Positions 1 to 35,580 of a stretch of DNA of 35,580 bases are shown here, one piece after another (within the stretch, counting starts at the first letter, position 1; every line of letters begins with the position of its first letter). The DNA comes from Syntrophomonadaceae bacterium. Its GTDB lineage: Bacteria; Bacillota; Syntrophomonadia; Syntrophomonadales; Syntrophomonadaceae. The position numbers and the translations under genes were made by a program. The notes beneath the pieces are model-generated. The model made no database searches, was not told the DNA's origin, and saw only the letters and a program-made list of their open reading frames with translations. The stretch is from the NCBI GenBank assembly GCA_028692415.1, contig JAQUXM010000017.1, positions 1 through 35,580 on the forward strand, in the 5' to 3' direction.

Positions 1-1095
1 AGCGCTTTGAACGAAAGCAAAGAAACTGCCTGGAACAAAGAGTTGAAGTTTAGTTTTCAAAAAGTAAGTACCAGAGATATGGTAATTATGACCCGGCAGC
101 TTTCTACCATGATGGCAGCAGGCTTGTCAATTTTAAGGTGTCTCAAGATATTAGGGGAACAAACCGCCAATCGCAAGTTGAAGAAGGCGATCTTAACGAT
201 TCGCGGGGATATTGAAGAAGGACAGGCGCTTTGGCAGGCCATGTCACGGCACCCCGACATTTTTTCCGATGTGTATATAAGCATGGTGCGGGCGGGTGAA
301 CTGGGCGGGATTTTGGAAACCGTGCTGGACAGGTTGGGTGACCACTTGGAAAGGGAACAGGAGATTAGCGCCAAGATAAAGTCGGCTTCCATCTATCCCG
401 CAATTATCACGGTATTTGCGGTACTGGTGGTTTTTTTTATCATTACCTTTGTTATGCCAACCTTTGTGAACATGTTCAAATCATCAGGCGTCGAGATTCC
501 CTTACCGACCAGAATACTTTTGGCTTGCGGTCTTTTCTTGAAAAAGAGCTGGTTATTTATTCTGGCGGGAATTTTTTTGCTTAGTTTTATTTTTAAAAAA
601 TGGGGTCAAACCAGTTCGGGAAGGTTAATTTTGGATAGCCTTTACTTGCGTATACCGGTTTTGGGCAAGACCATATCCCGCATCACGGTAGCTCGTTTTG
701 CTCGTACCATGGGTACGCTGGTGCGCTCAGGCATTCCCATCTTGCAGTGTCTGGAAGCGGTTGAGGACGTGGTCGGCAATGCGGTGATAAAAAGGGCCAT
801 ACGCAAAGCCCGGGCCAGTATCAGTGAAGGGGATTCCATCACGGCCCCGCTGGAGGAAACCGGGGTATTTGAACCGATGGTAACCCAGATGATAGCGGTG
901 GGGGAGGAAACCGGTTCGCTCGATGAGATGCTGGTCCGGATGTCCGAATATTTTGAACGGGAAGTAATCTATATGGTAGATGCCCTGATGGCTGTAGTGG
1001 AACCCCTGATGATTCTTATGGTGGCATTACTGGTAGGAGGGGTTGTGGTTGCCACTTTGCTGCCGATTTTTGAAATAATGAATGTGGTTGCTTAA
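1..1095 (+). CDS. pilC: Type IV pilus inner-membrane platform protein PilC (type II secretion F family), 5' end outside window
   Basis: This is the polytopic membrane platform on which the pilus assembly ATPase acts. Two T2SSF repeats are visible, at about residues 24-147 and 225-348 counted from the TTG at position 7, each followed by hydrophobic helices (for example around residues 130-150, and a last one near 335-358). The frame is open from position 1. Family members have about 40 more N-terminal residues before the motif corresponding to FSFQKVSTRDMVIMTRQL, so the TTG at 7 is probably an internal leucine codon and the true start lies upstream of the window. The gene comes directly before the pilin cluster, and the assembly ATPase genes would be expected further upstream. 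Identity is secure; only the 5' end is missing. Confidence 0.95.
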   Translation, partial: SALNESKETAWNKELKFSFQKVSTRDMVIMTRQLSTMMAAGLSILRCLKILGEQTANRKLKKAILTIRGDIEEGQALWQAMSRHPDIFSDVYISMVRAGELGGILETVLDRLGDHLEREQEISAKIKSASIYPAIITVFAVLVVFFIITFVMPTFVNMFKSSGVEIPLPTRILLACGLFLKKSWLFILAGIFLLSFIFKKWGQTSSGRLILDSLYLRIPVLGKTISRITVARFARTMGTLVRSGIPILQCLEAVEDVVGNAVIKRAIRKARASISEGDSITAPLEETGVFEPMVTQMIAVGEETGSLDEMLVRMSEYFEREVIYMVDALMAVVEPLMILMVALLVGGVVVATLLPIFEIMNVVA

Positions 1096-1280
1096 AAATT
1101 AGAACTTTTTAGAATGTAATAGGCAATTTTCGAAATATTTAATATATAATATTTAGTAGCAATGATATATACACACAGTTATACAACTTCTCCTAAAATT
1201 ATTTGAGGAGGGATTCGATTATTAATAAATTTTTATTAGAAAAATATCAACTATTATTAATATATTAGGGAGGTATATTA
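1096..1280 (+). promoter_or_regulatory. AT-rich leader upstream of the major pilin gene
   Basis: This 185-base gap is much more AT-rich than the flanking genes. It holds a TATAAT hexamer at 1145-1150 that could be a -10 box, but no convincing -35 lies 16-18 bases upstream. A strong Shine-Dalgarno-like GAGGAGGG at 1205-1212 is followed only by ATT codons. The real pilin ribosome binding site is AGGGAGGT at 1267-1274. A separate pilin promoter here is plausible, because a hairpin terminator follows the pilin gene, but it is not proven. Confidence 0.3.
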
Positions 1281-1667
1281 ATGCTGGTAAAGCTTAGAAA
1301 ATCAGTGCAGAGAAAAAACGGTGAGCAAGGATTTACACTGGTGGAACTAATCGTTGTTATGGCTATTCTGGCCCTGCTGGCAGCTCTGGCGGTACCAAAG
1401 TTTGGTAACATACTGAGTGACTCCAAGACCAAGGCGCACAATGCGAATGTAGACATGATTGAATCAGCCGTAGAAGTGTGTTATGCCAGTGGAGATTTTA
1501 CTACGGCAGAGCTTAATGGTTCTACTGATTTGATGGCAACTCTTGAAACCGGAGGTTATTTGAAAGATAAGGATATTGACGATCCTAGAGATAGTACAAA
1601 AAAATACAAAGTTGTGGCAACTGAAAGCAATAACAAGCTCTCTGTTATTACAGTATCCACAGAATAA
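1281..1667 (+). CDS. Type IV major pilin-like prepilin
   Basis: This is a 128-residue prepilin. The N-terminal leader of 17 residues ends in Gly17. Processing by the prepilin peptidase would give mature Phe18, and Glu22 sits at position +5 as in the consensus G/FTLVE. A continuous hydrophobic helix follows (about residues 18-42), then a short soluble head that keeps only one cysteine (Cys50), so no disulphide-bounded D-loop is expected. AGGGAGGT lies 6 bases before the ATG. A hairpin terminator follows the stop codon, so this gene may be made at a higher level than the minor pilins downstream, as usual for a major pilin. It could also be a pseudopilin; abundance would decide. Confidence 0.9.
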   Translation: MLVKLRKSVQRKNGEQGFTLVELIVVMAILALLAALAVPKFGNILSDSKTKAHNANVDMIESAVEVCYASGDFTTAELNGSTDLMATLETGGYLKDKDIDDPRDSTKKYKVVATESNNKLSVITVSTE

Positions 1668-1742
1668 CAATTCTCAGTGAAACAAAACACAACTTGATGA
1701 AATTATGTTTGCATTTATAAAATAGCTTATAGACTTGTAAAT

Positions 1743-1797
1743 AGCCCGGAGACATCGGCAATATTGAGAAAGATGTTATTATCCGGGCTGATGTTTT
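1743..1797 (+). terminator. Hairpin terminator after the pilin gene
   Basis: An 8-bp perfect stem (AGCCCGGA 1743-1750, TCCGGGCT 1782-1789) encloses a 31-base loop. The loop has a second short pairing, GACATC 1751-1756 with GATGTT 1772-1777. A short U-rich tail (ATGTTTTTATT) follows. It lies between the pilin stop and the pilV-like start, so it may limit read-through into the minor pilins. The loop is longer than in most intrinsic terminators, so a regulatory RNA role remains possible. Confidence 0.55.
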
Positions 1798-1833
1798 TAT
1801 TAAGGTTCAGATAAGGTTGGGAGATAAACCAAG

Positions 1834-2262
1834 ATGAAGCTAATGCTTAGGGACCGGCGCTTGGAAGCGGAACCGGAACAAGGCACTACCCTTTTGGAAG
1901 TACTGGTGGCCCTGGCTATGCTGGCGGTTTTGACCACTACGGTGCTGGCTATTTTTTCACCCACCGCTTTATGGATCAGCAAGGCTAGAAATGAGACCAC
2001 AGCGGCAAACTATGCCGCTGCCCTGCTGGAAGACTTGCGGGACAAACGCAGCCTGCTGCAAGCTGTTAACGACATTGCTCCCGAAGATTTGGGCCTTGCC
2101 CAGCCATACAAACCAGCCCTCCCGGCCGGCATCAATGCCCGTATTGACATGGAAGTGATGGCAGGGTACGGCGGCTTGTACAAAGTCGAGGTTTCTGTTA
2201 ACTGGAGCGAAGGAAGCGAGCAGCGCGAGGTCAAAATGACAACACTGATGAGGAGAGTTTAG
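1834..2262 (+). CDS. PilV-like minor prepilin
   Basis: A 142-residue prepilin with a 17-residue leader ending Gly17, then TTLLEVLVALAML with Glu at +5, the class III signal read by the prepilin peptidase. The long N-terminal helix and short beta-rich head resemble PilV/GspI minor pilins, which form the priming complex at the pilus tip. GGGAGA at 1819-1824 serves as ribosome binding site. It is followed after nine bases by the next prepilin gene. The assignment to the PilV type rests on the TLLEVLVALA motif and the gene order; sequence in the head is not diagnostic. Confidence 0.85.
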   Translation: MKLMLRDRRLEAEPEQGTTLLEVLVALAMLAVLTTTVLAIFSPTALWISKARNETTAANYAAALLEDLRDKRSLLQAVNDIAPEDLGLAQPYKPALPAGINARIDMEVMAGYGGLYKVEVSVNWSEGSEQREVKMTTLMRRV

Positions 2263-2271
2263 GGGGCAATC

Positions 2272-3768
2272 TTGAATCCTGCAGGCAATGATAAAGGCAC
2301 AACGCTCCTGGAAATATTAATAGCCCTGGCTTTGGTGTCCATGGTGGCAAGCGGACTGTTTGCCGTCTACTGGGCAGGCAATAACGCATTTGAAAGGCAG
2401 TCGGCCAGTTCCGATGCCCAGTATAGTGCCCGCACCGCCATGCAGTGGATAGTCCGCGATATAATGGGATCATTAAAAAGCGAGGGCAGCCCGGCCTTGA
2501 ATAGTGATAGTTTAACGCTGCATATTCCGGTGGCGGGAGCGGAAGATCCGCAAGAGGTAGCTTATTTTCTCAATGGCAGCAATCTGCGGCGGGATAACGT
2601 GGCAGTAATGAATAACATTATTTATTTAAATTTCCAAAGAAATGAAGGAAGCGAGTTAATCAAGGTAACCATAGAAGCCAGGATCAACCAGCAGAGTTAC
2701 CGTCTGGTAAGCACCGCTACACCGAGGATTTCCAATGCATCCGGCAACAACGGAGGCAATAATGGCGGCAACGGTGGCAACGAAGGCAACAACAACTGGA
2801 CCATCGGAGATGATGGATATGATGGGGATGACCAGTTTATTCTAACCGGGGGACCTGGAGGAGGCCTTTATGTATCCAACGACCAGGGTCAAACCTGGGA
2901 GTTCCATGAGTTTACCGGTTTACTGCTCAGCGATTTTGTTAATATGCATGATTTAGTCTGGAATGGCCAAGAACTGGTTTCGGTAGGGGAAGGATTGCTT
3001 TTGGGCCGAATCGGCAACTCAGCCAATGGCAGTGATTGGGATGATGCCTTGCCGGATGGGCTGGGGGATGCAGTCTTGTGGGCCACCATGTCATCTTTTA
3101 ATGGTGTAGCCTGGGGGGACGGGCTTTATGTTGCAGTGGGGAGCACCCATACCGGTAAAGGAAGAATCTTTACTTCTACGGACGGAAGCAATTGGAGCCA
3201 GCAGGAGCCGCCGGGAACCCCCTGGTGGAATCCCCTGAATGCTTTCACGGCTTCTTTTAACGGCGTGGCCCGGGGCTCCAACCGTTTTGTTGCGGTTGGT
3301 GATGATGGGAGCATTTATGCGGCAACGAATGGTACTACCTGGACCCAGCACAACTCCCAAACCGCCTCTGATCTCAATGCGGTAGCCTGGAGCGAAACAG
3401 CGGACGCTTATATTGCGGTTGGTCAAAATGGTACAATCGTGAGTTCTCACGCTGGTACCAGCTGGAAGGTTGAGGACTCCGGGGTTGTTGAGGCGCTCAA
3501 CCAGGCGGTCTGGAGCCGGGATAAATTTGTGGCGGTGGGTGATTCAGGAACCATTGTGACTTCCGGTGACGGTGAAAGCTGGAATAAGGTTGAGCTTCCC
3601 AATACCATTGCGGAAAATGTGAGGAATGCTGATATTATAGATTTATCGAGCTGCCAGGGCGTACTGGTAGCTGTTGTTGACCCGGAAGTAAAGGTTGACG
3701 GGAAAAACGTGCTTCTACAATCCAATGACGGTGGAGTCACCTGGATACAAAAGACCGTCGATGATTAA
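2272..3768 (+). CDS. PilW-like minor prepilin fused to a BNR/Ycf48-type beta-propeller
   Basis: The protein has 498 residues, starting at a TTG nine bases after the previous stop with AGGGGG just upstream. Residues 1-9 are the leader, cleaved after Gly9, with Glu14 at +5. Residues 10-150 look like a PilW/GspJ head. A Gly/Asn linker at about 155-185 then joins a C-terminal region of about 310 residues. That region contains at least six repeats of the type VAVGxxGxIxxSxDGxxW (for example around FVAVGDDGSIYAATNGTTW and FVAVGDSGTIVTSGDGESW). Such Asp-box/BNR repeats fold into beta-propellers, as in sialidases and the photosystem II factor Ycf48. The propeller would be carried on the pilus surface, most likely at the tip, so an adhesin or ligand-binding role is inferred. 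No catalytic sialidase residues can be assigned. Confidence 0.85.
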   Translation: MNPAGNDKGTTLLEILIALALVSMVASGLFAVYWAGNNAFERQSASSDAQYSARTAMQWIVRDIMGSLKSEGSPALNSDSLTLHIPVAGAEDPQEVAYFLNGSNLRRDNVAVMNNIIYLNFQRNEGSELIKVTIEARINQQSYRLVSTATPRISNASGNNGGNNGGNGGNEGNNNWTIGDDGYDGDDQFILTGGPGGGLYVSNDQGQTWEFHEFTGLLLSDFVNMHDLVWNGQELVSVGEGLLLGRIGNSANGSDWDDALPDGLGDAVLWATMSSFNGVAWGDGLYVAVGSTHTGKGRIFTSTDGSNWSQQEPPGTPWWNPLNAFTASFNGVARGSNRFVAVGDDGSIYAATNGTTWTQHNSQTASDLNAVAWSETADAYIAVGQNGTIVSSHAGTSWKVEDSGVVEALNQAVWSRDKFVAVGDSGTIVTSGDGESWNKVELPNTIAENVRNADIIDLSSCQGVLVAVVDPEVKVDGKNVLLQSNDGGVTWIQKTVDD

Positions 3769-3775
3769 GCTCTGA

Positions 3776-3853
3776 ACTTTCGCAGTTGACCGGTTATTGC
3801 GGCAAAGAAAAGAATACTTTGCAATACTGTCATTGCTATGAAACTAGTGTGCT
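3776..3853 (+). repeat. Leader module of the family 1 repeat (first copy)
   Basis: This stretch starts with AACTTTCGCAGTTGACC and ends with a unit TGTCATTGCTATGAAACTAG. A related stretch at 8148-8213 follows the last pil gene, where the second unit is amplified. It directly precedes the inverted-repeat element at 3854. No gene is visible in it. Confidence 0.6.
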
Positions 3854-4100
3854 TGTCATTGCGAGGAGCGCAGCGACGCGGCAATCTTCCCCGGTAATTG
3901 ATTAGGTAAATGAAAAACGGTCTGACGCTTTTCGTTTATCGTGGCGGGTTATTACCCGTGATAATTGCGCGCGTAGCGAAGCAATCTATAAACAATTTTA
4001 TAAATCTTCCCAGTCTTAATTAAAAACCGTCCAATTTGTTTGTTATAGGCTGCATATAGAAAGTAAGATTGCCGCGTCGCTTACGCTCCTCGCAATGACA
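3854..4100. repeat. Family 1 repeat, complete copy with 35-bp inverted ends (MITE-like)
   Basis: The left arm 3854-3888 begins TGTCATTGCGAGGAGCG. The right arm 4065-4100 is its reverse complement except for a one-base indel and one change. The core holds GGCGGGTTATTACCCGTGAT and a run ending in AGCGAAGCAATCTA. The same core and arm recur at 8294-8476 (same orientation) and 15730-15842 (opposite orientation). No transposase frame is inside. This arm sequence looks like a type of repeat spread through many bacterial genomes; I classify it as a non-autonomous mobile or REP-like element. Confidence 0.8.
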
Positions 4101-4155
4101 TTTCAGCAGCTACCGTACTGTATCGTATTATAATTCAACTTCGAATGTTGAGTTA

Positions 4156-4297
4156 AGCTATAACGAGGCGAAAAGATGTCCAACGTTTCTTTAAGCCGTG
4201 CAGGTTTTAAAAACAAAACAGGCGTCGGGTTCTAATTCCCTCGCCTCGTTGCAGCGATGTGGAAGAAGCTGCTCCGCAGTTTCTTCCGATGCTTAAA
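4156..4297 (+). ncRNA. Structured element family 2, copy A, before the pilX-like gene
   Basis: This is a 142-base element. Outer arms AACGAGGCG (4162-4170) and CGCCTCGTT (4242-4250) pair. Inside are short hairpins ACG/CGT, GTTTT/AAAAC and GGG/CCC. After the outer stem comes a 12-bp hairpin with triloop (4261-4287) and the conserved tail GATGCTTAAA. The downstream gene's ribosome binding site starts 8 bases after the tail. Copies B-E share this plan with compensating changes in the arms. It may be an RNA element or a mobile repeat; function unknown. Confidence 0.6.
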
Positions 4298-4318
4298 AGC
4301 GATAAAAGGAGTTTACCG

Positions 4319-4879
4319 GTGGAAGACAAAAAAGTACCCCTTGATGAAGACGGAAACCTGATGTTAATGGTTTTAATGATTTTTTTGGTCTTAAGTGTTT
4401 TGGGTACAAGCGTAATCAGTTTAGCAAGCATGGAAAACAAGATCAGCCATTATGCGGTAAATGCCCAGCAAGCCCAGCAAGCAGCTGATGCGGGAGCGGA
4501 GTGGGCGATAGAACAAATATGGAATCGAGGTTTGCCAGAAATATTTGAAGAAGAGTTGGAAATTGGAGAAGGTATAAATGTACAAGTAAAGGTTACGGCC
4601 AGAGAAGCTGTTGAAATAAATCAAGGCAACGGCAACGGCAACGGTAATGGCAACGGTAATGGCAATGGCAATGGCAATGGTAACGGTAACGGTAATGGCA
4701 ACGGAAACAATGGCAATGATGCTCCCTTGGATAGTATTGAATGCCGGTATCAATTTACGGTGCAGTCAGATTATCAGGGCGCCAGGAAGGAGCTTGCAGT
4801 TGAGGTTGTCTACTTATATTCCGGGAGTAATCCTCTTCATTATGATCAGGTGGCGATAGAGGCCTATACATATAATTAA
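4319..4879 (+). CDS. PilX-like pilus assembly protein with a Gly-Asn repeat tract
   Basis: The product has 186 residues from a GTG at 4319 with AAGGAG at 4306-4311. An upstream in-frame start at 4259 lies inside repeat copy A and has no ribosome binding site, so I reject it. The N-terminus has a charged stretch, then DEDGNLMLMVLMIFLVLSVL, a single membrane helix, then a helix rich in Ala/Gln (about 40-65), as in PilX N-terminal domains. A tract of 14 Gly-Asn pairs (4625-4708) sits at about residues 103-130, followed by a beta-rich tail. No clear prepilin cleavage site of the G/F type is present. It probably belongs to the minor pilin priming complex with the two preceding gene products. Confidence 0.75.
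   Translation: MEDKKVPLDEDGNLMLMVLMIFLVLSVLGTSVISLASMENKISHYAVNAQQAQQAADAGAEWAIEQIWNRGLPEIFEEELEIGEGINVQVKVTAREAVEINQGNGNGNGNGNGNGNGNGNGNGNGNGNGNNGNDAPLDSIECRYQFTVQSDYQGARKELAVEVVYLYSGSNPLHYDQVAIEAYTYN
4625..4717 (+). repeat. Hexanucleotide GGNAAY tract coding for (Gly-Asn)14
   Basis: Fourteen in-frame hexamers of the form GGC/GGT/GGA + AAC/AAT, then AAT GGC AAT. Third-position variation shows the tract is not a fresh slippage product. Gain or loss of whole units would keep the reading frame and change only linker length. It matches in composition the Gly/Asn linker of the propeller-bearing prepilin at 2272. Confidence 0.9.
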
Positions 4880-4958
4880 GTGCGAAAAAAGGATAAACGC
4901 TTTCAAAAATTAGAGTGAATTTATTGGACTTTTAACATGAATGATGGGATAAGTTTTT

Positions 4959-5702
4959 ATGATGAACTATCTTCTGGTGGGAGGTTTCTCACTATTAATA
5001 GGTTCCTTCCTTAATGTACTGGTTTTTCGTCTCCTGCAGCGGGAATCGATTATTGTCCCGAGGAGTTATTGCCCGTTATGTGGACAGACCTTAAAAGCTG
5101 CCGATCTTATTCCGCTGCTAAGCTATATCCTGCTGGGAGGCCGATGCCGCTACTGTAAGGGGAAAATCAAGATCCAATATCCCCTGGTTGAATCTCTTAC
5201 GATGCTCTTATCCATGCTGATTTATAGTAAGTGGGGCCTCTCGTTTCACTTTATTGAAGGCTGTATCTTTACTGCGCTGTTAATCACAGCGAGCTTTACT
5301 GACCTGAATGAGGGTATTATCCCGGACCGCTTGACTTACCCGGGTATTATCAGCGGTTGCCTTTTAGCCTGCTTTTCCGCAGGCATAGGCAATGCAATCC
5401 TGGGAGCCGCAGTTTTTGGCGGTTTTTTTCTTATCATAGCCAGTGTGTTTCAGGGTGGTATGGGTGGCGGAGATATTAAACTGGCAGCTCTGATTGGGGT
5501 CTATACTGGCCTGCAGGGAGCCATAATGGTTTTTATATTATCATCCTTGCTGGCTGGTCTCTGGGTATTACCGCTCTGCTTGCAGGGCCAAGCAAGCCGT
5601 AAGACGAAGATTAAGCTAGGACCGTTTCTGGCGATTGCTGCCTGGGTGGTGTGGATGTATGGGAACGAAATGATGCTGGCTTATTTGCGCTGGCTGGCTT
5701 AG
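4959..5702 (+). CDS. pilD: Prepilin peptidase / N-methyltransferase (PilD/ComC type)
   Basis: This inner-membrane aspartic protease cuts the leader from the prepilins encoded just upstream and methylates the new N-terminus. The 247 residues include the zinc-binding pair CPLC (38-41) and CRYC (63-66) of the methyltransferase half, and the catalytic aspartates Asp115 in TDLNEG and Asp172 in GGGDIK. About seven or eight hydrophobic helices are visible. Two adjacent ATG codons at 4959 and 4962 are possible starts; the upstream GGGATAAG is a weak ribosome binding site. Context inside a pil cluster makes the assignment firm. Confidence 0.95.
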   Translation: MMNYLLVGGFSLLIGSFLNVLVFRLLQRESIIVPRSYCPLCGQTLKAADLIPLLSYILLGGRCRYCKGKIKIQYPLVESLTMLLSMLIYSKWGLSFHFIEGCIFTALLITASFTDLNEGIIPDRLTYPGIISGCLLACFSAGIGNAILGAAVFGGFFLIIASVFQGGMGGGDIKLAALIGVYTGLQGAIMVFILSSLLAGLWVLPLCLQGQASRKTKIKLGPFLAIAAWVVWMYGNEMMLAYLRWLA

Positions 5703-5839
5703 TGCAAAGGGCAAGGCGGTTATAAGTGATAATTACGCAGCAGGATTTTAACGTTTGGGAGTTGAACAAATAAGAATTAAGGTTAAGCTTTTTGTGGTTA
5801 GTTTTAAATTTAGGCCTGGGGAGATTTGGGGGAGTAGTT

Positions 5840-6835
5840 GTGTTTAAGCGGGCAGCCGATCTGGGGTTGGATATAGGCAGCAAAAAAACCAAGCTGGCCA
5901 AGGTGAAACGCAAGGGTCTTGAATGGCAATTGGTCAAATATGGATGCATCGATACTCCGGCAGGTTTGGTGGAAGCCGGAAACATTTCTGAGCCCGAAAA
6001 AGTTGGAGCCGGGCTGGCTGGTCTGGTAAAAAGCATGGGCCTGGAAGGACAGCGGGTAGTATCGGCTGTTTCAGGGCAACAAGTCTATATTCGGAATCTG
6101 GTGCTGCCTCGGATGAGCCGGGTTGAGAGCAGGGAAGCGGCTATTTATCAGGCTGTCACTTTTCTTCCTATTCCCATCGAAGAAGCGGCTATTGATGTTT
6201 TCCCTTTGCGAGATTTTGAGGATGAAGATGGCAAGAAAAGCGAATTGTTTTTCGTAGCGGTACCTCGCCTGCAGGTGGACAACCTGGACCTGGCCTGCCA
6301 TACCGCCGGGCTCAGACTAGTGGCGGTAGAAATTGAGCCGCTGGCGATTAATCGTATTATGCTGCCCGAATATGCTTCCGGCGTCCGGGCATTACTCCAA
6401 ATAGGGGCCTCGCGCTGTTATTTCTCAGTATTCAGCGGGCATACCCTGCTGTTTTACCGCACCTTATCTTCCTTTTACCAGAATATTAGCTTCATTATCG
6501 GTGAAGAGAATATGGATTTTGAAAGCCTTAAAAATATACAGGAAGGGCAATTCAGATACATTGTCAGAGACCTGATTTCCGAGGTCAACCGTTCAGTTGA
6601 GTATTTTAATATTCAACACCATCCACAAAAATTGGAGAGGCTTTGGTTATGCGGAGGGGGGACCGGCTTAAAAGGCCTGGATACGGCACTGGCAGCGGAA
6701 ATATCCTGTGAGGTTCAGGTTGCCGATTTCCTTCCCCGTTTCATTCTGCCGGCTGATATGGATGACCGGGCCAAACGGGAAATAAATTATGACCTTCCGG
6801 TTGCCTTGGGTCTGTCGGCTAGAGAGGTGATATAA
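5840..6835 (+). CDS. pilM: Type IV pilus assembly actin-like protein PilM
   Basis: This is a cytoplasmic actin/FtsA-like ATPase that forms the alignment complex with PilN and PilO. The start is a GTG at 5840 with GGGGGAG at 5828-5834, giving 331 residues. A longer in-frame start at 5792 has no ribosome binding site. The first phosphate-binding loop is LGLDIGSKKTKLAKV. The second part has LWLCGGGTGLKGLDTAL near residue 275, the adenosine motif of the family. The stop overlaps the pilN ATG by one base, so the two are translationally coupled. Confidence 0.92.
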   Translation: MFKRAADLGLDIGSKKTKLAKVKRKGLEWQLVKYGCIDTPAGLVEAGNISEPEKVGAGLAGLVKSMGLEGQRVVSAVSGQQVYIRNLVLPRMSRVESREAAIYQAVTFLPIPIEEAAIDVFPLRDFEDEDGKKSELFFVAVPRLQVDNLDLACHTAGLRLVAVEIEPLAINRIMLPEYASGVRALLQIGASRCYFSVFSGHTLLFYRTLSSFYQNISFIIGEENMDFESLKNIQEGQFRYIVRDLISEVNRSVEYFNIQHHPQKLERLWLCGGGTGLKGLDTALAAEISCEVQVADFLPRFILPADMDDRAKREINYDLPVALGLSAREVI

Positions 6836-7386
6836 TGGATTCTGCAAAACCCATCTATATCAATTTACTGATTCGGGAGCAGCAGCAAAAAAGGCGAATT
6901 CCGGCCTCCTTGATGGCTTGCCTGCTATTAGCGGTTTTGGGGATTGGGCTGGGCTGCTGGCATGGATATATGCAGGATGAACTGCGGTCTTTGCAGGCTG
7001 AAAATGCTGAATTGCAGGCGGAACTGGGCCAATTTAAAGAAGAGCAGCTTGAACTCCAGTCTTATCAGGATTTACGCAGCCAGATAGAGAGCAAGGAAGC
7101 AAGGGTAAGTGAGGTAAGCGAGGCAAAAATCAACTGTGTAGAGGTTTATGAAGAGATAGAGCAGGCGCTTCCCCGTGGCCTGGTGCTAATAGGCATAGAA
7201 ATAAACAAGGAAAAGGTGATGATGAACGGTTATGCGGTTGATTACGAAGATCTTGCCGCGGCATTGTCAGGTTTAAGGAAAAGTCCTTTGCTGCACAATG
7301 TCATGCTGCTCTCATCCAATATCGATAAAGACAGCGGAGAAGTATTGTTCAAGGTGGAAATGAGATGGGAGGCCGGCAAAGAATGA
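6835..7386 (+). CDS. pilN: Type IV pilus alignment-complex protein PilN
   Basis: A 183-residue bitopic membrane protein. The short cytoplasmic N-terminus contains YINLL (residues 8-12), the known PilM-docking motif of PilN. A membrane helix follows (about 24-42), then a coiled coil (about 45-95), then a ferredoxin-like periplasmic-type domain. It overlaps pilM by one base and its stop overlaps the pilO start (ATGA-type), so the three are likely made in fixed ratio. Confidence 0.9.
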   Translation: MDSAKPIYINLLIREQQQKRRIPASLMACLLLAVLGIGLGCWHGYMQDELRSLQAENAELQAELGQFKEEQLELQSYQDLRSQIESKEARVSEVSEAKINCVEVYEEIEQALPRGLVLIGIEINKEKVMMNGYAVDYEDLAAALSGLRKSPLLHNVMLLSSNIDKDSGEVLFKVEMRWEAGKE

Positions 7387-8141
7387 TGCTTTCCAGGCGA
7401 GAAAAAATACTGCTCACACTTCTGCTTATATTAGGATTGGCGATTTCCTATAATTACCTGGTCTACCAACCAGGTCAAATTGCCAGGAAGCACTTGATTC
7501 AGGAAAACGGTGTTTTAATAAGCTTAATTGAAAGAGGTACCAGCGCCAAAGCCCAAAACCTGGATATAAACCAGGAAAAGACCAGAATAGTTAAAGCAGG
7601 CAATGAACTTATGCTTCAGATTCCAAGCTCGGCCAGGGTGCCCGAAACCGTAGCTTTTTTAAAAAGAACCGCACGGGATACCCATGTGAATTTGCAGAGT
7701 ATAAATTACGCAATTAATAAGAGCAAGACCGGCATGAATAAAAATGCTAAAGCAAACAAGGATATTTTAGAAAAGGTGCAGGTTCTGGATTATAATATCA
7801 CGATTCAGGGGGGATATAATAATCTGCTGGCCTTTCTTTTAAAATTTGAAAATGCCCCCCGTCTTTATACGATAAACAATTGCCGGATGATCGCAAATGC
7901 CCAAAAGTTTGATGAAGCCGCGATCAGCGAGGTCCTAACTTCGTTAATTGAGGACCCGGAAGCGGCTCCAGTGCCTGTGCCTTTGCCCATTATGCCTAAA
8001 GGTTCAGCTATTTATGATGGTAATAGTATTCAGCTTAATTTGAAGTTTTCCGCTTATTATGAAGAAGAGACGATTCCCGGCTTGAACGCCGGGGAAGAGG
8101 AAGTGCCGGCCGCTTCCGGAAAGATAAACCCATTTCTGTAA
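7383..8141 (+). CDS. pilO: Type IV pilus alignment-complex protein PilO
   Basis: The start is the ATG at 7383, with GGGAGG at 7367-7372; it overlaps the pilN stop. The 252 residues hold one N-terminal membrane helix (about 8-26), a coiled coil (about 35-75) and a C-terminal PilO-like alpha/beta fold with a Pro-rich insertion (VPVPLPIMP). PilO pairs with PilN. The cluster ends here: no pilP or pilQ follows, which fits a cell that needs no outer-membrane secretin. Confidence 0.85.
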   Translation: MMLSRREKILLTLLLILGLAISYNYLVYQPGQIARKHLIQENGVLISLIERGTSAKAQNLDINQEKTRIVKAGNELMLQIPSSARVPETVAFLKRTARDTHVNLQSINYAINKSKTGMNKNAKANKDILEKVQVLDYNITIQGGYNNLLAFLLKFENAPRLYTINNCRMIANAQKFDEAAISEVLTSLIEDPEAAPVPVPLPIMPKGSAIYDGNSIQLNLKFSAYYEEETIPGLNAGEEEVPAASGKINPFL

Positions 8142-8147
8142 ATAACT

Positions 8148-8292
8148 CAACTTTCGTAGTTGACATATTATGCGGCACAACTAAATTGTCATTGCTGAGG
8201 CAACGCTTCTCCTTTGTCATTGCTATGAAACTACTGTGCTTGTCATTGCTATGAAACTACTGTGCTTGTCATTGCTATGAAAACTCGCGTAT
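8148..8292 (+). repeat. Leader module plus 26-bp tandem repeats of family 1
   Basis: 8148-8213 resembles 3776-3853 (AACTTTCGTAGTTGACA start). It is followed by two identical 26-bp units (8214-8239, 8240-8265) that begin TTGTCATTGCTATGAAACTA and a third diverged 27-bp unit (8266-8292). The unit start TTGTCATTGC equals the outer end of the inverted-repeat element that follows, so the units look like decayed or aborted element ends. One reverse-oriented unit is found at 15843-15863. Confidence 0.8.
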
Positions 8293-8293
8293 T

Positions 8294-8476
8294 TGTCATT
8301 GCGAGGAGCGTAAGCGACGCGGCAATCTTCCCCGGTCATTGCCGTATAAATGGAAAATGCTCTGACGCTTTTCGTTTAGCGTGGCGGGTTATTACCCGTG
8401 ATAATTGCGAGCGGTAGCGAAGCAATCTAAAATGACTTGGCGATGGATAGATTGCTTCGCTGCACTCGCAACGACA
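8294..8476. repeat. Family 1 repeat, second copy
   Basis: It begins TGTCATTGCGAGGAGCGTAA and shares with the copy at 3854 the core that contains GGCGGGTTATTACCCGTGAT. Here the right half is replaced by a separate hairpin: arm 8401-8429 (ending AGCGAAGCAATCTA) pairs with 8448-8476 (TAGATTGCTTCGC...). No coding frame of interest lies inside. Confidence 0.75.
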
Positions 8477-8489
8477 TATAATCCCCTGT

Positions 8490-8597
8490 CTCGTTGCAGC
8501 GGTGTGTTGCCCCCTACGGGGACTACTTATATTAGTTCCCTTCGGGAATGGTTGAATTATGTTGAAAACTGTTTTAAGGTTTCTTTCGATGCTTAAA
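8490..8597 (+). repeat. Degenerate family 2 element (copy F) with foreign hairpins
   Basis: The 5' piece CTCGTTGCAGCGGTGTG (8490-8506) and the 3' piece TTTCTTTCGATGCTTAAA (8580-8597) match the second half of copies A-E. Between them lie two small hairpins, CCCC/GGGG near 8511-8521 and TTCCC/GGGAA near 8536-8548, in place of the usual CTGC/GCAG hairpin. The first matches CCCCCTACGGGGACTACT near 18809. It is a partial or rearranged copy, upstream of tldD. Confidence 0.5.
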
Positions 8598-8767
8598 TTT
8601 GTTTGGTGATGGGAAAACATATTTAATAGAACTATGTGAGGCATGAGGCGTCACGAGTAAGGGGATGGTTCTCTTACCAGCCCTGCTTTGCGAAATTCTT
8701 GGCGGAAATCGGGCAATTGCCTTTAGTTTATTTAAGAAATGGAAATCAAGACAACAGGAGGCTGTTA
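8598..8767 (+). other. Remainder of the repeat-rich gap before tldD
   Basis: This stretch contains GTGAGGCATGAGGCGTCACG near 8635, a relative of the motif found twice as inverted copies at 15571 and 15709. An open frame continues upstream from tldD to 8636, but it has no ribosome binding site and consists of repeat-derived sequence. I see no gene here. The tldD ribosome binding site AGGAGG is at 8757-8762. Confidence 0.5.
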
Positions 8768-10195
8768 ATGTTAGATAAAAATTTAATTTCCAGGGTACTG
8801 GACGAAGCTATGCAAAAGGGCAGTGATTTTGCGGAAATCTATTATGAAGAAAAACAAGTAAGCAATGTATTTTGCGAAGATAATCGTATAGAAAAAGTCA
8901 ATAGCGGGCGGGAAAGAGGGGCCGGAATCAGAGCCGTCAAAGATGGCAATACAGCTTATGTATATACCAGTGATTTATCACTCGAAGGTCTATTGAAAGC
9001 AGCCGCCGTAGCCAATCATGTCGCCAGTGCCCAGGTTCGCAGTATTGACCGGGAGATTAACTTATCAATTAAAGAGCCGCGTTTTAACATGGAATACAAG
9101 CGTTTACCTGAACAGGTAGATTTTGAAGAAAAAATAGAGCAAGTCCTGGCGGCCAATGAACGGACCAGGAATTATGCACAGGAGATTCGGCAGGTTACCG
9201 TAGCCGCTGGAGACATGCAGCGCAAGATTCAAATAGCCAATAGCAATGGGGACTTGATAGAAGAAGAACAGGCCCGGGTCAGGCTAATCGTAAATGCGGT
9301 AGCTTCGCGGGAAGGTATGGTTCAAACCGGCTATGAATCGGCGGGAACGGTTGGCGGTTGGGAACTGCTGGATAATATTAATTTTGCCGAAATGGGCGAA
9401 AAAGCTGCACGGCTGGCGGTGGAAATGCTGTCGGCAAGACCAGCCCCGGCCGGGCGCATGCCAGTCGTAATGGCCTCGGAAGCTGGCGGTACGATGGTGC
9501 ATGAAGCTTGCGGTCATGGCTTGGAAGCCGACCTGGTGCAGAAAGGCCTCTCAGTATATCGCAAGCAACTGGGAGAGATGGTTGCCGCCGAGGGGGTCAG
9601 CGTTATTGATGACGCTACACTGCCCGGTCGTTATGGCAGCTATAGATTTGATGATGAGGGCAATTATGGGCAGCGGCAGGCTTTAATCGATAATGGCGAA
9701 CTGAAAGCGTATCTCTATGACTATCTTACAGCATCCAAGGAAGGAAAAAAGTTTAGCGCCAATGGCCGCCGCGAGTCCTATCAGCATAAACCCATCCCCC
9801 GGATGAGCAATACCTTCATTGCTCCCGGTAAAGATGACCCGGCAAGCATCCTTAAGGATACCAGGTCTGGACTGCTGGTTAAAAAAATGGGTGGGGGACA
9901 GGTGAATACTACCAACGGGGATTTTGTTTTTGATGTACAGGAGGCTTACATAATCAGTGAAGGGGAAATAAAATACCCGGTGCGGGGAGCCACGCTAATT
10001 GGCAATGGCCCTCAGGTCCTGGGGGATATTGATATGCTGGGGAACGACCTGGGCTTTTCCATTGGTACCTGCGGCAAGGATGGACAGGGAGTTCCGGTTG
10101 CTGATGCCCAGCCCACCATTCGAATAAAGCAAATGACGGTGGGCGGGACTGCGGTTGAAGATGGACCGCAGATTAAACGAATCAGAAGAAAGTAG
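8768..10195 (+). CDS. tldD: Metalloprotease TldD (peptidase U62 family)
   Basis: TldD is the catalytic half of the TldD/TldE heterodimeric zinc protease, which degrades unfolded peptides and matures some peptide products. The start ATG at 8768 has AGGAGG six bases upstream, giving 475 residues. The zinc motif HEACGH (residues 245-250, in GGTMVHEACGHGLEAD) is intact. The C-terminal half carries the conserved blocks around RMSNTFI and GQVNTTNGDFVF. It lies 10 bases before tldE, as expected for partners. Cellular substrates cannot be read from this context. Confidence 0.95.
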   Translation: MLDKNLISRVLDEAMQKGSDFAEIYYEEKQVSNVFCEDNRIEKVNSGRERGAGIRAVKDGNTAYVYTSDLSLEGLLKAAAVANHVASAQVRSIDREINLSIKEPRFNMEYKRLPEQVDFEEKIEQVLAANERTRNYAQEIRQVTVAAGDMQRKIQIANSNGDLIEEEQARVRLIVNAVASREGMVQTGYESAGTVGGWELLDNINFAEMGEKAARLAVEMLSARPAPAGRMPVVMASEAGGTMVHEACGHGLEADLVQKGLSVYRKQLGEMVAAEGVSVIDDATLPGRYGSYRFDDEGNYGQRQALIDNGELKAYLYDYLTASKEGKKFSANGRRESYQHKPIPRMSNTFIAPGKDDPASILKDTRSGLLVKKMGGGQVNTTNGDFVFDVQEAYIISEGEIKYPVRGATLIGNGPQVLGDIDMLGNDLGFSIGTCGKDGQGVPVADAQPTIRIKQMTVGGTAVEDGPQIKRIRRK

Positions 10196-10205
10196 GTTGT
10201 TACCG

Positions 10206-11546
10206 GTGGAGATAATACTCAAAAAAGCAGGAGAACAGGTACTTGATATAGCCCGCCAAAAAGGTGTTGAAGCTGAGGCGTTTCTTTTGCATGCCAGGGA
10301 ATTAGGGATTGAGATTATTGATGGTCGGATGGATACCCTGAAAGAAGCTGAGGAAATCGGGATAGGAATAAGAATAATTAACGATGGGCGGGTAGGCTTT
10401 GTCTACAGCAGCGATTTATCCGGCCCGGCCATTGCAGAAGCAGTTAATCATGCTCTGAGTATTTCCCGTTATACGGTTGCCGATGAGCATAACAAGCTGC
10501 CGCAGGGTAATTATGCTTATCCTGCGATGGCACTTTTTGATGATAATATTGTTTCCACCAGTCTGGAAGCCAAGATTGAGATGGCCCGGCAAATAGAGCG
10601 GGTTGCCCGCGCCAGTGATCCCCGGGTACGGATCATTGAGCGGGCCGGTTATGATGACCAGGAGTTTACGGCAGTTATTATGAACACCCACGGACTTTAT
10701 GCGGCTGGTCGTGCAAACTCCTGCGGTTTGTATATTTTTCTGGTAGCGGAAGAAGAGAATGATGCCCAGAACGGCTTTTCTTTCATGAGTAAAAAGCGGA
10801 TTCAGGAATTGCAGCCGGATGCCGTTGGCCAGGAAGCTGCCCGGCGCGCGGTTCGAAGTCTTAATGCCCGCAGCATTAATTCCGCGCAAATGCCTTGCAT
10901 TATGGAACCCTACGTAGTGACCAGATTTTTGGGTTTGTTTGCGCAAGTCGTTGATGCCGGAGCAGTGCAAAAGGGCAAATCATTATGGGAAAAACAAATC
11001 GGTCAACAAGTAGCTTCGACACAAGTCTCGCTGGTGGACGATTCTACCTATGCCGAGGGAATAGCGGCATTTCCATTTGATGGAGAAGGAATTCCCGCCC
11101 AAAGAAATACGGTGATAAAAGACGGTGTTTTACAAACCTTTTTATATGATAGTTATACTGCCGGCAAAGCAGGGGTTAAATCTACCGGCAACGGCCAGCG
11201 CGGGTCTTTTCGCAGTCTTCCTTACGTGGGCACCAGCAACTTTATACTGCAACCGGGCAATAAAAGCCCCGACCAGCTTATTAGGGAAGTACAAAAAGGT
11301 TTTTATGTTACGGAGCTTATGGGTATGCATACGGCCAATCCCATATCAGGTGACTTTTCTCTGGGGGCCTCCGGGCTGATGATTGAAAATGGCCAGTTAA
11401 CTTATCCGGTAAGGGGAGTTACTATAGCCGGAAATATGGTAAAATTCTCTAAGGATATTGAAGCCTTGGGTAATGATCTCTGCTTTTTTGGATCCCGAGC
11501 TGCAGCTACTATCCGTTTGAACAGTATGAGTATTGCTGGTGAATAG
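10206..11546 (+). CDS. tldE: TldD partner TldE (PmbA)
   Basis: The non-catalytic or regulatory partner of TldD, 446 residues from a GTG at 10206. The GTG is preceded by AGTAGG at 10191-10196. A TTG at 10155 would overlap tldD by 41 bases and add residues that family members lack. The HExxxH motif is absent at the equivalent place (EPYVVTRFLGLFAQ), as in TldE. Conserved blocks such as GNGQRGSFRSLPYVGTSNF and the C-terminal IEALGNDL are present. Assignment is firm; the exact start is moderately sure. Confidence 0.92.
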   Translation: MEIILKKAGEQVLDIARQKGVEAEAFLLHARELGIEIIDGRMDTLKEAEEIGIGIRIINDGRVGFVYSSDLSGPAIAEAVNHALSISRYTVADEHNKLPQGNYAYPAMALFDDNIVSTSLEAKIEMARQIERVARASDPRVRIIERAGYDDQEFTAVIMNTHGLYAAGRANSCGLYIFLVAEEENDAQNGFSFMSKKRIQELQPDAVGQEAARRAVRSLNARSINSAQMPCIMEPYVVTRFLGLFAQVVDAGAVQKGKSLWEKQIGQQVASTQVSLVDDSTYAEGIAAFPFDGEGIPAQRNTVIKDGVLQTFLYDSYTAGKAGVKSTGNGQRGSFRSLPYVGTSNFILQPGNKSPDQLIREVQKGFYVTELMGMHTANPISGDFSLGASGLMIENGQLTYPVRGVTIAGNMVKFSKDIEALGNDLCFFGSRAAATIRLNSMSIAGE

Positions 11547-11557
11547 GAGGTAACGAT

Positions 11558-12007
11558 ATGGATGGCCGGATATTAGTAATCAATGGCCCCAATCTTAATT
11601 TACTGGGCATGCGTGAGAAAGACATCTATGGTGAAAAAAGCCTGGAAGACATCAATCGCGAATTAAGAGTAATGGCCATGGAGAAGCAAGTCGAAATGAA
11701 TTTTTTCCAATCAAATCATGAAGGGGAAATTATCGATAGGATACAGGATGCGCGAGGGCAGGCGGATTGTATAATTATCAATGCCGGGGCTTTTACACAT
11801 TACAGTATAGCTATTCATGATGCATTAAAAGCTGTGGATATCCCCGTTATCGAAGTTCACCTTTCCAATATATTCAAGCGGGAAGCATTTCGGCAACAGT
11901 CGCTTATTTCGCCTATTGCAGTGGGAGGCATATTTGGTTTTGGGGCCTTAAGCTACAAAATGGCTTTTTTGGCGGCCTGTGAGATTATACGAGACCAGAC
12001 AGACTAG
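11558..12007 (+). CDS. aroQ: 3-dehydroquinate dehydratase, type II
   Basis: It catalyses the third step of the shikimate pathway, 3-dehydroquinate to 3-dehydroshikimate, as a dodecamer. The length is 149 residues, typical of type II. Catalytic Tyr24 (in DIYG), His101 (in EVHLSN), Asn75 (in INAGA) and Arg112 are present. The usual FRHxS motif reads FRQQS here, so the histidine after Arg112 is glutamine. GGAGG lies before the ATG. Together with the next two genes it reproduces the aroQ-pepQ-efp order of Bacillus. Confidence 0.95.
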   Translation: MDGRILVINGPNLNLLGMREKDIYGEKSLEDINRELRVMAMEKQVEMNFFQSNHEGEIIDRIQDARGQADCIIINAGAFTHYSIAIHDALKAVDIPVIEVHLSNIFKREAFRQQSLISPIAVGGIFGFGALSYKMAFLAACEIIRDQTD

Positions 12008-12016
12008 AGGTGCCCT

Positions 12017-13081
12017 GTGAATAAGAAACGTATCGAGAAGTTACGCCACCTGATGGAAAAGAATCAAGTAGATGCTTTTTTGATCAGCAAGCCGGAAAAT
12101 GTACGCTACCTCTCGGGATTTACCGGAGGCAGTGATGCCTGCCTGCTGATTAGCGCTCAGGAGAACTATCTCTTTACCGATTCTCGCTATCGAGAGCAAG
12201 TGAAACGAGAATGTTCGGGATGGCAGGTACTGGAGGAAAGACCGCCCGGCTTTGAAAAATTACAGGAAGCAAGCCGGGCCTATAAGCGAATCGGAGTAGA
12301 GAGTCATTATATTACATATCAGTTATTTCTGGACTTGGAGCAGAAGCTGGGGTCTAAAATCGTGGGCTTGAGCGGTCTGGTTGAAGAATTGCGGATTTGT
12401 AAAGATACAAGCGAGCTGAATTGCCTGCGGCAAGCGGCGCAAATCGGGGATGCAGTATTCAGCGATATAGCTTCAGTTCTAAAAGCAGGTCAAAGTGAGA
12501 TCCAGGTGGCCAATCAAATTGGCTATTTATTAAAGGAAAAAGGCTGCAGCAAGGAAGGATTTGATACCATTGTAGTCAGTGCGGAGAATGCCGCTCTGCC
12601 GCATGGACAACCAGGTTCACGAATTATTGAGACCGGTGATATGGTAACCATGGATTTTGGAGGCTTTTTCCAAGGCTATACCGGAGATATGACCAGAACG
12701 GTAGTGGTAAATCTGGCCGATAGCATTTTTAGGGATCGATACCTTAAAGTGCTGGAAGCCCAGCAAACTGGAGTGGCGATGGTTAAAGCCGGAGTGCGGG
12801 GTCAGGAAATTGATCAGGCGGTACGCAACTGCCTTAAAAAATATGATTTGGACCAGTATTTTCTGCATAGTACCGGGCATGGTCTGGGCTTGGAAATTCA
12901 TGAGCAGCCCCGGCTTTCTCCTCTAAGTGAGGACGTCTTGGCGGAGAATATGGTTATTACAATAGAACCGGGAGTTTATATTCCGGGCTGGGGAGGAATT
13001 CGTATAGAGGACAGCGTAATTGTTAAAAGGGATGGGTGCGAAGTGCTGACTCATTCTGATAGGAACCTGAAAATAGTTTAA
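12017..13081 (+). CDS. Xaa-Pro aminopeptidase / dipeptidase (M24B, YqhT type)
   Basis: A cytosolic creatinase-fold metallopeptidase that removes residues before proline. It has 354 residues from a GTG at 12017 that follows aroQ by nine bases. The N-terminal domain (about 1-125) is the creatinase-type cap. The five metal ligands are visible: two Asp in TMDFGGFFQGYTGDMTRT, His in TGHGLGLEIHEQP, and Glu in TIEPGVYIPG and RIEDSV. Such genes often sit next to efp, and both concern proline-rich sequences, but a functional link is inference. Confidence 0.93.
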   Translation: MNKKRIEKLRHLMEKNQVDAFLISKPENVRYLSGFTGGSDACLLISAQENYLFTDSRYREQVKRECSGWQVLEERPPGFEKLQEASRAYKRIGVESHYITYQLFLDLEQKLGSKIVGLSGLVEELRICKDTSELNCLRQAAQIGDAVFSDIASVLKAGQSEIQVANQIGYLLKEKGCSKEGFDTIVVSAENAALPHGQPGSRIIETGDMVTMDFGGFFQGYTGDMTRTVVVNLADSIFRDRYLKVLEAQQTGVAMVKAGVRGQEIDQAVRNCLKKYDLDQYFLHSTGHGLGLEIHEQPRLSPLSEDVLAENMVITIEPGVYIPGWGGIRIEDSVIVKRDGCEVLTHSDRNLKIV

Positions 13082-13093
13082 TGGAGGGATAAG

Positions 13094-13651
13094 ATGATAT
13101 CGGTTAATGATTTTAAGACCGGGGCTACTATTGAAATGGACGGGCAGGCTTTTCAGGTGGTAGAATTCCAGCATGTAAAACCTGGTAAAGGGGCTGCTTT
13201 TGTTAGGGCCAAATTAAAAAACGTAAAATCCGGAGGAGTCGTGGAAAAGACCTTCCGTGGCGGGGAGAAAGTTCCCAAGGCCCATTTGGACCGGAGGGAA
13301 ATGCAATATCTATATAATGATGGGGAAGGCTATGTATTTATGGATACCCAGAACTACGAACAAATGTCGGTAAGTGCAGCAACCATGGGCGATAATTCCA
13401 AATGGTTATTGGAGAACATGAATATAAACGTGCTGTTTTTCCAGGAAAACATCATCGGTATTGAAATACCCAACTTTGTGGAAATGAAGGTTATTGATAC
13501 AGAACCAGGCGTTAAAGGTGATACCGCGACCGGAGCCAGCAAGAATGCAGTTTTGGAAACCGGTGCGGTGGTTCAAGTGCCATTATTCATAAATACTGGC
13601 GATAGGCTGCGTATTGACACTCGTACCGGAGAATACATGGAAAGAGCATAA
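13094..13651 (+). CDS. efp: Translation elongation factor P
   Basis: EF-P rescues ribosomes stalled on polyproline. The 185 residues have the three beta-barrel domains of the family, from [10 protein letters not shown] to the C-terminal [11 protein letters not shown]. The loop that reaches the peptidyl transferase centre has Lys32 in KPGKGAAF, the residue that carries modification in many bacteria. GGAGGG lies seven bases before the ATG. The gene is last in the aroQ-pepQ-efp group, and a MITE-like element begins eight bases after its stop. Confidence 0.97.
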
Positions 13652-13659
13652 AAATTATT

Positions 13660-13825
13660 CTAGTACCCTGTCAACCCTAATTCTATATCTTCTTGTCGGT
13701 AAAATTCATGTATGACTGCGTTGTCGTCAATCGCAATACGTCCAGTATTACTCATTCCTCCGCCTTGTCCTGCATGAATTTTACTCGACAAATAATATAT
13801 ATAATTAAGATTGACAGGGTACTAG
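13660..13825. mobile_element. MITE-like element, CTAGTACCC family, copy 1
   Basis: It is a 166-bp element with perfect 15-bp terminal inverted repeats, CTAGTACCCTGTCAA at 13660-13674 and its reverse complement at 13811-13825. Subterminal arms also pair imperfectly (TTGTCGGTAAAATTCATG with CATGAATTTTACTCGACAA), so the whole element can fold as a long hairpin. A second copy in the opposite orientation is at 29363-29581. It has no open frame of note and probably moves with a transposase supplied elsewhere. Confidence 0.8.
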
Positions 13826-13831
13826 TTTAAT

Positions 13832-13893
13832 TCCTCCTTTTTAGTCAAATAATAAGATTAGATCTTAATTTGATTTGGATGTAAAAAGGAGGA
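13832..13893 (+). promoter_or_regulatory. Hairpin that sequesters the ribosome binding site of the next gene
   Basis: TCCTCCTTTTTA (13832-13843) is perfectly complementary to TAAAAAGGAGGA (13882-13893), which contains the Shine-Dalgarno sequence of the gene starting at 13900. Inside, TCAAAT/ATTTGA and TAAGAT/ATCTTA extend the fold around a TAG loop. In the folded state the ribosome binding site would be closed, so regulated translation is inferred. There is no U-run after the stem on this strand, so a plain terminator is less likely. Confidence 0.6.
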
Positions 13894-13899
13894 TGTCAG

Positions 13900-14337
13900 G
13901 TGAAGGATATTTCTGAAAAAGTCAGTTACCTGCAGGGTTTAAGTGAAGGTCTCAATATTCGCGAAGGGAGCCCGCAGGGTAAGATTATATCAGGTATTCT
14001 CAGTGTACTTGATGAGATTGCTGACAGCATAAAGGATATTGAGGAGGACTATGAAGAGTTAAAAGACTATGTGGAAAATATTGATGATGACCTTATGGAC
14101 CTGGAAGAAGAATGGCTTGGGGATGATGGGAAGTTTGTTCAAACCAGGTGTTCCAATTGTGGTGAAATACTGCATTTTGAGGCGGATATTTTAGATGACG
14201 ATGACAGTATTGAGATTATTTGCCCCAATTGCGATGAAGTAGTTTTTGTCCATGATGGTGGTTTTGATTTTGAGCCGTCCTTAAATGATGATGATATAAG
14301 CAGCAAAACAATGATGGAGAATCCTTCTCCCTCATAA
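13900..14337 (+). CDS. CD1247-type zinc-ribbon protein of unknown function
   Basis: A very acidic 145-residue protein starting with GTG. An N-terminal helical segment (about 1-75) is rich in Asp/Glu and likely forms a coiled coil. It is followed by a zinc ribbon CSNCGE...CPNCDE (about residues 85-113). The C-terminal 30 residues look disordered. Proteins of this build occur next to spoIIIA in Clostridia, at the place where Bacillus has yqhV, so a sporulation link is possible. Its ribosome binding site is buried in the hairpin at 13832-13893, and a strong terminator follows, so it is probably a single-gene unit. Confidence 0.8.
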   Translation: MKDISEKVSYLQGLSEGLNIREGSPQGKIISGILSVLDEIADSIKDIEEDYEELKDYVENIDDDLMDLEEEWLGDDGKFVQTRCSNCGEILHFEADILDDDDSIEIICPNCDEVVFVHDGGFDFEPSLNDDDISSKTMMENPSPS

Positions 14338-14351
14338 AAACGCCTTTAAGC

Positions 14352-14402
14352 AGGGGACAATTGTGTTAGGCATAAGCCAAAACATGATTGTCCCCTTTTT
14401 CT
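14352..14402 (+). terminator. Rho-independent terminator after the zinc-ribbon gene
   Basis: GGGGACAAT (14353-14361) pairs with ATTGTCCCC (14387-14395), directly followed by TTTTTC. The loop contains a further short hairpin, GGC/GCC. It separates the zinc-ribbon gene from the spoIIIA operon, so spoIIIA needs its own promoter between here and its start. Confidence 0.85.
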
Positions 14403-14438
14403 TGGAATAAATTACGCCAATATCCAATATCTATTTAG

Positions 14439-14577
14439 AAGCTATATAACGAGATGAAAAGATGTCCCCCGCTAAGCGGTCGGGTTGCTATTAACAAAAC
14501 CGGCGGCGGCTGCCAATCCCCCGCCTCGTTGCAGCGGTGCGGAATAAACTGTGCCGCAGTTTCTTACGATGCTTAAA
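14439..14577 (+). ncRNA. Structured element family 2, copy B, before spoIIIAA
   Basis: The outer arms are AACGAG (14448-14453) and CTCGTT (14525-14530), shorter than in other copies because the next bases have diverged. The first inner hairpin is stronger than elsewhere, CCGC/GCGG with loop TAA; the second is GGTT/AACC; the third GGCGG/CCGCC. The 3' hairpin AAACTG/CAGTTT and tail GATGCTTAAA are kept. Only about 40 bases separate its start from the preceding terminator, so it would be part of the spoIIIA leader RNA. Confidence 0.6.
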
Positions 14578-15562
14578 GATCAGGAAAGCTTTAAGGTGGT
14601 GTTCAAAACTGCTTGCGAATAAGGAAACCATACGCAAAGAAATAGGCTCTTATCTGCCGGCTGGCATCAAGGAAAAACTGCTCAAGCTGCCGGATGAATG
14701 CTATACCAAACTGGAGGAAATTCGCATTCGTGCTGCGAAACCGCTGCAACTCAGAATCGGGGAAGAAGACTATGGCTTGAGTTTACGAGCGGAGCTGGTG
14801 AAGGATTTATGCGAATCATACATCGTCACTGCAGATGATGTTTTTCGGATTCTTGCCTCTATCAGCGACAATTCCTTATATGCCTTTGAAGAAGAAATCA
14901 GAAGAGGATTTATAACCATCCCCGGGGGTCATCGGGTGGGACTGGCCGGGCAGGTAATACTGCAGGGCAATGAGGTCAAAACCATAAAGGATTTTTCCGG
15001 TATCTGTTTTAGGGTGGCCCGTGAGGTCAAGGATTGCGCCCGAACAATTATACCGCAAATTTGCGTTGGTTCGAAAGGGACTCCCGTAAACACGCTGATA
15101 ATATCACCGCCCCGTTGCGGTAAAACCACCATACTTAGGGATTTGGCCAGGTTGTTGTCCACGGGCAGCAAGCAGGGTGGAGCCCAGAACGTGGTAATTA
15201 TTGATGAACGATCAGAGATTGCCGGCTGTTACCGGGGAGTTCCCCAGTTGGAGGTTGGACCGCGTACCGATGTGTTGGATGCTTGTCCCAAGGCACTGGG
15301 TATGATGATGGCTATTCGCTCGCTTTCACCCCAGGTGCTGATAACCGATGAGATCGGCAGCCGGGAAGATCTGCAGGCTATAAATGATTGTGTTAATGCC
15401 GGGGTAGCGCTAATTAGCAGTATTCACGCCAAAAACCTGGATGATATCAAAAAACGGCCCCAGCTAAACCAACTGCTAAACACCGGAGTCTTTAAAACCC
15501 TGGTGGTTTTGTCCCGGCGCAGCGGACCAGGCCGGGTAGAAGAGATTATCAGCTTGGGTTGA
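14537..15562 (+). CDS. spoIIIAA: Stage III sporulation protein AA, ATPase
   Basis: SpoIIIAA is a mother-cell ATPase of the VirB11/secretion type, part of the SpoIIIA-SpoIIQ feeding channel. The Walker A motif is SPPRCGKTT (near residue 190) and the Walker B is VVIIDERSE. Conserved EEIRIR, IPGGHRVGLAG and ITDEIGS blocks are present. The start is a problem. The only ATG/GTG/TTG in frame is the GTG at 14537, which lies inside repeat copy B and has no ribosome binding site. AAGGTGGT at 14593-14600 points instead to a CTG at 14609, which would give the usual N-terminus of about 317 residues. I give the longer form because its start codon is standard. Confidence 0.9.
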   Translation: MRNKLCRSFLRCLKIRKALRWCSKLLANKETIRKEIGSYLPAGIKEKLLKLPDECYTKLEEIRIRAAKPLQLRIGEEDYGLSLRAELVKDLCESYIVTADDVFRILASISDNSLYAFEEEIRRGFITIPGGHRVGLAGQVILQGNEVKTIKDFSGICFRVAREVKDCARTIIPQICVGSKGTPVNTLIISPPRCGKTTILRDLARLLSTGSKQGGAQNVVIIDERSEIAGCYRGVPQLEVGPRTDVLDACPKALGMMMAIRSLSPQVLITDEIGSREDLQAINDCVNAGVALISSIHAKNLDDIKKRPQLNQLLNTGVFKTLVVLSRRSGPGRVEEIISLG

Positions 15563-15729
15563 TAAGAAAAGTGAGGCGTCAGGGGTAAGTGGCCCGGAGG
15601 CTGATTTAAGGCAGGAAAGCGGCCGCTTCCCTTTGGGGTTACAGAGTTTTTTCGTGGGCGGTAAACGAGAATGATGTGATGGGCGAGGGATAGTGTAATC
15701 AAATACGTCTCACGCCTCTTACCCCTCAC
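15563..15729. repeat. Gap with inverted GTGAGGCGT...GGGGTAAG copies
   Basis: GTGAGGCGTCAGGGGTAAG at 15571-15589 reappears in inverted form at 15709-15729 (CTCACGCCTCTTACCCCTCAC minus one base in length). The sequence between them is GC-rich and shows no ribosome binding site with a gene. The motif resembles the GTAAGGA heptamers at 16439 and a stretch near 8635. It splits spoIIIAA from spoIIIAB, which are adjacent in most genomes. Confidence 0.55.
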
Positions 15730-15863
15730 AATTATCACGGGTAATAACCCGCCACGATAAACGAAAAGCGTTAGAGCATTTTTCATTTATGCGGCAATGA
15801 CCGGGGAAGATTGCCGCGTCGCTTACGCTCCTCGCAATGACAAATACGCGAGTTTTCATAACA
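15730..15863 (-). repeat. Family 1 repeat, third copy, reverse orientation
   Basis: Read on the minus strand it begins with the tandem-type unit (15863-15843) and TGTCATTGCGAGGAGCGTAA, then the core up to CGGGTTATTACCCGTGAT at 15731. The far arm is missing. It lies inside the spoIIIA operon between spoIIIAA and spoIIIAB, so it is carried on the operon transcript. Confidence 0.75.
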
Positions 15864-15909
15864 ATAACTTTACATAGATGTTTGGTGCTGGACATGGAGG
15901 GGTAATGCA

Positions 15910-16431
15910 ATGTGGATAAAAATCATAGGTATTGCGTGTATCATATCGGGTTTTGGTGCCTGGGGGATGAATGGGTCGCGAACGTTGGAAAAGCGAGTAG
16001 CCCAGATCAAAGAAATCAGGTTAGCCCTGGGTTTTTTAGAAAAAGAGATTAGCTGTATGTATATTCCACTGCCCCGAGCCTTGGAACGAACCGCCCGTTT
16101 TTGCAAGGAGCCGATTACGGTGCTGTTTGCAGAAAGTTCCAGGCAATTGCAGGGCCGGGAGGGGGTTACTGCGAGTGAGGCGTGGTCATATGGCTTAAAA
16201 GCCTTAAAGCGGGATTCCGATCTCAAGGAAATTGATCTTGAATTGTTGGCTGCGGCAGCTCCGCAACTGGGTATGTCAGATGCATTACAACAGAAAAAAA
16301 TTTTTAACATGCTGCTGGAAGAGCTGGGGATTTTGGAGGCCAAAGCCGTACAGGAAGCGCAGGCGGGCCGCAAGCTATGGAACTATGGAGGATTTATGCT
16401 GGGAGCGTTAATCGTCCTCTTGCTGATTTGA
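15910..16431 (+). CDS. spoIIIAB: Stage III sporulation protein AB
   Basis: A 173-residue protein of the SpoIIIA channel complex with an N-terminal membrane helix (about 3-20) and a C-terminal one (about 157-173). The helical middle resembles type II secretion F domains, as in the family. Conserved features include RxLGFLEKEI-like sequence and the C-terminal YGGFMLGALIVLLLI. GGAGGGG lies ten bases before the ATG. It is separated from spoIIIAA by 347 bases of repeat sequence. Confidence 0.93.
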   Translation: MWIKIIGIACIISGFGAWGMNGSRTLEKRVAQIKEIRLALGFLEKEISCMYIPLPRALERTARFCKEPITVLFAESSRQLQGREGVTASEAWSYGLKALKRDSDLKEIDLELLAAAAPQLGMSDALQQKKIFNMLLEELGILEAKAVQEAQAGRKLWNYGGFMLGALIVLLLI

Positions 16432-16626
16432 AAATCAGGTAAGGAGTAAGGAGTAAGGAGTAAGGGGTGGAGAACATTAACGTTAAGATTGTATCAATAG
16501 AAAACTAGAGAACGATTCACCCTTCAGATAAAAACTTCAAACGAATATCTTCGCTTTTGATTACAAAGTAAAAGGCAATCGTTTTTCTTATCAATTCTAA
16601 GCTTAGCAATTATTAGGGGGGTTAGT
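16432..16626 (+). repeat. Short gap with GTAAGGA heptamer repeats
   Basis: Four heptamers, three GTAAGGA and one GTAAGGG, run from 16439 to 16466. The rest of the 195 bases is AT-rich with no gene. The ribosome binding site of spoIIIAC (AGGGGGG) ends the gap. Heptamer arrays of this kind are prone to slippage. Confidence 0.7.
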
Positions 16627-16821
16627 ATGGATGTCGAAATTATTTTTCGGGTAGCTGGTATTGGCATTTTAATTTCCATCTTGTCCATAGTCTTGAAACA
16701 GGCTAAGAAAGAAGAGCAGGCGGAAATGTTAACACTGGTTGGAGTAGTAGTGGTCCTGATTATTGTGGTGCAACTAATGAACCAGCTTTTCACGGTGGTT
16801 AGATCAGTTTTTAAGCTATAA
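16627..16821 (+). CDS. spoIIIAC: Stage III sporulation protein AC
   Basis: A 64-residue membrane protein with two hydrophobic helices (about 6-24 and 37-58) separated by a charged loop KQAKKEEQAEM, which is the SpoIIIAC pattern. Length is usual. The stop codon TAA at 16819-16821 overlaps the first bases of repeat copy C, so the repeat joined or formed the very end of the gene. The product works with SpoIIIAD in the channel base. Confidence 0.93.
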   Translation: MDVEIIFRVAGIGILISILSIVLKQAKKEEQAEMLTLVGVVVVLIIVVQLMNQLFTVVRSVFKL

Positions 16822-16954
16822 CGAGGCGAAAAGATGGCCGCCGCTTCATTAAACGCTTGGGCTTCTATTAAGAAACAGGCGGTGAGTTCTGCTGGTCCCG
16901 CCTCGTTGTAGCGGTGTGAAAGAAACTGCTTCGCAGTTTCCGCTGATGCTTAAA
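16813..16954 (+). ncRNA. Structured element family 2, copy C
   Basis: Outer arms AACGAGGCG (16820-16828) and CGCCTCGTT (16899-16907). The middle inner hairpin is TTCT/AGAA with loop ATTA and the third is GGCGG/CCGCC. The 3' hairpin GAAACTGC/GCAGTTTC has loop TTC. It starts inside the last codons of spoIIIAC and ends in GATGCTTAAA, directly joined to copy D. Confidence 0.65.
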
Positions 16955-17088
16955 CGAGGCGAAAAGATGTCTCCCGCTTATTTAAACGGTTGGGTTTCTA
17001 TTAACAGAACAGGCGATGGGTTCTGCTGTTCCCCGCCTCGTTGCAGCGGTGCGGAAGAAACTGCTCCGCAGTTTTTTCCGATGCTAAA
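16953..17088 (+). ncRNA. Structured element family 2, copy D, tandem with C and before spoIIIAD
   Basis: Outer arms are AACGAGGCG (16953-16961) and CGCCTCGTT (17034-17042). Inner hairpins are CCG/CGG, TTCT/AGAA and GGG/CCC. The 3' hairpin is the longest of the family, about 13 pairs with triloop TCC. It lacks the AGCTATA lead seen in A, B and C because its 5' end is fused to the TTAAA tail of copy C. An open frame from 16916 across C and D is repeat-derived and not a gene. Confidence 0.65.
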
Positions 17089-17124
17089 AAGGCTAAAAAA
17101 GCAGAGCGTGAAGGGGAGATCAAG

Positions 17125-17514
17125 GTGGAAATACCTCAGGTAGTAGGATTAGCCCTGCTCACAACCATACTGTTGCTTATCCTTCGGCAGGAAAAACCGG
17201 TGATGGCCGTGATTTTAAGTATTGTCTTCAGTATAGTGATTTTTATATTTATGATGGGGAAAATGGCCAGCATTATTGAGGTTATGCAGGAGTTAACCCA
17301 CCGGGCTCAAATCAACTATTTTTTTATGGCAACTATTTTAAAGATACTGGGGGTAGCCTATCTGGGGGAGTTTGCAGCAGCTATCTGCCAGGATGCCGGT
17401 GAGCAGGCGGTAGCCCGGAAGGTTGAATTTGCCGCCAAGATAATAATTGCCGTTTTGGCTTTACCGATTATGATCGCCATCCTCGAATCCCTGATGGATA
17501 TTATGCCCGGCTAA
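17125..17514 (+). CDS. spoIIIAD: Stage III sporulation protein AD
   Basis: Start at GTG 17125 with AAGGGGAG at 17111-17118. The upstream in-frame TTG at 17041 lies in repeat copy D and would add residues that read as repeat translation. The resulting 129 residues match the usual SpoIIIAD length. It is an integral membrane protein with about four helices and a conserved KxLGVAYLGEFAAAICQDAGE block. It is a paralog-like partner of SpoIIIAC. The 303 bases before it are filled by two family 2 repeats. Confidence 0.93.
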   Translation: MEIPQVVGLALLTTILLLILRQEKPVMAVILSIVFSIVIFIFMMGKMASIIEVMQELTHRAQINYFFMATILKILGVAYLGEFAAAICQDAGEQAVARKVEFAAKIIIAVLALPIMIAILESLMDIMPG

Positions 17515-17569
17515 GGGCAAGCTTTAAGCTTTGAACCAATTCTATTTAAAGCCGGAGAGGTGAGCATTA

Positions 17570-18748
17570 ATGATAAGAAAATATTTACCGGCACTGATAA
17601 TATTTTGCCTCTTGGGCTTACCGTTGCCGGCTTTGGCAGCCAGCGATGATGAGACTGCAGCTGCTTTCTCCTTGCAGGATGCGGTAAGCAATTTGGACCT
17701 TGCGGTCCTGGAAGAGTATAAGAGCAATATCGATAGTGAAATTACTTACTACATGGATGGGAAGACCGTTAAGGACTTGCTCCTGGAATTCGTCCAGGGC
17801 AAATGGGAATTTGATATTAAGGAACTGGGCAGCAACTTAATGCAGTTTCTTTTTAAAGAAATATCAGCTAATTCCGGTTTGCTGGGGAAATTATTGATTC
17901 TCTCAGTACTGGCGGCATTATTGCTTAATCTGCAGAGCGCATTTGCTTCGGGGATAGCCCAAATATCATATTTGGCATGTTTCATGGCTTTGGCAGCCAT
18001 AGCTATAGGATCATTTCGGGTGGTTCTGGAACTTGGGCAGCATACGGTGGACAACATGGTCACTTTTATGATGGCTATGCTGCCGCAGATGCTGGTATTG
18101 ACTGCCGGTTTGGGCAATATTCATGCCTCGGCAATATTGTTTCCGATTCTTATGACTGTAGCCACCGCGTTTGCCAATGCGGTTAAGAATATCGTTTTTC
18201 CCCTGATTATTATGTCGGCCATTCTCAGTTTGATCAATCATATGTCGGGCAGTTTGAAGGTCGAGAAAATGTCCAAATTCTGCGGGCAGATGGCGCAAGT
18301 ATCACTCGGTTTGTTCTTGAGCGTTTTTGTAGGTTTTGTAACCCTGAGGGCGTTGTATGCTTCGGTGTTGGATAAGGTTGCCCTAAGGACCACCAAATTT
18401 GTCACCGACAATGCGATTCCGGTGGTAGGGAAAATGGTCTCCGATTCCATTGAAGTAGCGGCGGGATATGTCGTTATGCTTAAACAAGCGCTGGGGGTGG
18501 TAGGGGTAATAATCATCTTGGGGATAATTATTTTTCCTTTATTGAAAGTGGCAGCCCTGGCTTTGATTTACAAGATTACGGCGGCGGTGGTTGAACCCTT
18601 GGGTGATGCCAAAACCGCGGCGATTCTTGACACCATGAGCTCACATCTTTTCTTGATGCTGGCGGCAGTGGCCTCGGTGGGGCTGATGTTTTTTATCATG
18701 ATTGCCATCGTGGCAGGCATGTCCAATGGTCTGGGCGCACTGCGGTAA
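17570..18748 (+). CDS. spoIIIAE: Stage III sporulation protein AE
   Basis: A 392-residue polytopic membrane protein. The N-terminus is a signal peptide ending ALA-A near residue 23. An extracytoplasmic segment (about 24-110) and at least seven hydrophobic helices follow, including the conserved HASAILFPILMTVATAFANAV-like region (conserved core ILFPILM). Length and layout are those of the family. AGAGGTGAG precedes the ATG at 17570. Confidence 0.95.
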   Translation: MIRKYLPALIIFCLLGLPLPALAASDDETAAAFSLQDAVSNLDLAVLEEYKSNIDSEITYYMDGKTVKDLLLEFVQGKWEFDIKELGSNLMQFLFKEISANSGLLGKLLILSVLAALLLNLQSAFASGIAQISYLACFMALAAIAIGSFRVVLELGQHTVDNMVTFMMAMLPQMLVLTAGLGNIHASAILFPILMTVATAFANAVKNIVFPLIIMSAILSLINHMSGSLKVEKMSKFCGQMAQVSLGLFLSVFVGFVTLRALYASVLDKVALRTTKFVTDNAIPVVGKMVSDSIEVAAGYVVMLKQALGVVGVIIILGIIIFPLLKVAALALIYKITAAVVEPLGDAKTAAILDTMSSHLFLMLAAVASVGLMFFIMIAIVAGMSNGLGALR

Positions 18749-18762
18749 AGGAGGGATGAGAT

Positions 18763-19029
18763 ATGTCTTATTGCAAATATGTGTCGTTCAATTCATACTG
18801 TAATATTCCCCCCCTACGGGGACTACTGATGCTTCCTCCGGTCGCCAATAAGGTTGCTGAAAAGCCCGGACTATTGGTTGAGGAAGGAAAAGATATATCT
18901 AATTCGAGGATTGTAATCTTAAAGGGTTTTTGTTGCCACCTAAACTCGCCTTTACCTCTTTTCATCCACATTACAGTATGTCTTTTACTAAGTTGTAGCA
19001 AAGGAGTTCTGGGAGGTGGGTTGCTATGA
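18763..19029 (+). CDS. Doubtful small ORF between spoIIIAE and spoIIIAF
   Basis: The frame has 88 codons, a good ribosome binding site (AAGGAGGG seven bases upstream) and a stop that overlaps the spoIIIAF start as ATGA, which would allow coupling. Against it, the sequence is Cys-rich, matches nothing I know, and its last codons are just the spoIIIAF ribosome binding region. Positions 18794-18980 are bounded by an 11-bp inverted repeat. I think it is probably chance coding over an inserted sequence. Confidence 0.2.
   Translation: MSYCKYVSFNSYCNIPPLRGLLMLPPVANKVAEKPGLLVEEGKDISNSRIVILKGFCCHLNSPLPLFIHITVCLLLSCSKGVLGGGLL
18794..18980. repeat. Insert bounded by an 11-bp inverted repeat
   Basis: CATACTGTAAT (18794-18804) and ATTACAGTATG (18970-18980) are exact reverse complements. 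The region between them contains CCCCCTACGGGGACTACT, also present near 8510 in the degenerate copy F, followed by GATGCTT as in family 2 tails. No transposase is present. It may be a small mobile element or relic between two otherwise adjacent spo genes. Confidence 0.4.
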
Positions 19030-19610
19030 GTACCCTGGCGGAAATAGTAAAGAATATTCTCTTTATCATTATTCTGGCCAGCTTCATGGAAATTCTGCTG
19101 CCGGATGGCGGGCTCAAGCCATTTGTGCGGTTTGCGATAGGATTATTTATCTTGATTAGCGTTTTGAGTCCAGTACTTTCCCTCCTATTTAGCCAGCAGC
19201 AATTTGAAGTCAAGCTCTGGGATTACCAGTCAAATATCGACCAAAGCGAGCACATAAGCAAAAAAGGCCAGGATCTAAACCGGCAAATTAAGGAAAGTAA
19301 TAATGCCGCACTACGGGAAAAAATGCAGGGGCAAATAGCCAGTATGGCTATGCTGGTTCCCGGGGTGCAGCGATTGGAAACCAGAATTGACCTGGGACAG
19401 GAGGGAAACCTGGAAAAGCTTCATATTATGGTGAAAGCCGGAAAACCTGAACAGCCCAAGGAACCCGCAAGTACCCTGGTGTTTTCAGAGACCCAGACTA
19501 TAGTTGGGGAAGTGGAAAAGGCTGAGGTAAAGGATAAAATACTCGCTTTGCTGTGCAACCTGTATGGACTGCAAAAAACTGATATTGAAATAGAATTTGA
19601 AGGGAGTTGA
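19026..19610 (+). CDS. spoIIIAF: Stage III sporulation protein AF
   Basis: A 194-residue protein of the SpoIIIA complex. Two membrane helices occupy about residues 8-25 and 35-55, with the family motif LLPDGGLKPFVRFAIGLFIL. A soluble C-terminal domain follows, of ring-building-motif type in known members. GGGAGGTGGG precedes the ATG. The stop lies four bases before the spoIIIAG start. Confidence 0.93.
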   Translation: MSTLAEIVKNILFIIILASFMEILLPDGGLKPFVRFAIGLFILISVLSPVLSLLFSQQQFEVKLWDYQSNIDQSEHISKKGQDLNRQIKESNNAALREKMQGQIASMAMLVPGVQRLETRIDLGQEGNLEKLHIMVKAGKPEQPKEPASTLVFSETQTIVGEVEKAEVKDKILALLCNLYGLQKTDIEIEFEGS

Positions 19611-19614
19611 ATCC

Positions 19615-20199
19615 ATGTTGGATGAATGGATCAGACGAGGTCAGGATAGTGGCGAAGACAGCTGGGCTTGGCTTAAAGGCAAAAAGAGTCGCTATATTAT
19701 GGTGATCATGATTTGTCTGGGTTTACTGGCCCTGCTCTGGCCGGTAAGCAGGGTTGAAAAAGCAGCTGTACCGCTTGCCGGTAATGAAAAACTGCTAACG
19801 GAAGGCAGTGTCAAAGCCCAGTTGACAGCCGAACTGGAATCAATACTGGCAGCAATTGATGGTGCCGGACGGGTAGAAGTTTGTCTAACCCTTAGTTCTG
19901 AAGGGGTAAAGAGTTATGCCAGTAATCGCCGGGATGAGAAGCGGGAAACCGAAGAAAGTGAAGCCCGGGAGATTAAGAAAAAAAGCCGGGAGGAAAATAT
20001 TGTGCAGGATCTGGCAGTGTCTTCGGGAGCTCCGCTATTAATTGAAGAAAAATTTCCCAAGGTACTGGGGGTACTGGTCGTTGCTGATGGAGCAAATCAA
20101 AAAGTGGTGCAGGAAGAATTAAGTGATGCCACTGCAACCCTTCTTAATATTCCAGTGCATAAGGTTAGGGTAATGCCCCGGAAAGGAGAGAGCCGATGA
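19615..20199 (+). CDS. spoIIIAG: Stage III sporulation protein AG
   Basis: The ATG at 19615 has AAGGGAG eight bases upstream; an in-frame TTG at 19597 would overlap spoIIIAF and is less likely. The 194 residues have one membrane helix (about 27-45) and an extracytoplasmic domain with a highly charged segment (RRDEKRETEESEAREIKKK) and the C-terminal VLVVADGA...NIPVHKVRV block typical of SpoIIIAG. In Bacillus this protein builds the large ring on the mother-cell side of the channel. Confidence 0.93.
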   Translation: MLDEWIRRGQDSGEDSWAWLKGKKSRYIMVIMICLGLLALLWPVSRVEKAAVPLAGNEKLLTEGSVKAQLTAELESILAAIDGAGRVEVCLTLSSEGVKSYASNRRDEKRETEESEAREIKKKSREENIVQDLAVSSGAPLLIEEKFPKVLGVLVVADGANQKVVQEELSDATATLLNIPVHKVRVMPRKGESR

Positions 20200-20765
20200 A
20201 TAAAATGATTATATTGAATTCACCCCCTAATGGCGTTAATAAAAGGAAGGTGGCGGTGGCTATAGGCGTGGTTGTTCTATTCCTGCTGGCGGTTAAACTC
20301 CTGGGAACAATCTACTATAGTGAAAGCGCGCAGCCAATCAAGGAAAGCAGTACATATGAGCAGTCTGCAGCGCCAGATAAGGAAAAGGTTAAAGAGGATA
20401 TTATGCAAGAGGCGGCTTTCTATTCAGGCTATCGCATGGAAAGGGAAAAAGTGCGCGGTAAGCAAATTGATGTATTAAATGAAGTTATCAATAGTCAGGA
20501 AAATAACCAGCAGGCTCAGCTCGCAGCAGCAAACCGCCTGGTGCAGATTACTGAGGATATGGAAACGGAACTTAAGGCCGAGCAGCTATTAAAATCCAAG
20601 GGTTATCGGGATTGCGTGGTCATTATGCAGGGGGAATCTGCAACCGCGGTTATTCAATCCAATCCCTTGGTGACCGAAGAAAAGCTGGAACTCAAGTCAA
20701 TGCTGGGGCGGCTAACCAACTGTAAAGCTGAAGCGGTGTCTATAATTGTTAATCGTGGAGAATAA
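20196..20765 (+). CDS. spoIIIAH: Stage III sporulation protein AH
   Basis: SpoIIIAH forms the mother-cell ring that docks SpoIIQ. The 189 residues have a membrane helix (about 19-38), a variable linker and a C-terminal YscJ/FliF-like domain (about 65-187; conserved LxxKGYRDCVVIMQ region). The start overlaps the spoIIIAG stop by four bases (ATGA), so the two are coupled. It is the last spoIIIA gene. Confidence 0.93.
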   Translation: MNKMIILNSPPNGVNKRKVAVAIGVVVLFLLAVKLLGTIYYSESAQPIKESSTYEQSAAPDKEKVKEDIMQEAAFYSGYRMEREKVRGKQIDVLNEVINSQENNQQAQLAAANRLVQITEDMETELKAEQLLKSKGYRDCVVIMQGESATAVIQSNPLVTEEKLELKSMLGRLTNCKAEAVSIIVNRGE

Positions 20766-20827
20766 TAGATAAAAGTTATGTATACTTATTTTAAGATTGA
20801 AATGAGCTGGCTTTATTTCTATAATGG

Positions 20828-20963
20828 TATAACGAGGTAAAAAGATGTCCCTCCGCTTCTTTAAACGGTCTGGTTCATATTAATGAAACAGGCGCTGGGT
20901 TTAATCTCCCACCTCGTTGCAGCGGTGTGAAAGAAACTGCTCAGCAGTTTCTTCCGATGCTGA
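20828..20963 (+). ncRNA. Structured element family 2, copy E, before oadA-accB
   Basis: The outer stem here is AACGAGGT (20831-20838) with ACCTCGTT (20911-20918): both sides have changed relative to the GAGGCG/CGCCTC of other copies, a compensating pair change. The middle hairpin is TTCAT/ATGAA with loop ATTA, again changed on both sides. The first is CCG/CGG and the third TGGG/CCCA. The 3' hairpin GAAACTGC/GCAGTTTC has loop TCA. This copy gives the best evidence for conserved base pairing. Confidence 0.65.
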
Positions 20964-20965
20964 AG

Positions 20966-21004
20966 AAAGGAGTAGAATACTCATGCTCAGGCCCTGGGCC
21001 TGAG
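20966..21004 (+). promoter_or_regulatory. Mini-ORF with ribosome binding site that coincides with a perfect palindrome
   Basis: AAAGGAG near 20966 is followed by an ATG at 20983 and a six-codon frame, M-L-R-P-W-A, stop at 21001. The codons lie in a 19-base perfect palindrome, CTCAGGCCCTGGGCCTGAG (20986-21004). A weak U-rich stretch TCTATTTATATA follows. The layout recalls a leader peptide with attenuator, but it is a single small case and may be chance. Confidence 0.3.
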
Positions 21005-21085
21005 TCTATTTATATATAGGTATGTTAATAAATCAAGCTTATTATTGGATTAACAACTTCAGCTTATAGATTGGGGAGGTATATA

Positions 21086-22987
21086 ATGAGCAGGATAAAA
21101 ATTACTGATACCAGCCTCAGGGATGCTCATCAAAGCCTCTGGGCAACCAGGATGACCACGGACGATATGATCCCTATTCTGGGCAACCTTGACGATGTAG
21201 GCTATCATTCTCTGGAAGTTTGGGGAGGCGCCACTTTTGATGTATGCATCCGTTATCTGAATGAGGACCCCTGGGAGCGTTTGCGAATAATTCGCCAGTA
21301 TGCGAAAAAAACCAAACTGCAAATGCTCTTAAGAGGACAGTCTCTGGTTGGTTATACCCATTATCCTGATGATCTGGTAGAAAAGTTTGTTGAGAAGGCG
21401 GCAGAGAACGGAATAGATATCTTCCGGGTGTTTGATGCCTTAAACGATATACGTAATCTGGAAACCTGTATGCGGGCAGTTAAACAAAGCGGCAAGCACG
21501 TTCAGGCCTGTGTGGTGTACACAGTAAGTCCGGTACATTCGATGCAGCATTTTGTGGATACTGCGCTGCGTCTTAAAGATATGGGAGCCGATTCGATATG
21601 CATAAAAGATATGGCAGGTTTGCTGGCACCCTATGCTTCTTATGAATTGGTCAGTACGCTGAAGGAAAAAGTGGACTTGCCATTGCAGCTGCATACTCAT
21701 TATATAGGGGGATTGGCCATAGCCACGCTGCTTAAGGCAGTGGAAGCCGGGGTTGATATTATTGATACGGCCAGTGTACCAATGGCCTTTGGCTCGTCCC
21801 AACCGCCGGTAGAAACCATTGTTAGAGCTTTACAGGATTCACAGTGGGATACAGGTTTGAATCTGCATGAGCTATTTGGTATCGCTACCCATTTTGAGCA
21901 GATTCGCAAACACAAGGGATTTGAACGGGGTGTAACTCGTATAGCCGATATGAAAGTGTTTGAACACCAGGTTCCGGGAGGCATGATCTCCAATCTATAT
22001 TCACAGTTGGAGGAACAAAAGGCATCGCACCGGATTGATGAGGTTTTACAGGAAATACCTAAAGTAAGAGAAGATATGGGGTTTCCGCCGCTGGTCACCC
22101 CCACCAGTCAAATCATTGGCATTCAGGCAGTATTAAATGTATTGATGGGGGAAAGATATAAACTCTGTCCTGGTGAAGTTAAGGACTATGTGCGGGGATT
22201 CTATGGAAAACCTGCAGTTGCAATCAGGGAAGAGATACGCCGCAAAGTAATTGGCGATGACGCCATTATTACCGTGCGGCCCGCCGAACTCCTGGAGCCC
22301 GTTTGGGAAAAAGCGAAAAGAGAAACAGCCGGATTAGCTGAAAATGAAGAAGATATCTTGACCTATGCCCTGTTCCCGCAGGTGGCCTTAAAGTTTTTTG
22401 CCTATCGCCAAACCAGAGGGAGTGAGGATATTCCCCAGATATTACCCAAAGACGAACTCAGTGAGGAATTGATTAATGAGCAGCAGGTTGTAAATAAACC
22501 GGTAGCCCGGGTTAGGAGAAGACCAAGTGTTGGGGGAGATGAAGACATGAATATTGATGAAATTAGAGAATTGATATTACTTATTGACCAGAGCGGTATC
22601 GCTGAATTGGAAATACAGAAAGATGATTATCGCTTGAGTTTGCGTAAAGCGGGCGGCTCGCCAAAAGAGGCATCCAATAATGCCGCTCCTGCTGCCGTAC
22701 CTGCCACCAAAGGGCCTGATGAGCCGGCAGGGCAGAGCAACGATAATATTGCCGAGATACTATCGCCGATGGTAGGAACCTTTTACGCCGCACCATCACC
22801 TGATTCGGCACCCTATGTACAAGCTGGCGACCGGGTTGCGCCGGGACAAACCCTGTGCATTCTGGAGGCCATGAAGCTTATGAATGAAATCAAGACTGAA
22901 TTTGCCGGAACCATCGTGGAAGTCCTGGTGGGGAACGGTCAGGCCGTGGAATATGGACAGCCCTTGTTCTTAATAGCCAAAGACTAG
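21086..22987 (+). CDS. Carboxyltransferase (OadA/PycB type) fused to an AccB-type biotin carrier
   Basis: The start ATG 21086 has GGGGAGGT upstream, giving 633 residues. Residues 1 to about 270 are the HMGL-like carboxyltransferase barrel with the TDTSLRDAHQSLWATRM active-site strand, GRFRVFD-like FRVFDALND, and the metal/Lys region SICIKDMAGLL and QLHTHY. A conserved carboxylase domain follows (about 280-470). From residue 488 the sequence MNIDEIRELILLIDQ reads as the normal start of AccB, with Pro/Ala linker and biotinyl domain; biotin would go on Lys597 in EAMKLMNE. With AccC it can form a two-subunit pyruvate carboxylase or feed oxaloacetate decarboxylation; the same carrier may also serve acetyl-CoA carboxylase. 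The gene stands exactly where Firmicutes have accB. Confidence 0.9.
   Translation: MSRIKITDTSLRDAHQSLWATRMTTDDMIPILGNLDDVGYHSLEVWGGATFDVCIRYLNEDPWERLRIIRQYAKKTKLQMLLRGQSLVGYTHYPDDLVEKFVEKAAENGIDIFRVFDALNDIRNLETCMRAVKQSGKHVQACVVYTVSPVHSMQHFVDTALRLKDMGADSICIKDMAGLLAPYASYELVSTLKEKVDLPLQLHTHYIGGLAIATLLKAVEAGVDIIDTASVPMAFGSSQPPVETIVRALQDSQWDTGLNLHELFGIATHFEQIRKHKGFERGVTRIADMKVFEHQVPGGMISNLYSQLEEQKASHRIDEVLQEIPKVREDMGFPPLVTPTSQIIGIQAVLNVLMGERYKLCPGEVKDYVRGFYGKPAVAIREEIRRKVIGDDAIITVRPAELLEPVWEKAKRETAGLAENEEDILTYALFPQVALKFFAYRQTRGSEDIPQILPKDELSEELINEQQVVNKPVARVRRRPSVGGDEDMNIDEIRELILLIDQSGIAELEIQKDDYRLSLRKAGGSPKEASNNAAPAAVPATKGPDEPAGQSNDNIAEILSPMVGTFYAAPSPDSAPYVQAGDRVAPGQTLCILEAMKLMNEIKTEFAGTIVEVLVGNGQAVEYGQPLFLIAKD
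22547..22987 (+). other. accB: Possible internal translation start for free AccB inside the fusion
   Basis: An in-frame ATG at 22547 is preceded by GGGGGAG near 22531-22537. The encoded 146 residues would be a complete stand-alone biotin carboxyl carrier protein with the typical AccB N-terminus and biotinyl domain. So the locus may make both a fused and a free carrier. This is inferred from sequence only. Confidence 0.4.
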
Positions 22988-22997
22988 AGGTGATAAT

Positions 22998-24347
22998 TTG
23001 TTTGCAAAAATTTTGATTGCTAATCGCGGGGAGATTGCGCTAAGGGTTATTCGAGCTTGTAAGGAGCTAAATATTCCCAGTGTAGCCGTTTATTCGGTGG
23101 CTGACCGGGAAAGCCTGCACGTGCAAATAGCCGATGAAGCGGTTTGTATAGGTGCTGCACCGGCAAGTCAGAGTTACTTAAGTATATCCAATATATTAGC
23201 CGCAGCGCAAAATACCGGGGCGGAAGCCATTCACCCCGGTTACGGATTTCTAGCCGAAAACTCCCATTTTGCAGGTCTTTGTTCTAATTACGGGCTCAAA
23301 TTTATCGGGCCCTTGCCCCAAGTAATAGACTTGATGGGGGACAAAGTGAAAGCCCGGGAACTAGTGGAAAGGGTTGGGGTTCCGTTGGTGCCAGGCAGTG
23401 CTGGGGCGGTAAACACTTATAATGACGCATTACGGGTAGCCAAGGAGATAGGTTACCCGGTGATGATTAAAGCTTCCGCTGGAGGCGGGGGTAAAGGGAT
23501 GAGGCTGGCCCACAATGAAGCATCCTTGAAAGGTGCTTTGGAAACTGCCAAAATGGAAGCGAACGCAGCTTTTGGCAATGATGAAATCTATCTTGAAAAA
23601 TATATCGAAGAACCGCGCCATATTGAGTTTCAGATTCTGGGTGATGAATATGGCAATATTATTCACCTGGGGGAAAGGGATTGCTCATTACAGCGGCGCA
23701 ATCAAAAGCTATTGGAAGAAGCTCCTTCGCCACTGCTTGATGAAGCACTGCGCCAGCAGATGGGGCAGGCGGCAATTGAGGCAGCCCGGGCGGCAAATTA
23801 CTGCAGTGCGGGTACCGTCGAGTTTTTGGTTGACAAGCATAAGAATTTTTATTTCATTGAAATGAATACCCGGGTACAGGTTGAACACCCGGTTACCGAA
23901 ATGGTGACCGGCATAGATATTGTCAAGGAGCAAATCAGGATAGCCGCTGGGGAGGAACTAAGATATAAGCAGGAAGATATTCGGATTCGGGGAGCAGCTA
24001 TGGAATGCCGTATCAATGCCGAAGATCCGGCTTATGATTTCAGGCCGTCACCCGGCCGGGTAGGGCAGTATATTATACCGGGGGGGCCGGGAGTCAGGGT
24101 GGATTCTTCAGTATATTCCGGTTATACTATTCCGCCGTTTTATGATTCGATGGTTGCCAAGCTGATTGTTTGGGGTCAAGACCGTGATGAAGCCATAGCT
24201 CGAATGAAAAGAGCACTGGGAGAGTTTAAAGCGGAGAATATCCAGACTACCATACCTTTTCATCTTCAAGTACTGGATAACGCTTTTTTCCAGCGAGGTG
24301 AGGTATATACCAACTTTATTCAGCGCCGCATGAGCGGACAGGGCTAA
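22998..24347 (+). CDS. accC: Biotin carboxylase subunit AccC
   Basis: It carboxylates the biotin of the carrier using ATP and bicarbonate. The start is TTG at 22998 with AGAGGTGAT upstream, ten bases after the fusion gene. The 449 residues carry the N-terminal KILIANRGEIALRVIRACKE, the Gly-rich ATP-grasp loop KASAGGGGKGMR, the EMNTRVQVEHPVTE block with catalytic Arg, and the C-terminal lid. Length and motifs are those of AccC/PycA. It may act with the fused carboxyltransferase or with acetyl-CoA carboxylase, or both. Confidence 0.95.
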   Translation: MFAKILIANRGEIALRVIRACKELNIPSVAVYSVADRESLHVQIADEAVCIGAAPASQSYLSISNILAAAQNTGAEAIHPGYGFLAENSHFAGLCSNYGLKFIGPLPQVIDLMGDKVKARELVERVGVPLVPGSAGAVNTYNDALRVAKEIGYPVMIKASAGGGGKGMRLAHNEASLKGALETAKMEANAAFGNDEIYLEKYIEEPRHIEFQILGDEYGNIIHLGERDCSLQRRNQKLLEEAPSPLLDEALRQQMGQAAIEAARAANYCSAGTVEFLVDKHKNFYFIEMNTRVQVEHPVTEMVTGIDIVKEQIRIAAGEELRYKQEDIRIRGAAMECRINAEDPAYDFRPSPGRVGQYIIPGGPGVRVDSSVYSGYTIPPFYDSMVAKLIVWGQDRDEAIARMKRALGEFKAENIQTTIPFHLQVLDNAFFQRGEVYTNFIQRRMSGQG

Positions 24348-24353
24348 ATTAAT

Positions 24354-24383
24354 TTGATAAACACGGTGTTACTCTGGTAAAAT
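24354..24383 (+). promoter_or_regulatory. Candidate housekeeping promoter before the asp23-like gene
   Basis: TTGATA (24354-24359) and TAAAAT (24378-24383) are spaced by 18 bases, close to the sigma-A consensus. It lies in the 73-base gap after accC, and a ribosome binding site TGGAGGTGGG follows near 24409. A separate transcript for the envelope-stress genes is plausible. Confidence 0.45.
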
Positions 24384-24420
24384 AAGAAAACTGAAAAAAT
24401 ATATATGGAGGTGGGTAATT

Positions 24421-24828
24421 ATGGAAGGACAGAAGCCAGAAATTACCAATGAATTTGGTACAATCAGGATTGCCGATGAAGTTGTTTCAACCGTTGCAGG
24501 ACTAGCAGCCATTGATGTTGAGGGTATTGTTGCACTCAGCGGCGGATGGGGAACTGACTTGGTCGAAAAACTGGGAAGAAAGAATTACGGCAAAGGAATA
24601 AAGGTAGAAGTTGCTGACGAGCAAACCAAAATTGACATATTTATAGTGGTTGAATTTGGTTACCCAATTCCGCAGGTAGCTCAGAATGTACAGAAGGAAA
24701 TCAAATTGGCCGTAGAAACTATGACCGGTTTGACAGTATCATCGGTTAATGTGCACATAGTCTCAGTATCAATAAAGAAGACCCCGGGACAGGATGACGA
24801 TCTAGGTTCTGAATTTACAATGGAATAG
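24421..24828 (+). CDS. Asp23/Gls24 family envelope stress protein (YqhY-like)
   Basis: A 135-residue protein of the Asp23 (DUF322) family, with the ordered blocks GTIRIADEVVSTVAGLAA, GVEGIVALSGG-like DVEGIVALSGG, and VVEFGYPIPQVAQNVQKEI. Asp23 proteins gather at the membrane through AmaP, encoded by the second next feature. In Bacillus yqhY follows accBC and has been linked to acetyl-CoA carboxylase control; the same order here supports that reading. No membrane helix is present. Confidence 0.93.
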   Translation: MEGQKPEITNEFGTIRIADEVVSTVAGLAAIDVEGIVALSGGWGTDLVEKLGRKNYGKGIKVEVADEQTKIDIFIVVEFGYPIPQVAQNVQKEIKLAVETMTGLTVSSVNVHIVSVSIKKTPGQDDDLGSEFTME

Positions 24829-24850
24829 TCGGGATTATTTTGATTTTGCT

Positions 24851-24889
24851 AACCCCCTGCCTATACAGGGGGTTATCTGTATTATTTTT
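24851..24889 (+). terminator. Hairpin terminator or attenuator between asp23-like gene and amaP
   Basis: AACCCCCTG (24851-24859) and CAGGGGGTT (24866-24874) form a 9-bp perfect stem with loop CCTATA. The U-rich stretch (ATTATTTTT) lies several bases after the stem rather than next to it, so termination is probably partial. Confidence 0.6.
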
Positions 24890-24909
24890 CTTGGAAAAGA
24901 GGTGGAATA

Positions 24910-25449
24910 ATGGAAAAGACCTGGCGTCTGGTTTTGTTTATATACAACCTCTTACTGGCAAGTCTGGCCGGAGTTGCAGTTGCGGCGGCAGCAGGCAGGC
25001 CCGAACCCCTGTATTACATAGAGCTGGCTTTGTCTACTCCCCAAAACCGGGTAGTACTTGGTACGGTTGCCATATTGATAATAGCAGTGGCTTTGTTTTT
25101 GTTATTTTCCGGCCTTAAACGTGCAAGCAAGCCGGATGAAACGATTTTAGTAAAAAGCGAGTTAAATGGACAAGTATCCATTACGGTTCCAGCCATTAAG
25201 CTGATCATTATGCGAGCAGTGAAAAAGGTTGAAGGGGTAAGAGATATACGGCCTGCCGTGAGCAATGCCCAGGACGGCTTGGTAGTATATCTGCATATGA
25301 TGATAAATCCGGAACACAACGTGCCGGAAATGAGTCGAAAGTTACAGGAAGTTGTGAAACAATACCTTGAGGAAATAGGTGGGCTTCAGGTTTCTGAGGT
25401 CAAGGTGCTGGTCGATGATTTCAATGTTGCCCAAAAATCCACTAGTTAA
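24910..25449 (+). CDS. amaP: Alkaline shock response membrane anchor protein AmaP
   Basis: A 179-residue membrane protein with two N-terminal helices (about 5-28 and 48-68) and a cytoplasmic domain of Asp23-like build, as in AmaP, the anchor that recruits Asp23 to the membrane. GAGGTGG lies before the ATG. A hairpin separates it from the asp23-like gene. The next gene encodes a DUF2273 protein, a usual neighbour in asp23 operons. Confidence 0.88.
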   Translation: MEKTWRLVLFIYNLLLASLAGVAVAAAAGRPEPLYYIELALSTPQNRVVLGTVAILIIAVALFLLFSGLKRASKPDETILVKSELNGQVSITVPAIKLIIMRAVKKVEGVRDIRPAVSNAQDGLVVYLHMMINPEHNVPEMSRKLQEVVKQYLEEIGGLQVSEVKVLVDDFNVAQKSTS

Positions 25450-25461
25450 GGAGGCAACCTT

Positions 25462-25686
25462 ATGTGGGAGAAACTATTTGTTATCATAGTCGAAGAACAT
25501 CGTGGCAAAGCGATAGGCATTGTACTGGGAATGTTAGCTGGCATCCTGGTTATCACCTATGGTTTCTGGCGAACTTTATTTATTATTTTCTGTATTGCCA
25601 TGGGGTATATTATTGGCAAGAAGCTTGATGAAAACCAGAGCTTTGATAGTTGGCTAAGAAAAATGTTTAAAGATAAACAGCAATAG
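25462..25686 (+). CDS. DUF2273 small membrane protein
   Basis: A 74-residue protein with two hydrophobic helices (about 17-34 and 36-52) and the motif HRGKAIGIVLGMLAGILVITYGFWRTL shortened here to its core GKAIGIVLGMLAG. Such proteins accompany asp23 and amaP in Firmicutes and probably join the same membrane assembly; their function is not known. AAGGAGG precedes the ATG. Confidence 0.85.
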   Translation: MWEKLFVIIVEEHRGKAIGIVLGMLAGILVITYGFWRTLFIIFCIAMGYIIGKKLDENQSFDSWLRKMFKDKQQ

Positions 25687-25705
25687 CTGGAAGGAAGATT
25701 TACTT

Positions 25706-26107
25706 TTGAGCAGGAGAAAAGCACGGGAGATCGCATTTAAGGTTATATTTCAAGTGGATCAGGTGCAGGCTGAACCTAAAAAAGCCTTTAATTATCTAAT
25801 TGAGAACGAGAATTTGGCGCAGCGCGACTGGAGTTTTGCCTGGGAACTGGTCGAAGGGGTGCTGGACAAAATGCCCGAAATTGACTGCCGGATTGCGGGT
25901 TATTCCCGGGATTGGGCGGTAGATAGAATGGCATCGGTAGATCGTAATATTATGCGTTTGGCTGGATATGAGATTATGTTCACGGATCATTCACAGCCGG
26001 TGGTGGCGATTGACGAAGCCATTGAAATCGCCAAACGATACGGTGATGAAGGATCGGCAAGTTTTGTAAATGCTATATTGGATAAACTCCTGGGAGAGAA
26101 AGCATGA
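25706..26107 (+). CDS. nusB: Transcription antitermination factor NusB
   Basis: NusB binds boxA of rRNA leaders together with ribosomal protein S10. The start is TTG at 25706 with GGAAGGA upstream; the 133 residues begin MSRRKAREIAFKVIFQVD and contain the conserved RNIMRLAGYEI, VVAIDEAIEIAKRYG and SFVNAILDKL blocks. The stop overlaps the next start by four bases (ATGA). Confidence 0.95.
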   Translation: MSRRKAREIAFKVIFQVDQVQAEPKKAFNYLIENENLAQRDWSFAWELVEGVLDKMPEIDCRIAGYSRDWAVDRMASVDRNIMRLAGYEIMFTDHSQPVVAIDEAIEIAKRYGDEGSASFVNAILDKLLGEKA

Positions 26108-27069
26108 CTTGCTTTTTAGGGATAGACAGCAGTGCTTACACAACTTCGCTGGCTATCGTCGATGAACAGTATAATATAATAGCTGATGAGCGAATACCGT
26201 TGCAGGTTGCAGAAGGGAAAAGGGGTTTGCGGCAATCCGAAGCCCTGTTCCTTCATGTTAAGAACCTGCCTTTGTTATTTACGCGGATAAAACCATATCT
26301 GCAAGGTGCAATCACTGCTCTGGCCGTAAGTGCTTTTCCCCGCCGGGCGGAAGACAGCTATATGCCGGTATTCCTGGCCGGGCTTTCCCAAGCCCAGGTT
26401 TTGAGTGAATTTACACGGCTTCCCCTTTATAGAATCAGTCATCAGGAAGGGCACATCATGGCCGGACTAAAGGGGAACCAGGCGCTTATGCAAAAAAAAA
26501 CACCATTCCTGGCGGTTCATTTTTCGGGGGGGACTTCCGAATTACTTCAAGTAGGTTGGAACGGTTCGGATTTTATGGCCATCGAAACCAGGATGGCGGG
26601 AAAAGATCTGCATGCCGGGCAGTTAGTGGATAGAGTAGGCGTAGCCATGGGTTTGAGCTTCCCATCCGGTATACAGATGGAAGAACTGGCCAGGAAGTCT
26701 TCGCAAATTAAGCTGACCGCAATTCCATCTGCCGTCAACGATAACGGTTTTTCCTTTTCAGGACCGGAAAACTATGCTCTGCAACTGATCAAGCGGGGTG
26801 CTCCACCTGAAGATATTGCTTTTGCGACCTTAAGAGTTATTGCCAACACCCTGGAGAAGATAATTTTGCTGGAGCTCGGGAAGTCAGGCATTAGAGATAT
26901 TTTACTGGTTGGAGGGGTTATGGCCAACTCGCTGATTAGAAAGCGCTTATTGGAGCGCTTGGAACACCCGGCAGTAGGAATGAAATTATATTTTGCCGAA
27001 CCCCAGCTCAGCACTGACAATGCGGTAGGCGTGGCGATGACGGCCGCATACCTTAACAGAAGCAAATGA
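26104..27069 (+). CDS. TsaD/Gcp-like peptidase M22 paralog
   Basis: A 321-residue ASKHA-fold protein related to the tRNA t6A enzyme TsaD. The two metal histidines (SHQEGH) and the C-terminal Asp in STDNAVGVA are kept. The canonical VSGGHT motif reads FSGGTSELL, and the SFSGLKTA motif reads SFSGPENYA. The protein is also shorter than TsaD. These changes suggest a paralog with another role rather than the housekeeping tsaD; in Clostridia a similar gene often follows nusB. It overlaps nusB by four bases. Confidence 0.8.
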   Translation: MTCFLGIDSSAYTTSLAIVDEQYNIIADERIPLQVAEGKRGLRQSEALFLHVKNLPLLFTRIKPYLQGAITALAVSAFPRRAEDSYMPVFLAGLSQAQVLSEFTRLPLYRISHQEGHIMAGLKGNQALMQKKTPFLAVHFSGGTSELLQVGWNGSDFMAIETRMAGKDLHAGQLVDRVGVAMGLSFPSGIQMEELARKSSQIKLTAIPSAVNDNGFSFSGPENYALQLIKRGAPPEDIAFATLRVIANTLEKIILLELGKSGIRDILLVGGVMANSLIRKRLLERLEHPAVGMKLYFAEPQLSTDNAVGVAMTAAYLNRSK

Positions 27070-27100
27070 TATTTAAGTGATTATATTGGAGTTGATTAGC

Positions 27101-27940
27101 GTGAAGTTTATTAGCGGATCAGAACTAGCGGGAGAAATCCAGAGTAGCTTGCGGGAGAGCAATGAACAGGCCGGCATCAAACCTTGTCTGGCAATTATAA
27201 TTATAGGTGACAGCAAGGAAGACCTTATCTATGTTGGACTTAAGAATAAAGCGTCAGTGTCTATCGGGGGACAAGCCCGGATTATCCAATTAGCCAAAGA
27301 TGTTGATAAGCAGGAATTAATACACAATATTCATAAACTGAATGATGATGAAGATGTGGATGGGATTCTGGTGCAGCTGCCCTTGCCGGAGATGCTGGAA
27401 AGGGATCGCGAGGAGATTCTGGCTGCTATCCGCCCGGACAAAGATGTCGATGGGTTTTGCCCCGACAACCGGGGGCGGCTTAGCGGGGATTCTCCTGGTT
27501 TTATAAGCTGTGCGGCCCTGGCCGCCATGGAAGTTATTGATCGTTGCCAGGCTTCCCTGGCGGGGAAAAAGGCCTTGCTGATAGGGGATTCCTTTGATTT
27601 GATTATTCCCCTGGCCGTGATTCTGATCAAGAGGGGATGCCGGATTATGGTGTCTCCTGATTATGAAGCCCGTTTAATGGAAGGTATGGATATTGCAGTA
27701 ATTGAAAAGGGTGCAGCCGGTATCGTCAAAGGAGAAGATATCGCTGCAGGGATGATCGTTATTGATGCCGGATTCTATTGGGAGAATGATAAAGTTTGCG
27801 GCAATGTGGACCGGAAAGAAGCCGCCAATCATGATGGCTGTCTGCTGCCCGTACCCGGTGGGATTGGACCGCTTTTAATTGCCAAACTAATGGCTAATCT
27901 ATCCCAGGCTGCGTATAGGAAGGGGAAGGGCATAGACTGA
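27101..27940 (+). CDS. folD: Divergent FolD-like methylenetetrahydrofolate dehydrogenase/cyclohydrolase
   Basis: GTG at 27101 with TTGGAG upstream gives 279 residues, the usual FolD length. The folate-site residues are kept: Tyr44 and Lys48 in YVGLKNK, Gln92 in DGILVQLPLP, KDVDGF, and PVPGGIGP near the C-terminus. The dinucleotide site is not: the family GRSxxVGxP reads GDSFDLIIP, and the PCTPxG motif reads SCAALA. So folate binding looks intact while NADP binding is doubtful. It may be a cyclohydrolase-leaning or altered enzyme. It sits in the normal folD position, one base overlap with xseA. Confidence 0.8.
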   Translation: MKFISGSELAGEIQSSLRESNEQAGIKPCLAIIIIGDSKEDLIYVGLKNKASVSIGGQARIIQLAKDVDKQELIHNIHKLNDDEDVDGILVQLPLPEMLERDREEILAAIRPDKDVDGFCPDNRGRLSGDSPGFISCAALAAMEVIDRCQASLAGKKALLIGDSFDLIIPLAVILIKRGCRIMVSPDYEARLMEGMDIAVIEKGAAGIVKGEDIAAGMIVIDAGFYWENDKVCGNVDRKEAANHDGCLLPVPGGIGPLLIAKLMANLSQAAYRKGKGID

Positions 27941-29157
27941 TGCAGGAATTCTTAAGTGTAACTGCGCTTAACGAATACATAAGGGCTTTAATGGAAGCTG
28001 ATCCGATTTTGTCCGGTCTATGGGTAAAAGGCGAGATATCAGGATTCAGGCTTTACCAGAAATCCGGACATATGTACTTCACCCTGAAAGAAGGGGACAG
28101 CAGCATCAGTGCGGTCATGTTCAAGAGCCGGACCCGGTTCTTGAAATTCAAACCGGAAGACGGAATGGAGGTACTGTTGCGTGCCTCGGTTTCGGTTTTT
28201 GCCCGGGAGGGGAAATACCAGTTGTATGTTGAAGAAATGCAGCCATACGGGACCGGAGACCTGTTTTTATACCTGGCTAAACTAAAAGCCAAACTCCAGG
28301 CCGAGGGCTGCTTTGATCCCGCGCTAAAAAAGCCTGTTCCAGCGATGGTAAACAAGGTGGGGATCGTTACTTCCCAGGATGGAGCTGCATTAAGGGACAT
28401 CATGCGGGTAATCCGGCAAAGACATAGCAATATTGAAGTAATGCTGGTCCATAGTTCCGTGCAGGGAATTGAAGCACCGGCTGAATTGGCCCGAGGAATT
28501 GCTTGGCTTAATGAATATGCCAGGGCGGAGGTTATTATTGTGGGCCGGGGTGGCGGCTCTTTTGAAGATCTTATGGCATTTAACAGCGAGGAAGTTGTAC
28601 GGGCTATTTATGAATCGCGAATCCCTGTTATATCAGCGGTGGGGCATGAGGTGGATTTTACGCTGGCCGATTTGGCAGCGGATTTGCGGGCGGCCACGCC
28701 TACTCAGGCTGCTTCCCTGGCGGTGCCGGATATGGAAATGCTGGAGAACGCGATAGCCGCTAGCCAACATAAATTAATGCAGTCCATAAGGCGAAAAATC
28801 CTATATCAAAGTGAATCCCTGGATCGCTTGATGATGAAAAGAATCTGGAAACAACCGCAGTTAATGATCGACCGGCGGGGAGAAATACTGCGAAACCTGG
28901 AAAAGAACCTGCTTCGAGCAGGGCTTAAAATGGCTGACGATAAAAAGATGCAATTGTCATTAAACCTGACCGCCCTGGATGCATTAAGCCCGCTCAAGAT
29001 CATGCAAAGAGGCTATGCAGTGGTGAGCAAGGATAATAGAATCGTGCGGGAGGCTGCTGCGGTTCAAATTGGGGATCAGCTGCAAGTAGAGCTGCAGGAC
29101 GCGAAGCTTAAAGTTGAGGTGAAAGACAAGGAGAAGGTGAAGAGATGGAGAATGTAA
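27940..29157 (+). CDS. xseA: Exodeoxyribonuclease VII large subunit
   Basis: The catalytic subunit of a single-strand-specific exonuclease. The 405 residues start with an OB-fold nucleic acid binding domain (about 1-105) and include the conserved [20 protein letters not shown] and [14 protein letters not shown] blocks, [18 protein letters not shown]-type motif, and a long helical C-terminal region. The ATG overlaps the folD stop by one base, and the 3' end overlaps xseB by 13 bases. Confidence 0.95.
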
Positions 29158-29366
29158 GGTTTGAAGACGCTTTGAAGAAGTTGGGGGATATAGTCGATCA
29201 ACTGGAATCCGGGGAACTGGAACTGGAGGAATCGATAGACGTTTTTGAGGAAGGGATTAAACTTTCTCTTTATTGCCAGCAGGAGTTGAAAAAGGCGGAA
29301 GGCAGGATTCGACAGCTGGTAAAGAATCTGAATGGTGAATTTGAACTGCAGGATTTTGAACTCTAG
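29145..29366 (+). CDS. xseB: Exodeoxyribonuclease VII small subunit
   Basis: A 73-residue helical protein with the family pattern [20 protein letters not shown] and [15 protein letters not shown]. It binds the XseA helical stalk. The start lies within xseA. Its TAG stop (29364-29366) falls in the first bases of the MITE-like copy 2, so the element may have reset the end of the gene by a residue or so. Confidence 0.95.
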
Positions 29367-29581
29367 TGCCCTGTCAATCTTAATTCTATATATTATTTAG
29401 CGAGTAAAAATTCATGTAGGACAAGGCGGCAGCTCCTTGCCATCCATGGCAATGCTGCACTTGCCCGTCCATGGGCTTCGGAGGAATGAGTAATACTGGA
29501 CGTATTGCGATTGACGACAACGCAGTCATACATGAATTATACCGACAAGAAGATATAGAATTAGGGTTGAAAGGGTACTAG
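29363..29581. mobile_element. MITE-like element, CTAGTACCC family, copy 2, with internal insert
   Basis: 219 bp with ends CTAGTGCCCTGTCAA (29363-29377) and TTGAAAGGGTACTAG (29567-29581). It is the reverse complement of copy 1 at 13660 over most of its length, including the block containing CAATACGTCCAGTATTACTC, but carries about 53 extra bases (near 29428-29480) that form GCAGC/GCTGC and CCATGG hairpins. It fills the gap between xseB and ispA. Confidence 0.8.
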
Positions 29582-29603
29582 GCTGTGAAAGGAAACTAAT
29601 TCA

Positions 29604-30509
29604 ATGGATTTTGATATGAAGTCATTCCAGAAAGACATAAAAACGCGGCAAGAGTATGTGGAAGCTTGTCTGCAGAATTGTGTGTCCCTGCTTGATGCCT
29701 ACCCTCCCCTAATTCATGAAGCCATGCACTATGCCTTGTTTAATGGCGGGAAAAGACTGCGCCCCATAATGGTCTGCGAAGCGGCCTTGCTGGGCGGAGG
29801 GAGCAGGGAAGATGCCATCCCCGCCGCCTGCGCTATCGAAATGATCCATTCGTATTCGCTGGTTCACGATGACCTGCCCTGTATGGATGATGATGATTTC
29901 CGCCGCGGCAAACCTACCTGTCACAAGGTTTACGGCGAGGCCAATGCGGTCTTGACCGGGGATGCGCTGCTTACTGCAGCTTTTGAACTGCTATCCCAAA
30001 ACGCCCAGGCAAGCGAAGTGGACTTAGGCAGGACGATCAGAGTCATAAGTGAAATCGCCAGAGCCGCTGGCAGCCGGGGCATGATTGGCGGGCAGGTTAT
30101 CGACCTGGAATCGGAAGGGAAAAATATCGATTTTGCCACTCTAAAGACCCTGCACAGTTTAAAAACCGGGGAGTTGTTCCAGGCTTCACTGCGCTCCGGA
30201 GCTATATTGGGCGGGATGGATGAGCCGGGGCTGCAGGCCATAACTGACTATGCCCGTAATTTTGGTCTGGCTTTCCAAATCAGTGATGATATTCTGGATG
30301 TGCAAGGGGATGAAGCTTTAATCGGTAAACCGGTGGGCAGCGATGAAAAGAATCACAAGACCACCTACCCCAGCCTGCTGGGCCTGGCAAAAAGCCGGGA
30401 AATGCTGAAAGAGAGTGTGGCCTCCTGTATCCAGAGCCTGGAGCCTTTTGGTGAGCGAGCCGCCTTCCTGCGGGAGCTGGCCTGTTTTACGATGTATCGG
30501 GAAAGCTAG
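29604..30509 (+). CDS. ispA: Farnesyl/geranyl diphosphate synthase
   Basis: A short-chain trans-prenyltransferase that condenses IPP with DMAPP and GPP. The 301 residues contain the first Asp-rich motif DDLPCMDDDD followed by RRGKPT, and the second QISDDILD, with GGKRLRP near the N-terminus. AAAGGA lies about ten bases before the ATG. It closes the accBC-nusB-folD-xse row; the dxs gene that often follows is not here, and the next gene is on the other strand. Confidence 0.93.
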   Translation: MDFDMKSFQKDIKTRQEYVEACLQNCVSLLDAYPPLIHEAMHYALFNGGKRLRPIMVCEAALLGGGSREDAIPAACAIEMIHSYSLVHDDLPCMDDDDFRRGKPTCHKVYGEANAVLTGDALLTAAFELLSQNAQASEVDLGRTIRVISEIARAAGSRGMIGGQVIDLESEGKNIDFATLKTLHSLKTGELFQASLRSGAILGGMDEPGLQAITDYARNFGLAFQISDDILDVQGDEALIGKPVGSDEKNHKTTYPSLLGLAKSREMLKESVASCIQSLEPFGERAAFLRELACFTMYRES

Positions 30510-30646
30510 TGCAGCTTTAATTGGGTATTCCAGACCATATTGCTGCTCTTATCTTGGTAAGAAGCTATAGGCTGCTTGCCATTCTTCACTGGTTCCATTA
30601 TCATCAAAATCTCCTGGATAGCGCGCTCTGCTCTTGACCAGACTGC
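30510..30646. other. Convergent gap between ispA and the response regulator gene
   Basis: Two transcription units meet here tail to tail. I see no clear hairpin with a U-run on either strand and no small gene. It also marks where the conserved accBC-ispA gene row stops and an unrelated chemosensory block begins. Confidence 0.5.
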
Positions 30647-32128
30647 CTAATTTAATTGTGATTGGAACGAAAATTTACTGGATTTGAACACCTGGCAACA
30701 GGCATCAACTATATCAGCTTCATACAAGTTGCCGCGATGCGTCTCTATTTCTTGAAGAGCCACCTCCAAACCAAGGGCCGAACGATAAGGACGGTGCGAA
30801 GTTATAGCCTCCACTACGTCAGCCACGGCAATAATTTTAGCTTCCAGTAATATTTCTGAGCCTCTGAGCCCGTTGGGATATCCTGAACCGTCCAGACGTT
30901 CATGGTGCTGAAGCACTGTCTCCGCCACTGGGGATTTAAAAGGAATGGGTTTAACAATTTCATAACCGATTTGGGGGTGAGTTTTAATCAGGTTCATCTC
31001 CAGATCACTTAATCGGGTTGATTTGCTGAGAATGTCCATGGGCACATATATTTTTCCTATATCATGGAGACTGGCTGCCACCCGGATACCTTCGAGCTGT
31101 TGTTCCCCAAGTCCCATTTCCTGAGCAATAGCACAGGCTAACTGAGCTACCCGGCGCTGGTGTCCGGCCGTATACGAATCCCTTTTTTCGGAGGTTATGG
31201 CCAGAGCATCGACCGTTCCCAGCAGGGTTTTGTGCAGCTGATAGTAACTGCATCTTAGTTTTTTTTCGATTTCTTTGCGCTCAGCTATTTCGCATTCCAG
31301 AAATACATTGGCCTCCACCAGTTCCGTAGTTCTTTGCTCAACCCGCTTTTGCAAGCGCTGATGCAGTTGATGCGAGATGGTTTCGGCCCGCATACGCTCG
31401 GTAATATCCTCGGTGATCGACAGAATCCCCCATGGAGTTGGATAAACTCGCTCATGCAGATTGCGATTGTTTAGTTTGTTCTGCACAAATTGGATACCAC
31501 CTTGTTCCATCACCTGCAAATAGGCTGCATAGCTGGCAGTTTGGGCTATCCCGGGAAATAATTCTGCCAGTTTGTCACCCTCCAAGTTCTTGCCGCTTTT
31601 TCCCATCAAAACAGCATAGGCTTCATTGCAGTAAAGAATCGCCAGATCCCGGTCCAGGGCCAGGATGGGGGTTCTTATACTGGCAAGTAAAAGACGATGC
31701 TTCAGTTCACTTTCTCGCAATGCTTTTGCTGCCAGGCGGGCCTTGAGCAGGCGTTGTACCCGGTAGCGAAGCGCCACCATATTAACCGGCTTCAGGATAA
31801 TATCAGTTGCTCCGGCTTCAAATACCTGTCCGATTGCTTCATCATCCGTAAGTCCGGTTACCATTAGGATCGGTAAATGTAGTCCCCCGGGCATCCGCCG
31901 CAAATGCCTGCAGGTAGTCAAACCATCCATTACCGGCATCAAAATGTCCAATAAAACCATATCCGGTTGGACTTTCTGGCAAATTTCGGTAGCCTTCTGT
32001 CCATTAGAAGCCTCCAACACACGGTAACCTTCTTTTTCCAGAGTGGAGCGCAGCATGGCTCGAACCACCCCGCTATCGTCCACAATTAAAATGAGAAATT
32101 TGCTAGGACTAAGGGAAATCTCACCCAT
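30647..32128 (-). CDS. Response regulator with PAS and HD-GYP domains (putative c-di-GMP phosphodiesterase)
   Basis: 493 residues in three parts. Residues 10-130 are a CheY-like receiver with acidic pocket VDD, phospho-acceptor Asp in LLDILMPVMDG and Lys in LKPVN. A PAS-like region spans about 145-255, followed by a coiled coil (about 255-310). The C-terminal HD-GYP domain (about 310-490) has HDIGKI and HHERLDGSGYP intact, so c-di-GMP hydrolysis is likely. It follows cheD in the same direction with a gap of 46 bases. The output probably links the chemosensory block to motility or attachment. Confidence 0.93.
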   Translation of the reverse strand: MGEISLSPSKFLILIVDDSGVVRAMLRSTLEKEGYRVLEASNGQKATEICQKVQPDMVLLDILMPVMDGLTTCRHLRRMPGGLHLPILMVTGLTDDEAIGQVFEAGATDIILKPVNMVALRYRVQRLLKARLAAKALRESELKHRLLLASIRTPILALDRDLAILYCNEAYAVLMGKSGKNLEGDKLAELFPGIAQTASYAAYLQVMEQGGIQFVQNKLNNRNLHERVYPTPWGILSITEDITERMRAETISHQLHQRLQKRVEQRTTELVEANVFLECEIAERKEIEKKLRCSYYQLHKTLLGTVDALAITSEKRDSYTAGHQRRVAQLACAIAQEMGLGEQQLEGIRVAASLHDIGKIYVPMDILSKSTRLSDLEMNLIKTHPQIGYEIVKPIPFKSPVAETVLQHHERLDGSGYPNGLRGSEILLEAKIIAVADVVEAITSHRPYRSALGLEVALQEIETHRGNLYEADIVDACCQVFKSSKFSFQSQLN

Positions 32129-32174
32129 GGTTTATTTTCATCTCCCAATACATTTTTCTTTCGGTTCTCAACGC

Positions 32175-32657
32175 TTACAATTCCCATTCGCCGCGTCCCG
32201 GTGACAATATTTGAATCCTGCCGGTATTTACGTCCACATATACGGTTCTGCCGATGTTCTTGCCGACATCTTCGGAAATGAGATTCAGATTTAGTCTGCT
32301 TAGAATCTGCTTGGTAGCCTGCACATTGCGTTCTCCAATCTTGAAAATACCACCATCATTCAAAAAATTGGCCCCTCCGGCGATTTTAGCCACCATAGCA
32401 ACGTTTTGACACCCATGAAATACCATTTTACTTAACAGGTTGGGAATACCGGTATCTGCAAACTGTCCGGGTTTCTCTGCCGCCAGAGCCTTATTCAGCT
32501 TGGAATCCGGCAGGGCCACATGCACCAGACCAACGGTTTTCTTTTGCGGGGCCAGCAGAATTACCGCCACACAAGAACCGAGCGCGAAAGTCTTGAGTAT
32601 ATCGTCGGGACTTCTGGAAACTGCCATTTCACCAATACCTACAATTATGTTCGCCAT
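32175..32657 (-). CDS. cheD: Chemoreceptor glutamine deamidase CheD
   Basis: CheD deamidates glutamines of receptors and in Bacillus also interacts with CheC. The 160 residues contain catalytic Cys29 in LGSCV and His46 in LVHVALPDS, with AGGANF and NIGERNV blocks. The start overlaps the cheB 3' end by 13 bases. The receptor gene at the beginning of this block is a natural substrate. Confidence 0.94.
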   Translation of the reverse strand: MANIIVGIGEMAVSRSPDDILKTFALGSCVAVILLAPQKKTVGLVHVALPDSKLNKALAAEKPGQFADTGIPNLLSKMVFHGCQNVAMVAKIAGGANFLNDGGIFKIGERNVQATKQILSRLNLNLISEDVGKNIGRTVYVDVNTGRIQILSPGRGEWEL

Positions 32658-33709
32658 TTTGCATTCCCACCCAATAGATTCATGATGGTATTAGGAATAG
32701 ACGCCAGAGGCACCAGACATTCGGCACCTCCCTTTTCAAAGGCCACCCGGGGCATGCCGAAAACTACCGAACTGGCTTCGTCTTGGGCCAGGGTTCGGGC
32801 TCCGGCCAGGCGCATGGCCAACATACCCTCAGCCCCATCTCCACCCATCCCGGTAAGCATTACTCCGATAGCATTTGCGCCCACGCATTGTGATACCGAT
32901 TGCAAAAGAACCTCCACCGAGGGGCAATGGCCGTTAACATTTTCTCCCGCTTCCACTTGAGTTAGATAAACACCGCCGGACCTTATTACCTTCATATGCA
33001 GACCACCCGGGGCGATCAATACCCGTCCCGGCATGATCCGGTCTCCACCTTGAGCCTCCATGACTTCCAAAGCGGAAATTTCATTAAGGCTATGGGCAAA
33101 CTGCTTGGTAAAGCCGGGCGGCATATGCTGAACAATTACTATGCCGGGCGTGAACGCGGGAAGTTGACGCATAATGAACCGGATGGCTTCCGTTCCTCCG
33201 GTAGAGGCACCGATAGCGATTACTTTATCGGTCGATTCCGCCAGGGCCAGGGTATTGGCGGTAATCGGCATAGGACGGGAATGTCGGTTGACTTTCCAGG
33301 CTTGGACATTGGCCTTGGCCGCTATCTTAACCTTGGCTCGCAAATCCACCAGCATGGCTCCCAGCCCCCGGGCTACGTCAACACTGGGCTTGGTTACCAC
33401 ATCTATGGCCCCCGCTTCCAATGCCGCCAGGCTAATGGCGGCTCCTTTTTTGGTCAGGGCACTGACGACCACTACCGGCAACGGGTACTGCGGCATCAAG
33501 CGGCGCAGAAACTCCACCCCGTCCATGCGAGGCATTTCCACGTCCAGGGTTAAAACATCCGGTTTAAGGTTTACAATCATATCACGAGCCACATAAGCAT
33601 CAGGGGCTACCCCCACTACTTCAATCTCGTCATCCAGGGCCAAGCCATGGGCCAGAATGTCTCTGACCAAGGCTGAATCGTCAATTACGAGTACTTTTAT
33701 TTTACGCAT
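32645..33709 (-). CDS. cheB: Chemotaxis protein-glutamate methylesterase CheB
   Basis: The receiver domain occupies about 1-120 with the phospho-acceptor Asp56 (TLDVEMPRMDG) and the esterase domain about 160-350 with catalytic Ser in GASTGGTEA, His in QHMPPGF and Asp in GMGGDGA. Of two near ATG codons I choose 33709, which has GAGG eight bases upstream; the one at 33715 is too close to it. The product removes methyl groups added by CheR, whose gene lies just upstream. Confidence 0.95.
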   Translation of the reverse strand: MRKIKVLVIDDSALVRDILAHGLALDDEIEVVGVAPDAYVARDMIVNLKPDVLTLDVEMPRMDGVEFLRRLMPQYPLPVVVVSALTKKGAAISLAALEAGAIDVVTKPSVDVARGLGAMLVDLRAKVKIAAKANVQAWKVNRHSRPMPITANTLALAESTDKVIAIGASTGGTEAIRFIMRQLPAFTPGIVIVQHMPPGFTKQFAHSLNEISALEVMEAQGGDRIMPGRVLIAPGGLHMKVIRSGGVYLTQVEAGENVNGHCPSVEVLLQSVSQCVGANAIGVMLTGMGGDGAEGMLAMRLAGARTLAQDEASSVVFGMPRVAFEKGGAECLVPLASIPNTIMNLLGGNAKWRT

Positions 33710-33736
33710 CAACATTACCTCAATCCTTACAACGCA

Positions 33737-34555
33737 CTATTTTTGATAGACAGCAGGTTTAATATACTTGTACAATGCCCGGGAACGATCTATCGATTCG
33801 GAATGGCCGGTAAATAAATAGCCCCCGGGCTGTAAATAGCGATGAAAACGTTCTATCAAACCCTGTTGAGTGGGCAAATCAAAATAAATAATGACATTGC
33901 GGCAAAATATTATATCGAATTTACCCTTGAACGGAAATTCCGGACGCATAAGATTTAACCTGCGCAAAAGCACCAGCTTTTTCAGGATGGGTTTAACCGT
34001 CCAATTGTTGTTATCTACAGCGGCAAAGTATCTCTGCCGGTATGATACCGGCACCTGAGACAACTGAGCATCGGTGTAGATAGCATTTTTGGCTTTTTGC
34101 AGGGCAGTCTCGGAAATATCCGTAGCCAGGATACCAACGTCCATTTGGGATATCTCCGCACCCAGAAATTCACTTAGAATTATAGCTAAAGTATAAGGTT
34201 CCTCGCCTGAAGAGCAGCCCGCACACCAGATTTTTAGCCCGGGCCGGTTTTGACTTTTAGCTCTGGCTATTAACTGGGGTAGGGCCGTGCTGACCAAAAA
34301 ATCAAAATGATCTTTTTCCCGGAAAAAATAAGTATAATTGGTGCTTATCCGATCCACCATATCCGACAGAGCCTGACCGCTGGGTTCATTAATAACGTAA
34401 TCATAATAATCACGAAAATTCTTGAAATCACCCGACCGCATTACCTTCTGCAGTCTTTCCACAACCAGGCTGCGCTTCTGTTCGCTCAGATTAATTCCGA
34501 ATTTATCATGCATAAGTTCGCTGATTAATTTAAATTCCTGATCGCTAAGATGCAC
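33737..34555 (-). CDS. cheR: Chemotaxis protein methyltransferase CheR
   Basis: A SAM-dependent methyltransferase for receptor glutamates. The N-terminal all-helical domain (about 1-75) precedes the Rossmann domain with IWCAGCSSGEEPYTLA (SAM loop) and FDIIFCRNVIIYFD. The GTG at 34555 has GAGGA nine bases upstream; the GTG at 34564 abuts that site and is less likely. The beta-subdomain that recognises receptor-tail pentapeptides is expected within the Rossmann domain. 28 bases separate it from cheB. Confidence 0.94.
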   Translation of the reverse strand: MHLSDQEFKLISELMHDKFGINLSEQKRSLVVERLQKVMRSGDFKNFRDYYDYVINEPSGQALSDMVDRISTNYTYFFREKDHFDFLVSTALPQLIARAKSQNRPGLKIWCAGCSSGEEPYTLAIILSEFLGAEISQMDVGILATDISETALQKAKNAIYTDAQLSQVPVSYRQRYFAAVDNNNWTVKPILKKLVLLRRLNLMRPEFPFKGKFDIIFCRNVIIYFDLPTQQGLIERFHRYLQPGGYLFTGHSESIDRSRALYKYIKPAVYQK

Positions 34556-34614
34556 ATCATTCACTCCTCATCAGAAGAATAAGCGAGATGGGTCAAGAAC
34601 CATCATTATCGCCA

Positions 34615-35580
34615 CTAGAAATTGCCGAAATCAGTGTCATCCAGAGCAATGATATCCTTCGGTTGAAGAATGGCGGCCCGGTCATTAGCGGCAGGATTAC
34701 CCCAGGCCACCTGCATGGCGGTCGGTTTAGCTTCCATAGGCTGCAGGCCTTGAGTTTGGATGAGATTCTGGATCATTTGTAATATTTCGGGGGTAATACC
34801 TGCGGGCAGACCTGGAATGCTCATATTAATAGCCGGCTGCCGGAGCCTGAATTTTGATAACATTTGTTTGAGCTGCACGGCCTGCCCTGATAACTCCTCA
34901 CTGGCCGAAGCTGATTCTTCAGCATTAGCGGTGACTTGTTGAGTGACTTGATCCACCTGTCCTAGACCCTGGTTAATCTGTCCTATACCTTGGGCCTGCT
35001 CCTTGGAAGCTGAGGCCATTTCGCCCACCAGGTCGGTAACCCGGGCGGATCCGGTAACGATTTCTTCCAGGGCACGTGAGGTTTCTTCGGCAATCCGTGC
35101 TCCCACTTCGGTCTTTTTGATGGAGCCTTCGATCATTTCCGCAGTTTCCTTGGCGGCATTAGCACTACGGGCCGCCAAATTTCTGACCTCTTCTGCTACT
35201 ACCGCGAACCCTTTGCCGTGCTGACCGGCACGAGCAGCCTCAACGGCGGCATTCAGAGCCAGCAGATTGGTCTGGAAGGCTATTTCATCGATAGCCTTGA
35301 TTATCTTCGATATATCTGCAGCTGAATCACTGATATCTTTCATGGCCGTACCCAATAAATTCATTTGCTCACGGCCTTTAATGGCGTCAGTTCTGGCCTG
35401 GTCGGCAAGTTGATTGGCTTGGCCGGCGTTCTCCGCATTTTGTTTGGTCTGAGCGGTCAATTCGTGCATGGATGAACTTATTTCTTCCAGGGCAGCCGCA
35501 GATTCGGTAGCACCCTGGGCCAGCGACTGGCTGGAATTTGAAACTTGCTGGGAGCCTGTAGCCAGGCTTTGGGTTGATTT
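34615..35580 (-). CDS. Methyl-accepting chemotaxis protein, C-terminal part (5' end outside window)
   Basis: The visible 321 codons cover the cytoplasmic signalling domain with the hairpin tip [20 protein letters not shown] and [15 protein letters not shown]. The frame stays open to the window end, so sensor, any membrane helices and HAMP are not seen. Past the coiled coil is an unusual tail of about 75 residues, proline-rich at first ([17 protein letters not shown]), ending in DDTDFGNF. Such a flexible linker plus a final aromatic pentapeptide is the arrangement used to tether CheR. It is the first gene of the block, before cheR, cheB and cheD. Confidence 0.93.

Follow-up and report, generated by a model that had tools for sequence, protein, structure and literature searches.

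In many diderm bacteria PilY1 is the tip adhesin of the type IV pilus, and, to our knowledge, little has been learned about how the type IV pili of monoderm anaerobes recognise their partners. The assembly of pili begins with a complex of minor pilins that forms the tip, which is also where large C-terminal modules of such pilins are expected to be displayed (PMC8179133, PMC9934059, PMC10628169). Modular pilins, i.e., pilins with an extra C-terminal domain, were described in 2021 in 264 architectures (PMC8179133), and adhesin precedents are provided by PilB and PilC of S. sanguinis and by PilX2 of Saccharibacteria (PMC8179133, PMC9934059, PMC12206443). The last of these, a propeller-bearing minor pilin, was described in 2025, and its deletion lowered host binding from about 10.6% to 4.6% of host cells (PMC12206443). 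The supplementary architecture list of the 2021 survey aside (PMC8179133), we found no paper that names a pilin with a Ycf48-type propeller. The protein considered here lies in the window, that is, the whole stretch of 35,580 nucleotides that was analysed, which belongs to a genome that is 92% complete and consists of 245 contigs. It is a fresh example of the modular-pilin design, which is already known, and we hold it reasonably probable that it is a modular minor pilin in the PilW/GspJ position, with an acquired Ycf48-like propeller as an adhesion or recognition module displayed at the pilus tip.

The gene occupies positions 2272-3768 of the plus strand, exactly where the first-pass annotation had placed a prepilin-propeller protein, and its translation runs from a TTG start for 498 aa without internal stops. 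A modular pilin can be recognised by a class III leader that ends in Gly and is followed by Glu5 and a hydrophobic helix, by homology to ordinary pilins, and by a C-terminal domain that is not specific to pili, and all three features were found in this protein (Table 1). Its leader, MNPAGNDKG, is followed by TTLLEILIALALVSMV, with Glu5 (TTLLE) and the hydrophobic helix, and its pilin module is 59-60% identical to the 162-aa pilin of a sister species of the same genus (G001). The match of this module to PF07963 is borderline (2.3e-4, 21.0 bits for a cut-off of 21.2), and a phylogenetic tree places the module in the PilW clade with a support of 100/99. Comparison with GspJ/PilW-type profiles returned weak N-terminal matches only (ComGE, GspI, PRK10557), none of them over the cut-off. 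As the profile matches of the pilin half stay below the equivalog cut-offs, its assignment as a J-type pilin is based on orthology and on position, the gene being located between the I-like and the K-like prepilins, where PilW/GspJ stands in the core set of minor pilins. The leader, Glu5, the helix, this position and the sister orthology together bear out the earlier description of the N-terminus as an intact PilW-like prepilin.

Table 1. Features of the pilus locus, in positions of the window.
Feature	Position	Strand	Basis or remark
PilC-like gene	7-1095		Type IV pilus operon
Major-pilin-like prepilin (PilA/GspG type)	1281..1667	+	PF07963 3.4e-9; GspG/ComGC-like N-terminus
Minor prepilin, PilV/GspI-like	1834..2262	+	XpsI 2.9e-8, PilV 1e-6, both below equivalog cut-offs
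Prepilin (class III) leader MNPAGNDKG	2272..2298	+	Translation; cleavage expected after Gly9; TTG start behind AGGGGG
Pilin module in PilW/GspJ position: small head behind an N-terminal Glu5 helix	2299..2733	+	PF07963, sister pilin identity, tree
Gly/Asn linker (NASGNNGGNNGGNGGNEGNNN), degenerate 9/12/21-bp repeats	2734..2796	+	Translation, repeat analysis
Segment absent from sister: linker extension, propeller, non-coding stretch, first pilX codons	2739..4339	+	blastn synteny break
Predicted seven-bladed Ycf48-like beta-propeller, residues 190-496	2839..3759	+	PF14870, AlphaFold2, Foldseek, blade profile
Non-coding stretch, propeller stop to pilX, bounded by inverted repeat pair	3855..4100	.	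3855-3887 minus; about 4067-4100 plus
Minor prepilin, PilX/GspK-like, without Glu5, (GN)n tract in head	4319..4879	+	PilX_N 3.1e-8
Prepilin peptidase PilD, then PilM, PilN, PilO	4959..8141	+	Pfam; PilO just under cut-off

The better start of the PilX-like gene is the GTG at 4319, which is preceded by AAAGGAG. Although the pil operon is present, no clear genes for PilB and PilT were found in this incomplete assembly, probably because the contig starts inside pilC; the genome has a single T2SSE-type ATPase match (G000:C61:7486-8319). PilY1 (PF05567) was found neither among the Pfam matches of the window nor in this genome, the sister or the more distant relative G021, in a search for which a positive control (G445) gave 2e-55. 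Window positions 1-12000 contain no match to Rfam families.

The C-terminal part of the protein matches the Pfam family PSII_BNR/YCF48 (PF14870) with 36.5 bits against a cut-off of 27 (E 4e-9), and this match, together with the seven-blade model, identifies a domain that is not specific to pili. A blade profile, built from other proteins only and with the window sequence left out, detects five repeats, four of them strong (29.6-40.5 bits) and one weak (6.1 bits), which is far beyond chance, since none of 100 shuffles yielded more than one blade or scored above 5.4. AlphaFold2 predicts the propeller alone with a pLDDT of 86.9 and a pTM of 0.88, as a full set of seven blades. The alignment used for folding was composed of 35 propeller loci obtained by a looser query of a species-wide genome collection, none of which starts as a prepilin; with the whole 498-aa protein as query, no relative with the same fusion was retrieved from this collection. 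In the prediction of the whole protein the propeller is again confident, while the pilin half is not (pLDDT mostly <50), because the orthologues of the latter could not enter the alignment. The seven predicted strand groups comprise residues 190-213, 222-258, 273-311, 329-360, 368-401, 409-439 and 455-496, of which the first has three strands only. The top Foldseek match is Ycf48 bound to a D1 peptide (5ojp, TM 0.57), and among the matches listed the TM-scores are 0.66-0.67 for seven-bladed designs vs. 0.53-0.60 for eight-bladed ones. The number of strand groups and the better superposition on seven-bladed designs put the blade count at seven, and not at the six counted in the first-pass annotation, whose proposal of a C-terminal propeller on a Gly/Asn linker is otherwise sustained by the PF14870 match, the blade profile and the confident predicted fold; judging from the Foldseek matches, the ring appears to be closed. 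The propeller has a mass of ~34 kDa and is acidic, with a computed pI of about 4.1, and the base composition of its region is within the range of the operon and does not mark it as foreign. Note also that the family has conserved proteins of 500-600 aa that consist almost wholly of Ycf48-like blades (L080:3-1535, L082:1216-2898, L012, L038, L042); they begin near NEWRWRNPLPQGNTLRAV and have no obvious signal peptide.

In the same operon of the sister species, the orthologous PilW ends without a propeller, and its gene likewise starts with TTG. Using blastn, window positions 1870-2738 and 4340-4545 match sister positions 1365-2231 and 2298-2503, and the two blocks are separated by 1,601 bp in the window vs. 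66 bp in the sister, where pilX comes next. This difference at the same site marks the propeller as a graft specific to this lineage. Since PilW orthologues from further afield, those of G021, G059 and G060 among them, are likewise short and carry no propeller, a gain in the lineage of the window is simpler than repeated loss; among 54 family genomes and 63 class genomes, no propeller was found on another PilW orthologue. Directly after the propeller, and within the segment that the sister does not have, lies an inverted pair of a dispersed GC-rich repeat (AGATTGCCGCGTCGCTGCGCTCCTCGCAATGAC), of which the genome has 18 copies when up to three mismatches are allowed (none in the reversed control) and which may be a trace of the segment's arrival. 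In sequence, the propeller resembles free surface propellers most, and those carried by pilins to a lesser degree. A recent duplication of the C60 propeller protein of the same genome was considered as its source and rejected, the identity of ~30% being no closer than to propellers of other phyla.

The sister pilin stops at the position of the linker, ending in ...PRVSKAAGSGGGN (AAGSGGGN-stop). In the sister pilW (L081 ~4253-4270, minus strand) a run of eight G is found just before the stop, where slippage could alter the C-terminus. The Gly-Asn tract of the neighbouring PilX-like protein is encoded by a 6-bp tandem repeat (14 copies of GGCAAC, positions 4625-4708, coding for (Gly-Asn)n), and, the repeat unit being a multiple of three, its length could change without frameshift. 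This tract sits inside the head of the pilin and not between two domains, and at its position the sister PilX-like pilin has only RNNGNSKSQQ. The first-pass annotation had likened the linker to this tract and suggested that the two are tuned together; the likeness in composition stands, while a shared tuning does not, since repeat structure and place in the protein differ and the sister species has both the linker and the tract in short versions only.

The same domain pair is found elsewhere in the phylum. Prepilin-propeller fusions are present in seven genomes of the family (L010, L011, L027, L039, L041, L045, L048) and, without lectin, in six genomes of other families (L054, L058, L059, L061, L062 and L124, the last being a near-copy of L062). 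Where their surroundings could be read, these fusions stand in or beside type IV pilus genes, in a separate minor-pilin cassette, typically preceded by a gene of 375-495 aa (DUF7305 or with a GspK/PilX-like N-terminus) and followed by a further prepilin. The carrier pilin is GspI/PilV-like in the two that were read by profile, and no other propeller-bearing pilin found is a PilW orthologue. Three family genomes with a propeller pilin (G010, G020, G061) also have a short PilW nearby, which implies that the fusion of the window is not the same gene. Prepilins of ~760-830 aa with blade repeats were detected as well (L069:2877-5297, L072:1866-4292, L073:8397-10871, L070:7467-9758). In the first three of these, Pfam matches a LamG-type lectin between residues 392 and 553, after the first blades, and in L069 and L070 blade repeats flank the middle region on both sides, at about 229-376 and 640-796; the middle region of L070 did not reach the lectin profile. 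By their sequences, then, several family pilins carry a lectin that is inserted within the propeller, on what is predicted to be a pilus-tip pilin.

At least two changes of propeller state are needed on the tree of the pilin halves. An AU test on these halves did not reject a single origin (p 0.44), which is attributable to long deep branches. Separate grafts are suggested by the empty site in the sister, the different cassettes and the genomes in which a propeller pilin coexists with a short PilW. Conceivably, propellers of the Ycf48 type, some of them with an inserted lectin, are recurrent, exchangeable recognition heads in this family of anaerobes that became attached independently to different tip pilins (I-like in the relatives, J-like in the window), replace the absent PilY1 and set the partner cell or surface of each species, a generalisation that we consider unlikely.

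The architecture of the window protein is well supported: the prepilin motif and the place in the operon are seen in the sequence, a short pilin is its orthologue in the sister, the insertion is evident from the comparison with that species, and the fold is predicted; processing, location at the tip and binding are inferred. The propeller would have been gained by insertion between the last strand of the pilin and the next gene, on a flexible Gly/Asn linker. PilD would cleave the leader, and the Glu5 helix would join the PilV-like and PilX-like pilins in a tip complex. The acidic propeller would then be carried outward at the front of the growing pilus and could bind a ligand there, be it on a surface, polymer or partner cell, taking the effector role that PilY1 has in other bacteria. 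With a domain that the sister lacks at this site, the pilus probably carries a new grip for surfaces or partner cells.

The main competitor of this reading, which we judge improbable though worth weighing, also assumes a modular pilin but gives the propeller a role in the structure or assembly of the tip, where it would stabilise the complex or dock a secreted protein, and not that of an adhesin. The nearest fold, Ycf48, does belong to a factor that serves in assembly and binds a partner (PMC10403576), the PilY1 propeller is thought to be a carrier for other modules with the effector role (PMC8179133), and the insertion of a lectin in the relatives would fit a propeller that serves as a platform. 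However, the pilins of the sister and of the family that have no propeller indicate that it is not needed for assembly, the window protein has no further effector domain, and the flexible linker decouples the propeller from the pilin body. Considering the expected tip display of bulky modules, the absence of PilY1 from the search results and the precedent of PilX2, tip adhesion or recognition is the most likely function, with the scaffold as its main rival.

Decidedly less probable is a pseudopilus of a T2SS-like secretion system, in which the propeller would capture or process a secreted substrate or polymer in the manner of GH74 enzymes or sialidases. The minor pilins of the two systems are alike, and the Foldseek matches include GH74 xyloglucanases and a BNR glycosyl-hydrolase-like protein; the GH74 matches, however, are two-propeller enzymes with low TM-scores and an rmsd near 19 Å. 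A match to the F510_1955 family glycosylhydrolase is weak (31.6 vs. a cut-off of 175 bits), and PilM, PilN and PilO are present in the operon in type IV pilus order. We give very little credence to the idea that the fusion blocks pilin assembly, the product being a surface propeller anchored in the membrane or the gene being in decay. The propeller module is twice as large as the pilin, and the TTG start could mean low expression, but modular pilins of S. sanguinis with bulky modules do assemble (PMC8179133, PMC9934059), the start codon is shared with the sister gene, and the pilin half has been conserved at 59-60% identity with the sister pilin, with leader and Glu5 intact and an uninterrupted frame. 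Least credible of all is the misjoining of a propeller fragment into the pil operon of a metagenome-type assembly: it would fit an assembly of 245 contigs and a segment absent from the sister, but two false joins would be required, and one of these would have had to preserve the frame at a Gly/Asn linker that prolongs the AAGSGGGN terminus of the sister pilin; the frame is open throughout, the operon synteny resumes at pilX, the base composition is within the operon range, and the adjoining non-coding repeat belongs to the source genome.

For the favoured function, tip-displayed adhesion or recognition, the short sister pilin and the propeller pilin of the window form a before-and-after pair, in which an adhesive module can be tested as a single addition. 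The lectin-in-propeller tip pilins of the relatives, a less expected by-product, offer a second test set. If the family consists of syntrophs, propeller heads would be candidates for holding methanogen partners.

Compared with described systems, the window protein resembles S. sanguinis PilB (vWA) and PilC (lectin) in that a prepilin leader and pilin module are followed by a loop-joined C-terminal domain with predicted tip display (PMC8179133, PMC9934059). It differs from them in having a Ycf48-like propeller as its module, on a putative adhesin that occupies the PilW/GspJ position of a classical pilA-V-W-X operon. Saccharibacteria PilX2 is likewise a minor pilin with a C-terminal seven-bladed propeller (PMC12206443), although its repeats are of the RCC1 type and it has no predicted PilD signal peptide, whereas the window protein combines BNR/Ycf48-type repeats with a classical class III leader. 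With PilY1/PilC (PF05567) the proposed window protein would share the presentation of a propeller by the minor-pilin tip complex, but PilY1 does not belong to the pilins and has a propeller of another family. Ycf48/HCF136 (PSII_BNR) is similar in fold and repeat sequence; being a photosystem II assembly factor, it has the fold alone in common with the window protein. The prepilin-propeller(-LamG) proteins of the relatives also join a prepilin to a Ycf48-like propeller in or beside type IV pilus clusters, where these could be read, and differ in their GspI/PilV-like carrier and separate cassette behind a GspK/PilX-like or DUF7305 gene, the carrier in the window being the pilin of the PilW/GspJ position.

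Follow-up and report, generated by a model that had tools for sequence, protein, structure and literature searches.

A dispersed hairpin repeat of Syntrophomonadaceae and other Bacillota, probably moved as single-stranded DNA

Transposition of a single strand, as in the IS200/IS605 family, leaves a recognizable set of marks: there is no target duplication, the left end adjoins a short target, hairpins are subterminal, and orientation follows replication (PMC5371812, PMC6006769). The orientation of these elements is even reported to recapitulate the direction of replication (PMC5371812). The PATEs (palindrome-associated transposable elements) of Haloquadratum walsbyi have IS605-like near-terminal palindromes, lack terminal inverted repeats, do not duplicate their target and contain no coding sequence (PMC3119063). 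In the same organism, strain-specific insertions of the IS605 type are found although nearly all tnpA genes are broken (PMC3119063).

Here, we describe a repeat from the window, that is, the whole stretch of 35,580 nucleotides that was analysed, taken from contig JAQUXM010000017.1 of a Syntrophomonadaceae bacterium. A first-pass annotation had reported five plus-strand copies and had left the choice between selection on RNA structure and a hairpin-dependent mobile element. The five copies are confirmed with their positions, and a degenerate one can be added (Table 1).

Table 1. Copies of the element in the window
Copy	Position	Strand	Description
A	4159–4297	+	target TATAA 4159–4163; element CGAGG...CTTAAA 4164–4297
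B	14445–14577	+	target TATAA 14445–14449; element 14450–14577
C	16817–16954	+	target TATAA 16817–16821, overlapping the spoIIIAC stop codon; element 16822–16954
D	16955–17088	+	exact head-to-tail tandem with C
E	20828–20965	+	target TATAA 20828–20832; element 20833–20965
Sixth, degenerate	8411–8601	+	split by an insert of ~55 nt that includes another repeat (8510–8549); R1 21 bits, E 5e-4

The window units measure about 128 to 134 nt, which is too short to encode a transposase, and the mean column identity of the five-copy alignment is 78%. A covariance model (R1), built from 33 copies of the same genome, matches A, B, D and E with E-values of 1e-34 to 1e-40, while copy C is absent from its window match list, probably on account of the overlap with D. 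The similarity, length and copy number of these units are far beyond chance. C and D abut exactly, with the junction reading …GATGCTTAAA|CGAGGCG….

The neighbouring genes are those named in the first-pass annotation. Copy A lies 5' of a PilX-like (PilX_N) gene (4319–4879), B upstream of spoIIIAA (PF19568), C and D between spoIIIAC (16627–16821) and spoIIIAD (start at 17125), and E 5' of a gene for a PycB/OadA-type carboxylase (21086–22987). The spoIIIAC stop codon, TAA at 16819–16821, is the starting point of copy C. However, the copies before these genes make up five of at least 150 sites, and the placement is not specific to particular genes. Likewise, the restriction to one strand holds within the window, but genome-wide both strands carry copies.

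Ends, insertion sites and spread

The ends of the element are sharp. In G021, a complete single-contig chromosome from the same family (2,936,195 nt), 95 left and 110 right flanks give TATAA|CGAGG…CTTAAA|, with conservation running from TAT|AACGAGG to GATGCTTAAA and none beyond. At three cleanly aligned empty sites, deletion of AACGAGG…GATGCTTA restores the unoccupied sequence, and a target duplication is absent. These sites are provided by a copy in the congener G001 (L043) compared with G021, a copy in the genome of the window (L020) compared with a contig from a related MAG (L066), and a pair of paralogues within G021; two further cases agree, though they are more diverged. The unit can equally be written as CGAGG…CTTAAA inserted 3' of TATAA or as AACGAGG...CTTA inserted between TTAT and AA, because of A's that are shared. 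Besides C and D, tandem copies occur at locus L003 and, with the junction GGCGTTATAACGAGC, at locus L256 of G411, a genome from outside the family. Such junctions are the expected outcome of insertion at the right end of another copy.

Terminal inverted repeats are lacking in copies of the Syntrophomonas type, and the copies in genomes of the distant family f31 have only TTATAACG/CGTTATAA at their ends. Near-terminal palindromes are present: the first hairpin is some 20 nt inside the left end, and the 3' hairpin some 10 nt inside the right end. A reading as integron attC sites, suggested by AAC/GTT arms, was rejected since insertion does not take place at G|TT.

A sequence search with copy D yields at least 42 matches in its own assembly. 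With R1, at least 150 matches are found in this genome (G000), at least 150 in G001 and 137 in G021. Other relatives contain 112 copies (G059), or 7, 3, 1 or none. Outside the family, the f31 genomes G411, G326 and G370 harbour 48, 39 and 11 copies, respectively, and f31 copies are near-identical among themselves (48 in G411). A domain model (R2) matches 18 of 399 genomes of the phylum, and the exact 5' pattern was also matched in MAGs labelled Clostridiaceae, Gracilibacteraceae and Tepidanaerobacteraceae; the phages, plasmids and viral contigs that were searched gave no match. With at least 150 copies genome-wide in the covariance-model search, the notion of a small RNA family tied to pil, spoIIIA and carboxylase genes is not borne out. 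No description of the repeat was found in the literature that was searched, and as far as the searches go the family is undescribed, but of a known kind. Intergenic gaps and core operons of its host bacteria thereby contain an additional 20 kb or so, or more, of hairpin DNA.

The second option of the first-pass annotation, a hairpin-dependent mobile element, is strongly supported by the copy number, the precise ends, the empty sites, the tandems, the near-identity of the f31 copies and the resemblance of the first hairpin to an IS200/IS605 left end. The repeats are almost certainly mobile DNA.

Orientation, transposases and the likely way of moving

Across 2.4 Mb of G021, 117 matches, 89 of them full length, are almost wholly intergenic with respect to ORF-based gene predictions made in this analysis. 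In this one genome, 85 copies are in the leading and 32 in the lagging orientation, and replication direction has z=3.0 in a logistic fit; on the contigs of the own genus, the effect of replication is inseparable from that of the sense bias discussed below.

A weak model match led to f31 genomes in which IS200/IS605 elements have their left ends directly upstream of Y1 tnpA genes (L259, L279, L275). The IS left-end hairpin GAGAAGTCCTCCACCTCTTAGGTGGGGG and the first hairpin of the G411 copies, GATGTCCCCCACCTCTTTAGGTGGGGG, align with a score of 39, whereas none of 1,498 control windows scored above 30. On these sequences the likeness appears strong but not conclusive, because the comparison was made after the match had been seen and hairpin motifs may converge. 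The version from the genome of the window scores 21 against the IS left end, below its background maximum of 31, and for the right-end module and the inner hairpins no IS match was found.

It is probable that the element moves in the manner of IS200/IS605, as a non-autonomous, PATE-like unit in single-stranded form. The top strand would fold when it becomes single-stranded on the lagging-strand template, as in the "peel-and-paste" transposition of IS200/IS605, and a HUH transposase of the Y1 type, supplied in trans, would recognize the subterminal hairpins. A single-stranded circle of the element would then be excised, with an expected junction GGCGTTATAA|CGAG or CTTAAA|CGAG, and pasted into exposed single-stranded DNA on the 3' side of TATAA. 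Thereafter, copies would decay neutrally, mostly in intergenic gaps, where TATAA is common and harmless.

The element itself is without coding sequence and does not encode a Y1 TnpA, as IS200/IS605 elements do, with TnpB or without it. A search for an autonomous version with the ends of the element, in which orphan left and right ends at most 6 kb apart were paired in 2.4 Mb of G021 and other loci, found none; the pairs obtained were either copies that carry a small internal insert or longer-tailed variants from G022. The domains PF01797 (Y1 TnpA), PF07282 (TnpB) and PF02371 (IS110) were not detected in G000, which is 92% complete, or in G411, and G326 contains a Y1 remnant only. The four Y1 genes of G021 that were read look RAYT-like, and they were rejected as partners, since the repeats that flank them differ from the element. 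Y1 genes also occur in relatives that are free of the element. Loss, a gap in the assembly or a transposase of another kind may account for these results.

Alternatively, a mobile hairpin element with this anatomy could be moved by an unrecognized, non-canonical enzyme, such as a diverged HUH protein or a host nuclease or recombinase that has become domesticated, or by an RNA-mediated route. This is rather unlikely, but it would accommodate the many copies in G411 and G000 in spite of the undetected Y1, TnpB and IS110 proteins, the failure of Y1 presence to track that of the element, and a right end and middle domain that are unlike known IS ends. Against it, the IS200/IS605-like first hairpin, the absence of target duplication and the replication bias favour the IS200/IS605 route, and the transposase may have been lost, may be unassembled or may act from a plasmid. 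A similarly doubtful formulation is that of a widespread family of single-strand-type hairpins in Bacillota, present in more than 100 copies without a recognized transposase and mobilized by an unknown enzyme or by a replication or repair activity of the host.

Structure, gene context and possible RNA roles

Of the fold drawn in the first-pass annotation, the GAGGCG/CGCCTC outer stem stands, as do the first hairpin, the hairpin formed by CTGC/GCAG and the tail GATGCTTAAA, and the change of the outer stem to GAGGT/ACCTC in copy E is real. The second inner hairpin of the annotation (GTTTT/AAAAC and variants) is conserved neither among the copies nor in relatives. The paired change that the annotation saw in five copies turns out to be anecdotal, as two-sided changes in larger sets are at or modestly above the level of independence. 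Among 33 copies from the own genome, 4 pairs have changed on both sides, where shuffles give 3.0, and changed cells number 7 against 3.2, a modest excess in a measure that can be inflated by related sequences. Double Watson–Crick changes among 138 copies amount to 78 in the outer stem (60 expected), 7 in the first hairpin (3.9 expected) and 54 in the 3' hairpin (51 expected). Inserted copies thus mostly drift, with little or no within-genome covariation beyond chance. The consensus of RNAalifold on the 33-copy alignment is meaningless because the copies have decayed.

Between families, compensatory changes preserve the hairpins as well as the stem at the right end. In an alignment of 16 sequences that represent several families, two-sided changes affect 6 pairs of the first hairpin and of the middle hairpin, AACAGGCGG.GAG…CTC.CCGCCT.GTT, and none of 500 shuffles reaches the observed number of changed cells. 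The stem at the right end, adjoining the terminal ATAA, reads AACGCC/GGCGTT, AATGCC/GGCATT or AAGGCC/GGCCTT, and in Syntrophomonas AGCGGT/GATGCT. The outer stem of the first-pass annotation, whose 3' arm is also part of the middle hairpin, displays no two-sided change in the 16-sequence alignment; in G411 it is apparently kept as GAGCT/AGCTC, with a gap placed by eye. A tRNA-like layout, considered because of GGGTTCTAATCCC, was set aside: f31 has GAGCATATCTC in place of this motif, and the layout is not kept. The overall pattern is expected if structure matters in the moving master copy, be it RNA or single-stranded DNA, but has no importance at the individual sites of insertion. Covariation alone cannot separate the two, and the cross-lineage signal fits hairpins of single-stranded DNA as well.

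A cis-regulatory RNA, or a structured 5' leader that lies in sense ahead of genes and is conserved for its function as RNA, would be in keeping with the stable fold, with this cross-lineage covariation and with the orientation of the copies relative to co-directional neighbours. In co-directional gaps, sense and antisense copies number 26:2 in the own genus and 54:16 in G021, and the tendency to lie in sense before a gene, as first described, is real, although it does not extend to particular genes. This bias partly tracks replication direction and stop-codon targets. In the logistic fit for G021, gene direction has z=2.2, which drops to 1.6 without 13 copies that abut stop codons; the 26:2 of the own genus is nevertheless stronger than replication alone obviously predicts. 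The excess of copies before genes can be put down to the supply of TTATAA targets: of the 117 copies in G021, 70 are in co-directional, 40 in divergent and 7 in convergent gaps, and the TTATAA sites in the same gaps number 239, 101 and 33 (about p=0.17, computed by hand). Some f31 copies, moreover, are at gene ends, with a terminator-like hairpin at most 110 nt downstream in 7 of 24 copies against 3 of 138 control TATAA sites.

Together with the hundreds of copies that precede unrelated genes, the precise empty sites, the tandems, the absence of a clear compensatory excess within genomes, and a search of Rfam that gave no credible family at the gathering score or at E up to 1, this makes a cis-acting RNA highly improbable, and selection on RNA structure at the sites in the window is unsupported. 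Co-option of some copies of a mobile element as RNA or transcription signals (a processing site, a translational insulator between operon genes or a promoter at the TATAA junction) is scarcely more credible, for although the sense bias and the insertion between spoIIIAC and spoIIIAD, inside an operon whose transcripts must read through the copies, speak for it, the copies decay. An individual copy may possibly have a function as RNA.

Comparison with known systems

Classical MITEs are likewise short, non-coding and dispersed and need an enzyme in trans, but the element does not duplicate its target and its Syntrophomonas-type copies have no terminal inverted repeats. With REP, BIME and REPIN sequences and their RAYTs it shares the hundreds of short intergenic hairpin copies and a presumed single-strand mobility. 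However, it is longer and has fixed ends and a fixed target, and the repeats on either side of the RAYT-like genes that were read in G021 are different ones.

The likeness to IS200/IS605 elements such as IS608 and ISDra2 comprises the lack of target duplication, the insertion 3' of a short target, the subterminal hairpins and an orientation that follows replication. The element differs from them in having neither tnpA nor tnpB, in its right end, and in that no autonomous copy was found.

PATEs are likewise non-coding and present in high copy number, with near-terminal palindromes, a short target oligonucleotide and no target duplication. As to the IS605-like nature of the palindromes, the left hairpin of f31 exceeds its background and the version from the own genome does not. 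The sequence of the element and its hosts, which are Bacillota, are different, its TATAA target is strict, its right end is unlike any IS end examined here, and it has a conserved middle hairpin (AAC...GTT) within a multi-hairpin plan common to the families. In anaerobic Bacillota, the element offers a ready tracer of single-strand transposition. Where genomes harbour near-identical copies but no recognized transposases, they provide a concrete test of what mobilizes PATE-like elements, a puzzle that has already been raised for Haloquadratum.

Variant copies of the element

In a subfamily of the hairpin-type mobile element on the complete chromosome G021 (loci L108-L227), the first hairpin carries an insert of 46-49 nt, at times two such inserts in tandem. 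Within this genome, 13 of the 15 copies of the unit lie inside the element, in the same orientation. The right end is longer in element copies of a second genome, G022 (L033, L045, L053 and L057), where a unit of ~50 nt is present (CTTATACTTTTGAGCCTGCGAAC...GTGGTGCTCG..AGAGTGCTTC), in one copy as a tandem repeat; the terminus of these elongated copies is still near GATGCTTAAA.

Other repeats and transposase genes

RAYT-like Y1 transposase genes are found in G021, and their surroundings contain short palindromic repeats other than the element. The window also carries several other repeats. The family containing TGTCATTGCGAGGAGCGTAAGCGACGCGGCAATCTT is present in several copies, with both orientations represented, and one copy of the CCCCCTACGGGGACTACT repeat is contained in the decayed element copy at 8411-8601. 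By its appearance, the second small repeat of the window, bounded by terminal inverted repeats, is a classical MITE.

Positions of variant element copies, transposase genes and other repeats
Feature	Location	Positions
Subfamily with 46-49-nt insert (example)	G021 chromosome	1266228-1266323
Subfamily with 46-49-nt insert (example)	G021 chromosome	1822327-1822422
RAYT-like Y1 transposase genes	G021 chromosome	154505, 172577, 192854, 1202866
Second small repeat, ~40-nt terminal inverted repeats (CTAGTACCCTGTCAA...)	window	13653-13832, 29362-29581
Further dispersed family, contains TGTCATTGCGAGGAGCGTAAGCGACGCGGCAATCTT	window	3828-4100, 8215-8416, 15720-15868
Short repeat CCCCCTACGGGGACTACT...	window	8510-8549, 18810-18849
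12-bp tandem repeat (GGCAAYGGYAAY) within PilX-like gene	window	4613-4707
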